NCBI RefSeq assembly: GCF_000472285.1
Contig: NZ_KI421412.1
Coordinates: 324,048-387,219, forward strand
Length of the DNA: 63,172 bases
Direction of reading: 5' to 3'
Source of the DNA: Desulfuromonas sp. TF
GTDB lineage: Bacteria; Desulfobacterota; Desulfuromonadia; Desulfuromonadales; ATBO01
Shown piece after piece: positions 1-63,172 of this stretch (within the stretch, counting starts at the first letter, position 1; each line of letters starts with the position of its first letter). The position numbers were made by a program, and so were the translations under genes. The notes beneath the pieces were generated by a model. The model did not search any database. It saw only the letters and a program-made list of their open reading frames with translations, and had not been told where the DNA came from.

Positions 1-341
1 CTGCCGCCGGTCAGGTTCCTGCCGAGGCTGATGAGCTCAGCCAGCAGGGCGGGCTGATCATTGATGGCGAACGGCGCCAGGTCGGGATAGTTTTTGGTGG
101 GGTCCGGCTGCCCCGTTCCCAAAGTGCCCTTGTCCAGCTCTTTGGCCATCTCCAACCAATAGTAGGCATCGTATTCCGTCATGGTTATGACGTCGTCTAC
201 TACATAATAACTGCTCTTTTCCATCCAGTGAGAATAGGTCGAATACCTTTTATGAAAGGATATTCCATAAACGACAAGTACTCCGGCCAATAACACGAGA
301 AGATGTCTTTTATTCCAACCCATGGTTCCCAGACTGTTCAT
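1..341 (-). CDS. STT3-like oligosaccharyltransferase, N-terminal part (cut by window edge)
   Basis: Only the first 113 codons are present. One membrane segment (about residues 13-28) is followed by an exoplasmic stretch with E56-Y57-D58 and then AYYWLEMAKEL. This resembles the first acidic metal-binding motif and loop of STT3/PglB/AglB oligosaccharyltransferases, which move lipid-linked glycans onto proteins outside the cytoplasmic membrane. The start at 341 is preceded by GAGGTG at good spacing, and the gene lies 18 bases behind the last TMTC-like gene, so it is probably co-transcribed with it. The assignment rests on this short N-terminus. Another GT-C glycosyltransferase (for example a PMT/ArnT type) is possible. 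The missing WWDYG-type motif would lie outside the window. Confidence 0.5.
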   Translation of the reverse strand, partial: MNSLGTMGWNKRHLLVLLAGVLVVYGISFHKRYSTYSHWMEKSSYYVVDDVITMTEYDAYYWLEMAKELDKGTLGTGQPDPTKNYPDLAPFAINDQPALLAELISLGRNLTGG

Positions 342-359
342 AGCACCTCTGTAGATGAA

Positions 360-2237
360 TCAATTGCGCTCTCTCGACGGCCGCCAGGAAGCCTTCATAT
401 TCAGCAGGCGGATCAAATCGGCTTTCATCTCGGGACGGTCAAATTGCGAGACGATCTCGAGCTCTCTCCTGGCGGCGTCGACATCGCCGAGAAAGGCATA
501 GGCGACGCCGAGATGATAATGAACCTCGACGATTTTGCCGAGCCGATCGAGATTCTCTTCCAGCAGGGCTACCGTCTGGGGGAAGAGCCTCAGCTGGTTG
601 TACGCCATCCCCAGTATGACCAGGGCCGTGGTAGAGTCGGGATCAATCCGGATCGCGGTCTTCAGCAAAGGCACGGCTTCGGAGCTCCGATCGGTCATGA
701 TGTAAGCGTATCCGAGATTGTGGTAGGCTTCGGGCTTAAAAAAGGGATCCAGCTCCAGGGCCCGTCTCAGTGAAGCTATCGCCTCGGGAAACCGACCCTT
801 TCTGTTCAGAATCTCGCCCAGGTTATTGTATCCTCGGGCTTTTTCGGGAGATTTTGCCACCACATCCTGCCAGAGGCTGACGCCGTCCCCCCAAACATCG
901 TTGCGCTGATAGGTCGCGAAACCAAAAGCGAAGGACAACAGCAGGGTCATCCCGAGGATGAGACGGGGAACTCCGGCCGAACCGCTGAATTTGACAATTA
1001 CAAGAGATAAGGCCACGGAAAAGGCCGCGAACAGACCGAAGGAGGGGAGGTAGAGACGATGCTCGGCGATGACGTCCACAAGCGGGACAAGGCTCGACTC
1101 CACGGCCAGGGTGAGAAAAAACCAGCAGAGGCCGAAGGAAACCAGGCGGAGCGACGGGTCGACGGTGACGGAGGAGCCGGGGACGGTTCTGGAGCAGGGC
1201 GCATCGCCACCGGTTGAGGGGCTGGCGGAGCGGGTTCGCCAGAGAATGTACATGGCCAGGGAAAACATCGCAATCAGCAACAGGAACGACAGCAGAACCG
1301 GCGGGGTGAAAAACCGTGAATAATGGGGATAGTCGTAGTCGAGATTCTGGTTGACCGGCAGAACGAGCAGGCGCAGGTACGTGACCATCACCCGGAATTG
1401 GGTCAGCAGATAGTCCATTCTCGACAGGGTTCCGGCCGCTAGTGTCTTCTCGCTGAGGTCTGCCAGCAGCTGCCCCTTCGATGGAGTGCTCGTCAGAACG
1501 CTTATCGGCACCACGGGCAGGGTGGCCAGGAGCGGCGACAGATTCAGCAATCGTCTTTTCCAATCTCCCGTGAAAAAGCATGCTTCGTACAGCACGGCTG
1601 CAAGAGGCAGGGTGAAGGCGATCTCCTTGGTTTTCATGGCCAGGATTGCACATCCGACAGACCCCGCCGTGAGGATGAGGCCTTTTCGGGAGAAGATCTT
1701 CTCTTTTTCTCCGTCAAGAGCCAGCCTGCTCTTGACGTACAGCGCCATCGACAGCAGGTAAAACATTGTCGTCATGGACGCCATGCGCTGGACGATATAG
1801 GTCACCGCCTGGGTTTGGACCGGGTGCACGACGAACAGCAAGCCGGCCAGCAGCGCCACCAGGTTCGCGTGCGGCGCGAGCCGGCTCATGCGCAATCGCG
1901 GGGTCCTGAAGGTAAGCCGGGTCAGGTAAAAGGCCAATACAGCCGTGAACAGGTGGATAGAGAGGTTGACGAGGTGATATCCGACGACATTGAGCCCGCC
2001 AAAATAGTGGTTGAGGGCAAAGGAGAGATATCCGAGGATCCTGGGCGGATATAGATCCCCTTCCGTATGATCGGAGAAGAAGTTTTGCAGATCCTGAATG
2101 ACGGGATTGGAGGCAATGACATAGGTGTCATCCATCACAAAAGGAACCTGGAAGGTGTTGGCGTAGGCGATGCCGCCGGCCAGCAGGATCAGGAGGATTG
2201 CCGGCAGAACCTGCCGGTAGTGGCTAATTGCTTCCAT
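360..2237 (-). CDS. TMTC-like membrane glycosyltransferase with C-terminal TPRs (copy 3)
   Basis: A 625-residue protein with an N-terminal membrane anchor, a conserved acidic pair D36-D37 just outside the membrane (FVMDD context), about ten further hydrophobic segments, and a C-terminal domain of tetratricopeptide repeats from about residue 465. This is the layout of TMTC-type O-mannosyltransferases (GT-C fold, GT105), where the acidic pair is the catalytic motif and the TPRs face the exoplasm. It is the shortest of three tandem paralogues and overlaps the preceding one by 14 bases. The donor and target are unknown. Position after the cytochrome genes suggests surface cytochromes or other exported proteins as acceptors, which is inference. 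Family call is firm for 'GT-C plus TPR', less so for mannose. Confidence 0.75.
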   Translation of the reverse strand: MEAISHYRQVLPAILLILLAGGIAYANTFQVPFVMDDTYVIASNPVIQDLQNFFSDHTEGDLYPPRILGYLSFALNHYFGGLNVVGYHLVNLSIHLFTAVLAFYLTRLTFRTPRLRMSRLAPHANLVALLAGLLFVVHPVQTQAVTYIVQRMASMTTMFYLLSMALYVKSRLALDGEKEKIFSRKGLILTAGSVGCAILAMKTKEIAFTLPLAAVLYEACFFTGDWKRRLLNLSPLLATLPVVPISVLTSTPSKGQLLADLSEKTLAAGTLSRMDYLLTQFRVMVTYLRLLVLPVNQNLDYDYPHYSRFFTPPVLLSFLLLIAMFSLAMYILWRTRSASPSTGGDAPCSRTVPGSSVTVDPSLRLVSFGLCWFFLTLAVESSLVPLVDVIAEHRLYLPSFGLFAAFSVALSLVIVKFSGSAGVPRLILGMTLLLSFAFGFATYQRNDVWGDGVSLWQDVVAKSPEKARGYNNLGEILNRKGRFPEAIASLRRALELDPFFKPEAYHNLGYAYIMTDRSSEAVPLLKTAIRIDPDSTTALVILGMAYNQLRLFPQTVALLEENLDRLGKIVEVHYHLGVAYAFLGDVDAARRELEIVSQFDRPEMKADLIRLLNMKASWRPSRERN

Positions 2238-4170
2238 GGATGAAACCGTGGTTCGACTTCGATCCCAGCAGGCCCGACAGGGTAGCGGCGAAAGCGGAAT
2301 CGAATCGGGTCAGTATGTCCAGTTCTCGCATTGCGGCCTGACGGTTTCCGAGGAAAGCGTAAGCGGCGCCCAGATAGAATCGAGCCTCGGGCTCTTCTTT
2401 GACCCGATCGAGGTTCTGTTCCAGAAACGCGATCACATCGCGAAACCTGCCCCCCCGCATCAGAGCCGCGCCCAATTTCACATAGGCCTCCGTGAATTGC
2501 GGCTGGAGCCTGATGGCGGCCTGCAGCAGCGGCAGCGCGTCATCGGGCCGATCGCTGACCAGGTAGAGGTCGGCCAGGTTGTAGTAGGCCTTGTAATACC
2601 CGGGTTCGACCTCGATGGCCCGGGACATCATCCTGAAGGCGTCCGTCCTCCTGCCGGCCTGCTCCAGAGCGACGCCGAGATTGTTGGAGGCTCTGCCTTT
2701 GTTTGGGGATTTTTCGACCACATCCGTCCACAGGCGGACGGCATTCCCCCAGACGTGGTTGCGCTGCCAGGTGGCAAACCCAAGGGTCATCACCAGCGCC
2801 AGCGAAACCAGGGCCAGGCATTTCGCGCCGGTCGGCCGGCTAAGGTTCCGGGCCAGCAGGTAAAGGGCCGTGGCAAAGGCTGCTGCGATGCCGACGCTTG
2901 GCAGGTAGAGGCGATGTTCAACCAGCACGTCGACGATCGGAACAAAACTTGATTCGACGGCGAGGGCCAGGAAGAACCAGCAGAAGCCGAAGGCGACCAG
3001 TCGTGCCGCAGGATCGACGAGGCACGACGGGAGCCGCGCCCTGAGCGTCGAGGAAGCGCCGGCCCTCCGGGTGGCAAGGAACAGGAACATGGCCGCGCCG
3101 AAGAAGGCCGCCAGGAGCAGGAAGGAGAAAATGACCGGAGGGGTAAAAAAGGTCGCGTACACCGGGTGGTCGTAGTCGAGATTCTGGTTGACCGGAAAAA
3201 CCAGCAGCCGCAGGTAGGTAACAAGCACGCGGAACTGGGTGAACAGGTAATCGAGCCGGGAGATGTCGCTGCCGACCCGCAGCTGGTCGCCGGCGTCCAG
3301 CAGGATATGGTCGGAGGTCCCGCCGACACCGAGGATGGTCAGCGGAATGACGGGCAGGGTCGCCAGAAGCGGCGCCAGGTAAACCATGCGCTTTCGCAGC
3401 GCACCATGGAAGAAACAGAGCTCGTAGAGGAAAACAGCCAGAGGCAGGGTGAAGGCTATCGGCTTGGTCAGCATCGCCAGGACCGCGGAAAGAACCGCCC
3501 CGAAAATCAGCAAAACGGGCTTGATTCTTACCTTCGCGGCTGTGGCAGGTTCCTTCTCTGCCGGTTCCCGTTCACCGGAGCCTCCCCTCTCGCCGGATAG
3601 TCTGGCCATCACGTACAGGACGATGGACAACAGGTAAAACATGGTTGCCAGCGAGGTCATCCTCTGCACGATGTAGGTCACGGACTGAGTCTGGACCGGA
3701 TGAACGACGAACAGCAATGCGGCGAACAGGGGGATGAAAGATCGTCTGGAGGCGAAAAACGAAAGAATTCCCGGCTGCGTTTCCGGTCCCGCCGTCGGCT
3801 GCCTGTGGTGGTCCTCGAAAAATGGGGTGCAAAAGGTCAGTCGCAGCAGGGCGTAAACCAGCAGACCGGAAATCAAATGAATTATCAGATTAACCGCGTG
3901 ATAGCCGGTTACGTCAAGACCGCCGAAGTGGTAATTAAGAGCAAAACTCAGGTAGGCGACGCTCCGACCCGGCAGAAAGTATCCCGATCCGTACGGATAA
4001 AAGTTGGCGAGACTCCTGATCGCCTTATTGTTGACGATCGATGGCGTATCATCGAGAACAAAGGGCGCCTGGAAGGTGTTGGCATAAACGATAATGCCGG
4101 CCGACAGAATCAGCAGAGTGACAATCGATCGCCGCAGGCGGGGGTTAGTGAGTTCCATTGGAAAATCCAT
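2224..4170 (-). CDS. TMTC-like membrane glycosyltransferase with C-terminal TPRs (copy 2)
   Basis: About 648 residues from the ATG at 4170, which has AGGA upstream; an ATG four codons later (4158) is possible. It has the same architecture as its two neighbours: a first membrane helix ending in YANTF, an acidic pair D40-D41 (FVLDD context), many hydrophobic helices including the FVVHPVQTQSVTYIVQR stretch shared by all three, and C-terminal TPRs with WG...A-type repeats. Its 5' end overlaps the upstream paralogue's stop and its 3' end overlaps the downstream paralogue's start, so translation is probably coupled. The genes are clearly tandem duplicates but have diverged strongly, which points to different acceptors or successive sugar additions rather than dosage. 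Activity is inferred from family only. Confidence 0.75.
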   Translation of the reverse strand: MDFPMELTNPRLRRSIVTLLILSAGIIVYANTFQAPFVLDDTPSIVNNKAIRSLANFYPYGSGYFLPGRSVAYLSFALNYHFGGLDVTGYHAVNLIIHLISGLLVYALLRLTFCTPFFEDHHRQPTAGPETQPGILSFFASRRSFIPLFAALLFVVHPVQTQSVTYIVQRMTSLATMFYLLSIVLYVMARLSGERGGSGEREPAEKEPATAAKVRIKPVLLIFGAVLSAVLAMLTKPIAFTLPLAVFLYELCFFHGALRKRMVYLAPLLATLPVIPLTILGVGGTSDHILLDAGDQLRVGSDISRLDYLFTQFRVLVTYLRLLVFPVNQNLDYDHPVYATFFTPPVIFSFLLLAAFFGAAMFLFLATRRAGASSTLRARLPSCLVDPAARLVAFGFCWFFLALAVESSFVPIVDVLVEHRLYLPSVGIAAAFATALYLLARNLSRPTGAKCLALVSLALVMTLGFATWQRNHVWGNAVRLWTDVVEKSPNKGRASNNLGVALEQAGRRTDAFRMMSRAIEVEPGYYKAYYNLADLYLVSDRPDDALPLLQAAIRLQPQFTEAYVKLGAALMRGGRFRDVIAFLEQNLDRVKEEPEARFYLGAAYAFLGNRQAAMRELDILTRFDSAFAATLSGLLGSKSNHGFIHGSN

Positions 4171-6319
4171 GAGGCGAATTCCTGCCGAGCAGGCCGGCCA
4201 GGGTTGCGGCCAGTTTGGCATCGAGCGAGGAGACGATGTTCAGTTCCCGCAGGGCCGCCTCCCGGTTACCCAGGAAGGCGTAAGCCGAGCCGAGGTAGAA
4301 ATGAGCTTCGGCATTCCCGCCTACACGATCGATGTTCTGCTCAAAGAAGGAGATGACTTCAGGGAACCTCCCCGACCGCATCAGGGACGCCCCGTACAGG
4401 ACATAACCTTTCTTTTCCTCGGGATTGAGCTGCTGGTAGACCTGCAGCAGGGGTAAAGACAGCTCCGGACGCCCTTCGGCCAGGTACAGGTCAGCGAGAT
4501 TATAATAAGCCCTGAAATAATAAGGATCAACCTCGATGGCCGTGGAGAAGGCTTTGGTGGCTTCCATCGTCCTGCCCTCCTTGGCCAGGGCCACACCAAG
4601 ATTGTTGTTCGTTCTGCCTCTGTCCGGTGATTTCGCGACGGCATCCTCCCACAAGCTGACGCGATCCCTCCAGACGTGATTCCGTTGATACGCCGCAAAA
4701 CCAAGGCTCAGCACCAGGACGATCGCGACCGGAAAGAGTATTCTGCCGATGGACGGACCGGAGAATTTCTCGACCAGCAGATACAACAGGGTGGCAAAAA
4801 CAGCAGAGGCGCCGAAGCCGGGCAGATACAGGCGATGCTCCATGATCACGTCCGGGAGCGGAACAAAGCTTGATTCCACTGCCAGCGTGATAAAAAACCA
4901 CAGGATGCCGAAAGCGACGAGGCGCAGAGCCGGGTCAACGTTGGCAGCCCCCCGTGATGAGGACGGCACGCCGTGATCACGCCCGGCAAGAGACTGAGAT
5001 GCGTCACCTGCTCGCGTTGCCCGGAACAGGTAGGCGGCCAACCCGAAGAGGGCCGTCAGGAACAGAAACGACAGAAAGACCGGCGTGGTGAAAAATTTAT
5101 CGTAGAAAGGGTACTGGTGATCGATGTTCTGGTTGACGGGCAGAACCAGCAGCCGAATATAGGTGATCAGCACCCTGAACTGCGTAAAGAGATAAACTTT
5201 CCTGGGCATGACCGTGTGGGACCGCAGCCGGTCCCCGGTGGCCGAGAAGAAATCTCCATCAGGACTGACAGGGTTGCCGGGACTGAAGCCGCTTCTGGGA
5301 GCGACTTCGCCTGCCGGCTTGATCCTTGCCGCGCCCTTGGCCTCTTCCGGGGGGTCGACCTTCCTGGCGGTTAGGCTGATCTCCGGCAGGCTGAAGTCGG
5401 GAAGGCCGCTGATCCCGAGCAGGGAGATCGGCACGACAGGAAGGGTCAGCAGGACCGGCAGGAGGAAGCACAAGCGCCATCTCCACGGGCCCCGGAAAAA
5501 AGAGACCTCGTACAGCAGCGCCAACAGGGGCAGGGTAAAAGCAATTTCCTTGGTTTTCATGGCCAGTACTGCGCACACGACCGCGCCGGCGAGGAGCAGC
5601 GCATGGATCCCCTTCGTTTTCACCCTGGCAAGCGCGGAGACGTTTCTCTTGCTGGTATCTGAGGGGGCACTCTTCTTAGGCAAAGAGGGGCTGCGTGAGG
5701 CCTCGACGCCCAGGCGCATCTGCACATACAGCACCATCGACAACAGGTAAAACAGAACAGCAAGGGACGTCTCGCGCTGGACGATATAGGTCACTGCCTG
5801 CGTCTGGATCGGGTGCACAGTGAACAGAAGTGCGGCAAACAGGGGGATAAAACGCTCACGGGAAGCGAGACTGGAGAAGAACGAAGGAGGCGTTTCTTCC
5901 AGAACCTGGGACCCTGACCCATTGGCCCTGAAATAGGGGGTACGAAAGGTCTGGCGCAAAAGAGCATAGACCAGAAGGGCCGTGATAAGATGAATGCTCA
6001 GGTTGACCAGGTGATAACCGGTGACATCCAGACCCTGAAAATGGTAGTTGAGGGCGAAAGTAAAAATCGCTACAAAACGGTTAGGGTTGTCTATTTTATA
6101 CTGGAGAGGATTAGTGTAAAAATTGTCGAGATTTGTAATAAATATATTGTTTGTAATCTCTCTGAAGTCATCGAGAACAAAAGGTACATGAAAGGTGTTC
6201 GAATAGACGGCGATGCCGGCAATCAGGATCAGCAGAACTGCTGTAAGAGAGTGATTGAAATGATGCTTGATGTTCAAATTCCGTGGCTCCGTACTGCATT
6301 TAGGGTAGGATGTATGCAC
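4145..6319 (-). CDS. TMTC-like membrane glycosyltransferase with C-terminal TPRs (copy 1)
   Basis: The longest of the three paralogues (up to 724 residues). The listed start is a GTG; a TTG at 6277 has a better ribosome site (GGAG nine bases upstream) and gives a protein beginning LNIKHHFNHS, so the true start is uncertain. An acidic pair follows the first helix (FVLDD). A hydrophilic insertion of about 60 residues lies in the middle, in the same place where the other copies have shorter loops. TPRs occupy the last about 170 residues. The first 250 bases of the gene are AT-rich compared with its neighbours. It follows resB with a gap of about 70 bases and heads the glycosyltransferase block. 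Confidence 0.72.
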   Translation of the reverse strand: MHTSYPKCSTEPRNLNIKHHFNHSLTAVLLILIAGIAVYSNTFHVPFVLDDFREITNNIFITNLDNFYTNPLQYKIDNPNRFVAIFTFALNYHFQGLDVTGYHLVNLSIHLITALLVYALLRQTFRTPYFRANGSGSQVLEETPPSFFSSLASRERFIPLFAALLFTVHPIQTQAVTYIVQRETSLAVLFYLLSMVLYVQMRLGVEASRSPSLPKKSAPSDTSKRNVSALARVKTKGIHALLLAGAVVCAVLAMKTKEIAFTLPLLALLYEVSFFRGPWRWRLCFLLPVLLTLPVVPISLLGISGLPDFSLPEISLTARKVDPPEEAKGAARIKPAGEVAPRSGFSPGNPVSPDGDFFSATGDRLRSHTVMPRKVYLFTQFRVLITYIRLLVLPVNQNIDHQYPFYDKFFTTPVFLSFLFLTALFGLAAYLFRATRAGDASQSLAGRDHGVPSSSRGAANVDPALRLVAFGILWFFITLAVESSFVPLPDVIMEHRLYLPGFGASAVFATLLYLLVEKFSGPSIGRILFPVAIVLVLSLGFAAYQRNHVWRDRVSLWEDAVAKSPDRGRTNNNLGVALAKEGRTMEATKAFSTAIEVDPYYFRAYYNLADLYLAEGRPELSLPLLQVYQQLNPEEKKGYVLYGASLMRSGRFPEVISFFEQNIDRVGGNAEAHFYLGSAYAFLGNREAALRELNIVSSLDAKLAATLAGLLGRNSPHGFSNGTH

Positions 6320-6391
6320 GTCAACGAGCTAAAACACCTTCCGAACAATAACCTGGACTTCAACTCAACCAGAAAAGTGCCCGAATTATCT

Positions 6392-7828
6392 TCATTTCCA
6401 GCAGGTCCGTTCTTGCACTCTGCCTGCTTTGGCACTTTGGATGTCGCGATAGACCGGATCATCGGGAGCGAGACCGGAGCCGGAGACCAGGGTCGGATCC
6501 CTGTCGATGCTGGCGCCCAGCTCTTCAAACCGACCCTCGAAAGCGAGTTTGTTCTTGTTGCTGGTGCCGCAGAGCAGGATTGCCGACTCCCGTGGCCCTT
6601 TCGGGGTAATCCTGACCCAGAGCCTGCGGTGCGAGAGGAAGAAGCTGACGGCCAGGCCGGCGACCAGCAGAATGCAGCCGCTGAAGACGAGCGGGACGCC
6701 TGGATCTTTGGTGACGATGAGCATAGTTTCGTAGTACTGTCGAAACGTGAGAGCATAGTCCATCCCTGACTGCCTTATAGATGCCGTGCCCTTGTTGTCG
6801 ATCCAGAACTCGGATGGCTCATCCCCACCATTTGTGCTGAATCGGATTTTTGCCCTGAGCACGGCCCCTTCCAGGTCGCGCTGCAGTTCCTCAATACGCA
6901 GGAGGGCATGGCCTTCCCGCCAAGGAATATCCCGTTCGGCAGGGACACGGAAAGCCTGTTCTATCTCTGCCGAGCGGTTGCGGACCAGGATGTAGAATTC
7001 CTCGAGTGGGGCGGAGTCGGCAAGATAGAAGGTAAAGCCCTTATGCGCGAGCGGATCATTCACGATGACCGATTTCCGATAAGGGGTTTCGAGTTCGGGA
7101 TCGAAAATGGTCAGGTCCGCCTGGTACTGCCGGATCGATCCGTCCTGATAATGGGTCCTTTCGAACCGGTCGTTTTGCAGATTGAACCCCAGTGGAACCG
7201 GGCGCCTGTTCTCCTGCAGAAAAACATCGCTCGTGACTCTCCCCTCCGGCAGGAAAACGAAAGCCTTCAGGCCGAACTGGGTGCCGAGTAAGGCCCCGAT
7301 CATAATAACCAGGACGCTAAGATGGACAACATATACGCCAAGTCTTGTCCAAGCGCCCTTCTGAAAAAAAAGCAGCACGGACCCGTCTTCCCGGCCCACC
7401 CTCCGCGGATTATTCCAACCGGCTTGGGCCATGCATCCCTGCACTCGCTCCACGGCGTGCTCCGCCGGCAACATGGAACCGGTTCGATGGGTCAGGCCCA
7501 TCTTTTCCAACTGCGGCAGCTCCTCCAGGTTGTCCAGGAATGCCATGCGCCAGACGACGGGCAAGCGCTCGATGCTGCATACGATAAGATTGACGGCAAA
7601 CAGGCACAGCAGAAGGGTAAACCACGTGGAAGTATACATGTTCGTAAGGTCGAACAGGTCCAGGAGCGTGGCAACGTCCGGCCCGAATTCCTCGGCATAG
7701 AAGGAAGGCGACTTTCCTTGTTTTATCACTGTCCCGATGATCGAAGTGGTTGCCAGGACTATCAGGGAGATCAGGGCGAGCCTGATTGAGGCGAAGAAGC
7801 GCCAGACCTTGTTTTTCGTTTTTGACAT
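6392..7828 (-). CDS. resB: ResB/Ccs1-family cytochrome c maturation protein
   Basis: A 478-residue protein starting MSKTKNKVWRFFASIRLAL, with three N-terminal hydrophobic segments (about residues 12-32, 65-85, 170-190), a large exoplasmic domain with the LEDxxPxEEFYIL-like region, and a final membrane helix near residue 385. This is the System II ResB/Ccs1 layout. ResB works with CcsA (ResC) to carry heme across the membrane and attach it to reduced CXXCH cysteines. No ccsA gene is in the window. A ResB copy inside a cytochrome operon may be a dedicated maturation factor for the unusual load of hemes here. The C-terminal tail of about 60 hydrophilic residues is family-typical in Geobacter-like bacteria as far as I recall. 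Confidence 0.88.
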   Translation of the reverse strand: MSKTKNKVWRFFASIRLALISLIVLATTSIIGTVIKQGKSPSFYAEEFGPDVATLLDLFDLTNMYTSTWFTLLLCLFAVNLIVCSIERLPVVWRMAFLDNLEELPQLEKMGLTHRTGSMLPAEHAVERVQGCMAQAGWNNPRRVGREDGSVLLFFQKGAWTRLGVYVVHLSVLVIMIGALLGTQFGLKAFVFLPEGRVTSDVFLQENRRPVPLGFNLQNDRFERTHYQDGSIRQYQADLTIFDPELETPYRKSVIVNDPLAHKGFTFYLADSAPLEEFYILVRNRSAEIEQAFRVPAERDIPWREGHALLRIEELQRDLEGAVLRAKIRFSTNGGDEPSEFWIDNKGTASIRQSGMDYALTFRQYYETMLIVTKDPGVPLVFSGCILLVAGLAVSFFLSHRRLWVRITPKGPRESAILLCGTSNKNKLAFEGRFEELGASIDRDPTLVSGSGLAPDDPVYRDIQSAKAGRVQERTCWK

Positions 7829-7870
7829 GATATTCCGTGTTTAAATGCCCCGGCGGTTCCCGAGAAAAGG

Positions 7871-9181
7871 TTAGAAGGTCTTTCGTCCTGATCGCAGGGT
7901 CGGATCCGATATCCAACTGTCATCCATGCCATGGCTGTGGCAGTTGCCGCAGTCGATGTGCTTGGTTCCAGGAGAATGGCAGTCGTTGCACCCATTTTGG
8001 GCATAGGGGGCATCGGCAACAAGGTGATGGACGTATTCCCATGTGTCGGGATTGCTTCCTTCTCCCGCAGCCAGGTCATCGGGATGACAACGCTTGCAGA
8101 CATAGCTCTTGGTTTCGGTAGAGACTTCCGTGACGACTCCCTCCAAATCCTCACCATTGATCCGCCGCCGCAGCATCATGGTGTTTTCAGATCCGTGGGA
8201 TTCATGGCAATCAAGGCAGGAGAGGACGAAATTGGTATTGCCCGCCAGGGAGTAAGGATCGCGAAGGTTATCGGCGCCGTCCCTCGGGGCCGTGCCATGC
8301 TTGTCGTGGAGGGTCACGGAGTCGTAGCTGGCATCATCCCAATTGATCGGCCTGATGTCACGGCCGAGGCTTGTGCTTGCAATGATGTTGTCATAGTCGT
8401 GGCAGGTTGTGCAGAAGCCCGCATAATCAGGCGTATTGCTTCCGTTGGGGGCTCCCTCGCCCGCCGGCTCCCGATCGGTGCCCAAAGAATAAGGGGCCTC
8501 ATAGCCGGCGAGATAGTTCGACATCACTTCGGTTTCCCCCCATAACGCGGCAGCTGCCGGTTTGGTGATGGCGCTCAGAAGAGGAAATCCGGTTTGGGAG
8601 CTGTCCCAGTTGCGCTTGGCAAGGTGCGGATCATGGCAGGCACTGCACGGATTGCCACGTTTGGCGAACCACGATGAATAGGACGGGTCGTTGCTCAGGA
8701 AATTCCAGATGTCATACAGGTTGTGGTAAGAGGCCTGGTTGAAAGCGTCCAGGATCGATTGAGGGCCGCTCAAGGCATCGGCTCCGCCGAAAACTTCACT
8801 GTAATCCCTGTTATCCACTTGTTGACCGGAACTGCCGGAGTGGCAGTAAAAGCAGAAATTGTCGGACTCGAGGTAAATGTTCTGGGTGCGTCCCGTGTTG
8901 AAGTTTTCGGCAAAAAGAGCATGAGGAGCTGCTCCGTCGGCAGGATCGGGCTCCACCCCCTGAATGCTGGCGTGCTGCTCATGACAGTGGGCACAGTTGC
9001 CGGTAGCATAATTGCCCGTGCTGGAACGACTGACGCCGTAGCCGGAGATGCCGTCTCCATAGTTGCCGTGGGCGGAATCGAGGTATGGACCTCCCCACAC
9101 CGTGGATGCAGCCAGGACTATCCCCCCGAGCATGGAGACCACAAGGCCAAGGTATTTTGCTGAATCAGAAGATTTGAGCAT
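7871..9181 (-). CDS. Octaheme c-type cytochrome, exported
   Basis: The start at 9181 (MLKSSDSAKYL) is chosen because AGAGG sits seven bases upstream; in-frame ATGs at 9199 and 9211 lie upstream without a good site. The 436-residue product has a signal peptide and eight CXXCH motifs (CAHCH, CFYCH, CSACH, CTTCH, CLDCH, CKRCH, CNDCH, CGNCH). The wide spacing between motifs and isolated histidines are typical of extracellular or periplasmic electron-transfer cytochromes of Geobacter-like bacteria rather than of the packed c3/c7 type. It lies between an NHL gene and resB in the same orientation. No named orthologue is recognised. Its location (periplasm, surface or secreted) cannot be read from the sequence: there is no lipobox. 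Confidence 0.85.
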   Translation of the reverse strand: MLKSSDSAKYLGLVVSMLGGIVLAASTVWGGPYLDSAHGNYGDGISGYGVSRSSTGNYATGNCAHCHEQHASIQGVEPDPADGAAPHALFAENFNTGRTQNIYLESDNFCFYCHSGSSGQQVDNRDYSEVFGGADALSGPQSILDAFNQASYHNLYDIWNFLSNDPSYSSWFAKRGNPCSACHDPHLAKRNWDSSQTGFPLLSAITKPAAAALWGETEVMSNYLAGYEAPYSLGTDREPAGEGAPNGSNTPDYAGFCTTCHDYDNIIASTSLGRDIRPINWDDASYDSVTLHDKHGTAPRDGADNLRDPYSLAGNTNFVLSCLDCHESHGSENTMMLRRRINGEDLEGVVTEVSTETKSYVCKRCHPDDLAAGEGSNPDTWEYVHHLVADAPYAQNGCNDCHSPGTKHIDCGNCHSHGMDDSWISDPTLRSGRKTF

Positions 9182-9276
9182 CCGTCGACCTCTTTTCATT
9201 CGGCACAACACCCATGATTTCCCGACCCATTCGGGCCAACGAGTCTCTGTTCGAAGGAAGCATCTTCGGACCGGGA

Positions 9277-19071: not shown

Positions 19072-19706
19072 TGCGTAAATCCCTTTTTAAGCCAGAGGTT
19101 AATGATTTCTTTTGACATCTGCCGGCTAAGCCCGGTCACCGAGTAAATCGTCCCAAGGTGCATGGTCAAGGTGTAGTCGGTTCCCAGACGCCGATGAAAT
19201 GTCGTCCACAGGGTTTCAGCGGTTAAACCGTTCCTGACCTCAACTTCAACGACGACCTTAACGTCCCCGCGGGAGTTTTCCACCATTTCAAGAATGACTC
19301 CTGTAATCAGGATCTCGGCATCGACACGATCGGCTACAATCTGCATTTCTTCAATGGATGGGGGCACGCCGGGCAGGAGCTTCAATTGCTGGAAGATTTT
19401 CAGTATATCTCCCTGCTGGAGGAGCAGATAGTCTCCCGAAGCATGGAGCTGCGCCGCGAAAGTATCGGCAAAGATCGTCCCACCCTGCGGAAAGCCGGAG
19501 TCATTCACAAACGGCAAAACCGCTACCCGGCAAACCGGACTCGATGGAAGGGGTGAAAACTCCCTGTGAATCGGCACCCGGCCGGTCTCGGGCAGAAGCG
19601 GCAAGCTCGTCAGTCGGGGTCCGCAACCACAGCAAAGCAGCCCCAGCAGCAAGAAAAAGGCACGATAGCAGCTTTTCACCCGATACTTCCTCAAACCGAA
19701 AAACAT
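19053..19706 (-). CDS. CsgG/TolB-like lipoprotein (second of two)
   Basis: A 217-residue lipoprotein with the signal FFLLLGLLCCGC and then GPRLT. The mature part begins with RVAVLPFVNDSGFPQGG, followed by FADTFAAQLHASGDYLLLQQGD and later DAEILITGVILEMVE. This is the alternating pattern of CsgG, FlgO and TolB-N-like domains, in which outer-membrane lipoproteins form assembly or export complexes. CsgG itself forms the curli secretion pore, but the transmembrane hairpins of CsgG are not obvious here. It sits seven bases behind the Ig-like protein gene and overlaps the PPIase gene. Confidence 0.65.
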   Translation of the reverse strand: MFFGLRKYRVKSCYRAFFLLLGLLCCGCGPRLTSLPLLPETGRVPIHREFSPLPSSPVCRVAVLPFVNDSGFPQGGTIFADTFAAQLHASGDYLLLQQGDILKIFQQLKLLPGVPPSIEEMQIVADRVDAEILITGVILEMVENSRGDVKVVVEVEVRNGLTAETLWTTFHRRLGTDYTLTMHLGTIYSVTGLSRQMSKEIINLWLKKGFTQCNATS

Positions 19707-19713
19707 TAACTAG

Positions 19714-21219
19714 TTAAAACTGGTCGACCCAGCCATGGGATGTTCCCGCCGGTTTTTTCTCCTGGCGCTGTGCTTGCAAAAAGGAAACCAACTCCTCGAT
19801 CTTCTCTTGGGACGTGTTCCCCAAGGCATCCCTTATCGCGACATAGCCTTGAAGTTTATTGACGTCAGTCCCGGCGGGGAGAGTGATCTCCTTTTTGGCC
19901 GGAAGCTTCACCCCTTCCTCCTGCAGGAGGATCGTCCCGTCAACAGTCAAAATCTCCAGCCTCCAGGATTCGATCGGCACTCTTCCGGAATGCTTCAAGT
20001 CGACGACTATTTTTTCTTTGGCTCTCGAAAGGGTCAAATCGGCCTTGGGAGGTTTTCTGAAAATTTCCACCTGCCGCGAAGCCGTTGCCATATTCCCGGC
20101 CAGGTCCCAGATCTCGACCACGGTTTTGTATCTTCCGTCCTTAAGAAGGCCCAGCTGGTCGCGTGCCGACCACTCGAAACTCGGGGGCATCTCGCCGGTT
20201 TCGCTCATTTCACCGATCAGGGTATCTCCATCCGAATACAGTGCGAAACGCCAGCGGGACAGGGGCTCACGCTGCGTGAATCTCGGAATGAGCACGAGGC
20301 TCCCCTTGAAACCGTAAACGCCATTGATGGGCATGGCCCCTACCAACTGGATATCGAACTCCGGCGGCTTACTGTCGACGACATAGAAGCTGAGAATCGT
20401 TTCCTCTCTTCTGTCTAAGAGAGGCCAATCGAGAATCAAGGTCACGGTGTAGCGGCCGCTTTTCTCCCCCGCCAGCCAGGTTGCGCTGAATGTATTGCCG
20501 CGAGTGTTGGCCGTTGCCGGATGAAGATCGTCTCCGGCCTTGAAATAAACCTCCGGGGGGGGACCGTCGGTTTCGCGCAAACGCACCTGGCAGCGCACTT
20601 CATCGCCCGGTCGGACATTTCTCGGTTCAAGCAACGACGTGTCGATTCCAACGATCTTCGTTCGCTGGACCTCGCCGGCGAATTCCCGCGGCCAGTTCGC
20701 CACGGCCTCATATATCAGTCTCGGCTCCAGGTCGGCAAGGGACTTCGGTTGGGTGATGGCAAGGGGCTTGAGCTCATCGCTGATGCCCATGCTGCCTGCA
20801 TAGGTCCATACGGTACGAATGTCGCTGGTACGGACCAGGCTCAGGACCAGGCCGACGGACGATTCAGGGGCGTCTCCGCGATGAGTGACGGTGCCGAGCA
20901 GAACGAAGCCCGCGTCCAGTTCCGTCCGGGTTCTGGAGATGTAATAGCTTTCCAGATGGCCGACCGTTCGTATCCGGCTTGCAGCCATGAACTCGATGAC
21001 CTCATCGGGACTGACCACCGTCTGACCGGCTCCCTCCAGGCTTTCCGCCAGAAGTTCGGTCATGTGAAGGTTGACGCCGTTCCGCCCGTCACTCAGGTCC
21101 TGAAGAGGAAAGACGGCGATTGCCATTCTTGGCGGGGCGGGAGCGCCTGCTGCCAGACAGACAGAGGAGAACGTCAGAACGAGCATTATCAATGTGAACG
21201 TTCGCAACAACATTTTCAT
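19714..21219 (-). CDS. Exported protein with TolB/CsgG-like N-domain and Ig-like repeats
   Basis: About 501 residues from the chosen start MKMLLRTFTL at 21219. A signal peptide is followed by MAIAVFPLQDLSDGRNGVN, then GAGQTVVSPDEVIEF and DAGFVLLGTVTHRG. This is the same fold pattern as in the two lipoproteins on either side. From about residue 190 on there are beta-rich segments (RPGDEVRCQVRLRET, SGRYTVTLILDWPL, DGRYKTVVEIWDLAGN, GYVAIRDALGN) that read as three or four Ig-like or FlgD-like domains. No cysteine pairs and no heme motif. Function unknown. A periplasmic or surface structural part of an export complex is plausible. Confidence 0.6.
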   Translation of the reverse strand: MKMLLRTFTLIMLVLTFSSVCLAAGAPAPPRMAIAVFPLQDLSDGRNGVNLHMTELLAESLEGAGQTVVSPDEVIEFMAASRIRTVGHLESYYISRTRTELDAGFVLLGTVTHRGDAPESSVGLVLSLVRTSDIRTVWTYAGSMGISDELKPLAITQPKSLADLEPRLIYEAVANWPREFAGEVQRTKIVGIDTSLLEPRNVRPGDEVRCQVRLRETDGPPPEVYFKAGDDLHPATANTRGNTFSATWLAGEKSGRYTVTLILDWPLLDRREETILSFYVVDSKPPEFDIQLVGAMPINGVYGFKGSLVLIPRFTQREPLSRWRFALYSDGDTLIGEMSETGEMPPSFEWSARDQLGLLKDGRYKTVVEIWDLAGNMATASRQVEIFRKPPKADLTLSRAKEKIVVDLKHSGRVPIESWRLEILTVDGTILLQEEGVKLPAKKEITLPAGTDVNKLQGYVAIRDALGNTSQEKIEELVSFLQAQRQEKKPAGTSHGWVDQF

Positions 21220-21466
21220 ACGCTCGCACTCAACGTTCTCCCGAATCAATTCACATGACCTTTGGCAGGCCAGGTGACACAAAACCCCTCGTGAAAAGCG
21301 TTCAGCATCACTGCAGGTCCGGGCATTTCAACACGTTATAGACTACAACGATTCGGCAAACGGCTAAAGGTCATCATGCGAAAAAAATGCGTAGTCGTTC
21401 CACAGTAGAGATATGTGCAACAACACAGTGTTGATGGCTGGCAGGAATTGAGGTTATCCATTGATT

Positions 21467-22021
21467 TTACTCAATCGTATCGATAAGCTCGCGCAGCAGA
21501 TCCATGGTGACCAGGAACTCGTCTTTTGGCGCCAGGCCGAACAGTCGATCCGACAGAGAGTACCCACTGCCCCGGCCGGTTGCCTGCCAGAGCAGGGTTC
21601 CTGTTTCGCTGTCGATAAGGCGCAGGGTCATGACAACTTCAGGGTACCTGGCGTTGCCCCGGCTTTGAATCTTCTGTTCAACCGAACCGAAGATAAAAGC
21701 CTCGACCTTGAGAACCCGGCCAAGTCTTTTTAACGTCCCCGTATCGATGGGCGCCCCGGGAGAAATCACTTCCCGCTGAAGAGCGATGTCCACCCGCCCC
21801 TTGTCAACCACATCGAACACACCGCTGGTCAGCATCTGGGTCATGGCGAATTCGCGAATACGCTGCGTGTTTCCACCTTCGAAAGGGAGCACGGCAACCG
21901 TCTTGACATAGCCCAGGCTGGTATTTTCCCGTGTATACGACTTTATCATCTCGCCGGAACTGCAACCCACCAGACAAATAAGCATTGAGGAAAGAATCGT
22001 CCTGACTAAAAATCTGCTCAT
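21467..22021 (-). CDS. CsgG/TolB-like lipoprotein (first of two)
   Basis: A 184-residue protein with lipobox MLICLVGC. The mature part opens with TVAVLPFEGGNTQRIREFA, followed by FDVVDKGRVDIALQREV, KVEAFIFGSVEQKI and TLRLIDSETGTLLWQATG. This is the classic order of a CsgG/GNA1162-like or TolB-N-like domain: a sum-of-components 'name, rank, test for presence, report' pattern seen in outer-membrane assembly lipoproteins. It is separated by about 245 bases from each neighbour, so it may have an additional promoter (a weak TTGCAA / TATCTT pair lies upstream). Confidence 0.68.
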   Translation of the reverse strand: MSRFLVRTILSSMLICLVGCSSGEMIKSYTRENTSLGYVKTVAVLPFEGGNTQRIREFAMTQMLTSGVFDVVDKGRVDIALQREVISPGAPIDTGTLKRLGRVLKVEAFIFGSVEQKIQSRGNARYPEVVMTLRLIDSETGTLLWQATGRGSGYSLSDRLFGLAPKDEFLVTMDLLRELIDTIE

Positions 22022-22265
22022 AATTTAACCTCATTCATAAAATTAAAAGGCTAAGATAACGTAAAATAGACCTTTTTTGCAAGTCCAAGCTGATTAGCAA
22101 CCTCTATTCCTCCTTTTGACCAGCTGGATAAGCCATTTGGCCGACTGTGAGGACCATTTAAAGCTGACCTTGCTCAGGTATCGTTGGTTTTTGTCATTGG
22201 CTCACAGGAGGGTGCCATACCTGGAACCTCCATCGAATAGAGCAGGGGCTCAGTTTTTTTTCGTC

Positions 22266-24539
22266 TTACAGGGTCAGCTGCAAAACGGTCTGAAAGTTAT
22301 AGGAGTTGTTCCCCTCGGAATAGACGTAAGTGCCTCGCGTGCTGAACCTCAGGTTTTTGCTTATGGACCAGACCCCCAGCATCGACACGTTGTCGACCGT
22401 TCTGTCCTCGACAATCAGATGGTCCAGGTTCATTCTCAGGTTGATGGTGTCGGAAGAGACGAGAAGAAGACTCAGGTTCAAGGCGACCCTGTCCCTGCTT
22501 TCCTGACCCCGCCTGGCATCATTGAAATAGGTGCCGCTCATGTTGACAAAGTCGGAGGGCTGATAACGCAGGCCGAGAGTCGTTCCGGTTTCCTGAAGGG
22601 TCCTGCTTTCGACGGTGGACTGCACGTCGCGATACCTGAAGATCGCAAAGCCGTCCAGGCTCCGCCTGAGACGGGCGTTAAGTTTCAAGTTGCTCGTTAA
22701 TATGTCGGTCACCTGCGAATCCCCCTCGATTCCCAATTCATCCAGGGTTTCGTAGGAGGTCGTCCAGTTGGCGCCCAGGTCGGGATAAAGCTGCAAATTG
22801 TTGTTCAAGGTGTATTTGTTGCTTTCCCCCATCAGTTCTCCGCCGGTGTATCTTTCCCGGCGGGTGACGCCTAAGGAGGTCCTCACCGTTCTCAACAGCC
22901 TGGTCCCCACGCCCAGGGCGTAGGTTCGGCTGACCGAATCAGGTTCTCCGGTCTGGAGATAAGTCACCTGATTGAAGTTCAGGGTCGGCGAGAAACGGCG
23001 GTGGGGGCGCCACTGGAGCGAACCGCTCACAAACTGCCGCTCGTTTGTCGTGGTCGTCGTCGAGAGCTCCCGGTCAACCCGGTCCAGGGAGAAGTTGCCA
23101 TTGAATTTCAAGGTCCTGGAGAGGTTCACGGTCGTGCCGACGTTCGTGAGGTAGCTTTCCGTGGTCCTGTTGTTGACCGTCCCCGTGAGTCGCTGGAACA
23201 CCTTGATCTCGACAAACGACAGTGGAACGACGGTCTGGTTGAAGGCCACAAGCATGATTTCGCTTTCGGGGCTGCCCCCGAGCAGGTCTCCTACCGCCAA
23301 CTCGATCCTTCTTGCGTCGGAGTCAAACACGAAGGGGACCTGGGTGTTGACAAGTTCCCATTCATCGAAGGGGTTTCTGACATAGAGGGACCATTCCAGG
23401 GCCGAAATCTCGGCAGGGGACAACTGGGTCGAAGAACCGAGATAAAGATGCACGGAGTCCATGATCTCGGGAAGGTCGAAATCGATCCCGAGATGCGCGC
23501 GCAACTGGCCGTCGACGACAAACTCGGGATCGTCGAATTCGGGAAAATCGTTGGGCCTGTCGCTGAGGACGGCATTTACTGTCGGTTCGATCTCCGCAGG
23601 GTCCGGATCGATAACGGGGTCAGAGACGGCGGACGATGTGGTCAGCCCTTCCAACTGCTGATCGAAGGAGGACTGGCCGGACGTCGTTTCGGTTTCAGTC
23701 GTGCTGTATTGCTGGGAAAACTTTAAATAGATTCGATCTTTCCAGAGTCGGGCATCTGTTTCAACGCGTCCAAAGTGCGTAATGCTGTCGACCATGACGT
23801 TGCTGAGCGGTTCTTCCGTCTGATTGTTGGAAAATCGGTAATAAAGCTTGGCCAGGTTCAGATCGAATTCGAGGGCCAGGTCGGAGTTTTCTTCGATGGA
23901 GGTAACCTCATCCATGACCGAGTCCGTCCGCTCTTCGTAATTGAGCCGAATGATGGGCCAGTATGGAATACGCCAGTTGTTGCTCAGTCCGGCTCCCCAG
24001 ACCTGGGTCGAACTTTCAAAGCCCCGATTGTTCTCACGGAACATTTTCTGGCCGGAGAGGCGGGCGGTGAATATGTCGTTTCTCAGGACCACCCTTCCTG
24101 AAGGAGTCAGCACTTCGGTGGTCAGCGGTTTCATCTGCCGTTCCACAGTGCTCTGTGTTCGATCCACGGTATTCTGGGAATACGTCACGCCTCCAGCGAA
24201 GCTGATCGCGTCGGTCAACCTGTAGTTCAGGGTTGGTTCTACCCCCAGGCTGTATCGCTGCAGGAATTCATCCTGGGTCTCCGCGGCTGACCCCCCGAAC
24301 TGTCGATACAGCCAATAAGCATTGAAATCGATAGCGAATGCGGGCGACAGGGCGCCGGCCGCCAGAATGAAAAGGAGCAGGGAAAGAATCGGCAGACAAG
24401 GAGGGAATCTCACATTTCTCAAGTGAGGAACCAACACCTTCAGAAAGTTGACGGCACGGGCGCGATGCCCCTGGGGAATCCGGTTGCCAACCATATCAAC
24501 AATCCTGTCCTGCCACTTCAATCGCGCCGTTCCTTGCAA
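22266..24539 (-). CDS. Large outer-membrane beta-barrel protein
   Basis: Up to 757 residues; the true start may lie some 30-45 codons inside because the signal peptide core (ILSLLLFILAAGALSPAFA) begins near residue 50. The mature part is dominated by alternating hydrophobic/polar strands with aromatic ends (LNYRLTDAISFAGGVTYSQNT, RLNYEERTDSVMDE, LGLRYQPSDFVNMSGTYF), typical of a 20-plus-strand barrel. A central soluble domain lies around residues 290-450 (PEIMDSVHLYLGSS and similar, resembling a lectin/jelly-roll insertion). It ends in QLTL, not the usual aromatic residue. It is the first gene behind the -24/-12 promoter at 24651 and is the best candidate for the pore that sheathes the 16- or 26-heme cytochrome. 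Confidence 0.72.
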   Translation of the reverse strand: MQGTARLKWQDRIVDMVGNRIPQGHRARAVNFLKVLVPHLRNVRFPPCLPILSLLLFILAAGALSPAFAIDFNAYWLYRQFGGSAAETQDEFLQRYSLGVEPTLNYRLTDAISFAGGVTYSQNTVDRTQSTVERQMKPLTTEVLTPSGRVVLRNDIFTARLSGQKMFRENNRGFESSTQVWGAGLSNNWRIPYWPIIRLNYEERTDSVMDEVTSIEENSDLALEFDLNLAKLYYRFSNNQTEEPLSNVMVDSITHFGRVETDARLWKDRIYLKFSQQYSTTETETTSGQSSFDQQLEGLTTSSAVSDPVIDPDPAEIEPTVNAVLSDRPNDFPEFDDPEFVVDGQLRAHLGIDFDLPEIMDSVHLYLGSSTQLSPAEISALEWSLYVRNPFDEWELVNTQVPFVFDSDARRIELAVGDLLGGSPESEIMLVAFNQTVVPLSFVEIKVFQRLTGTVNNRTTESYLTNVGTTVNLSRTLKFNGNFSLDRVDRELSTTTTTNERQFVSGSLQWRPHRRFSPTLNFNQVTYLQTGEPDSVSRTYALGVGTRLLRTVRTSLGVTRRERYTGGELMGESNKYTLNNNLQLYPDLGANWTTSYETLDELGIEGDSQVTDILTSNLKLNARLRRSLDGFAIFRYRDVQSTVESRTLQETGTTLGLRYQPSDFVNMSGTYFNDARRGQESRDRVALNLSLLLVSSDTINLRMNLDHLIVEDRTVDNVSMLGVWSISKNLRFSTRGTYVYSEGNNSYNFQTVLQLTL

Positions 24540-24650
24540 GAGCAGCGCAACGACTCAAAAAAATGGGGGGGGGTACTTCCTGGGCTACAGAGTTACCGCT
24601 CGGTAAAATGACATTCCGTGCTCATCCGCCCTTTTGTATGACAGTTCATA

Positions 24651-24666
24651 TGCAATCAATCTGCCA
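24651..24666 (-). promoter_or_regulatory. Sigma-54 (-24/-12) promoter candidate for the large operon
   Basis: Read on the minus strand the site is TGGCAGATTGATTGCA: the GG of the -24 element and the GC of the -12 element are 12 bases apart, as sigma-54 requires, and both TGGCA and TTGCA match the consensus. Transcription would start near 24639, about 100 bases before the barrel gene. The long dyad at 24795-24826, about 130-175 bases upstream, could also serve as an enhancer site, though it looks primarily like a terminator. Confidence 0.6.
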
Positions 24667-24794
24667 TTACGACTGATAGAGCGCACAATTTAAGGGCGAA
24701 ATCCATGAGGCAGATCAACGAGGGGTGAATTTAGATGGTAAAAAGCACGTAATGCTATCAGATCAATCAAGAATGATACAAGCCAAAAAAAAAT

Positions 24795-24826
24795 ATATCC
24801 AGGTGCGCCGGAGCGCACCTGGATAT
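24795..24826 (-). terminator. Strong intrinsic terminator after the OmcS-like gene
   Basis: A perfect 14-base-pair stem (24795-24808 with 24813-24826) closes a CGGA loop. On the minus strand it is followed by nine T residues. It would end the monocistronic transcript of the OmcS-like cytochrome; on the plus strand five T residues also follow. The rest of 24540-24884 holds the promoter described at 24651 and no gene that I can see. Confidence 0.85.
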
Positions 24827-24884
24827 TTTTGACAATTACATTATAAAGCCTAAACCATCACCTGACTTAAATAATCAGGCGAAA

Positions 24885-26189
24885 TTACTGCTTCGAGGTG
24901 TGGCAGGCGAGGCAGCCATCGCCCGGATCGCCATTGCCGGCGACCTGAGCATCGTAGTCGAAGGTCAGCATGTGGCGGTACGGGGTTGCATGGGAGCCGT
25001 GGCAGGACAGACACATAACCATGTCGCTGCCGGCGGTGACGGAAGCGGACTGGCCACCGGTGATGTCCTGGCGGGCAACCTTGGTGTTGACGTTGTAGGT
25101 GGTCATGTCTTCAAACTCGCCGCCGGTGGGCAGGACGTAGTCCGAAGGATGGCGCAGGAAGGCGCCGGAGGTGCCGTTGCCGTCGGATCCGTCACCAACG
25201 GTGTGGAAGAGGCCGTGGCAGGTCGTACAGAAACCGCTCTGCGAGTTATTCGGAACCACCAGGATGGAGTCCCAGGTCATGCGGGAGCCGAGGCCGCCGT
25301 TGGCGCCGTCGTTGCCTTCAACATGGCAGTCGCCGCAGCTCTGGCCGACTTTGGCGCCGGGCTTGCCGTAGTACTCGTTGTGGCTGTTTTCGTCAACGTT
25401 TTCCCAACGGTCGCCGTCGACGTCGTTGCCGAAACCTTTGAGGCCCGGGATCAGGCGATAGCCCGCGGCGACATAATCAGCATCGTGCTGGGTCGGAACG
25501 GCGACGTTGGTGGCGTCTTTGACGCCGTCGGTGATCTTGTGGTGAGAACCGGCGATGGCGGCCATGCCGGTACGCTTGACGGCGTTCTCGAAGGTGTCGT
25601 CAGTGGTGTCGCCAGCGGTGCCGTTGTCATTGGTTGAGCCGGAGAGGAGCTGGGAGCGGGTGCCGTGGCAGCCGCCGGCGCCGGCGCAGGAGAAGGTGTC
25701 GAAGTTGGTGACGTCGGTGTAGACGACAGAGTGGGTGCTGTCGCCACGGTACTGGCCGGGAGCGTTGCCCTGAGCATAGTTGGGGTCGCCGGCGAACAGT
25801 TCCTTGACGTTGTGGCCGCTGTGGTTGCCGGCGCCGCCGGTGTTGATGTACCGGAAGTTACCGCCGGCCAGGTCGCCGGTGGGGTCGGCGTGCATGACCT
25901 GGGGAACTTCGTTTCCGCCGTAGTCGACGATCTTCTTCATGGTGCCGGCGGGGTTGGTGGCGTGGCAGCCGATGCAGTCGTACTTCAGCAGGTTCGCCAG
26001 AGGAGTGACCGTGGAGCTCGTGCCGGTGTAGACACCGCCGGCATAATCGCTCTTCTTCGCCACAGCCTGACCTTCATAACTGTTGTGCATGGTATGGCAT
26101 GCGGAACAGTCACCTTCCAACGCCATTGCAGATGTCGCCATCGCAAAGGACAAGAGCATGATTGCTCCAAATACAAAACCCTTCTTCAT
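24885..26189 (-). CDS. OmcS-like secreted multiheme cytochrome (candidate filament subunit)
   Basis: The start MKKGFVFGAIMLL at 26189 has AGGAGG nine bases upstream; the open frame extends further but without support. The 434-residue product has a signal peptide ending SAMA and no lipobox, so the mature protein may be secreted. Six canonical motifs (CSACH, CIGCH, CGDCH, CTTCH, CLSCH, CLACH) plus CAGAGGCH, a CX5CH that aligns with the third heme of its paralogue at 12215-13327. The N-terminal GDCSACHTMHNS resembles the start of mature OmcS. Codons are markedly GC-ending (GGC, GCC), it has its own -24/-12 promoter, a long leader, an ideal ribosome site and a strong terminator, all pointing to high expression. 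Filament formation is inference. Confidence 0.85.
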   Translation of the reverse strand: MKKGFVFGAIMLLSFAMATSAMALEGDCSACHTMHNSYEGQAVAKKSDYAGGVYTGTSSTVTPLANLLKYDCIGCHATNPAGTMKKIVDYGGNEVPQVMHADPTGDLAGGNFRYINTGGAGNHSGHNVKELFAGDPNYAQGNAPGQYRGDSTHSVVYTDVTNFDTFSCAGAGGCHGTRSQLLSGSTNDNGTAGDTTDDTFENAVKRTGMAAIAGSHHKITDGVKDATNVAVPTQHDADYVAAGYRLIPGLKGFGNDVDGDRWENVDENSHNEYYGKPGAKVGQSCGDCHVEGNDGANGGLGSRMTWDSILVVPNNSQSGFCTTCHGLFHTVGDGSDGNGTSGAFLRHPSDYVLPTGGEFEDMTTYNVNTKVARQDITGGQSASVTAGSDMVMCLSCHGSHATPYRHMLTFDYDAQVAGNGDPGDGCLACHTSKQ

Positions 26190-26356
26190 TTTCTTCCTCC
26201 TTTTTCTTGCCTGGAAATAAAGTAGAACCCATGGCCTCTGAACCTGCACCATGCAGGCCCTTAAGGCCGCCTCGACCAAACCCAACGAATCAACATTCCA
26301 TTGGGGTTAAAACATACAAGGTAAAAACATACAGAATTTGAATTTTCACAGATAGC

Positions 26357-26374
26357 TTGCAACGAGCGGACCAA
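26357..26374 (-). promoter_or_regulatory. Sigma-54 (-24/-12) promoter candidate for the OmcS-like gene
   Basis: On the minus strand TTGGTCCGCTCGTTGCAA has GG and GC 12 bases apart and keeps TTGG, CG and TTGCA of the consensus; the CA after GG is replaced by TC. AT-rich DNA flanks it upstream (runs of T), as is usual for IHF-bent promoters. The start would be near 26346, leaving a leader of about 155 bases with a small inverted repeat (CCTGCA/TGCAGG at 26245-26259 region). Confidence 0.5.
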
Positions 26375-26405
26375 AATAAAAAAATAAGTTCAAATTAATG
26401 GAAAA

Positions 26406-26451
26406 GCCAGCAAATACGGGCTTTGTGTGGGAGAGCATTCCCTTTGCCGGC
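26406..26451. other. Structured dyad upstream of the OmcS-like promoter
   Basis: A nine-base arm at 26406-26414 pairs with 26443-26451 with one G.U pair, and inside it GGGA and TCCC can pair again. It lies 30-95 bases upstream of the -24/-12 promoter. It does not match the c-di-GMP (GEMM) riboswitch consensus closely enough to be called one, and it is upstream of, not within, the predicted leader. It could be a binding site or a leader structure of an undetected upstream start. Confidence 0.3.
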
Positions 26452-26516
26452 ACCAGCGCATGACTGTTCAGCGATGTCTGCCGAATACGACTCGGTTAAT
26501 TCACCAACCGGCCACC

Positions 26517-26528
26517 GGCGATATCGCC
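26517..26528. promoter_or_regulatory. Possible enhancer palindrome for a sigma-54 activator
   Basis: GGCGATATCGCC is a perfect 12-base palindrome about 150 bases upstream of the -24/-12 promoter, the usual distance of activator sites for sigma-54 promoters. No second copy was seen next to it, so the call is weak. The remainder of 26190-26919 contains the promoter, the dyad at 26406 and no convincing gene. Confidence 0.25.
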
Positions 26529-26919
26529 AGATGCTTTCTGCGCAAATGCACAGTGCCGGAAAACGGTCAATAATCCCCGTGTTTCCGCAGCAGAGGCGCG
26601 GCTCGGTGTCGGGACTGTTCGGCCGCTGAATACAGTGGATATTCTTCGTGGTTTTTTTTGAATCAGCGCCGCAAGAACATCACGGACCAGGGAGCATAGA
26701 GCCGGAAAAGAGGCACAAAAATCGGTAGGAGGCCGCGCGTGAAAAGATGAAGCGCCTGATTCAGATCTATAAGGCACTGCAGAGGGAGCAAACCGCAGGG
26801 AGAAAGGGCTTACCGAAGCAGCGGCTCTGCTGCTGTTTGAGAGAAAGTTTTTTGGAGGACCGCGAGGACGCGACGGGTGCCGTTCGGGGTTCTGGAGCAG
26901 AAAGGGCGGGCGGCGCTCA

Positions 26920-27297
26920 TCATTTCAGATGGCAACCCCGGCATAGGGCGCTGTCGCGGTTTTCCATGGCGTAGAATTGTCCAAGATGAGGATTGTTGCC
27001 ATGGCAGGTGACGCAGGTGATTTTCCCCTCGTGGAGTACGATCTCGGGGGGGAGGCTGCTCTCAGGAACCAAGCCTTTGTTTCCGTCTGCCAGTTCGGCA
27101 TAAGAGGCGCTGATTAAATGGCCACCGCACCTTTCGCTATTTTGCCCGATGAGACAATATCGGACACCTATGGCTTCAGAGCCGTTGTGGCAGGCCAGAC
27201 AGGCTGATGAGATCGGGTCTACCCCCGCGTTTCCACCAGCCGTGGCGAGGGACATGAGCAACAAAGCGATGAGACAGAATACGGGCAGGAGACGCAT
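26920..27297 (-). CDS. Small triheme c-type cytochrome
   Basis: A 125-residue exported protein (signal peptide to LATAGGN) with three CXXCH motifs: CLACH, CVTCH and CRGCH, the last three residues from the C-terminus. The mid part has two further cysteines (YCLIG and RCGGH) that are not heme motifs and could form a disulfide. The pattern (ISSACLACHNGS, KITCVTCHGNNPH, ALCRGCHLK) is typical of small periplasmic cytochromes with widely spaced hemes, not of the 70-residue c7 (PpcA) type. It is transcribed toward the OmcS-like gene, after a terminator at 27431. Confidence 0.8.
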   Translation of the reverse strand: MRLLPVFCLIALLLMSLATAGGNAGVDPISSACLACHNGSEAIGVRYCLIGQNSERCGGHLISASYAELADGNKGLVPESSLPPEIVLHEGKITCVTCHGNNPHLGQFYAMENRDSALCRGCHLK

Positions 27298-27430
27298 CGG
27301 GTTCCTCCGTCTTCAGAGCTATCCCGAATTTAACATCTCAACTCGAACTTGCAACCGGAGAGAAAAATACTCTTCGCTCTCAATCAGGCACAAAGGCAGG
27401 ATCCGGCCTGAGACATGCCCCGCACCACGA

Positions 27431-27464
27431 AAAACCCCCGTCCGAGCATCCGGGCGGGGGTTTT
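27431..27464 (-). terminator. Intrinsic terminator
   Basis: A GC-rich stem of 14 pairs (AAAACCCCCG and the matching CGGGGGTTTT arms, one T.G pair) with a short loop. On the minus strand the right arm runs into TTTTTC. It would end the dodecaheme cytochrome transcript. The remaining 27298-27578 spacer holds no gene that I can support. Confidence 0.75.
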
Positions 27465-27578
27465 CATCTGTCAAGGCAGATGCTGCAGCGATTTACAGCT
27501 ATGTCTCGGCTGTCACCTGGATCCGCATAACATGCCCTGTGAAGTGATCCTGTATGGGCATGGTTCGGAAGCGGCGAC

Positions 27579-28385
27579 TCACTTTTTGCCTCCCTGCTCC
27601 TTCTGCTGCCCTTTCCATCTGTTGAGATCGTGAGCGATGCTGTGGCATTCACCGCACTTGGGGAATTTCTGGTGCATGGCAGCGGCGTGAGGCATACCGT
27701 GGCAGTCGGAGCACTGGGGCACCGTCTTGTGCTTGCCTGCGTGGCAGTCGACGCAGGCAACATTGCGGTGTTTGGTCTCACTGGCCGTCAGCAGGTTGAA
27801 TGCAGTGTCGTGACAGGCAGCACACTGGATGGATGACGTTTCAGGCCCAAAGGCCAGCTCCAGGGGTTTGTGGGCCTGGTGGCAGGTATTGCAGTCAGCC
27901 TGGGTCATGTTCTGCGAATGCGGCTCATGACACTGGACGCACTCGGGGATCACCCCATGCTTTTCGGCATGGCAGAAGTTGCATGCCACCTGTTCGTGTT
28001 TGCTGGGATTGGCGGTCAGTTCCTGGCCCTGCTGCTGATGGCAGGTCAGACAGACCTCTTTCAGCTCCCCTTCAAAGCTGATATCGAGGGGGGCATGAGG
28101 ATTATGGCAGCCCTGACAGTTTGCGATCTCGAAGTGCGGAGCACCTGCATGGCAATTGCTGCATTGGGGGATATTGTTCTGAATCTTCGGGCGATGGCTT
28201 TCATGGCAGGACTGGCAGTCGACTTCCGTTTTGTGCGCCATTCCCTTGGCGGCAATTTCGCTAGGCTGGCTTTCGTGGCACTTTACGCAGTCGTCGATGG
28301 CGAGGGTCGCTTGCCCGCTCCAAACCGTCGACATGGAACCGGCAAAAAGCAAAAATACAGTCGTCAAAAACAGTTGCTTTTTCAT
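27579..28385 (-). CDS. Dodecaheme periplasmic c-type cytochrome
   Basis: A 268-residue exported protein (signal peptide to TVWSGQA) with twelve CXXCH motifs (CVKCH, CQSCH, CSNCH, CQGCH, CLTCH, CNFCH, CVQCH, CNTCH, CAACH, CVDCH, CSDCH, CGECH). Lone histidines such as MAHKT, ESHRP, PHFEI, AEKHG and HKTVP lie between motifs and can act as distal ligands. An internal duplication is visible: HEQVACNFCHAEKHGVIPEC and HRNVACVDCHAGKHKTVPQC correspond. The Lys-rich C-terminus (KGQQKEQGGKK) is unusual. It has its own promoter and terminator. Probably a periplasmic shuttle; no named orthologue recognised. Confidence 0.88.
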   Translation of the reverse strand: MKKQLFLTTVFLLFAGSMSTVWSGQATLAIDDCVKCHESQPSEIAAKGMAHKTEVDCQSCHESHRPKIQNNIPQCSNCHAGAPHFEIANCQGCHNPHAPLDISFEGELKEVCLTCHQQQGQELTANPSKHEQVACNFCHAEKHGVIPECVQCHEPHSQNMTQADCNTCHQAHKPLELAFGPETSSIQCAACHDTAFNLLTASETKHRNVACVDCHAGKHKTVPQCSDCHGMPHAAAMHQKFPKCGECHSIAHDLNRWKGQQKEQGGKK

Positions 28386-28444
28386 TAACTCTCCTCCTGA
28401 TCCTTATTACAGTTAGGGAACCGGCATGCATACGGCAACCGGCG

Positions 28445-28473
28445 GTTATAAATAAACGACATTTAAACACCAA
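28445..28473 (-). promoter_or_regulatory. Sigma-70-type promoter candidate for the dodecaheme gene
   Basis: On the minus strand TTGGTG and TATAAC are separated by 17 bases. The start would lie near 28438, about 50 bases before the gene, whose ATG is preceded by AGGAGGAG. Confidence 0.45.
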
Positions 28474-28501
28474 ATGAAGGAGCGAGTAAAGTGTTTTAAT
28501 T

Positions 28502-28660
28502 TACATAATGATGTTCCCCCGACGGCCGAGACGTCGTCGACCGTCCCGTTGCGTCGCTGTCCGCCGTCGGTCGCACTTCGATGTCGGTGGCGTTGGGGTT
28601 ATGGCAGATCACGCAGATGCCGATCTCGTTGGTGCGGTTGTTGCCGTGCAGGATCAGGGT
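28502..28660 (-). pseudogene. Fragment of an OmcA/MtrC-type cytochrome gene
   Basis: A minus-strand frame reads LHGNNRTNEIGICVICHNPN and continues ATDIEVRP before drifting to a stop. In OmcA/MtrC-family proteins, a heme motif CVICHNP follows an HGG-NR segment in exactly this way; the intact family member in this window (40347-42854) has HGGDRVDNEQLCVICHNPSS. No start, signal peptide or other heme motif remains around it. It is therefore a gene remnant, not a functional cytochrome. Confidence 0.65.
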
Positions 28661-28678
28661 GCCGCGATGATAGAAAAA

Positions 28679-28710
28679 CCCCACAGCTCTGGAGGGGGTG
28701 AGCCGTGGGG
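28679..28710 (-). terminator. Intrinsic terminator of the two-component operon
   Basis: Stem CCCCAC-A-GCTC (28679-28689) with GAGC-C-GTGGGG (28700-28710), one mismatch, followed on the minus strand by TTTTTC. It lies about 170 bases after the response regulator stop. Confidence 0.65.
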
Positions 28711-28877
28711 CAAATTCTTTTTTGGAGGTTCTGAAGAAGGTTGCATTGGACCTGCGGCCGCACAGATCTTTGGCGCTCCAGGCAGCCTGCCACAACAGCC
28801 TTTCAATGGTTATCAGGATAACCGTTCATCCAAGAGAAATAAACGCGGGCTCTCGTCGAAAGGCAGCAGTGATCATA

Positions 28878-29627
28878 TCATTGGCTCCGGATATTCCTGA
28901 ATCGTTTCAACCAGGCCTGAAACTCCGTCTCTTCCGGCTCCAGTTCGAAAGCGTTGATCAGGCCCCGCCGAAGGGCCACGGCTACCGCCCGGTTGCGCAG
29001 ATTGAAGGCGTCACCGAATTTTTCACTGTGAAACTGCTCCTGATCGAGACCCAGTTTACAGTAGAGGGAATTCAACCGGCTCTGTACCCCCCGGCGCGAC
29101 AGGTAACGTCGCTGGGCGATCAAGTTGTCGGTCAGCCCCAAAGAGATGTCCACGAGCGCTTCGAATTCGATGTCGGAGAGAGCCGTCTGGCTGGCCCGCG
29201 CCCGCCCTTGGACCTTGCGCACCTCGGGATCAATCCAGCATTGCTCTTCGAGCAGAACGGTTCGAATCGCCGAGGCGATGCGGTCGCCGGGGCTCGACTT
29301 GAGGATATAGCCGTAGACCGTTTCCGCCGGCACAATTCGGGCGAGGGATCGGACATACATCTCGTCCTTGTACTGACTCCAGAAGATAATCCTGGCGTCG
29401 GGCTTGCGCTCCCAGAGTGCCCTGGCGAACTCGACGCCGTTGAGCTCCGGCATCTGGATGTCGCTGATCACCAGCGGCGTTTCCCTCTCCATCGCCATTT
29501 CAAGCGCAAGCTGCCCGTTATGGGCCCGCTCAATCTGGCATTCTTCATCCCATTGAGAGATGAGCCTCTCGAGAAATTCGAAATCCTTGGGATTGTCTTC
29601 GGCAATAAGTATTTCTATTTTTTCCAT
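28878..29627 (-). CDS. NarL/FixJ-type response regulator
   Basis: The start MEKIEILIAEDN at 29627 has AAGG upstream. The receiver domain (residues about 3-125) has the acidic pair E10-D11, phosphoacceptor D56 (VISDIQMPE), and K near YILKSSP. The C-terminal part (about 150-250) has a helix-turn-helix of LuxR type: ALSDIEFEALVDISLGLTDNLIAQRRYLSRRGVQSRLNS is a divergent version of the TxxExxVLxxxAxGxxNxEIA pattern. Linker and C-terminus are longer than usual. Its kinase partner is the upstream gene; the two are separated by a repeat element rather than overlapping. Confidence 0.85.
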   Translation of the reverse strand: MEKIEILIAEDNPKDFEFLERLISQWDEECQIERAHNGQLALEMAMERETPLVISDIQMPELNGVEFARALWERKPDARIIFWSQYKDEMYVRSLARIVPAETVYGYILKSSPGDRIASAIRTVLLEEQCWIDPEVRKVQGRARASQTALSDIEFEALVDISLGLTDNLIAQRRYLSRRGVQSRLNSLYCKLGLDQEQFHSEKFGDAFNLRNRAVAVALRRGLINAFELEPEETEFQAWLKRFRNIRSQ

Positions 29628-29667
29628 ACGTTCATACCTTATGCTTTCGCGAGAAAGCAAAATAGCA

Positions 29668-29794
29668 GATGGCTAAGCAAAAAGCGCCAAATGCAAGGCG
29701 CGCGATTGTCGAGCAATGAGGCGTACTTACGTACGTTGAAGCAGCGAGAGCAATTGCAGCAACGCAGCAGTTGGTGAGTTTTTGCCGCGCCATC
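29668..29794. repeat. Palindromic repeat element between kinase and regulator genes
   Basis: The element starts with GATGGCTAAGCAAAAAG and ends with GTTTTTGCCGCGCCATC, near-perfect inverted ends, and contains a TTACGTACG core and the direct motifs AGCAAT / GCAGCAACGCAG. A shorter relative with the same ends is at 47661-47722. Its right end overlaps the kinase stop codon by two bases. It probably folds into a long hairpin. Confidence 0.7.
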
Positions 29795-31172
29795 ATACCT
29801 CTTTGCCGACTCCGTTGAGCGGCAGCGCCAGTTCGAAACGTGTTCCCGTCGAAAATCGCGAGCGACACCAGGTGGCGCGGGCTCCAATGGCATGGGCCCG
29901 CTCCCGCATGTTGTGGAGACCTCGTCCGCCTCTCGCGGAGGCCGTAAGGGGATTGAATCCGATTCCGTTATCCTCCACCGAAAGCACCAGTTCACCTCTT
30001 CTGATATCCAGATTGACTTCGTAACGGGTTGCGTTGGCGTGTTTGATGACATTGTGAACAGCTTCCACAGCGATCCGGTAGATAGTCAGGCGAACGAGCC
30101 TGGCAAGCTCTGCATTCTCGGATTCGGGCGAAACGTAAAAGTGATACTCAGGGAGGTTTTCCTTGGCAAGGTGGCGTTCCAGATGGGATTCCAGGGCCGC
30201 TCCCAGACCGAGGATGTCCAGGGTCTGGGGATGCAGGTTGTCCATGACCTCCCGGAGATTGGTCATCGCCTTCTGCAGATCTTCCTCAAGAACGGCGGCA
30301 TTGGTTCGACATATATCTTCGGTTTTCAATTCCTGAATACCCCGCAAAATAGCAGAGAGGTCGGAGAGGGTCTGGTCGTGAATATCCATGGCGATTCGCC
30401 GGCGCTCCTCCTCGGCTCCTTCCAGGAGTTTTTCGGCCCCGACCACCCTGATAAGTCTCTCCGTCATGCGGTTGATGGAGAGGGTGAGATCATCCAGTTC
30501 ATCCACAACCTTTTGCGGAGGATCGGGGGGAGAGAGGTTTCCGCCGGCGATCCGGGCGGCACTGTCGGAAAGTACCTGGATGCGCCGGAGAAGTCGGCGG
30601 GCGAAGGTAAGGGAAAGGAAGCTTCCCAGAAGAATGGCGGCGCCGAGAACGAGGATGGAGATGAATGTCGTCCGGGCCACCAGCTCGTCCATGTCCTGCG
30701 CGTGTACACTTCCCAGCCGTTCTCGATTTTTCTTTGCAATTTCCGCAAGAACGTTCAGCTGAGATCGCAGCTTGGAGATGGCTGACTCATATCGTTCAAC
30801 TTCGATGCCGTGTTCGGGATCGAGCCCGACCAGAGCTTCCCCTATGATCGCCCTGGTGTCCTCCGGCACTTCCATATGAGAGAGAATTCGCTCAAGAGAT
30901 GCATTCAGGAGGAGATAAAGCTTAACCACCTCTTCCAGGCGGTCGACGGCTATCAGACCATGCCCCTTCAACACCTCGGTCAGGTTATTCAATCGCTGGA
31001 CGGCCATGTCCGCCTCGACGATGGCGACGATCATGTCTCCAAGTTTTCTGGCTTTCTGTCGTTTCACCGTGAGGTCCCAATAGGTGTACTGCATGAAGCC
31101 CAACAGAAGAGCCAACATGAGCAGGACCGCAGCGGGAGCCATAAGGATCTGATGTTTAAGGGTAAGGCGCAT
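29793..31172 (-). CDS. NarX/DesK-type sensor histidine kinase
   Basis: A 459-residue membrane kinase: helix 1 (residues about 9-28), an exoplasmic helical sensor domain of about 135 residues, helix 2 (about 167-190), HAMP, then HisKA_3 with H265 in RRRIAMDIHDQTLSDL, and HATPase with VHNVIKHANAT (N box), VEDNGIGF (G1) and GGRGLHNMRERA (G2). All catalytic motifs are intact. The sensor has no PAS and resembles a four-helix bundle. The signal is unknown. It stands upstream of the cognate NarL-type regulator and near cytochrome genes, so control of some of these genes is plausible but not shown. The 5' spacer up to the intron relic is only 56 bases. Confidence 0.87.
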   Translation of the reverse strand: MRLTLKHQILMAPAAVLLMLALLLGFMQYTYWDLTVKRQKARKLGDMIVAIVEADMAVQRLNNLTEVLKGHGLIAVDRLEEVVKLYLLLNASLERILSHMEVPEDTRAIIGEALVGLDPEHGIEVERYESAISKLRSQLNVLAEIAKKNRERLGSVHAQDMDELVARTTFISILVLGAAILLGSFLSLTFARRLLRRIQVLSDSAARIAGGNLSPPDPPQKVVDELDDLTLSINRMTERLIRVVGAEKLLEGAEEERRRIAMDIHDQTLSDLSAILRGIQELKTEDICRTNAAVLEEDLQKAMTNLREVMDNLHPQTLDILGLGAALESHLERHLAKENLPEYHFYVSPESENAELARLVRLTIYRIAVEAVHNVIKHANATRYEVNLDIRRGELVLSVEDNGIGFNPLTASARGGRGLHNMRERAHAIGARATWCRSRFSTGTRFELALPLNGVGKEV

Positions 31173-31228
31173 CGGCTAAACGTATCACACCCGCAGGATA
31201 AATGCACTGTGCTCTTGCACAATTAGAG

Positions 31229-31432
31229 AATGTGCTCTTTTCTGTACGTCGGGCCGGGAGTTTGCCTTCGGCTTCCTTCGGATTCCACCTCGCGGTGGAC
31301 ACCCTTGCCGTTCGGCTAGCGGTTCCCGCCATTCGGGGTCCGCAGGGGACTTTCACCCCCAAGTCATCCAGTCGTCACCACAACTACCGGAACAGCGCCA
31401 GTCCAGGCTACTACGCGCCATGACTGGCGCAC
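31229..31432 (-). mobile_element. 5' fragment of a bacterial group II intron (relic)
   Basis: On the minus strand the element begins GTGCGCCAGTCATGGCGC, then has GGGGGTGAAAGTCCCC, CTAGCCGAACGGCAAGG, GTGTCCACCGCGAGGTGGAA, TCCGAAGGAAGCCG and AGGCAAACTCCCGGCC. These are conserved pieces of domain I of bacterial group II introns, in the right order. No reverse transcriptase, no domain V and no 3' end follow, so about 200 bases remain. Its first base lies directly behind the terminator of the OmcB-like gene, the insertion preference of class C introns. Confidence 0.75.
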
Positions 31433-31435
31433 CAT

Positions 31436-31467
31436 AAAAAAGCCCCCGCAAATGCGGGGGCTTTTTT
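31436..31467 (-). terminator. Intrinsic terminator of the porin-cytochrome operon
   Basis: A perfect 15-base-pair arm (AAAAAAGCCCCCGCA with TGCGGGGGCTTTTTT) with a two-base centre. On the minus strand it ends in TTTTTT. The symmetry extends outward through CGCACCAT and ATGGTGCG (31429-31475), so that the first bases of the intron relic are part of the palindrome. Confidence 0.85.
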
Positions 31468-31499
31468 ATGGTGCGTTCCATGGCAGTTGAGAAAGATCG

Positions 31500-33725
31500 T
31501 CAGGGCCTGACCGCCGCGACGGACGTTCCCTGCACCGCGTTGTTGAGAATGCCGTCATCCAGATCGTCTATGGAATCGTAGGCAGTCTGGAGGACGTACT
31601 TGTAGTTGTGCATGTCGCCGCAGGGATCCTGGTTGGAGTGGTAGTTGTACGCTGCGGCCAGCAGCTTGTCGTCGAACGCGGAATAGCTCCCCTCGCCTTC
31701 ATCGGCGATGCCGTTGTTGTTGGCGTCGGCAAACCAGTAAGGATAACGTCCCGCTGCATAGGCGATCGGAGTGCCCACGACACCCTCCGCATAGGCCCGG
31801 ATCTGCGTCAGCAGCAGCTCCTCCATCCCGGCGATTTCGCCCTGGAAGCTCTCTCCGGCCCCGTCGCCGTCATAATCGACGTCGGGGTTCCCTAAGTTCC
31901 CGAAGGGGAGTCCCAGATTCTCGAAACTGCTGAGGACACCAGGATAGGCCGTGCCGCTGTCGACATGGCAGGTCTGGCACCGGGTAATATCCGGTTCAAA
32001 GGTATGGTTCGCGGCGTCTTCCCTCAGATGGCACCCGATGCATCTTCTAAGAGAGTCAAAATGACCTCCAAGGGTTCCCTGGTAGTTGTTTTCCCCCACA
32101 TAGGTCCGTCCTGGGTATTCGAAACCAGCCGTCACCTCTGTGCCGAAGCGGATGGCGGCGGCGGCGAAATAGTGGCGGTTGAGGAAACGATGGGGACCGC
32201 CGGGATTGGCGGCGATCGCATTGGCAACCGTCAGGCCCGACTCGCGCCCCTGGTGGCATTCGGCGCAGAGGTTGCTTGCGTCGCCGAGGCTCTGGACCGC
32301 GCCCGAGGGGAAGACGACCTCATCGACCGTGCGGGTGGCGCCGAGCTCGAAATCGCCCTCGGCGTTCTTGGCCATCAGATCGTGGCAGGCGACGCAGGCA
32401 ACGACCCGCGGGCCGCCAGCCAGGTCGAGCTCGTCCTGGGGCACTCCCTGGACGAAACGGGCGTACTCGGTGCCCGAGTGGCACTTCATGCATACGCCGG
32501 AGGAAAAATCATGGTTGAACGGCTCGCCGAGGTAGTCGGCGTGTCCCGAGGAGGCCCATTGATTAGCGATTTCCACGGCGTTCGCCTGGGCGAACTTGGT
32601 GGCGCCGTGGACTTCGTGGCAGTTCAGGCAGGCGTTGTCGTCGGCGGCGTTGATGTTGTAGCCGGGGATAAGGACCGTCGTCCCATCGGTTGGATCGAGG
32701 AAGCGGAAATGGGTGTCCCAGATGAGCCGGTTGTCAGCAGGGGTCGGGTCGGCTGTGGGCCCGGCGGTGGCGCCATGATGGGGCAGGTCGTTTATCTCGG
32801 AAGGTTGGACCGGGTCGAAAATCAGGTTATAGGTGAAAAGATCCGCATCCTCGTCAATGATGTAGTTGAGAAATACCTGGTGGCAGGCGGTGCAGAGGTT
32901 GACCTGGCTGGAGAAGTTCTTTTTGCTGATTCGGTTGTTTTCCGCATCCCTGCCGAATTGGGTCCCCTCACTGTCGCTGGTAACATTGGTCTCAGCGACT
33001 CGCAGGGTGCCCGTCTCGTGCGGATCATGGCAGGTGCGGCACTGAATAGGGGCATCACCGACCGGCGGCTCGATTGCAAGAGCCTCTTCGAGATTTTCGT
33101 CATCGAGGCCGCGTGTCCCGGCGACAAACATCCGGAAGCCTTCGTCGGAGTGGCAGCGGAAGCAGGGCGCCGTCGTTCTGGCCGGATCGGCATGGGCGCT
33201 CTGTCGGTAGTTCTCGATGATGTTGAGACCCTCGGGATGGAAACCGGTGACATCCGGCAGGTCCCTGTGGCACTTGCCGCAGACCTCGAAGTCGGGGCTG
33301 AAAGTGGGAATCGGGCCGACACCGAAATGCTCGCCGCCGGGACCGTGGCAATTCTCGCATCCGACCGCCGCCAGCCCCTCCGCGGGAACGTTTGCCGGAT
33401 CGATATGTGCTTCGAGGCCCGGGCCGTCGCCGAGCGGATCATGACATGCAAGGCACGATTCCGGGGAAGCGGCGTTGATAGCGGTCGAGTGATTGACGTG
33501 CTTGCTTTCCAGGAAGCCCTGAACCGCCTCCTGGCTGAATGAAATATCTTCGTGACAGCCGATGCAGGTGGCGGCGCCGACAAAGGCGATGCCCGTATCG
33601 GGATCCGTTCCAAGGTCCGGCCCCCTCGTCTGATCACCGCCGGAATCGCGGTTGCTGCCACAGCCTCCCAGCACCAGTGCCAGGAATGCTGCCAAAACCA
33701 ACAGGGTCAACTTCGTCTGTCGCAT
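31500..33725 (-). CDS. OmcB-like outer-membrane lipoprotein cytochrome, 13 hemes
   Basis: A 741-residue lipoprotein (lipobox ALVLGGC) with 13 CXXCH motifs. The first part, FVGAATCIGCH, then GCENCHGPGGEHFGVGPIP, and the C-terminal region with RYPYWFADANNNGIADEGE, YKYVLQTAYDSIDDLDDG and ILNNAV all match my memory of Geobacter sulfurreducens OmcB, which has 12 hemes and sits on the cell surface in a porin-cytochrome complex. Gene order behind it (porin, periplasmic cytochrome, this gene, in transcription order) is the ombB-omaB-omcB order. A family orthologue rather than OmcB itself. The operon ends 30 bases later at a strong terminator. Confidence 0.88.
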   Translation of the reverse strand: MRQTKLTLLVLAAFLALVLGGCGSNRDSGGDQTRGPDLGTDPDTGIAFVGAATCIGCHEDISFSQEAVQGFLESKHVNHSTAINAASPESCLACHDPLGDGPGLEAHIDPANVPAEGLAAVGCENCHGPGGEHFGVGPIPTFSPDFEVCGKCHRDLPDVTGFHPEGLNIIENYRQSAHADPARTTAPCFRCHSDEGFRMFVAGTRGLDDENLEEALAIEPPVGDAPIQCRTCHDPHETGTLRVAETNVTSDSEGTQFGRDAENNRISKKNFSSQVNLCTACHQVFLNYIIDEDADLFTYNLIFDPVQPSEINDLPHHGATAGPTADPTPADNRLIWDTHFRFLDPTDGTTVLIPGYNINAADDNACLNCHEVHGATKFAQANAVEIANQWASSGHADYLGEPFNHDFSSGVCMKCHSGTEYARFVQGVPQDELDLAGGPRVVACVACHDLMAKNAEGDFELGATRTVDEVVFPSGAVQSLGDASNLCAECHQGRESGLTVANAIAANPGGPHRFLNRHYFAAAAIRFGTEVTAGFEYPGRTYVGENNYQGTLGGHFDSLRRCIGCHLREDAANHTFEPDITRCQTCHVDSGTAYPGVLSSFENLGLPFGNLGNPDVDYDGDGAGESFQGEIAGMEELLLTQIRAYAEGVVGTPIAYAAGRYPYWFADANNNGIADEGEGSYSAFDDKLLAAAYNYHSNQDPCGDMHNYKYVLQTAYDSIDDLDDGILNNAVQGTSVAAVRP

Positions 33726-33766
33726 GCCAACCTCCTTTTTCGAGTTAAATGAGATAGTTCGTTATT

Positions 33767-34615
33767 CTAATGACATTTCCGACAGGTTCTACCGCCGCTG
33801 GCCCGGTCGAGCCGTCCCTTGATGTCATCCCAGTCGCTGGGGTGAGGATTGACTCTCAGGCCCGTTCTGGCGCTGTGACACTTAAGACAGACGTCCCCCT
33901 CGGGGTGGCAGGCCTGGCAGGTGGCCAGATTCTTGCGCGCCTCGCGGGCATGCTGGGGGGACCACTCGTGGACCGGCAGAACCGAATCGGGATGGCAGGT
34001 CTGGCACTGGCTCTCGTTGAACTGGGCATGGGCCGGACCGGTCGGTCCAACGGTGATATCGCTCCAGCCCCTGCGATGAGAGAGGACCGCCAGATCCTCC
34101 GGAGCGAAGTTGTCGTGGCAGTCCCTGCAGAATTTCGATTCGTGACAACTGGAGCACAGCTGCGGGTCGGTGCGGGCGGCGATGGGATGGGTGACGTGAA
34201 AGTCGCTGCGATGCACGTTGATCATGTTGTTGCCGAAAGCCCCCATCTCGTCGGCAAAGCCCGACTTGTGGCACTCCAGGCAGTCGACCTGCTGGTGGCA
34301 GGCGGCGCAGTCATAGGTGTTTCCCTTGGCGAAGGGGCGATGATTGAGCGCCCACACAGGGCCGTGGGTCTTCAGTGCCGGGAACTCGACCTCCTGAATG
34401 AAATCCTCTTCATGGCAGTTCAAGCAGACAGCCTGGTCGGGAACGATCGTTCCCGGCCCGTTGAAAACAACCGTGTCTTTCTCCGGATCCATATGGCAGG
34501 TAGCACAGGGCTCGCCCTCCAGGATGGCCAGATGCTCTGCATGATCGAAGGTCACCGCCAAGGCCGGAGCGGCCATACTCAGGATGGCAAGAACAATAAG
34601 TAAACTGCGAATCAT
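33767..34615 (-). CDS. Periplasmic decaheme cytochrome of a porin-cytochrome complex (OmaB-like role)
   Basis: A 282-residue protein with signal peptide to PALAVTF and ten CXXCH motifs: CATCH, CLNCH, CAACH, CLECH, CSSCH, CRDCH, CQTCH, CQACH, CLKCH and CRKCH, the last being the C-terminal five residues. The N-terminal FDHAEHLAILEGEPCATCH and the GxxxxHPxxARTDPQLCSSCH region are typical of the periplasmic partners in porin-cytochrome conduits. OmaB of Geobacter has eight hemes as I recall, so this is a larger variant. It lies between the porin and the OmcB-like gene (gaps 15 and 41 bases), which defines its role: delivering electrons from the periplasm into the porin. Confidence 0.83.
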   Translation of the reverse strand: MIRSLLIVLAILSMAAPALAVTFDHAEHLAILEGEPCATCHMDPEKDTVVFNGPGTIVPDQAVCLNCHEEDFIQEVEFPALKTHGPVWALNHRPFAKGNTYDCAACHQQVDCLECHKSGFADEMGAFGNNMINVHRSDFHVTHPIAARTDPQLCSSCHESKFCRDCHDNFAPEDLAVLSHRRGWSDITVGPTGPAHAQFNESQCQTCHPDSVLPVHEWSPQHAREARKNLATCQACHPEGDVCLKCHSARTGLRVNPHPSDWDDIKGRLDRASGGRTCRKCH

Positions 34616-34630
34616 ATTGTTGCTCCTTTA

Positions 34631-35845
34631 TCAAAAGAGAATGTTCAGGCGAACGCGGCCCCGGTAATATTCGTCCCAAAGATCGCTTTCGATTCTCTCC
34701 ACCTTGGCCTGGACATTGACCGTTCTGGTGACGTAGGCGGTCCCGTCGACCCACACGCGCGAACTCGTAGTTTCGTCGTCGTCCTCTTCCAGGCGCCGCT
34801 CGATCACATCCACGTGGGCACCGACACCGGCCTCGAAATACTTGCTGAGCAGCCAGGCCGCGTGCACCTTGACTCCGTATAGATCCTGTCCGTCGCTGTC
34901 GTCGCGAACCGTTCCGACCAGGTAACCCGAGAAGCGTTGAGTGCGGATCTTTTCGATCCCCACTTCGAATACATTGGCATCATCGGTTTCTTCGTACAAT
35001 TCGCGAGAGTATCGTCCGAATGCGCGCAAACCCACGTCGATCCGATAACTCAGTTCCGCCATCAACTCCTCGTATTCATTCACGGCAAAGACCGAATAAA
35101 TGGAAGTTGCCGAAAAAACCGGAAGGGAATAAAGGTATTCCGCGCGGAGTGTCCAGTCGGGATTCTGGTGATAGTTCGCACCGACAAGGAAGTAGGTCAC
35201 TTCTTCGGTGAGCCAGCTGTACTGCGTCTCGCTATAGACGTTGAGCAGATTCAGAAAATCGTAGTCGACGTCCAGTCCGATGAGCTCGTGGGAGAGATCG
35301 CCACCCTCCCATTTCTGCAGGTAGGAGAGGCCGAGATTGAGGGTGTCGAGAAACCGGCCGGCGATCTCGGTCCCGACGATCAGGTCGTCGGCGTTGTATC
35401 CTTCGTAATAGGTGACGTCTCCCCCGCCGAAGAGACTCAGCCTGTAGTTGTCGAGAAATCCGTAATCGAGCTTGAGGCCGTCCATCAGAGAAGCGCCGGC
35501 AGTAGTGGAGATGAACTGCCGGCCAAGCTTGAAGTCGAGGTTGTCGATGATGTCCCGCTTCTCAAGGTAAGCGTAATAAAGCTGGCTGTCGACATCCACC
35601 TCGTCGGCAAGATCGTCGGCGAGCCGCCCGTAACCCCGGAAGTTGAGTCCCTTGCCGTCGATGTCCTTCACATTGAGCAGAAGATATTGATAAACGGGTA
35701 CCGCCGTATCCTCCCCGGCGTCGTCGAACCACTCCAGAACCGTGCTCGACCGGCCTGAGACCGAAGCGCCCAGCGCGCTGCCCACCGGCACCAAGGCCAG
35801 CAGTACAGCGGCCATGCAGAGCAAAAACCGCCGCCGAACTTTCAT
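34631..35845 (-). CDS. Porin of a porin-cytochrome complex (OmbB-like role)
   Basis: A 404-residue protein with signal peptide to SALGASVS, then alternating beta-strands throughout (YQYLLLNVKDIDGKGLNFRGYGRL region, LYYAYLEKRD, FKLGRQFISTTAGASLMDGL, YDFLNLLNVYSETQYSW, WTLRAEYLYSLP). It ends VRLNILF with the C-terminal aromatic signal for outer-membrane insertion. The motif KLGRQ...DGL is common in conduits of this type. It starts the porin-oma-omc part of the operon, behind the regulated promoter at 35974-36010, with AAGGAGG upstream of the ATG. Confidence 0.83.
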   Translation of the reverse strand: MKVRRRFLLCMAAVLLALVPVGSALGASVSGRSSTVLEWFDDAGEDTAVPVYQYLLLNVKDIDGKGLNFRGYGRLADDLADEVDVDSQLYYAYLEKRDIIDNLDFKLGRQFISTTAGASLMDGLKLDYGFLDNYRLSLFGGGDVTYYEGYNADDLIVGTEIAGRFLDTLNLGLSYLQKWEGGDLSHELIGLDVDYDFLNLLNVYSETQYSWLTEEVTYFLVGANYHQNPDWTLRAEYLYSLPVFSATSIYSVFAVNEYEELMAELSYRIDVGLRAFGRYSRELYEETDDANVFEVGIEKIRTQRFSGYLVGTVRDDSDGQDLYGVKVHAAWLLSKYFEAGVGAHVDVIERRLEEDDDETTSSRVWVDGTAYVTRTVNVQAKVERIESDLWDEYYRGRVRLNILF

Positions 35846-35973
35846 GTCGCCTCCTTCATATAATGGCTAAAAAAGAGCCACCTGTCACAGGCAGCGGCTC
35901 AAGTCTTCAAGATAAGAAAAAGAAAAGCTGACGTTCATGATACCCTCTGAAGAACAACAAAAAAAACAGTCAA

Positions 35974-36010
35974 TTGTTCAGTAGTTAACCAGACCGAACA
36001 ACCTTGTCAA
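35974..36010 (-). promoter_or_regulatory. Promoter with TetR-type operator before the porin gene
   Basis: On the minus strand a perfect -35 TTGACA (36005-36010) is followed by a 28-base dyad (35974-36001): TTGTTCGGT, ten bases centred on GTTAAC, ACTGAACAA. The dyad covers the spacer and -10 region, where a repressor would block polymerase. The -10 (TAACTA at 17 bases) is poor. Dyads of the form CGGT..GTTAAC..ACTGAA resemble TetR/AcrR operators. In Geobacter a TetR-family protein (OrfR) sits beside omcB, but none is in this window. The rest of 35846-36274 shows only the terminator at 36215. Confidence 0.5.
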
Positions 36011-36214
36011 TACGTTCTGTAATAAATATTTATCTCGGTTCCCCGGTCCGACGGGTTTTTTTCAACTATTTCTTGACGTTGAACCTGCCGCACTCGAAAG
36101 AAAGAATCTTACATTTTTCCTTTTAGCTGCGCAAGCGCGATCGTTAATTATATCGAACGTTTATTGAATACAGGATGGACATCCTTTTTGGCGGGTTCAT
36201 CAGAGAAAGCAATG

Positions 36215-36237
36215 GGGGCGGCTTTTCAAGCCGCCCC
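36215..36237 (-). terminator. Hairpin after the 16-heme OmcB-like gene
   Basis: GGGGCGGCTT and AAGCCGCCCC form ten perfect pairs with loop TTC. The minus-strand flank has only a scattered T-tract, so termination may be partial and the porin genes could still be reached by read-through. Confidence 0.5.
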
Positions 36238-36274
36238 ATGATTTTCATAAGCTAAAACAGTTTGATGCCAGGAG

Positions 36275-39200
36275 TTAATTTCCGTGGCAGAAGTTGCACT
36301 GGCCGCCCGTTATTTGAGCATTGTGGCATTCTCCGCAGAAACCATGACCGGATGCTTGTCCATCGATACCGATGGCCTGGGGGGGATCCGTGTCATGGCA
36401 GGTGGCGCAATTCCCCTCTTCGCGGGCGACGTGATTCGTGTGGCTGAAGGTGATATTGCCGAAAGCGTTTTCAAAGATCACGGTGGTCGGAGGAGTTGGC
36501 GGCTCTGCACCTGCGGTTGTAATCACCACTGCGTCCGAAGCGGTCGCCTCCCCATCGCTCACTTCGAGCAGGATGGTATAGGATCCCGCCACGTCGGGCG
36601 TGAAGGTCGGGGTGGACGTGGTCGGGTTCACCAGGGCGGCGGCACTCCCCGCCGGCGCCTGGGTGATGGTCCAGCTGAACGTCAACAGCGCTCCTTCCGG
36701 ATCAGAGCTGGCGCTGCCATCCAATTGGACCGGGCTCCCCACGGCCACATCGCTCTGGTCCACACCTGCAGAGGCCGTCGGGGCCTGATTGCCGCCCGGC
36801 GGAGGCTGAACGCCGTCGCCCGGCCGGGTGCCCGCAACGGAGTTGTTCAGTTGATTGTCGTCCAGGTCGTCGAGGGAATCGTAGAGTGCCTGGATAACAT
36901 ATTTGTAGTTGTGAATATCGCTGCACGGATCCTGGGCGGAGTGGAAGTTGAAGGCCGCCGCCAGCAGCCGGTCATCGAATAGGTTGTAACTGTTATCCGT
37001 CCCGGCGATGAAGAAGTAGGGGTAGCTGCCGGGCCTGTACTCGATCGGGGTACCGATGATGGTGGCGGCGTAATTCTGGATCGCCGTCAGCAGAGCGCCG
37101 GCCGGAACGTTTACGCCGTCCCCGGCAAAACCGTCGATCTCGCCTTGGAAGCTTTCGCCGGTACCGTCGCCGTCATAATCGACATTCGCCGCGCCGAAGG
37201 GCAGTCCGAGCTGTTCGAAACTGTCCACGATGCTCTGATGGCAGAGGTTGCAATCGGTGATTTGCGGCTCGAAGGTATGGTCGGCGGCCCCCGAGCGCAT
37301 GTGACAGTCAACGCAGACACTCAGTCCCTCTCCGTGCCCCGGGAAGGTGTTCTGTCCGAGGTAGGTTCGACCGGCGTATTCGAAATGAGCGGTGACATCG
37401 GAGCCGAAAAGAATGGCGGCGGCGGCGAAATAGTGCCGGTTGATGAATCGCCCGTGCTGGTCGGCCTCATCGATCGCCTGCTGGACATCGACACCGGAAG
37501 CGCGCCCCTGGTGGCAGGCCATGCACATGTTGCTGGGGCCGTTCAGGGTCGCTGTGGCGCCGGAGGGGAAGGTCACCGGTTCAACTGCGGTGAAAGTGGC
37601 CCGATCGTCCCACAGGGTGTTGGCGTTGGCCCAGAAAGCTGGGTTGTTCCCGTCGGTGTGACAGGCGCCGCAGGACACCACCTGCTGCGGATCATTGACG
37701 GGATTCGAAGGTACCGGTTCCTCTACAGAGCCATCCAGGGCAAAGTCACGGAAACCGTCCGCGCTGTGACACTTTGCGCAGGTGGTCGGGATTTCGCCGT
37801 CCGCATTCCAATGGTTGAACGGCTCGCCGGCGAAATCGGCGTGGCCGCTCTGCAACCATTGGTCGACATAGAGGTTGGTGCGGGCGGCTGGATCGATGTT
37901 GCCGGCCGCATCGAGGGGGAATTTCGCGACATAATCCGCCTCCAGCGCCTGCAGCTCCTCATCGGTGAGGGCGTCGTGGCACTGGTTGCAGGAGTTGGGG
38001 ACTCCGGCCGAAGGCGCCGTCGAGAGGGACTGCTCGGGACGGATGACGTTGAAGGTGTGCGCACGGATGTCGAAGTTCACGGCCGTTTTGGCCACGAACG
38101 GCATATGACATTCGACGCAGTTGCTTGTCTTCAGGTCTCCCAGGTCATCCCCGGGAATCCCCAGCACCGGGTCGGTGTTGTCCCCTTGGGGGTTGTAGAC
38201 GTGCTGGGTGTGGCTGATGACGGAAGCCTTCAGGTTGGCCGACGGCCCGTTCAGCCAGACGTCCGCCACCGCTTCGAGCGTAATGTCAGCGAAGGGCGCC
38301 TGTCCCGCATGGCAGGAGAGACAGAGGGTATTGTCATCAGCTTTGGTCTTGATGCGGATCTCGCCGCCGTTGATGCCGCCGGGGACTTCCCGCTCGGTGA
38401 CGATCTGAAAACCGGTAGGGGCGTTGTTATCGTGCAGCTCGTGGCAATCGAAGCAGCGGATCACGGCATGGGGACCGTTCAGCATGTCGATGTACTGCTG
38501 ATGATGCTGACGGGAGGCCACGAAATTGCCGCCGGAAGGCTCGCCGCCCCAGTACTGGCTGTTGAAGCGGCCGGGATCCAGTCCCGAACCGGCACCCGCC
38601 GCGGAACCGGCATCCCATACGTAGTAGGCGTTTAGGTCATCGCCGATCTTGTAATGCTGCAGCTGGCCGGTCGCCGGCTCGAAAATCGCCGGGAAGGGGG
38701 ACCGCCCCGGAGTTTCCTCGCTCGCCTCGGCGAAGAAATCCGTGAAGGTTTCGCGGGAAAGACCGCGGATGTGGCACTGGCCGCAGACCTGGTTGCCCAG
38801 ATCGACGTCGAGATCGGTCCGGGGATTGAAAATGTCTGTCGGGTCCTGGCTGACCACATGCGCGCTCCCCGGCCCGTGGCAGCGCTCGCAGCCGATGTTG
38901 ATCTCGTCCAGATCGCCGTCCAGATCGAAATCGATGGCGCCGTTCGGATCTGCCGTGTCGACTTGGGCCGGCTGAACCTGGAGAGGAGTGACGAAGGTTG
39001 TGTCAGCCCCGGGGTTCAGCGGGGTGTCCTCGTCATCGATGATCCCGAGGGAGAGCATGATGCCGCGGTTGATGGTCTCGCTGTAGAACGCCGCTCCCTT
39101 GGCCTGGTGCGGTGAAAACTCCAGGGGCTTGCGGTGCACGAGCTTGTGCAGGGTCAGCCCCCAGTTCTCCTTGTCCCCATGGCAGGAGAGACAGCGGCTG

Positions 39201-39952
39201 GAGCCGACGAACGTCCGCTCTTCGCCGTCGATGATGTGGATGGCTTCTCCCGGCAGCGCCACTTCCTGCCCCAGGTTATTCTTGACCAGGGTATAGCCGG
39301 TCTGATGGCAGCCGGCACAATCCCCGTCGAAGGCGGCCGAGGCGCCGGGGGTCGTCAGACTGTCATTGCTCGGATTGAACCAGCGCTCCGCGTGATAGGG
39401 CACCCATTTGAGCGTCAGTCCATCAGGATGCTCCTGGTATCGGTCATTGAACTGGAGCGGCGAGATGTGCTTGCTGGCGCTGTTGGGCAGTTCCACGATA
39501 TAGCGCTGCTTATAGTTCCGCTCCCCGCCGTAGGTGATGAAGACGGGGTAGGTGGCCGTCTCGTCGCTTGTCAGATTTTTCACCTGAAGGGCGAATCGGT
39601 CGTTCTCCTTGATGATCTGAGCCGAATATTTTTTCGCAAAGGCGTCCTGCGTTTCAGGAAGCCCGGCAATCTCCGTGCCGCCCAGCCCCAGTTCGAAATG
39701 GGTGCGCCAGACGTCATCATTCGTGGCTGGGGTTCCCTTGCTGTCGACGTAAAAAACCACCTGTTCGGCCGCTTCGGGATTCGGAGTCACGTCTGTCCCA
39801 GTTCCTGGCATACCGGTGCCGGGCGGGCCTTGCGGGCCTTCTGGGCCTTGCGGGCCGCGATCCCCATCGTCACCTTCGCATCCGGCGAGAGCGAGGGCGA
39901 CACCCGTAAAGACAATCAGTAAAAGACGGATCCACTTCTGTGAATTTTTCAT
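36275..39952 (-). CDS. OmcB-like lipoprotein cytochrome, 16 hemes, with PKD and triheme C-terminal domains
   Basis: The start MKNSQKWIRLL at 39952 has GGAGG upstream. Lipobox VALALAGC is followed by a collagen-like Gly-X-Y run (EGDDGDRGPQGPEGPQGPPG). A beta-rich domain follows, then 13 CXXCH motifs (CAGCH to CNLCH) and the same C-terminal block as the neighbouring OmcB-like protein (SYPYFFIAGTDN, HNYKYVIQALYDSLDDLDD). Unlike that protein it continues: a Pro-rich linker, a PKD/Ig-like domain (about residues 1060-1150, ANAGVDQSDVAVGSPVQLDGS type), and a final small domain with three motifs (CATCH, CGECH, CNFCH) like a c7-type triheme module. It is upstream of the porin gene and probably the outer cytochrome of the same or an alternative conduit. 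Confidence 0.85.
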   Translation of the reverse strand: MKNSQKWIRLLLIVFTGVALALAGCEGDDGDRGPQGPEGPQGPPGTGMPGTGTDVTPNPEAAEQVVFYVDSKGTPATNDDVWRTHFELGLGGTEIAGLPETQDAFAKKYSAQIIKENDRFALQVKNLTSDETATYPVFITYGGERNYKQRYIVELPNSASKHISPLQFNDRYQEHPDGLTLKWVPYHAERWFNPSNDSLTTPGASAAFDGDCAGCHQTGYTLVKNNLGQEVALPGEAIHIIDGEERTFVGSSRCLSCHGDKENWGLTLHKLVHRKPLEFSPHQAKGAAFYSETINRGIMLSLGIIDDEDTPLNPGADTTFVTPLQVQPAQVDTADPNGAIDFDLDGDLDEINIGCERCHGPGSAHVVSQDPTDIFNPRTDLDVDLGNQVCGQCHIRGLSRETFTDFFAEASEETPGRSPFPAIFEPATGQLQHYKIGDDLNAYYVWDAGSAAGAGSGLDPGRFNSQYWGGEPSGGNFVASRQHHQQYIDMLNGPHAVIRCFDCHELHDNNAPTGFQIVTEREVPGGINGGEIRIKTKADDNTLCLSCHAGQAPFADITLEAVADVWLNGPSANLKASVISHTQHVYNPQGDNTDPVLGIPGDDLGDLKTSNCVECHMPFVAKTAVNFDIRAHTFNVIRPEQSLSTAPSAGVPNSCNQCHDALTDEELQALEADYVAKFPLDAAGNIDPAARTNLYVDQWLQSGHADFAGEPFNHWNADGEIPTTCAKCHSADGFRDFALDGSVEEPVPSNPVNDPQQVVSCGACHTDGNNPAFWANANTLWDDRATFTAVEPVTFPSGATATLNGPSNMCMACHQGRASGVDVQQAIDEADQHGRFINRHYFAAAAILFGSDVTAHFEYAGRTYLGQNTFPGHGEGLSVCVDCHMRSGAADHTFEPQITDCNLCHQSIVDSFEQLGLPFGAANVDYDGDGTGESFQGEIDGFAGDGVNVPAGALLTAIQNYAATIIGTPIEYRPGSYPYFFIAGTDNSYNLFDDRLLAAAFNFHSAQDPCSDIHNYKYVIQALYDSLDDLDDNQLNNSVAGTRPGDGVQPPPGGNQAPTASAGVDQSDVAVGSPVQLDGSASSDPEGALLTFSWTITQAPAGSAAALVNPTTSTPTFTPDVAGSYTILLEVSDGEATASDAVVITTAGAEPPTPPTTVIFENAFGNITFSHTNHVAREEGNCATCHDTDPPQAIGIDGQASGHGFCGECHNAQITGGQCNFCHGN

Positions 39953-40078
39953 CTGTTTGCCTCCTTTGCCTGATGGATCGATCTTGTGCACCCACCCGAA
40001 AGAATAACCATGGGCGCCCCCGACACCGGACCATCTTCTCCCCAGCGAACATGATCAACTCCGAATGAAGCAAGGTTA

Positions 40079-40116
40079 ATCCATTTGATCACCGGAAAAT
40101 GCTTTGTCAAATGGAT
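40079..40116 (-). promoter_or_regulatory. Promoter with perfect inverted repeat before the 16-heme gene
   Basis: ATCCATTTGA (40079-40088) and TCAAATGGAT (40107-40116) are perfect inverted arms with 18 bases between them. On the minus strand the upstream arm overlaps a perfect -35 TTGACA (40105-40110) and the other arm lies at the -10 position, where no good TATAAT is seen. This suggests a repressor or activator site. The gene starts about 130 bases downstream. Confidence 0.45.
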
Positions 40117-40220
40117 TTCTTTTATTTCTTAAGGACTTATGTCTCATTAAACGGACTGAGAGGATATGCAAATGAAAGTAGTGTCTCTCGAGAAAGCCTT
40201 CTCTAAAGGAAGAGCTTCGC

Positions 40221-40252
40221 AAAAAAGCCCCCACGATAGTGGGGGCTTTTTT
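40221..40252 (-). terminator. Intrinsic terminator (third of three in series)
   Basis: Fourteen perfect pairs (AAAAAAGCCCCCAC / GTGGGGGCTTTTTT) around loop GATA, with T-tracts on both strands. It is the last of three hairpins behind the OmcA/MtrC-type gene. Confidence 0.85.
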
Positions 40253-40262
40253 GATTCATAAT

Positions 40263-40293
40263 AAAGCCCCGCCTTGAATTAAGGCGGGGCTTT
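40263..40293 (-). terminator. Intrinsic terminator (second of three in series)
   Basis: AAAGCCCCGCCTT and AAGGCGGGGCTTT form 13 perfect pairs around five bases. A T-rich flank (TTATT) follows on the minus strand. Confidence 0.7.
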
Positions 40294-40300
40294 GGTTTCC

Positions 40301-40326
40301 CCCAGGGTCCTGTAGGGGCCCCTGGG
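40301..40326 (-). terminator. GC-rich hairpin (first of three in series)
   Basis: CCCAGGG and CCCTGGG pair, with further G.C-rich pairing inside. No strong T-tract directly follows, so alone it may be a weak or Rho-assisted stop; it lies 20 bases after the OmcA/MtrC-type gene. Confidence 0.45.
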
Positions 40327-40346
40327 TTCTTCTTACAGCTCAGTTA

Positions 40347-42854
40347 TTACAGCTGTCCCTTCTCAAGCATGACTTCCTTCTCAACGTTGGCCCGATAACC
40401 GAAATCCTGGGTTGCATGGACCCGGGTGTCGGACTCGGCATGGCAGGCGGTACAAGCCGCTGCCGCCGGACCGATGACGATGTCATCACTCTGGTCTGCG
40501 TAGTCCGGGCCGACGGGGTCGACCGTCAGGGGAACCGCGATGCTCTGGTCGGGCGCCTCATAGGCCTCCTCGTTGTGGCAGGCCATGCAGCGGTTCGGCG
40601 GCTGCGGGTAATGGACGACAGTCCAGTTGTGGCCGATCGTGGAACCGTTGGTGGAACCGAAGATCGTCTCCCCGTCTTCAGGCCAGCCTTCCGGGAACGG
40701 GTAGTCGACCTCGATCGTGTGGGTTTCGAATCCGCCCTCATCGTCAGGGACCTGGATCTGCTCGAAGAGGGGCGGAGCGAAGACGAAGATACCGCGGCTA
40801 CGGTAGATGGTCCAGGGGAACGCGGCGCTGGTGGGGCTATTCAATATCCGCTTGCTGACACCGTGAATACTGTGGATCATGTGCCGCATGTCGAAGGTCT
40901 CGTTCACTTTGCCGTCATAGGTGGCATCGGTGTTGACGGTGCCGTCGGCGTTGACGATCGCAAACCGCTCTTTACGGTTGTGCTTGTCCCCCGAAGACGG
41001 GTTGTGGCAGATCACGCAGAGCTGCTCGTTGTCGACGCGGTCGCCGCCGTGCTGATACAGGGTGCCCTGATGACAGCCGAGACACTTGTCGTTGTCGACA
41101 GCCATGCGCCGCGGGGTCGCAGCCGACCCGTCCGCGGGATTGAAGGCGAAGGTCGGGGAGGGTTCGCGAACGAAATATTCCTGCCCGACGACTCCGCCGA
41201 AGCGATCGGCCGGCTTGCCGCCGACGGCCAGCAGCACCTTTGATGCATATTCGAGCGCCTCCGGATCCATGACCAGTCCGGTGGTGCTTGCGACATTCGC
41301 CGCGCAGGTGGTGGTCAGGTCGTCGAAAAGACCCTGGGCACCGTCGGGCTGGCCAGGATTGGCGCCGACAAACTCGTTGACCCAGTCATCGCCTTTGGCA
41401 TAGGCCAGGTAGGCGCCGAGTTCCTGGAAGGTCGGACCGGCCGAGAGGTCGGTGTTGCAGGGGTCGACCGGAGCGCCGTTCTTGGAGGCCGTCCAGGTGA
41501 AGCTCACGTTGGAGCCGTCGGCCGTCACCGATTCAATGGCGAAGGTGACGTTGTCGGGATTAGTGAAGGAGATGTCTTCGCCGCGGAAGAAGGAATCCTC
41601 GTGAGAGTCGAGTATGAATTCATCATGGAAGTCTGCGGCTTCATCCTTGGAAGCTGCTATCCCGCCAGGCTCATGACAGCTGGTCGTACAGCTTGAGTTG
41701 GGGGTAAGGCTCTGGTGAAGACCGGCCAAGCCACCGCCCGTGGCAACTGCCTCGGAGAAATTCTCCCAGCTGTTGTGACAGCTGAAGCACAGGTAGTAGG
41801 AGGGCGGCATGGAGGCCACGATCTCGTTACGGTCGATGCCGCCTTCGTCGCGGTGACAGACAGAGCAGTTGCGCATGCTGGACGGGAAGCCGATGGACCA
41901 GCGGTCCTCGATATTCGCGGTATCATCGGCGGCGGTGGTCCGGAAAAAGGTCTCTTCCGGCATGTTGTGCGAATTGTGAATGCCGTGGATGTACTCGGCG
42001 AGGTTGCTGCCGAAGATGGGATCTTCATCGGGCACGCCGTCTCCATCGGTGTCAATCTCAAATTGTGTAAACAGGTTGCCCGTGACTTCGTCACGGCTGA
42101 TGTAGCCGGTCGTCCGCTCGCCCCGCACGTGGCAGATCTGGCAGTTGGAGCCGCCGACCGCATAGTGGAAGAACTTATTGTTCCAGGCAGGGAACGGTTC
42201 GTGGCAGGCTTGGCAGGCGCTGTCGGTGACGAGGTCGCGGGTCGGCGGGGTGCCGTTCTCGACGATAACTATCGGCCGCTCGTTGGAAACATCCGACTGC
42301 ATCTGGATCAGATAGGTCGAGTCCGCGATGACGTTGGCCGCGGGCACGGTAGCGGTGTAGCGACCGCGGACGGCAGGAACGTTTACAACCGTGACGGCGT
42401 CCGCGATAGAGTCGCGCCGGAGAGAGGCCGTAGCGAGCAGAGTCGCGTTGGGGGGGAACTCCTGGGTGGGATCGTCGTAGTGCACGTAGGCACGGCGCAG
42501 CGTGAAATCATTGCTCGGCACGCCATCCAGCTCGACATCGAAGGTGATCACCAGATCGCCTCCGACGTCCTCCTGGCTGACAACTTCAGCGGTGGCCACG
42601 TCCGTTATCTCATGAATCTCCGCGACGCTGTTGTGGCAGACGCCGCAGGTTTCGAGGTCGGGCTCACCTTGGCCCGTGAGCTGGTTCGCGAACTCTTCCT
42701 CGGTCCCGGTGAAGCCGTTCTCCACCGCAATGTCAAAAGCGGACTTGCCGGGCGCGCCGTCATCTCCGTCGTCCCCCTCGCATCCCACCAGGGCGACGGA
42801 TGTGATCAACAGCGCTACCAAAAGAATCCTGCGCAACATCCTGAACCTTCTCAT
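40347..42854 (-). CDS. OmcA/MtrC-family decaheme lipoprotein cytochrome
   Basis: The start MRRFRMLRRILL at 42854 has AAGGAGAAGG upstream. Lipobox SVALVGC is followed by EGDDGDDGAPG, a short collagen-like stretch, and a spacer SAFDIAVENGFTGTEEEF. Nine canonical motifs (CGVCH, CQACH, CQICH, CSVCH, CFSCH, CLGCH, CVICH, CMACH, CTACH) and one CX3CH (CTTSCH), ten in total. HGGDRVDNEQLCVICHNP and MRHMIHSIHG are signatures of OmcA/MtrC proteins, whose surface decahemes pass electrons to minerals and flavins. An N-terminal beta-domain separates the first heme from the second. Own promoter and triple terminator, so it is expressed alone and is likely a surface terminal reductase. Confidence 0.88.
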   Translation of the reverse strand: MRRFRMLRRILLVALLITSVALVGCEGDDGDDGAPGKSAFDIAVENGFTGTEEEFANQLTGQGEPDLETCGVCHNSVAEIHEITDVATAEVVSQEDVGGDLVITFDVELDGVPSNDFTLRRAYVHYDDPTQEFPPNATLLATASLRRDSIADAVTVVNVPAVRGRYTATVPAANVIADSTYLIQMQSDVSNERPIVIVENGTPPTRDLVTDSACQACHEPFPAWNNKFFHYAVGGSNCQICHVRGERTTGYISRDEVTGNLFTQFEIDTDGDGVPDEDPIFGSNLAEYIHGIHNSHNMPEETFFRTTAADDTANIEDRWSIGFPSSMRNCSVCHRDEGGIDRNEIVASMPPSYYLCFSCHNSWENFSEAVATGGGLAGLHQSLTPNSSCTTSCHEPGGIAASKDEAADFHDEFILDSHEDSFFRGEDISFTNPDNVTFAIESVTADGSNVSFTWTASKNGAPVDPCNTDLSAGPTFQELGAYLAYAKGDDWVNEFVGANPGQPDGAQGLFDDLTTTCAANVASTTGLVMDPEALEYASKVLLAVGGKPADRFGGVVGQEYFVREPSPTFAFNPADGSAATPRRMAVDNDKCLGCHQGTLYQHGGDRVDNEQLCVICHNPSSGDKHNRKERFAIVNADGTVNTDATYDGKVNETFDMRHMIHSIHGVSKRILNSPTSAAFPWTIYRSRGIFVFAPPLFEQIQVPDDEGGFETHTIEVDYPFPEGWPEDGETIFGSTNGSTIGHNWTVVHYPQPPNRCMACHNEEAYEAPDQSIAVPLTVDPVGPDYADQSDDIVIGPAAAACTACHAESDTRVHATQDFGYRANVEKEVMLEKGQL

Positions 42855-42953
42855 TGTCCTTCTCCTTTCCAAGAGAATGAAAGTAAGGTTGGCCCGGTCC
42901 CCCATGGACCTGGACCTGCTTTCTTCACCGATCGGAAATAGACGCATCGGTTA

Positions 42954-42982
42954 AGTATCAGTTGCAAACAGGATCCGTTCAA
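42954..42982 (-). promoter_or_regulatory. Sigma-70-type promoter candidate for the OmcA/MtrC-type gene
   Basis: On the minus strand TTGAAC and GATACT are 17 bases apart, each matching four of six consensus bases. The start would be near 42947, leaving a leader of about 93 bases. Confidence 0.35.
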
Positions 42983-43583
42983 AAAGCAGTCTGGGTTTGA
43001 CTCACGGCTTCGGGCCAATTCCGCCGCTGGAAAACCCGATCTATGCTCAAAGGAAATACAAACACTTAATTTTTAAGCACTTTATTCCTTTATCACAGAT
43101 TTTGCCGACGTCAAGCACCGGCCCGAAGTTTCTAGAAAGTTGGTCTATAAATTGGCCGCCTCCCCGGTGGTTTGCCGCTAAGAGAGGGAGAATAGAATCT
43201 CACTATTGGCTGGCTGAGAGGGGGCGAAACCGCCTCGGCACTTTAGCGTCCGTTTCCGCCAAAGCACTGAACAGGTGGGGGCACCCGCAGAGCAAACAGG
43301 TTTTGACAATGTAACAGCCGTTTTTGATGTTGCAAGCGGCAGGAGTGCAGTTTTATTTATTTTCAATCAATCGGAAAAGCTTTTGAAAGTTCGATCTTTT
43401 TTCGCGTGAGGAGGGAAGGAAGGGGATTAGCTGGAAAGGATGTGCAGGGATTTTCCTGGAGAGCATGCTGCCCCCCTGGGGTCTATGGGGGAGGCGGGGT
43501 TAGCAAAACAATGTGTGGAATCACCGCCCGCCCCATTTTCAAGCGTTGTTTTTTCAGAAATAGGGATTTCTTCCACCAGGCCC
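42983..43583. other. Gene-free stretch with an unexplained GC-rich structured block
   Basis: About 600 bases without a convincing gene. Bases 43147-43316 contain near-inverted segments (GGCGAAACCGCC at 43223 and GGCGGAAACGG reading back from 43259) and end in AT-rich DNA. The first bases, AAATTGGCCGCC, recur nearly unchanged at 44075 (AATTTGGCCGCC). This might be the remnant of an insertion sequence or a structured RNA; I could not identify it. Short open frames here have no homology that I recognise. Confidence 0.3.
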
Positions 43584-43976
43584 CTACTGAACCTTCTTTT
43601 GCTGTTCGGCCCTTTTCCGGTTGACAAAATCCTTTCTGACCTGCTCGATCTCCTCATCGGTCAGAGCCGGCGTATTGCCGGAATAGGCGTCCTGAAAGCC
43701 CCGGGCCAGCAACTCGGGATTTAGGTCCAGATTCTGCCGGTCGAGGTCCAGCCCGATCACGAGGCCGAGGGCATAACTCATTTTCTCTTCCAGGCTCTTC
43801 AGATTGACCATCTCGTGCTTATCCGTCTCCCCACCGAGATGAAGACCGACCGAATATTTTTTATTCCCTTCCCGATCCGTCAGAGAAGAACCTTCCTGCT
43901 CCCGCCGACAACCGGCGACAAGAAATACAAGCAGAGTCAGGGCGATAAAGGTGGTGGTCCCAAAGTCTTTTTTCAT
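43584..43976 (-). CDS. Lipoprotein with only the FKBP N-terminal (dimerisation) domain
   Basis: The start MKKDFGTTTFIAL at 43976 has GGAG at eight bases. Lipobox VFLVAGC. The mature part has SLEEKMSYALGLVIGLDL, then LNPELLARGFQDAYSG and LTDEEIEQVRKDF, which is the helical FKBP_N domain of Mip/FkpA/FklB proteins. These normally continue into a catalytic FKBP domain of about 100 residues; here translation stops after KRAEQQKKVQ and the following DNA does not encode one in any minus frame. About 130 residues in all. It may act as a dimerising chaperone or be a truncated gene. Monocistronic. Confidence 0.75.
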   Translation of the reverse strand: MKKDFGTTTFIALTLLVFLVAGCRREQEGSSLTDREGNKKYSVGLHLGGETDKHEMVNLKSLEEKMSYALGLVIGLDLDRQNLDLNPELLARGFQDAYSGNTPALTDEEIEQVRKDFVNRKRAEQQKKVQ

Positions 43977-44163
43977 TCTCATGACTCCTTTCACGAATCT
44001 TCACGGGTAAAAAGGGCGCATTTTTCGAAAAGACGATCCCCTTGTATATCGTTAAATTGTGGGCTCCGCTACTGTGAATTTGGCCGCCGTGTTGCTGCTG
44101 GAGCCTGCCACAGGGGATGTGCAGTGCGACTTCTGAAGGGAAGGAATGCACTCGGGGCGACGA

Positions 44164-46203
44164 TCAGTCTCCCAGCAGGGCCTTGATGCCGGCAAAGAAA
44201 CTGCCGGCCATCACCTCCTGCTCCTCCTCGCTGGCGGGGAGCTTCGCCTCGCTGCCTCTCCGGTCGAGGAGAGCCTCGGGGATTTCCTTCAGGAATCGGC
44301 TCGGCACCCGGGGGAGCATCTTGCCGTACTTCTTGCGCTGCTGCGCGTGGAGGAGCACCAGCTGTCGCCGGGCGCGGGTGATTCCGACATAGCAGAGGCG
44401 CCGCTCCTCGTCGATGTCGAAAGTCTCATGGATCGATTTTTTGTGGGGGAGATACTCTTCCTCCAGTCCAACCATGAAGACCACGGGGAACTCCAGCCCT
44501 TTGCTCGAATGAAGACTCATCAGGGTAACGGCGTCCTGGCTGAGCTTCTTCTCCTTGTCGTTCTTACCCGGCCGGTCCTCGTCGTACAGGGAGACCTTGT
44601 CGAGAAATCCGGCGAGGGTCGGGGCGGCCTCCCGCTCCTCGTAGGATGCCATGGCGCTCACCACCTCCTGGACATTTTCCGCTCGCCGCCGGGCCTTGGC
44701 CGGATCGTCGGCCCCCCGGTAGATCTCGTCCTCCAGACCGATCTCCTCGAAGAAGCTCCGGGCCGTCTCGGCCAGTCCGGGACCGCGGGCGAACCGCCGG
44801 CGGTAGCGCTCCATGAGATCGACGAAGGCGGCGATCGCCTCTTTTCCCTTGTCGCTCAGTTCGGCGACCCCGGACGGGTCCCGAAGGACATCCCAGAGGG
44901 GGTTCTCCCTTTCGGCCGAGTGGCGGATGATCCGGTCCGCCGTAGTTTCGCCGATCCCCCGGCGGGGGTAGTTGAGAATGCGCAGGAGGTTCACCTCATC
45001 CCGGGAATTGACCAGCACCTTGAGATAGGCGACGGCGTCCTTGACCTCCTTGCGGTCGAAGAACTGCTGCCCGCCGATGAGGACATAGGGGATGTTCTCG
45101 TAGCGAAGCTGCTCCTCGAAGGCCCGGGACTGCACGTTGGTGCGGTAGAGAATGGCGAAGTCGCGGTACTGCAGTACGTGCCTGAAGCGCTCGGCGTGGA
45201 TGCGCTCCATGACCATGCGCGCCTCGTCCTCCTCATCCATGCAGCGGATGCTTTCGATGCGGGCGCCCGGCCCGTCCGCACTCCACAGGGCCTTTTCCTT
45301 GCGCTTGGCGTTGTTCCTGATCACCGCGTTGGCCGCGGCCAGGATGTTGCCGGTGGAGCGGTAGTTCTGCTCCAGCTTGATCACCGTGGTCCCGGCGAAA
45401 TCCTTCTCGAAATCGAGGATGTTTCCGAGATCGGCGCCTCGCCAGCCGTAGATCGACTGATCGTCGTCGCCCACCACGCAGAGGTTGCGGTGTTTTTCCG
45501 ACAGATATTTAAGGAGGAGGTATTGGGCGGCGTTGGTATCCTGGTATTCGTCGACCAGGAGATAGCGGAACCTCTCCTGGTATTTGGCGAGAGCCTCGGG
45601 GCACTGCCGGAACAGCCGGACCGTCAGCATGAGCAGGTCGTCGAAGTCGACGGCATTGAAGGCCTTGAGCGCCTTCTGGTAGCGGGGATAGACCTCGGCG
45701 GCCATAGTTTCGTAGTCGTCCTGGTGGCGAACCGCGAAGTCCTCGGGGGCCACAAGGCGGTTCTTGGCGTCGGAGATGATCCACAGGATGCGGTCGGCAT
45801 CGAATTTCTTGCCGTCGATGTCGAGCCCCTGCATGATGTCCTTGACCAGACGGGCCTGATCGGAGGCGGCATAGATGGAGAAGTTCCTTTTGTATCCGAG
45901 CCGCTCGATGTCCTCCTTCAGGATGCGCACGCAGAGGGCGTGAAAGGTGGCGACAACCATGCCGGAGGCCCGTTTTTTCCCGACCAGCTCCAGCACCCGC
46001 TCCTTCATCTCCCGGGCCGCCTTGTTGGTGAAGGTGACAGCCAGAATGCTGCCGGCGGGAACTCCCCGCTGGAGCAGCAGGTAGGCGATGCGGTAGGTGA
46101 TGACCCGGGTTTTGCCCGAGCCGGCCCCCGCCAGCAGGAGAAGGGGGCCTTCGTCGTGGCGCACGGCGGTGAGCTGTTCTTTGTTCAGTGTGGTAAGGTC
46201 CAT
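44164..46203 (-). CDS. UvrD/Rep-family superfamily 1 DNA helicase (Rep-like)
   Basis: A 679-residue helicase with all SF1A motifs: Walker A GAGSGKT at about residues 27-33, motif Ia FTNKAAREMKERV, Walker B LLVDEYQDTN, motif III VVGDDDQSIYGWRGAD, motif IV KLEQNYRST, motif V LMSLHSSKGLEFPVVF and motif VI VGITRARRQL. Length and the start (LNKEQLTAVRHDEGPLLLLAGAG) are nearer to E. coli Rep than to UvrD or PcrA, and the C-terminal extension of UvrD is short. It unwinds DNA 3' to 5' in replication restart or repair. No operon partner. Confidence 0.93.
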   Translation of the reverse strand: MDLTTLNKEQLTAVRHDEGPLLLLAGAGSGKTRVITYRIAYLLLQRGVPAGSILAVTFTNKAAREMKERVLELVGKKRASGMVVATFHALCVRILKEDIERLGYKRNFSIYAASDQARLVKDIMQGLDIDGKKFDADRILWIISDAKNRLVAPEDFAVRHQDDYETMAAEVYPRYQKALKAFNAVDFDDLLMLTVRLFRQCPEALAKYQERFRYLLVDEYQDTNAAQYLLLKYLSEKHRNLCVVGDDDQSIYGWRGADLGNILDFEKDFAGTTVIKLEQNYRSTGNILAAANAVIRNNAKRKEKALWSADGPGARIESIRCMDEEDEARMVMERIHAERFRHVLQYRDFAILYRTNVQSRAFEEQLRYENIPYVLIGGQQFFDRKEVKDAVAYLKVLVNSRDEVNLLRILNYPRRGIGETTADRIIRHSAERENPLWDVLRDPSGVAELSDKGKEAIAAFVDLMERYRRRFARGPGLAETARSFFEEIGLEDEIYRGADDPAKARRRAENVQEVVSAMASYEEREAAPTLAGFLDKVSLYDEDRPGKNDKEKKLSQDAVTLMSLHSSKGLEFPVVFMVGLEEEYLPHKKSIHETFDIDEERRLCYVGITRARRQLVLLHAQQRKKYGKMLPRVPSRFLKEIPEALLDRRGSEAKLPASEEEQEVMAGSFFAGIKALLGD

Positions 46204-46295
46204 CTTCTAAAAAAATCCGAGGAGTGAGGCGCAAGGGCTAGAAACGTGAGGGGTGAGAAGTTCGGATCATGCCGTCGTTGTGTTACGGAATTCGC

Positions 46296-46316
46296 GCGTC
46301 ACGCGTCACGCGTCAC
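46296..46316. repeat. Three tandem copies of GCGTCAC
   Basis: Exact 7-base direct repeats in the spacer between the helicase gene and the short reading frame at 46426. No function seen. Confidence 0.7.
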
Positions 46317-46425
46317 GGCATTGTTACCACAGGCGGGCGAATCGGGACAAGGCGCAAAAAATTGTCACCCTGCAGGGAAAAATGACTGCTTGATTTTTTA
46401 CGGTCTTTTGAGTATCTTACGCGCC

Positions 46426-46566
46426 ATGTCAAGAATAATCGTACTCATCGTAGGCCTCGTCTGGGCCTCACTGCTTCTCGTCTCCTGGGGCACGGCTGAA
46501 ACTTCGCCGGCACAGGTCGAAGCCGCTTCCGCCTCCGTCGAGGCGTCCGCCTCTCTCATTCGCTAG
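46426..46566 (+). CDS. Possible 46-residue exported peptide
   Basis: MSRIIVLIVGLVWASLLLVS is a plausible signal peptide or membrane segment and is followed by an Ala/Ser-rich tail. No ribosome site precedes the ATG. It stands alone between two minus-strand genes. It may be a small membrane protein or a chance frame; no homology recognised. Confidence 0.25.
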   Translation: MSRIIVLIVGLVWASLLLVSWGTAETSPAQVEAASASVEASASLIR

Positions 46567-46669
46567 CCGTTTTTCCATCCTCACCTGAATTGTAGGCCGG
46601 AATAAGCGAAGCGTTTCCGGCGCCCCGTCTTGCTGTATCCTTAAGGGCTTGTCGGGAACGGCTGGCGCC

Positions 46670-47626
46670 TTATCCCGGCCTACGGATTTCCGTCCTCGGT
46701 CCTCCGTCCTCTGTCCTCCGAAAAGATCCCTGCCGGCTCCCCCGGCGCGCCAGCTCGTCATCGATGGCATTGAGCACCTCCCACTTGTTGAGCGACCACA
46801 ATGGCGCCATCAGCAGATCCCGGGGACCGTCTCCCGTCAGCCGGTGAATCAGAGTGTCCGGATGGAGGCGCTCGAGAAAATCGCAGGCCAGGGAGATGTA
46901 TTCGGCCTGCTCCAGAATCCTGAGCCCGCCTTTTTCATACATGTCCCCCAATGGGGTCCCCTTGAGTACATGGAGGAGGTGAATCTTGATGCCGTCCACT
47001 CCCAGGCGCGCCATTTCGTCGGCGGTGGCCAGCATCTCGGCCCGGCCTTCCCCCGGCAGTCCCAGAATGATGTGGACGCAGACCCTCAGGTTCCGCTGCC
47101 GGGCGCCGGCGTACGCCTTCAGAAAGGCAGCGTAATCGTGGCCGCGGCGGAGGAAACGCAGGGTCGGATCGTGGATGCTCTGCAGCCCCAGTTCCAGCCA
47201 GAAATAGGTGCGCCGGTGATAGCCGGCGAGCAGGTCCAGGACGTCTGAAGGAAGACAGTCGGGGCGGGTCCCCACGGCCAGCCCCACCACTCCGGAAACC
47301 GCAAGGGCTTCGTCATAGAGTTCCCGCAGATGCTTCGTCGCGGCCCAGGTATTTGAAAAAGGCTGAAAATAGGCGAGAAAGCTTTCGGCTCGGTACTTGC
47401 GGGTCATCACTTCCTTGCCCCGCTCGATCTGCTCTGCTACCGGAAAGCCCCGGTCGATTCCCACCGCCCCTGAACCGCCGGGATCGCAGAAGAGACAGCC
47501 GGGCAGGTCACGGGTGCCGCCCCGGTTGGGGCAGGAGAAACCGGCGTCCACGGAGATCTTGTGAACCCGGCCGCCAAAGTGGCATTTGAGATGTTCGGAA
47601 AATAGTTGGTAACGCTTCTCGGACAT
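46670..47626 (-). CDS. Radical SAM protein of the TIGR01212 (YhcC) family
   Basis: From MSEKRYQLFSEHL at 47626 the product has about 318 residues. The cluster motif is C32-x11-C44-x2-C47 (SCPNRGGTRDLPGCLFC), the spacing of the Elp3-like YhcC family. Further family blocks are AYFQPFSNTWA, VGTRPDCLPSDVLDLL, WLELGLQSIHDPTL, HIILGLPGEGRAEML and KIHLLHVLKGTPLGDMY. Biochemical function of the family is unknown to me. The last 15 residues (RTEDGGPRTEIRRPG) come from a run of GGAC/GAGG repeats in the DNA and look like a repeat that has extended the reading frame. Confidence 0.88.
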   Translation of the reverse strand: MSEKRYQLFSEHLKCHFGGRVHKISVDAGFSCPNRGGTRDLPGCLFCDPGGSGAVGIDRGFPVAEQIERGKEVMTRKYRAESFLAYFQPFSNTWAATKHLRELYDEALAVSGVVGLAVGTRPDCLPSDVLDLLAGYHRRTYFWLELGLQSIHDPTLRFLRRGHDYAAFLKAYAGARQRNLRVCVHIILGLPGEGRAEMLATADEMARLGVDGIKIHLLHVLKGTPLGDMYEKGGLRILEQAEYISLACDFLERLHPDTLIHRLTGDGPRDLLMAPLWSLNKWEVLNAIDDELARRGSRQGSFRRTEDGGPRTEIRRPG

Positions 47627-47660
47627 AGCTGAACTATGATTCACTCGCAAAAACTCAGAG

Positions 47661-47722
47661 GATGGTTAAGCAAAAATTTCGGTCGCCATAACGCAGTAGG
47701 GCGGACTTTTTGCGACGCCATC
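47661..47722. repeat. Short palindromic repeat, relative of 29668-29794
   Basis: Begins GATGGTTAAGCAAAAA and ends CTTTTTGCGACGCCATC, the same inverted ends as the element at 29668. The interior is only about 30 bases and differs. It lies 35 bases upstream of the radical SAM gene and about 165 before the kinase gene on the other strand. Confidence 0.65.
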
Positions 47723-47886
47723 AACTATGCCACCCCGGAGGGTTTTTGAGCAAGGGAAAAGGCCATCTGCGGTGTCTGCGCCAGGAGTGCTTTCCCCCGA
47801 TTGCATTAGTCTTGAGGCCTGTTATACTTGCCCTGTTTTTCCCGCTCTGATCGCTCCGGCCTCCCCTTAGATGTGGTGCATTTGTT

Positions 47887-49533
47887 GTGAAACCTGATTG
47901 CTGCTGGTACAAAGAGAACATTGTTGCCGATGAGTGCCCTTTTCTGGGTATGGGAGAGGAGCACCTCCTCCAGGATCGCCGCCAGAGATTTCTGCGGCGC
48001 TGTCTAGAATGCCCCCGCTTCCGGAATGACTTGCGGACGCTGAGCGATGACCACCGGGGCACCCTGGCCGATCTCCTTCCTGAAGCCTTGGACGAACTGG
48101 CGGCACAGCGCCGGCAGAATCACGAACTCAACAGGCAGATCGAGGTCCGCAACCGGGAGACCAGGTTCCTTTACGAAGTAGGACTGGTACTGCAGAGCTC
48201 GACGGAGATGGACGAAGTCATCGCCATGGCTCTGACCGCCGTCACGGCCGGAAAGGGCTTCGGCCTGAACCGGGCGATCCTGATGCTGGTGGACTCAAAA
48301 CGCAAGCTCCTCAGGGGATACCTGGCCGTCGGACCGCGCAGCCGGGAAGATGCCGGTCGCATCTGGAGAGAGATCGCCGAACGCGACTATCCCCTGAGAG
48401 AGATGGCGCAGCTCTTTTTCCGTGAGAAACTGGCGGCGGAAAGAGAAAAGTTCCAGGATCTCCTCGACAAACTTTCGGTCCCTCTCGATGATCACGATCA
48501 CCTTTTCGTGCAGGCCCTGAACGATCAGCAGTCGCGGCATATCCCTGATATCAGATGCGAGCCTCACCTCGATTCTTCCCGGGCGGAGGCCCTCGGGGTC
48601 AGAGAACTTATCCTGGTTCCCCTCAAAAGCAAGGACCGGCGGGTCGGACTGCTTCTGGCGGACAATATCGTTACCGGCCAGCCCATCGCCGCCGATGATC
48701 TTCATTCGCTGGAAACCTTTGCCATGCCGGTTTCCTTCGCCATCGAGCGGGCCTCTCTCTATGAACGCCTGCAGAGCGAGCTGAAAAACCTGACGGAAGC
48801 CAACCGCCGGCTCGGCGAACAGCAGGAACTGATCCTGCGCATGGAAAAGATGGCACTGGTGGGGAAACTTACCGCCAGCATTTCCCACTCGATCCGCAAT
48901 CCGATGACCATCATCGGCGGTTTCGCCCGAACCCTGAATCGCAACATCCCCGTCGATGACCCCAATCGGCCGTACGTCGAATCGATCATGCGGGAGGCCA
49001 GACGGCTGGATGGTGTTCTGGAGGAGGTGCTGAGCTACTCGGAATCGCTCCATCCCACCTACGACCGATGGGACATCAACCACCTGGTTACTGAAGTTTA
49101 CTCCGGTCTGCGGGAGGATCTGGAGACAAACGACGTCAACTGCCGGCTCGTGCTTGCCCCCGACCTTCCTCTGGTGATGGTCGATTTCAAGAAGATCGTC
49201 TATTGCCTGCGCAGCATCATCCGTCTGGCGCTGACGGATATTCCCCGCGGGGGTGAGATGGAAATTTGCACCGCACGCAAGGAGAACGAACTGAGCATCA
49301 TCCTCTCCCATGGCGGGAAGGCCTTGCACCCGGAAACGATCAGGGCAGTCACCTCGGAATCATTTTCGGAGGCGAGACAGGGCGGCGGACTCGGTCTCGC
49401 CCTGTGCGCCCGTATCCTTGAGGATCATGGCTCGGATCTGGAAATCAGGGGACGTGAAGGAGCTGGAACGTCCTTTGTCATACGCCTGCACATCGCAAAG
49501 GAGGAAAGCTATGGCCCGTCTGTTGGTGGTTGA
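47887..49533 (+). CDS. GAF-domain sensor kinase-like protein with degenerate ATPase motifs
   Basis: Starts with GTG. The N-terminus carries a cysteine cluster (C5, C6, C17, C39, C42; pattern CCWYK..CPF..CLECP). A GAF domain spans about 90-290. HisKA has H334 in SISHSIRNPM. In the ATPase domain the usual N-box Asn is absent (IVYCLRSIIRLAL) and the G1 box DxGxG is replaced by SHGGKAL, whereas the G2 box GGGLGLAL is kept. Kinase activity is therefore doubtful. No membrane helix, so the protein is cytosolic. The stop lies 23 bases inside the receiver gene that follows, so the two are translationally coupled. The cysteines may bind a metal or cluster. Confidence 0.8.
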   Translation: MKPDCCWYKENIVADECPFLGMGEEHLLQDRRQRFLRRCLECPRFRNDLRTLSDDHRGTLADLLPEALDELAAQRRQNHELNRQIEVRNRETRFLYEVGLVLQSSTEMDEVIAMALTAVTAGKGFGLNRAILMLVDSKRKLLRGYLAVGPRSREDAGRIWREIAERDYPLREMAQLFFREKLAAEREKFQDLLDKLSVPLDDHDHLFVQALNDQQSRHIPDIRCEPHLDSSRAEALGVRELILVPLKSKDRRVGLLLADNIVTGQPIAADDLHSLETFAMPVSFAIERASLYERLQSELKNLTEANRRLGEQQELILRMEKMALVGKLTASISHSIRNPMTIIGGFARTLNRNIPVDDPNRPYVESIMREARRLDGVLEEVLSYSESLHPTYDRWDINHLVTEVYSGLREDLETNDVNCRLVLAPDLPLVMVDFKKIVYCLRSIIRLALTDIPRGGEMEICTARKENELSIILSHGGKALHPETIRAVTSESFSEARQGGGLGLALCARILEDHGSDLEIRGREGAGTSFVIRLHIAKEESYGPSVGG

Positions 49534-49870
49534 CGATGAAAGAGATATCCGGCATCTCTATGCGGCTGAACTGGAGGACGAAGGGTACCAGGTGGAGTCC
49601 GTCGGGACCGGAGCCGAAGCCGCCGAGCTGCTTAAAAACCAGGAATTCGATCTGATCGTCCTGGATATACAGATGAAGGGGGAAAGCGGACTGCAGCTTC
49701 TGCAGAACATCGTCAAGGAGCGATCGGACCTGCCGGTCATCCTCTGCACGGCATTCAGCTGCTACAAGGATGACTTTTCCTCCTGGCTAGCCGATGCCTA
49801 TGTGGTCAAAAGCTCCGATCTCACGGAGCTGAAAGAAGAGATCCGGCGGGTCCTGAAGAAGAAGACCTGA
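49511..49870 (+). CDS. Stand-alone receiver (REC) domain protein
   Basis: A 119-residue protein from the ATG at 49511, preceded by AAGGAGG. D8, D9 and phosphoacceptor D52 (LIVLDIQMK), T in LCTAFS and K in YVVKSSD give a complete receiver. No output domain follows. The start lies inside the end of the kinase gene, so these are partners. It may dephosphorylate, bind a target protein or pass phosphate to another domain. Confidence 0.88.
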   Translation: MARLLVVDDERDIRHLYAAELEDEGYQVESVGTGAEAAELLKNQEFDLIVLDIQMKGESGLQLLQNIVKERSDLPVILCTAFSCYKDDFSSWLADAYVVKSSDLTELKEEIRRVLKKKT

Positions 49871-49877
49871 AAAAATC

Positions 49878-49924
49878 GTGAGGGGTGAGGGGTAACAGCG
49901 CCTCTACTCCTCACTCCTCACCCC
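49878..49924. repeat. Purine/pyrimidine hairpin spacer
   Basis: GGGGTGAGGGGT and ACTCCTCACCCC (49882-49893, 49913-49924) form a 12-pair stem with one mismatch. The same GTGAGG/CCTCAC text appears in the spacer near 46220-46260. It follows the receiver gene. No T-tract. Confidence 0.55.
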
Positions 49925-49993
49925 GGTTGGCAAACTGCCGACACAGCAAACCAACGATCGATCAATCACGCATTATCGGAGGAGAATGTATTT

Positions 49994-52513
49994 ATGAAAG
50001 CGGTTCTCATGGCGGGGGGGTTCGGCACCCGCATCCAGCCCCTGACCATCAACATGCCCAAGCCGATGATCCCGCTCGTCAACCAGCCCATTATGCTCCA
50101 CATCATCGAACTGCTGAAGAAGCACGGGATCGACGAGCTGGTTCTGCTTCTCTATCATCAGCCCGAAATCATCAAGAACTTCTTCGGCGACGGCAGTGAA
50201 TTCGGGGTACGCATCACCTATGTCACCCCCCTCGAGGACTTCGGCACCGCCGGGGCGGTCAAGGCGGCAGCCAAATACCTGGACGAGCGATTTCTCATCA
50301 TCAGCGGCGATCTCCTTACCGATTTCGACCTTTCCGAGGTCATCAAATTTCACGAGGAAAAAAAGGCCAAGGCGACCATCACCCTGACTTCGGTGAAGGA
50401 CCCTCTCCAGTTCGGCGTGGTCATCACCGACAAGGAAGGCCGGATCACCAAGTTCCTTGAAAAACCGGGATGGGGAGAGGTCTTCTCGGACACCATCAAC
50501 ACCGGCATCTATGTTCTGGAGCCGGAGGTGTTGGATATGATCCCCGAAGGGGAAAACCGGGACTGGTCCAAGGACATTTTCCCGGCCATGCTGGAGGAGA
50601 ACGCCCCCCTGTTCGGCTGCAGCCTCAGCGGTTATTGGGCGGACATCGGCAACACAGACGCCTACCTGGAAGCCTGCCATGACATAACGCAGAATCGAGT
50701 ACAGATCCTGACCAGGGAAAAGCCCATAAAAACCGAAGGTGGAGAGGTTTTTATGGGTGAAGAGACGCTGATCGCCAGCGGCGATTATTCGCAGTTGGAG
50801 GGGATGGTGGTCCTTGGCGACAACACCCATGTACTCGGCGATGCCCGCCTGAAGAACTGCACCGTGGGCCGCAACTGCGTCATCGAGGACGGCGCCGAAC
50901 TCGAAGACGCCGTCCTCTGGGACAACGTCTATCTCAGGAAAGGCTGCCGCATCAAGGGTGCGGTTCTGGGCAATAATGTCCGGGCGGGCCAGGGGGTGAC
51001 CATCGAGGAAGGAGCCATCATCGGCGATGAGACGACCATCGGCGATGATGCCTTCATAAAAAAAGACATCAAGGTGTGGCCGCGCAAGGCGATCGAAGGA
51101 GGTTCCATCGTCACCACCAATCTGATCTGGGGAGAGAAGTGGCGCAAGAGCCTTTTCGAGGGGGCGCAGGTGCGCGGGCTGACCAATGTCGAGCTGACCC
51201 CCGAATTTACCGCCAAGCTGGGCGCCGCCTATGCCTCCACCCTGCCGAAGGACGCCTTCGTGCTGGCCGGCCGGGATGCGGTCCGCGCCTCGCGCATGCT
51301 CAAGCGCTCCTTTGTGGGCGGTCTCCTTTCGGCGGGAGTCAACGTCCGGGACATCAAGATGGTTTCCCTGCCGGTGCTGCGCTACAAGCTCACCACCTTC
51401 GGCGAGGTCGGCGGTGTACATTTCCGTCAGTCCCCCGAGGATCCCGCGTCCACGGAAATCGTTTTCTTCGATGCCGACGGGGTGGAGATCTCCTCCGCCA
51501 TGGCCAAGGGGATCGAGCGGGTTTATTACAAAGAGAACTTCCGCCGCGTGCATTACACCGAGCCCGGCGGCATCTCCGAGATACCCCGCATTTACGACTA
51601 CTACCGGGAGGGGTTCCTGCGGGCCGTCAACAGCGAAGTCCTGCGGGCGGCAAAACCGAAGGTAGTGATCGACCTCAACCACTCACCGGCGGGACATCTC
51701 CTCCCTGATCTTCTGACGGAACTCGGCTGCGAGGTGATCGAGCTCAACTCCCATGTACATGAAAACGGCGGCGGCAGCACCCCCGAGCAGGACAGCCGCT
51801 CGATGGAACAGCTCTCGCGCATCGTCGAAACCCTGGGAGCCACCGCGGGATTCTGGCTCGGGCCTTCGGGGGAACGGATTAAACTCATCGACGAAACCGG
51901 AGAGGTCCTTTCCAACACCGAGGCTCTCGTGGTCCTGACCGCCCTCGTGTGCCGGGGGGAACGCCGCGGCAGTCTGGTCCTGCCGGTTCCGGCCCCTCTG
52001 GCCGTGGAGGAACTGGCCCAGGAGTTCGGATTGACCGTACAGCGCACCAAGACGGACGGACGCTCTCTGGTGGAGGCCGCACAGAACCGCCAGGTGCAGC
52101 TTGCCGGCACCATGGACGGCCGCTTCGCCTTCCCATCCTTTCAATCCAATTTCGACGCCCTCTTCACCGTGGCCAAAACCCTGGAGCTGCTGGCCCGGAC
52201 CGGGGAGACCCTGGGAAGCATCCGCCGGACCATCCCCCGCCGGGCCTATCGGCACCTGCAGATTCCCTGCTCCTGGGAGCTCAAGGGAGGAATCATGAGA
52301 AAGATGAGCGAAGATTCCGTCGACCTGGAGGCCTCCTTCATCGACGGCGTCAAGGTTCAGATCGATGGCGACTGGGTGCTTCTTCTTCCCGACCAGCACC
52401 GTCCCATCGCTCATATCGTCGCAGAATCCGGGGACAGTAACAGGGTGGACAAATTGCTCGAAACCTATCGGGACAAAGTAGAAGGGTGGAAACAGGAACT
52501 GCTGGCAAGCTGA
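49994..52513 (+). CDS. Sugar-1-phosphate nucleotidyltransferase / phosphomannomutase-like fusion
   Basis: An 839-residue protein. Residues 1-230 are a nucleotidyltransferase (MKAVLMAGGFGTRIQPLT, PKPMIPLVNQPIM, FLISGDLL region, WADIGNTDAYL). Residues about 250-370 are left-handed beta-helix repeats (TVGRNCVIEDGAELEDAVL). From about 380 it is a phosphohexomutase-like domain: GGVHFRQSPEDP stands where mutases carry TASHNP, so the catalytic serine loop is altered, as I recall from this fused family in Geobacter-like and cyanobacterial genomes. Likely makes GDP-mannose or a related sugar nucleotide. An AGGAG ribosome site precedes the ATG. Confidence 0.82.
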   Translation: MKAVLMAGGFGTRIQPLTINMPKPMIPLVNQPIMLHIIELLKKHGIDELVLLLYHQPEIIKNFFGDGSEFGVRITYVTPLEDFGTAGAVKAAAKYLDERFLIISGDLLTDFDLSEVIKFHEEKKAKATITLTSVKDPLQFGVVITDKEGRITKFLEKPGWGEVFSDTINTGIYVLEPEVLDMIPEGENRDWSKDIFPAMLEENAPLFGCSLSGYWADIGNTDAYLEACHDITQNRVQILTREKPIKTEGGEVFMGEETLIASGDYSQLEGMVVLGDNTHVLGDARLKNCTVGRNCVIEDGAELEDAVLWDNVYLRKGCRIKGAVLGNNVRAGQGVTIEEGAIIGDETTIGDDAFIKKDIKVWPRKAIEGGSIVTTNLIWGEKWRKSLFEGAQVRGLTNVELTPEFTAKLGAAYASTLPKDAFVLAGRDAVRASRMLKRSFVGGLLSAGVNVRDIKMVSLPVLRYKLTTFGEVGGVHFRQSPEDPASTEIVFFDADGVEISSAMAKGIERVYYKENFRRVHYTEPGGISEIPRIYDYYREGFLRAVNSEVLRAAKPKVVIDLNHSPAGHLLPDLLTELGCEVIELNSHVHENGGGSTPEQDSRSMEQLSRIVETLGATAGFWLGPSGERIKLIDETGEVLSNTEALVVLTALVCRGERRGSLVLPVPAPLAVEELAQEFGLTVQRTKTDGRSLVEAAQNRQVQLAGTMDGRFAFPSFQSNFDALFTVAKTLELLARTGETLGSIRRTIPRRAYRHLQIPCSWELKGGIMRKMSEDSVDLEASFIDGVKVQIDGDWVLLLPDQHRPIAHIVAESGDSNRVDKLLETYRDKVEGWKQELLAS

Positions 52514-52614
52514 ACCGGAAACTCGTTAGTGTCCATCCGGAGTTTCCGGATGAACACAAGCTCGGCCTGTAAGAAAGCATGACTTGAGCCCTTGCCGGGG
52601 GGAAAGGTTCCGTT

Positions 52615-53655
52615 TTGTCCGAACTGCGCTGGGATCCTCTAAAAAAGACCTGGGTGATCATCACTCTGGAGAGAGGGCGCCGCCCGAGAGACTTCATGAA
52701 TGACCGCAAGCAGGTCAACATGACCGTCTGCCCTTTCTGTTACGGACGTGAAGACAAGACCCCAAGGGAGATCTTTGCCATCCGCACGGACGGTAGCAGG
52801 CCCAATACGCCCGGCTGGAAAGTGCGGGTCATCCCCAACAAATATCCGGTGCTGCGTATTGAGGGGGAGCTCGAAAAGAGGGGAGTGGGAATCTATGATG
52901 CCATGAACGGCATCGGCGCCCATGAAGTGGTCATAGAAACTCCCGATCACGACAGAAGCCTGGCCGAACTCGCCCCGGCCGAAATAACCGATGTGCTCAA
53001 GGCCTACCGGGCTCGACTTCTCGATCTGCGCAAGGACCCCCGGTTTCGCTATATCCTTCTGTTCAAGAACCACGGCGTCGAAGCGGGAGCCGCCATTCCC
53101 CACTCCCATACCCAGATCATCGCCGTTCCGATTACTCCGAACCTGACGGCGACCGAGCTTTCCGTCTGCCAGGAATACTATAAAAAGAAGGAACGCTGTC
53201 TCTTCTGCGATCTTCTGGCACAGGAGCGGGAGGACCGACGGCGCATCATCCGCGACGACGGAAATTTTGTGGTTTTTGCCCCCTATGCCTCCCGTTTTCC
53301 CTTTGAGGTTCGGATTGCACCCGCTCGCCACAGTCATGATTTTGCCCTGATGGCCGACCACGAGCTGTCCGCGCTGGCGGAAGCTCTGAAGGATGCCCTG
53401 CTGCGGATGCGCAGCGTTCTGCGGGACCCGCCGTACAACTTCCTCCTGCACACCTCCCCCCTCATGCATCTGAGACTGGGAAAGCCGGGGTACTGGGGAT
53501 CGATCCCCTATGATTTCCACTGGCATATCGACCTGGTCCCCCGTCTGACCAATAATGCCGGATTCGAATGGGGCACGGGATTCTTCATGAATTCCACCCC
53601 TCCGGAGGAGGCGGCCCGCTTCATGAGGGCCGTGGACCTCTCCATGAGCCTTTGA
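52615..53655 (+). CDS. galT: Galactose-1-phosphate uridylyltransferase-type HIT protein
   Basis: Starts with TTG; a GGGGGGAAAGG tract lies upstream. A 346-residue protein. Zinc-binding CPFC (C39, C42) and a second CLFC motif, and the active-site motif H163-S-H165-T-Q167, with H165 the predicted nucleophile; GalT usually has HPHxQ. The later H-x-H pair (YDFHWHIDLVPR) fits the second HIT domain. It transfers UMP between UDP-glucose and galactose-1-phosphate, but relatives act as ADP-sugar phosphorylases, so substrate is not certain. The neighbours are carbohydrate enzymes. Confidence 0.82.
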   Translation: MSELRWDPLKKTWVIITLERGRRPRDFMNDRKQVNMTVCPFCYGREDKTPREIFAIRTDGSRPNTPGWKVRVIPNKYPVLRIEGELEKRGVGIYDAMNGIGAHEVVIETPDHDRSLAELAPAEITDVLKAYRARLLDLRKDPRFRYILLFKNHGVEAGAAIPHSHTQIIAVPITPNLTATELSVCQEYYKKKERCLFCDLLAQEREDRRRIIRDDGNFVVFAPYASRFPFEVRIAPARHSHDFALMADHELSALAEALKDALLRMRSVLRDPPYNFLLHTSPLMHLRLGKPGYWGSIPYDFHWHIDLVPRLTNNAGFEWGTGFFMNSTPPEEAARFMRAVDLSMSL

Positions 53656-53700
53656 TAACCTGTTCCACAGGGTAAAGAGACGATACTTCTGAAAAACGAG

Positions 53701-56700
53701 ATGGAAAGCAAAACAGATATGGGACAATCAGACCAGAAATATTTCCCCCTGGCCATCCAGGTCTCCGAGCGCGCACGGACACATTTCGATCTTCCCGTCG
53801 AATTACTGCATCAGCCCTCCCCGTCCCTCTTGCGCCCGCTGCAGCAGGTGGCCCTAAGCCTGAACCGCAGGCAGCCCGAACGTCCCGCCAGTGCCGCCCA
53901 GCTCAACCTTCTGGCACTTCTGAACCGGATCTTCCGCCTGATCTCGGACCGGTTTCTGGAGCTTCACAACTGCACCTTCGAAGACCATACCGTCCGCATC
54001 GACGGTGAGCCGGCGGTCATTGCCGAACTGGATGCGGCCCTGGAAAGCTTCGTTCGACTTTACCCGCCCGCCGCCGTCCTGCGCGGGAAACCCCGGGAAC
54101 TTTTTTTCAAAGGGGAAGAGGCTCAGGCCAATCGGCGCGACACCCTGGTCGAGCTCTTTATCCTGGCCACCCAGTGCGCCAATCCCGCCGCCGAACGATT
54201 CAGCCCCCTTTACGACGATGCCGACCTGCAGCGCACCATCCCTTATCGTCAGGCTCTGGCCGAACTCGACCGGAAATTGCAGAAGGTCGCTGTTCCGGGG
54301 TTGCTCGGCCGCTCCCTGCTGTCGCTACTGCATGCGCCCATCGAGGCTTCTCCCCATTCGCTGACCGGGCAGGTGGCCTTCATTCGCGATCACTGGGGGG
54401 ACCTGATTCCGGAAGATCTGCTGCGCAGCCTGGTGATCGCCCTCGATGTCGTGGCCGAGGAGGAGACAATGCGCGGCTTCGGCGGCGGCCCGGCCCTGGT
54501 CCCCGATTTTCGGGCCGGCCTCCATTACGAAGAACCCGAGGCCTTCTCTCCCGATACCGACTGGATGCCCAACGTGGTGCTGATCGCCAAGACGATCTAT
54601 GTCTGGCTCGACCAGCTGTCGAAAAAATACCTCCGCAACATTATCCGGCTCGACCAGATTCCGGACGAGGAGCTCGACCTCCTGGCCCGATGGGGGTTCA
54701 CTTCTCTTTGGCTGATCGGGCTCTGGGAGCGATCCCCGGCCTCCCAGAAGATCAAGCAGATCATGGGGAACCCCGAGGCGGTCTCCTCGGCCTATTCTCT
54801 ATACGATTACACGGTGGCCGGCGACCTCGGAGGAGAAGACGCCCTGGCCGCCCTGGAGGCCCGGTGCCTGGCCCGGGGAATCTGCCTGGCGAGCGACGTG
54901 GTCCCCAATCACACCGGAATCTACTCCCGGTGGACCCGGGAGCACCCCGACTGGTACATCCAGGTCGACCAGCCCCCCTATATCGGCTACCGATTCACCG
55001 GCCCGGACCTTTCCTGGTCCGACGATGTGGCCCTCTTCATCGAGGACGGCTACTGGAATCATTCCGATGCGGCCGTCGTCTTCAAGCATGTGGACAGACG
55101 CAGCGGAAAAGAGCGCTACATCTATCACGGCAACGACGGCACCCACATGCCCTGGAACGATACGGCCCAGCTCAACTACCTGCTGCCGGAGGTGCGGGAG
55201 GCGATGATCCGCACCATCGTCGCCGTGGCGCGCCGCTTCCGGGTAATCCGCTTCGACGCCGCAATGACTTTGGCCAAGAAGCATTTCCAGCGCCTGTGGT
55301 ACCCCCAGCCCGGAGGCGGTTCCGGGGTCCCTTCAAGGGCCGAGCACGCCATGAGCCGGGACGACTTCGACCACGCCTTTCCGGTGGAGTTCTGGCGCGA
55401 GGTCGTCGACCGGGTCGCCGCCGAGGTTCCCGATACCCTCCTGATCGCCGAAGCCTTCTGGCTCATGGAAGGGTACTTCGTCCGCACTCTCGGTATGCAC
55501 CGGGTCTACAACAGCGCCTTCATGAACATGCTGAAGATGGAGGAGAATGCCAAATACCGCAGCGTCATCAAAAACATCCTCGAATTCAACCCCGCCATTC
55601 TGCAGCGTTTCGTCAATTTCATGAACAACCCCGATGAAGCCACAGCCGTCGAGCAGTTCGGCCGGGGGGACAAGTACTTCGGCGTGGCGGTCATGCTGGT
55701 GACCATGCCGGGACTCCCCATGTTCGGCCACGGGCAGGTGGAGGGGCTCTCGGAGAAGTACGGGATGGAGTACCGGCGGGCTTATCGTGACGAGGCTCCC
55801 GACGAAGCCTTCATCCGGCACCATGAGGCGCAGATCTTCCCCCTGATGCGCCGGAGGCGGCAGTTCAGCGGCGCCGAGCAGTTCGAACTCTACGACTTCG
55901 ATACGGAAGGAGGAGTCGACGAGAACGTCTTCGCCTACTCCAACGGCAGCGCAGAGGACAAAACGCTGGTGGTCTACAACAACCGCTTCGGTGAGACCGA
56001 GGGGCGGATCGGCCGTTCCGTGGCCAAAAACGTCCCCCGCCACCCCGGCGAAAGCAACTTGGTGACCACCACCCTGGCCGACGCTTTCAAACTCGCCATG
56101 GGCCCCGACCGTTTCCTTCGCTTTCGCGACACCCGCAGCGGCCTCGAATACCTGCGTCCCTGCGACGCGATGCAGGGGCTGCATCTGCGACTGGACGCCT
56201 ACGAGTATTACGTCTTCGTCGATTTCCGCCAGATCCACGATGCCGAAGGGATCTGGGGACAGCTGTACGGCGAGATCGGCGACCGGCCGGTGGTCAGCCT
56301 CGACTGGGAACTGCGCCGGGTTCGTTTGGCGCCGCTGCTGCAGGCCTTCAGGCGCACTATCGATCCGCAGATGCTGCACGAGTTGGCCGCGGCTCTTGGG
56401 CTGTCTGAAGAAAAATGGCGGAAGAGTCCGGCGCAGGAGAGCTTTTCCCGCACCCTGGAAGTGTTTCTTCGGACCGCGGAAGAGGTCGTGCGCCTTCCCG
56501 GTCAGCCGCAGGAACTGCACCGGACGATCATGGCGGAGCTGAGTGAGATCCGTTCGCTGCTGAAGATGAAAAGCCGCAGAGTGAAGGAGCGCCGGAGCCT
56601 GAAGGCCATGGCCGCGCCCTGGAGCACAGAGGAAAAGTCGGCAGGGGAACTCAGGCGGATGCTCGAAGGAGTGCTGCTCCCTTTCCTGACTCTGCACCGC

Positions 56701-58653
56701 CTGGCCCAGCCCTCGGCGGGAGTGTCCGCCGGGCGGCGAAGTGCCCGCTGGATGGAGGAATATCTGCTGGAGCATGTCCTCGAGGAGGTGCTGGGAGGCG
56801 GAAAGGGCATCCGCGCCGCGCTGCTGGCCAAGACCCTGGTCCGCCACCAGGAGTTCTGGGTTCCCGCCGTCCGTCGGCATGATTTCGCCGCCCTGCTTAA
56901 AGAGACTTCGGTGCGGCAATGCCTCTGTGCGAACTGGGCGGATGGAACCGAATGGTTCAACAAGGAATGCCTGGAAGAGCTCTCTTACGGTCTTTTCTTT
57001 GTTGCGGCAATCGCCTCCGCGGCCCATTTCGGCCGGGACACGGAAGGACTCCTCGCTCACCTGGCACAGATCCACGGGGAACAGGAGAAGCTTCTTCGGC
57101 ATGCCGAAGAAGCCGGCTACCGGATGGAGCGGTTCCGGAACCGGATTCTCGCCGACCAGCGGACTCTGTATCCTCTCCGCGAGAGGAAGACCGAACCGCT
57201 GAAAATCCTCCTGGTTTCTCCGGAAGTTGCGCCTTTTGCCAAGAGCGGCGGGCTGGCCGATGTCGCCGGGGCACTCCCCCAGGCGTTGAAGGACCTCGGC
57301 CATGATGTGCGGATCATCATGCCCTTTTACCGGAGTGTGGACGAAAGGGGCGAATCCCTGGAGCGGCGCATCGCCAGCGTGGAAGTCGATATCGGCGGTG
57401 AACCCCGGGGCGGACTCCTGCACCAGGGAGTCCTGAATGACGTGCCGGTCTATTATGTCGAGAACCCCCATTTCTTCGACCGGGAGGGGCTTTACGGCAA
57501 CGGCGATGGAGATTTCTCCGACAATGCCCTGCGATTCGGCTTTTTCTGTCGGAGCGTTCTGGAATTTCTGCCGCGGATCGATTTCCGTCCGGATGTTCTG
57601 CATCTCAACGACTGGCAGACCAGTCTGATTCCGGTACTGCTGCGCACCGAACTGCGGGATGATCCATTCTACGCCGGAATCGGCACCCTGATGACCATTC
57701 ACAATCTCGGCTACCAGGGCCTTTTCCCGCCAGGGGTGTTGACCGATCTCGGCGTCGATCCCGCACTGGCATCCATGGAAGGGTTGGAATTTTACGGAAA
57801 GGTCTCTCTCCTCAAGGGAGGGGTGATCTTTGCCGACACCGTGAACACCGTCTCCGAGACCTATTGCAAGGAAATCCAGACCCCCGAATTGGGGATCGGT
57901 TTCGACGGAATCCTTCGCCGGCGCCGGGACGCCTTGATCGGAATCGTCAACGGCCTGGACATGCAACAGTGGAATCCGGCAGAGGACCGGGCGCTTGCCG
58001 CGCCCTTCAGTGCATCCGAGCCGGAGGGAAAAGCGCGGAACAAGACCGCTCTGCAGCAGGAGCTGGGCCTTGAGAAGAGGTCCGAGGTCCCGATCGTCGC
58101 CATGGTGACCCGTCTGGACACCCAGAAGGGTCTGGACCTGGTGGAAGACGCCTGGGAGGAGCTCATGCAGCGTGACCTGCAGTTCGTCCTGCTCGGCAGC
58201 GGGGAACGGGTGCACATGGAACGCTTCGCCAAATTGAGGAGCCGGTATCCGGGAAAGGTTTCCATCAACCTGAACTTCGACGAGGATCTCTCCCGGCGCA
58301 TTTATGCCGGCAGCGACATCTTTCTGATGCCGAGCCACTATGAGCCGTGCGGTCTCGGCCAGCTCATCGCCCTGCGCTACGGATCGCTCCCTGTCGTCCG
58401 CAGAACCGGAGGACTCGCCGATACGGTCTTCGATGCCGCAGAGAAACCGCGGCAGGGCAACGGATTCGTCTTTGACGAGCCCGCCGCCGAGGACCTGCTG
58501 TCGGCCCTCGACCGGGCACTGCGCCTCTACTCCGACCGCCCCGCCTGGCTGAGCCTGGCGCGGCAAGCCATGGCCGAGGATAATTCCTGGACTCATTCAG
58601 CCGAACGCTATATAACTTGCTATCGAAAGATCAGGGAGGCGAAAAATGGCTGA
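53701..58653 (+). CDS. GH13 amylase-like / GT5 glycogen synthase fusion
   Basis: A 1650-residue protein with no clear ribosome site (an ATG six codons later is possible). Residues 1-300 are a helical region with no recognised family. Residues about 310-760 are a GH13 barrel with region I DVVPNH (D399), nucleophile D519 in RFDAAM, acid/base E584 in IAEAFW and D645 in NNPDE: the whole triad is present. A helical linker follows. Residues about 1165-1645 are a complete GT5 starch/glycogen synthase: KSGGLADVAGALP (K1181) and PSHYEPCGLGQLIALRYG. Both catalytic halves look intact. Probably builds or remodels alpha-glucan. The pair on one chain is unusual. Confidence 0.87.
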   Translation: MESKTDMGQSDQKYFPLAIQVSERARTHFDLPVELLHQPSPSLLRPLQQVALSLNRRQPERPASAAQLNLLALLNRIFRLISDRFLELHNCTFEDHTVRIDGEPAVIAELDAALESFVRLYPPAAVLRGKPRELFFKGEEAQANRRDTLVELFILATQCANPAAERFSPLYDDADLQRTIPYRQALAELDRKLQKVAVPGLLGRSLLSLLHAPIEASPHSLTGQVAFIRDHWGDLIPEDLLRSLVIALDVVAEEETMRGFGGGPALVPDFRAGLHYEEPEAFSPDTDWMPNVVLIAKTIYVWLDQLSKKYLRNIIRLDQIPDEELDLLARWGFTSLWLIGLWERSPASQKIKQIMGNPEAVSSAYSLYDYTVAGDLGGEDALAALEARCLARGICLASDVVPNHTGIYSRWTREHPDWYIQVDQPPYIGYRFTGPDLSWSDDVALFIEDGYWNHSDAAVVFKHVDRRSGKERYIYHGNDGTHMPWNDTAQLNYLLPEVREAMIRTIVAVARRFRVIRFDAAMTLAKKHFQRLWYPQPGGGSGVPSRAEHAMSRDDFDHAFPVEFWREVVDRVAAEVPDTLLIAEAFWLMEGYFVRTLGMHRVYNSAFMNMLKMEENAKYRSVIKNILEFNPAILQRFVNFMNNPDEATAVEQFGRGDKYFGVAVMLVTMPGLPMFGHGQVEGLSEKYGMEYRRAYRDEAPDEAFIRHHEAQIFPLMRRRRQFSGAEQFELYDFDTEGGVDENVFAYSNGSAEDKTLVVYNNRFGETEGRIGRSVAKNVPRHPGESNLVTTTLADAFKLAMGPDRFLRFRDTRSGLEYLRPCDAMQGLHLRLDAYEYYVFVDFRQIHDAEGIWGQLYGEIGDRPVVSLDWELRRVRLAPLLQAFRRTIDPQMLHELAAALGLSEEKWRKSPAQESFSRTLEVFLRTAEEVVRLPGQPQELHRTIMAELSEIRSLLKMKSRRVKERRSLKAMAAPWSTEEKSAGELRRMLEGVLLPFLTLHRLAQPSAGVSAGRRSARWMEEYLLEHVLEEVLGGGKGIRAALLAKTLVRHQEFWVPAVRRHDFAALLKETSVRQCLCANWADGTEWFNKECLEELSYGLFFVAAIASAAHFGRDTEGLLAHLAQIHGEQEKLLRHAEEAGYRMERFRNRILADQRTLYPLRERKTEPLKILLVSPEVAPFAKSGGLADVAGALPQALKDLGHDVRIIMPFYRSVDERGESLERRIASVEVDIGGEPRGGLLHQGVLNDVPVYYVENPHFFDREGLYGNGDGDFSDNALRFGFFCRSVLEFLPRIDFRPDVLHLNDWQTSLIPVLLRTELRDDPFYAGIGTLMTIHNLGYQGLFPPGVLTDLGVDPALASMEGLEFYGKVSLLKGGVIFADTVNTVSETYCKEIQTPELGIGFDGILRRRRDALIGIVNGLDMQQWNPAEDRALAAPFSASEPEGKARNKTALQQELGLEKRSEVPIVAMVTRLDTQKGLDLVEDAWEELMQRDLQFVLLGSGERVHMERFAKLRSRYPGKVSINLNFDEDLSRRIYAGSDIFLMPSHYEPCGLGQLIALRYGSLPVVRRTGGLADTVFDAAEKPRQGNGFVFDEPAAEDLLSALDRALRLYSDRPAWLSLARQAMAEDNSWTHSAERYITCYRKIREAKNG

Positions 58654-58864
58654 GGAACCGGAAAGCGAAGATCTCCTTCCCCCGGAAGGGGAACCGGCAG
58701 AGAGTGGACGGCGGAACGAACGTTTCCAGGACCTTGAAATCCTGCAGCAGGAAGTGGCGAAGAGGATTCGGGACAACCAGCGGTTTCTTGAACGCTTTAT
58801 GGATGACGAATTCGACGAGGAGGAAGACCCGGACGAGGGGGAGGAAATTTTCGAAGAACTGTAG
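58646..58864 (+). CDS. Small acidic protein
   Basis: A 72-residue protein, MAEEPESEDLL at start and DDEFDEEEDPDEGEEIFEEL at the end, with a central helix (FQDLEILQQEVAKRIRDNQRF). Its start overlaps the stop of the fusion gene by eight bases and is preceded by GGGAGG. No family recognised. Coupling suggests a partner or regulator of the alpha-glucan enzyme. Confidence 0.7.
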   Translation: MAEEPESEDLLPPEGEPAESGRRNERFQDLEILQQEVAKRIRDNQRFLERFMDDEFDEEEDPDEGEEIFEEL

Positions 58865-58875
58865 AAACAGGTAAA

Positions 58876-58937
58876 AGGTTAAAGGACAAAGGTTAAAGGA
58901 AGGACTTGTAAAACCTTTATCCTTTGTCCTTTAACCT
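58876..58937. repeat. Inverted repeat of AAAGG-type text, overlapping the HNH gene end
   Basis: AGGTTAAAGGACAAAGG (58876-58892) and its exact complement (58921-58937) form a perfect 17-pair stem; GTTAAAGG is repeated once more inside. The right arm encodes the C-terminal residues RLKDKG and stop of the HNH protein. It may stop transcription from both sides, although T-tracts are poor. Confidence 0.65.
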
Positions 58938-59213
58938 GTCAAGATACTCCTCCCATTCGATGGGGAGGAGATGTTTCTTGCGGTTGTTGCATTCCTTGCA
59001 GGACGGTACGCAGTTTCCCCTGGTGCTCTTGCCCCCCCGGATGACGGGAACGATGTGGTCAAGGGTCAACTCCTTCGGCGCCATCTCAGCTCCGCAATAA
59101 TGACAGACCCCTTGCGCTACCCGGTTTTTCCACCATTGGCTTTTGCGCAGCTCGCGGGCCTTTTCCCTCTCCCGGCGAACCTGCTCTTCCGAAGGCTCAA
59201 AAAATAAATCCAC
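58917..59213 (-). CDS. HNH endonuclease
   Basis: A 98-residue protein. CHYCG, TLDHIVPVIRGG and NCVPSCKECNNRK are the zinc-ribbon CxxC, the DH catalytic core and the second CxxC of an HNH domain. A basic N-terminal helix (RREREKARELRKSQWWKNR) precedes it. It stands alone, convergent with the small acidic protein. A free-standing HNH of this size is common; the target is unknown. Confidence 0.85.
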   Translation of the reverse strand: MDLFFEPSEEQVRREREKARELRKSQWWKNRVAQGVCHYCGAEMAPKELTLDHIVPVIRGGKSTRGNCVPSCKECNNRKKHLLPIEWEEYLDRLKDKG

Positions 59214-59384
59214 AAATACTCCCTTTCAACGATATGGAGCCATTCTACGCGAGGCCTTCGGAAAGGACAACACCTTCCCTTTGTGCCTTCGGCACGGAAG
59301 CTTGCGCATTTTTTCGATTTATGCCATTTTTAGCGGCAATTCGCGCCGCTTTCCTGGCGGCGACAAACAGATCCGGGAAAACGA

Positions 59385-60740
59385 ATGAAGATACTGATCA
59401 TCGGTTCAGGGCAAGTCGGCTATTTTCTCTGCGAGCGGCTCTCAATGGAGGGGCACGAAGTCACTCTGATCGATCGCAGCCAGGAAAACCTTAAAAAAGC
59501 CCAGGACCGTCTCAACGTGCTGGGTATCCACGGAAACGGCGCCAGCGCCGAAGTCCTGGAACAGGCGGGGATCAAATCCGCCGACATTTTTATCGCAGTC
59601 ACCGATTTCGACGAGGTGAATATCCTCGCCTGTCTCCTGGCCCGTGAATACGGGGTCGCAACCCGGGTGGCGAGGGTCAAGAGTATCGAATACACCGGCC
59701 AGGGCGCCGTTCTGTCGAAGGAAAAGCTCGGCATCAGCCTCCTCATCAACCCCAATGACGCCGTCGCCGACGAGATCGTCAAGATCTCCTGCCGCTCAGG
59801 GGCCTTCGATGTCGCCGAGTTCGTCGAAGGGCAGATCCAGTTCCTGGGCTACCGCATCGGCGAGAGCAGCCCCCTGTGCGACCTGACCCTGCGGGAGCTG
59901 GGAGAGATCCGCGGCATGTACCGTTTCGTGGTCACCGCCATCACCCGCGGCGGCCGTACCATCATCCCCCGCGGCGACGACACTATTCAGGCCGGCGACA
60001 GCATCTTCCTCGTCTCCCACCGCCAGGACCTCCCCGCCATCCAGTACATGCTCAAACTCGAGGAACCGGAAAAAAGGCGCCAATCGCCGCGGGCATTCAT
60101 TCTCGGAGGAGGTCGCATCGGGCTGCGCGTCGCCGGCGAACTCGAAAAGAGGCGTTTCGATGTTCGCCTGGTGGATCAGGACGAGCAGCGGTGCGAGATG
60201 CTTTCGGCCAAGCTGAAACGGACTATGGTGATTCACGCGGAAGGAACGGATATCAGTACGATGCTGGATGAAGGGGTGGAGAACGCCGATGTCTTCATCG
60301 CGGTCACGGACAACGACGAAAGCAATATCCTCTGCTCACTCCTCGCCCGCCAGCACGGCGCCCGCCGCACCTTGGCCCTGGTGAACAAACCCGAGCTGCT
60401 GAATCTGGCCCCCACTCTCGGGGTCGACGCCTGCATTTCACCCCGCCAGGCGGCCGCCGGAGCTATCCTCAAGTTTGTCCGGCGCGGAGAGATCATCTCC
60501 CTTGCCGCCATCGAGGGGAGCAATGCCGAGGTCCTTGAGATCCTGGTTCCCGGAAGAAGCAGCATCGTCGAAACCCCGCTGAAGGATCTGGATTTTCCGG
60601 AGGGCGCGATCATCGGCGCCGTCGTCCATAAGGATACCTACGAGATCCCCACCGGCGACAGCCGTCTGCGGGAAGGCGACCGGGTAGTGGTTTTCGCCCT
60701 TCCTGGAGCGCTGTCGAAGATCGAGAGGTTTTTCGAATAA
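59385..60740 (+). CDS. trkA: Trk potassium uptake regulatory subunit TrkA
   Basis: A 451-residue cytosolic protein of two RCK halves, each with an NAD-binding GxGxxG: IIGSGQVGYFLCERL near residue 5 and FILGGGRIGLRVAGEL near residue 240, each followed by an RCK-C domain. Acidic residue at the end of beta-2 (TLIDRSQ and RLVDQDE) favours NAD(H). It gates TrkH. The stop is followed after one base by the trkH start. Confidence 0.94.
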   Translation: MKILIIGSGQVGYFLCERLSMEGHEVTLIDRSQENLKKAQDRLNVLGIHGNGASAEVLEQAGIKSADIFIAVTDFDEVNILACLLAREYGVATRVARVKSIEYTGQGAVLSKEKLGISLLINPNDAVADEIVKISCRSGAFDVAEFVEGQIQFLGYRIGESSPLCDLTLRELGEIRGMYRFVVTAITRGGRTIIPRGDDTIQAGDSIFLVSHRQDLPAIQYMLKLEEPEKRRQSPRAFILGGGRIGLRVAGELEKRRFDVRLVDQDEQRCEMLSAKLKRTMVIHAEGTDISTMLDEGVENADVFIAVTDNDESNILCSLLARQHGARRTLALVNKPELLNLAPTLGVDACISPRQAAAGAILKFVRRGEIISLAAIEGSNAEVLEILVPGRSSIVETPLKDLDFPEGAIIGAVVHKDTYEIPTGDSRLREGDRVVVFALPGALSKIERFFE

Positions 60741-60741
60741 G

Positions 60742-62184
60742 ATGAACATGGTCCTCACGCTGCGCATTCTTGGCGCCATGCTTCTGTTTCTCGCCGCCGC
60801 CCTGCTGGTGCCGATCCCCTTCTCCTTATATTTTCGCGACGGAGCGGCCGGGGCATTTCTTCTTTCTGCGTCCATTACCCTGATAGCCGGGCTGGCACTG
60901 TTCGCCAGTTGCAAAAGCCGGAAGGATCTGTCCGTTCGTGAAGGCTTTGCCATCGTAACCTTCGGCTGGACCTTTTACGCTCTCTTCGGCGCCCTTCCTT
61001 TCCTCTTCTCCGGCGCCATCCCTTCCCCCCTCGATGCCGTCTTCGAAACCATGAGCGGCTTCACCACCACCGGCTCCACGATTCTGACCGATATCGAGAT
61101 CCTCCCAGAAAGCGTGCTGCTGTGGCGTGCCTTAACTCACTGGCTGGGCGGCATGGGAATCATCGTGCTTTCCCTGGCGATCCTGCCCATGCTCGGCGTC
61201 GGCGGCATGCAGCTCTTCAAGGCGGAGGTTCCCGGCCCCACAGCCGACCGCCTCAAACCTCGAATCCAGGACACCGCCAAGCTGCTGTGGGGAGTCTATG
61301 TCCTGTTGACGGCGGCCGAAACCGTCCTTCTCATGTTCGGCGGCATGAATTTCTACGAAGCTCTCTGCCACTCCTTCGCCACCCTGGCAACAGGCGGCTT
61401 TTCCACCCGCAATGCTTCCGTCGGCGCCTTCAACAGTCCCTACATCGAATGGGTGATTATCCTTTTCATGATTCTGGCGGGGGTCAACTTCTCCCTTCAT
61501 TATCATGCCCTCAGGGGGCGGGTGCGCGGGTATTTCCGCAACGAGGAATTTCGCACCTACCTGGTCCTGGTCCTGACTGCCACCGGCCTGATCGTTCTGC
61601 TCAACCAGGGCCGCGTCTACGATTCATTCCTGGACAATCTGCGCTACAGCGCCTTTCAGGCTTCTTCCATCCTGACCACCACCGGCTTCGGCACCGCCGA
61701 TTTTGAAATCTGGCCGGTACTCGCCCAATACCTCCTGGTCCTGCTCATGTTCACCGGAGGCTGCGCAGGATCCACCGGCGGTGGAATGAAAGTGGCTCGC
61801 ATTCTGCTGCTGTTCAAACATGCCCAGGTGCAGCTCTATCGCCTCATCCATCCCCGGGCGGTGCGCCTGGTAAAACTGGGTGATATACCCGTGGACCGTG
61901 AAGTCATGCAGGCCATACTCGGCTTTTTCGCCCTCTTCATGGGGGTCTTTGTCGTCGCTTCCTGTCTTCTCGCTGCCTCGGGGATGGACCTGGTCTCCTC
62001 CGGGGCCGCGGTTATCGCCACCTTGAGCAATATCGGTCCCGGCCTGGGGAGCGTCGGGCCTGCCGACAATTTCGCCCAGGTTCCGGCTTTCGGCAAGACG
62101 GTGCTCATCGCCTGTATGCTCATGGGCCGTCTTGAGCTCTTTACCGTTCTGGTCCTGTTCTTTCCGAGCTTCTGGCGCAAGTAA
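60742..62184 (+). CDS. trkH: Trk potassium transporter TrkH
   Basis: A 480-residue membrane protein with the four-fold repeat of the Trk/Ktr/HKT family; filter loops are visible at TMSGFTTTGST, SFATLATGGFSTRN, ILTTTGFGTAD and ATLSNIGPGLG. GGCAGSTGGGMKVAR follows the third. Together with TrkA it takes up K+ driven by the proton or sodium gradient. Start is one base after the trkA stop. Confidence 0.94.
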   Translation: MNMVLTLRILGAMLLFLAAALLVPIPFSLYFRDGAAGAFLLSASITLIAGLALFASCKSRKDLSVREGFAIVTFGWTFYALFGALPFLFSGAIPSPLDAVFETMSGFTTTGSTILTDIEILPESVLLWRALTHWLGGMGIIVLSLAILPMLGVGGMQLFKAEVPGPTADRLKPRIQDTAKLLWGVYVLLTAAETVLLMFGGMNFYEALCHSFATLATGGFSTRNASVGAFNSPYIEWVIILFMILAGVNFSLHYHALRGRVRGYFRNEEFRTYLVLVLTATGLIVLLNQGRVYDSFLDNLRYSAFQASSILTTTGFGTADFEIWPVLAQYLLVLLMFTGGCAGSTGGGMKVARILLLFKHAQVQLYRLIHPRAVRLVKLGDIPVDREVMQAILGFFALFMGVFVVASCLLAASGMDLVSSGAAVIATLSNIGPGLGSVGPADNFAQVPAFGKTVLIACMLMGRLELFTVLVLFFPSFWRK

Positions 62185-62227
62185 AATTCGACATCGGCTA
62201 AACAAAAGCGCGGGTATACTGAAGAGC

Positions 62228-63055
62228 ATGAAGAACTCTATTTTCTTTCTTCTGCTTGCCGCCGTGACTGTTTTCCCCGGACGATCTCAGGGCGCCATGG
62301 AGCATACGTTTCTCTATTTCCCCATGAAAGAGCTCGTCGCCACCCCGGCGATCTTCGACCTCCCCTACGAGGAAGTCCTTTTTCCCGCCGCGGACGGAAC
62401 GCTTCTGCATGGCTGGTTCGTTCCCGGGGCGTCAGGAAAACCACTTATTCTTTTCTGTCACGGAAATGCCGGCAACATCTCCCACCGAATAGAAAATCTC
62501 TATCTTTTCCGGCGCGAGATTGGCGTTTCCGTCTTCATTTTCGACTACCGCGGCTATGGGAAAAGTGAGGGAACAGCGAGCGAGGAGGGGACCTATGCCG
62601 ATGCCCGGGGAGCACTGGAATGGCTGGAAAACCGCGGTTGGAAACCGGAGCGGATGATCTACTTCGGGCGATCGCTGGGGGCGGGCGTGGCCGTACAGAT
62701 GGCGCTGGAGAAACAGCCGGCCGGACTGGTTCTGGAGACGCCCTTCCCTTCCGTTTCGGCCATGGGGCGCCATCACTACCCTTTTCTGTACACTCTCCTG
62801 TCCTGGGCCGTGCAGGCCCGCTACGACACTCTGGAGAAAATACCCAGCGTCGGCGTCCCCCTGTTGATCTTTCAGGGAGACGCCGACGCCATTGTTCCTG
62901 TAAAAATGGCACGGCGGGTATTCGAGCGGGCCAATGAGCCGAAAACCTTCCATCTCATTCCCGGAGCCGGCCACAACGACACCTATGATGCCGGGGGCCG
63001 CAAGTACTGGGATGCCTGGCGGCGATTCCTGATGGAAGTCTTCCCCTCTGAATGA
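62228..63055 (+). CDS. Alpha/beta hydrolase, exported or membrane-anchored
   Basis: The start MKNSIFFLLLAAV at 62228 is chosen for its signal peptide. The 275-residue product has oxyanion HGNAGN, nucleophile S149 in GRSLGAG, D220 in FQGDADAIVP and H249 in GAGHND: a complete triad of the YfhR/ABHD13-like family. A short N-terminal signal and no cysteine lipobox suggest periplasm or membrane association. Substrate unknown. It follows trkH by 43 bases. Confidence 0.85.
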   Translation: MKNSIFFLLLAAVTVFPGRSQGAMEHTFLYFPMKELVATPAIFDLPYEEVLFPAADGTLLHGWFVPGASGKPLILFCHGNAGNISHRIENLYLFRREIGVSVFIFDYRGYGKSEGTASEEGTYADARGALEWLENRGWKPERMIYFGRSLGAGVAVQMALEKQPAGLVLETPFPSVSAMGRHHYPFLYTLLSWAVQARYDTLEKIPSVGVPLLIFQGDADAIVPVKMARRVFERANEPKTFHLIPGAGHNDTYDAGGRKYWDAWRRFLMEVFPSE

Positions 63056-63089
63056 CCTTTTTCCAGCGAGTTTCTGATTCGGAAACGAG

Positions 63090-63172
63090 GGATTTTTCGT
63101 CGTGGCAAGGAAATCAAGGACCTGCGCGGAGACGTACATCGTACGTCGCACAAGCAGGGGCGCGGATTGACG
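63090..63172. repeat. Part of a dispersed repeat at the window end
   Basis: The text GACGTACATCGTACGTC is a near-palindrome flanked by GACCTGCGCGG and CAAGCAGGGGCGCGG. It runs off the window. Similar TACGTACG cores occur in the repeat at 29668-29794, but the ends differ, so it is probably a second family. Confidence 0.5.

Follow-up and report, generated by a model that had tools for sequence, protein, structure and literature searches.

A variant osc-type cytochrome cluster in Desulfuromonas sp. TF linked to a second ResB gene and to TMTC-like and STT3-like genes

OmcS and OmcE wires have been reported as glycosylated, and the coat has been proposed to act as insulation (PMC9473688, available part). 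The literature surveyed, available in part, names no enzyme for this glycosylation. The window analyzed here, i.e., the whole stretch of 63,172 nucleotides, starts with a dense group of minus-strand genes that raises the question of whether the making, folding, exporting, and glycosylating of an extracellular cytochrome are encoded in one system. A sequence-only reading had proposed such a system and had stated that it knew of no description of this exact combination.

The osc (omcS-companion) cluster was reportedly described in Geobacter sulfurreducens by Shen et al. in 2025 (Cell Chem Biol 32:239). In the available part of PMC13194489, the assigned roles are folding for OscH, secretion for OscE/F/G, and morphology for OscD; the cluster is also cited in the available part of PMC12977616. 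Because osc has already been described in Geobacter according to these partly available sources, the core gene set is not new, and the statement of novelty does not hold for it. The extension, which consists of ResB, TMTC-like, and STT3-like genes, looks new, although the osc paper itself, available in part, may mention glycosyltransferases. A combination of TMTC or glycosyltransferase genes with an OmcS or multiheme cytochrome cluster was not found in the partly available literature searched.

The osc-type core

We found that the minus-strand segment 24539-6392 is an osc-type cytochrome-nanowire assembly cluster. As in osc, OmcS-family genes, a PPIase-type chaperone, a trio of related proteins (T1-T3), a propeller, and a 26-heme cytochrome occur here; this likeness is one of composition and position, with the OmcS chain (PDB) as the one named G. 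sulfurreducens osc gene that was compared. All window features given with coordinates below are on the minus strand. The cytochromes listed by the sequence-only reading agree in place and in CXXCH counts (26, 16, 8, 7, and 6 motifs) with the ORFs, and such counts together with synteny support the assignment of the 26-heme (15500-17485), 16-heme (14310-15500), and 8-heme (7871-9211) cytochromes. The three propellers were likewise recovered. Propellers A (13336-14226; likely start within a longer ORF, 13336-14496) and C (9277-10749) match the NHL family (PF01436), and propeller B (10758-12215) has weak propeller-type Pfam matches, all under the curated cut-offs. We take OscD to be a beta-propeller and OscH to be a PPIase. 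The cluster reaches beyond position 26400 to a gene for a 12-heme c-type cytochrome (27579-28385; 12 CXXCH motifs), which has tblastn homologs in eight of ten related osc loci (35-52 %). This homolog adjoins the barrel gene in seven of the ten loci and adjoins ResB in the genome G088. An Rfam scan of positions 1-30000 found nothing at the gathering score.

The putative outer-membrane barrel (22266-24539; start uncertain) was assigned by synteny; a Pfam search found no match for it, and its homologs adjoin T1 in nine of ten loci (22-28 %). T1 (21467-22021), T2 (19714-21282), and T3 (19053-19706) had been described as three CsgG/TolB-like proteins. T1, which is LpoB/CsgG-related, is the only one of the trio to pass the Pfam cut-off for LpoB (PF13036, E 2.3e-6; 28.0 vs. 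22.3 bits), but it falls below the cut-off for CsgG (15.9 vs. 20.8 bits). T2, with a T1-related N-terminal domain and a C-terminal extension, and T3 have no LpoB or CsgG match in Pfam and were assigned by profile comparison and synteny. All three are mutually linked by profile comparison at 98.2-99.9 % probability, a value inflated for the T1-T3 pair because their sequence sets had at least one common member. A related trio with an LpoB match in T1 thus stands, and the CsgG domain does not. By analogy, T1-T3 may be a secretion trio that is the counterpart of OscE/F/G. The PPIase was confirmed as an OscH-like, PPIC-type peptidyl-prolyl isomerase (17449-19071; PF13145, E 2.5e-24). Matches to it are present in 30 of the 136 genomes of the order, those in G100, G079, and G088 are 44-47 % identical to the window protein, and scanning the collection of named genomes yielded no relative.

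The order T1-T2-T3-PPIase-26-heme-16-heme-propeller is identical in all ten compared loci from other genomes of the order, and OmcS-family genes are grouped with the PPIase and T1-T3 in each. This conservation, a check that had been set beforehand, and the osc-like composition as given in the partly available sources support the making, folding, and exporting of an extracellular cytochrome.

The 6-heme OmcS-family cytochrome (24885-26189) was assigned by its CXXCH motifs and a family profile; its ORF opens at 26285, and the likely start is MKKGF at 26189. The profile from 22 relatives matches OmcS alone (PDB 6ef8, E 5.4e-21), whereas the single sequence has no phmmer match among solved structures at E≤0.01, such that the earlier OmcS-like label holds through the family and not through the individual protein. 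Its AF2 model has a pLDDT of 29.4 from a six-row alignment and is useless for structure comparison. The 7-heme OmcS-family paralog (12215-13327), identified by CXXCH motifs and by identities of 43 and 40 % to the 6-heme protein across two parts, may hold the place of OscC/OmcT.

After the 6-heme gene, an intrinsic-terminator-like hairpin (24795-24826; 14 pairs and then T9) stands between this gene and the barrel gene. The 6-heme gene is probably its own transcription unit, and a single operon from the OmcS-like gene downward is rejected because of this hairpin. The continuous run that had been claimed is seen over a stretch that opens with T2 (19714), takes in ResB and the TMTC-like genes, and ends where the STT3-like gene starts, with gaps of -77 to +83 bp, but does not include the OmcS-like gene.

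ResB, TMTC-like, and STT3-like genes beside the core

The linkage of ResB, TMTC-like, and STT3-like genes to the osc cluster is real. ResB (6392-7828; system II heme delivery), as had been predicted, matches PF05140 (E 1.6e-84) and is the second copy in the genome. In a tree of 20 sequences (the window copy and those from 19 other loci), it groups with the ResB proteins from the three closest osc loci (G100, G079, and G088) in one clade (support 100/100), and this clade co-occurs with the osc subfamily. Each of these four genomes has one further ResB. In G079 and G088, ResB alone is at the osc locus, without TMTC-like/STT3-like linkage. No ResC was found among the scanned neighbor genes.

Three genes had been read as GT-C/TPR glycosyltransferases, namely, proteins 1 (4145-6319; true start probably later), 2 (2224-4221; also assigned by alignment), and 3 (360-2237; also assigned by a structure model). 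Pfam found C-terminal TPRs in all three, and all of their matches at E≤0.01 are to TPR- or repeat-type families; because no curated TMTC-type domain is matched, we call them TMTC-like. The GT-C domain was recovered in protein 3, the sole one folded. The best match of its predicted structure is the Pmt1-Pmt2 O-mannosyltransferase (Z 20.7, rmsd 4.7, 368 aligned), followed by further Pmt and OST chains and by ArnT (5f15) at Z 17.6. This GT-C match came from the second aligner only, and the matches listed by Foldseek (50) are all TPR proteins. In the alignment, D36 and D37 of the DD motif (M1) are invariant, as are the K and the final T of KE(T/Q)xxT (M4), and ExRxY is found in place of ERxxY (M7). 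The M4 Glu is replaced by Pro in protein 2, which has TKPIAFT where its relatives have TKEIAxT; in TMTCs, the Glu of the KExxxT-like motif has been modelled as a metal ligand (PMC7801869, available part). A tree built by a quick method from the first 520 residues, with L126, L132, and L136 omitted as repeated contigs, places the TMTC-like proteins of the window and of the G100 osc block in one clade (SH-aLRT 90). Near it is a five-row clade in which four members are beside OmcA/MtrC-like cytochromes.

For the STT3/PglB-like protein, the window holds only the first 113 codons (3-341); the body is outside, on L004, where the stretch directly outside the window start is masked, and supports the earlier assignment by a match to PF02516 (E 4.1e-8). 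The catalytic motif of STT3/PglB is WWDYG, which is present in G100. We call the protein STT3-like because FWEYG replaces this motif in the genome of the window. Relatives of this protein are rare, with 3 among 136 genomes of the order (E≤1e-15) and 3 among 277 genomes of the class (E≤1e-30), and two are at the osc location. The order ResB, TMTC-like, STT3-like recurs in one genome of another family (G100), in which propC, 8-heme, ResB, TMTC, STT3, and 6-heme genes follow each other on a single strand (L095); this block is split over two contigs, and the only tie is that different propC parts are at the contig ends. In the genome of the window, a glycan island lies downstream, with genes that include a flippase, GNAT/FemAB, a deacetylase, GT4, CysD, CysN/C, and sulfotransferases. 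The Pro for Glu in TMTC-like protein 2 and the FWEYG for WWDYG both speak against glycosylation of the cluster products by these enzymes.

TMTC-like genes and multiheme cytochromes in other genomes

Among 80 named TMTC-like loci (the best 80 of 575), TMTC-like genes adjoin OmcS-type genes in Schekmanbacteria, Nitrospiraceae, and Deferribacteres (L135, L131, and L141); Geomonas strains are represented among these 80. Further TMTC-like genes adjoin OmcA/MtrC-like cytochromes. At 63 of the 80 named loci, no cytochrome with at least four hemes is in the flanks, which are often short, and several of these loci sit in glycan clusters. Within the class, positions compared by eye place a TMTC-like gene 7-15 kb from OmcS in at least 6 of 43 OmcS-bearing genomes, all of the genus g65, a lower bound because at most four candidates were scored per genome.

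Within the order, cytochromes with at least seven hemes are within 10 kb of TMTC-like genes at 8 of 12 loci (from eight genomes, four without a control stretch; one of the 12, L095, is identical with the osc block, and another, L106, has a mis-called ORF and was scored as a miss), compared with 1 of 20 control stretches placed non-randomly at round coordinates in seven genomes, the one being a second osc-like cluster (L220). At four or more hemes, the counts are 8/12 and 2/20. Without the G100 osc block, 7 of 11 loci are near cytochromes with at least seven hemes (p about 9e-4).

A TMTC-like gene was found in 1 of 20 OmcS regions (G177, known beforehand) and in none of 19 controls, each set including two short stretches; the regions were picked from the 43 genomes for long contigs, with G166, G168, G171, G175, and G155 left out, the first four of which had been picked out for TMTC. 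TMTC-like genes as a general osc component are ruled out by this count. No TMTC-like gene is present on the read stretches of the ten compared osc loci, of which those of G079 and G100 end at contig ends and the G100 copy is on another contig, including the 40-kb stretches of G088 and seven more distant loci. N-glycosylation sequons have no consistent excess across 19 cytochromes, and these counts do not support an enrichment in genomes with STT3/TMTC; the one protein at an uncorrected 0.014 is from G088, a genome without an STT3 match.

Possible roles and comparison with known systems

We give about even chances to a variant osc cluster in which a dedicated ResB and TMTC-like and STT3-like enzymes modify or serve the cluster products, which would be the 6-heme protein (24885) and its 7-heme paralog. 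The PPIase would fold these OmcS-family cytochromes, the barrel candidate and T1-T3 would export them, the propellers would shape the product, and the periplasmic 26- and 16-heme cytochromes would feed the resulting putative filaments. ResB would provide heme for the many-heme products. Before export, on the periplasmic side of the inner membrane, the TMTC-like and STT3-like enzymes may transfer sugars from lipid carriers to one or more of these products, with the sugars possibly supplied by the downstream island (flippase, glycosyltransferases, sulfate activation, and sulfotransferases).

Alternatively, an osc cluster may simply have an unrelated neighbor, such that the TMTC-like and STT3-like genes serve this island (O-antigen/exopolysaccharide type) and act on other acceptors, and the adjacency is incidental or due to common surface-gene neighborhoods. 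We consider this rather unlikely. The content of the island fits it, as do the Wzx-GT4-GT2 genes of the same kind beside other TMTC-like genes (L098 and L101), a second STT3+Wzx pair about 25 kb off, the 19 of 20 OmcS regions without TMTC-like genes, and the sequon counts. Against it speak the ResB-TMTC-STT3 order repeated in another family, the adjacency of TMTC-like genes to OmcS both in genus g65 and in further phyla, and the clade of the window and G100 copies, near one whose members mostly stand beside OmcA/MtrC-like cytochromes. Less probable still is an ordinary osc cluster with a non-filament product, in which the OmcS-family proteins serve as electron carriers that are monomeric or periplasmic and the barrel forms a porin-cytochrome conduit with the 26- and 16-heme cytochromes. 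The grouping of PPIase, T1-T3, and OmcS-family genes in all ten loci argues against this, and so does the presence of OmcS beside PPIase, 26-heme, and 16-heme genes in other phyla and families (OmcS matches E 1e-129 to 1e-99), even though no OmcS match is detectable for the 6-heme protein by itself and its fold prediction is poor (pLDDT 29).

For the variant osc cluster, a broader and more tentative reading is that TMTC-like proteins are dedicated glycosyltransferases of OmcS-type and OmcA/MtrC-like cytochromes in several phyla, recruited repeatedly and independently, and that in this subfamily the STT3-like protein and a private ResB round off a maturation line whose product is a nanowire with glycans and possibly sulfate. 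The repeated linkage to both kinds of cytochromes makes the TMTC-like genes testable candidates for glycosylation, and a private ResB, if true, would mean that cytochrome maturation is divided by client.

Compared with known systems, the 6-heme protein shares with OmcS (PDB 6ef8) the six hemes, the N-terminal CxxCHTMHNS and C-terminal CLxCH motifs, and a profile match (E 5e-21), but it lacks a single-sequence match. OmcS polymerizes with His ligands that reach across subunits, and the 6-heme protein is a putative filament former. ResB shares PF05140 (E 1.6e-84) with the ResB/CcsB proteins of system II cytochrome c maturation but is a second genomic copy in a separate clade. The TMTC-like proteins resemble the TMTC O-mannosyltransferases of the GT-C/PMT clan (PMC7801869, available part) in the predicted GT-C membrane domain, the invariant DD, and the C-terminal TPRs, but are bacterial, keep KExxxT only partly, and have ExRxY for ERxxY. 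The STT3-like protein shares with STT3/PglB oligosaccharyltransferases PF02516, a partial PglB match, and, in G100, WWDYG; it differs in its FWEYG in the genome of the window and in a PglB match of 80 bits vs. a cut-off of 1300. Finally, the locus shares with the osc cluster of G. sulfurreducens, as described in the available parts of the sources, the clustering of OmcS-family genes, PPIase, a channel-like trio, a propeller, and a 26-heme cytochrome, but here two diverged OmcS-family genes are present, the main one is outside the run, and the core is followed by a second ResB gene and by TMTC-like and STT3-like genes.

Gene layout and electron-transfer genes of the window

A minus-strand series from 24539 to below position 1 encodes a barrel candidate, three LpoB/CsgG-related proteins (T1, T2, and T3), a PPIase, 26- and 16-heme cytochromes, and propeller A, continues with a 7-heme cytochrome, propellers B and C, an 8-heme cytochrome, and ResB, and closes with three TPR proteins carrying a GT-C domain (TMTC-like candidate glycosyltransferases; one with a predicted structure) and the first 113 codons of an STT3-like gene. 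Intergenic gaps are -77 to +83 bp from T2 onward, with wider gaps upstream (barrel-T1, 244 bp; T1-T2, 184 bp). Upstream of the series, a 6-heme gene (24885-26189, minus strand) is probably transcribed apart because a strong terminator-like hairpin lies at its end. Beyond the stretch covered by the sequence-only reading, a 12-heme gene (27579-28385, minus strand) was counted with the set, since homologs were found in eight of ten related loci of the omcS-companion (osc) type, adjoining the barrel gene in seven of these eight. Directly upstream of it lie a response regulator and a HAMP histidine kinase (28878-31172, minus strand), which are possible regulators.

Searched on its own against solved structures, the 6-heme protein gave no match. 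When 22 relatives were combined in a profile that excluded the clear OmcS sequences of loci L131 and L135, OmcS (6ef8) was the sole match (E 5.4e-21), and sequence comparison identified the 7-heme protein as a paralog of the 6-heme protein. Direct OmcS matches were found in comparable clusters of Candidatus Schekmanbacteria (L135, E 3.5e-120), Nitrospiraceae Ngb-4 (L131, E 1.1e-99), and genome G155 (E 8.4e-129).

At higher coordinates, the minus strand of 31500-35845 encodes in a row a 13-heme cytochrome with a lipoprotein-like start, a 10-heme cytochrome, and a protein of 404 aa for which Pfam gave no match; this trio looks like a porin-cytochrome conduit. Minus-strand genes for a 1238-aa, 16-heme protein containing a PKD domain (36275-39991) and a 9-heme OmcA/MtrC-like protein (40347-42947; TIGR03507 below cut-off) are also present. 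These genes make the window an electron-transfer island of roughly 43 kb.

The ResB, TMTC-like, and STT3-like extension

Of 136 order genomes, 118 have a ResB match. When 20 of these sequences were placed in a tree, the window copy formed a 100/100 clade with those of G100, G079, and G088 (the last on a long branch), the genomes with the nearest PPIase (44-47%). In all four genomes the clade member sits at an osc locus, and each has one further ResB. One contig of G100, which belongs to another family, carries propeller C, 8-heme, ResB, TMTC, STT3, and 6-heme genes in this order, with the osc core on a second contig whose end falls in a different part of propeller C. In G079 and G088, which have this ResB as well, no TMTC-like gene was seen in the stretches read (cut by contig ends in G079).

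STT3 relatives are rare (3/136 genomes of the order at E<=1e-15; 3/277 of the class at E<=1e-30), being found in the window's genome, G100, and G069, in the last within a glycan locus. Downstream of the window are genes for a flippase, GNAT/FemAB, a methyltransferase, ASST, a sulfotransferase, a deacetylase, GT4, CysD, CysN/C, and GT2, as well as a second STT3-flippase pair. In the region that holds this second STT3 (L005 12211-19862, ~25 kb downstream of the window), the STT3 is 80% identical and is accompanied by its own flippase and by a protein of 669 aa whose match to STT3 is partial. The predicted TMTC-like structure (pLDDT 80) comprises a GT-C domain, nearest to the Pmt1-Pmt2 protein O-mannosyltransferase (Z 20.7, rmsd 4.7, 368 residues), and a TPR domain; the next structural matches are oligosaccharyltransferases and ArnT. 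Because Pro replaces the Glu of the KExxxT motif in copy 2, the three copies need not all be active. Neither sequons nor Ser/Thr showed a consistent excess in 19 cytochromes.

Linkage of TMTC-like genes to cytochromes

Among the best 80 of 575 named TMTC-like loci, 17 have a cytochrome with >=4 hemes in view (10 of the 20 nearest to the window and 7 of the other 60), and three have an OmcS-type gene. L135 has the order TMTC-OmcS-T1-T3-PPIase-25-heme-16-heme; L131 combines TMTC-like genes with a propeller gene, a 12-heme gene, and two genes of OmcS type, of which one was tested against OmcS; and in L141 the contig end truncates an OmcS-family gene that shares 36% identity with that of the window. 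In two Nitrospirae loci (L161 and L194), a 13-heme cytochrome gene follows a TMTC-like gene within 100 bp on the same strand. Within the order, cytochromes with >=7 hemes lie <=10 kb from 8 of 12 TMTC-like genes, compared with 1 of 20 control stretches; four of these neighbors are similar to OmcA/MtrC decahemes, with TIGR03507 matches (E 1e-43 to 1e-58) that all score under the cut-off.

Across the class, OmcS and TMTC-like genes (both E<=1e-60) were found in 43 and 65 of 277 genomes, respectively, and lie 7-15 kb apart in six, all of genus g65. In the four of these six that were examined (G166, G168, G171, and G175), additional, more distantly related GT-C/TPR genes lie directly before the propeller-OmcS pair. 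Arrays of five (L244 1809-18299) and four (L252 3883-19489) GT-C/TPR genes occur near OmcS genes in this genus. Only 1 of 20 further OmcS regions (G177, another of the six) and 0 of 19 controls contain a TMTC-like gene, and the candidate module is therefore an accessory of some osc clusters only. In a tree of 90 TMTC-like proteins, OmcS/osc linkage (eight rows, including L127, which has no OmcS-type gene in view) takes five changes, at least three forced by starred branches; therefore, this linkage arose repeatedly or was lost repeatedly. L127 (899-13533, a Geobacteraceae MAG) encodes two T1-like proteins, a 42-heme cytochrome of 1079 aa related to the 26-heme one, and, after these, two TMTC-like proteins. 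Our literature search, which did not include the original osc paper, found no description of the ResB-TMTC-STT3 extension or of repeated TMTC-cytochrome linkage.

The conserved core and the osc system

When 19 genes of the window were compared with ten PPIase loci from the order, block conservation was borne out for the core: T1, T2, T3, PPIase, 26-heme, 16-heme, and propeller A genes follow a single order in 10/10 loci (the propeller being cut by the contig end in G079), and an OmcS-family gene comes next wherever the contig continues. The barrel gene precedes T1 in nine loci; the search of the G100 contig yielded none. At least 30 of 136 genomes of the order have a PPIase relative (E<=1e-8), and this figure is a minimum, since a second and more divergent copy of the set turned up in a control stretch of G107 (L220). 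This diverged set (171-9658; T1, T3, PPIase, 26-heme, and 16-heme) lies far from the first, with an OmcS match immediately beyond it. Other cytochromes may be served by paralogs of the osc machinery.

In published accounts, the osc operon of G. sulfurreducens includes the OmcS paralogs omcT and oscC, with OscH assigned to folding, OscE/F/G to secretion, and OscD to morphology (PMC13194489, PMC12977616); one also names the 26-heme GSU2495 (PMC12977616). Judged by its composition, gene order, and OmcS homology, the window core is a predicted further member of this known system.
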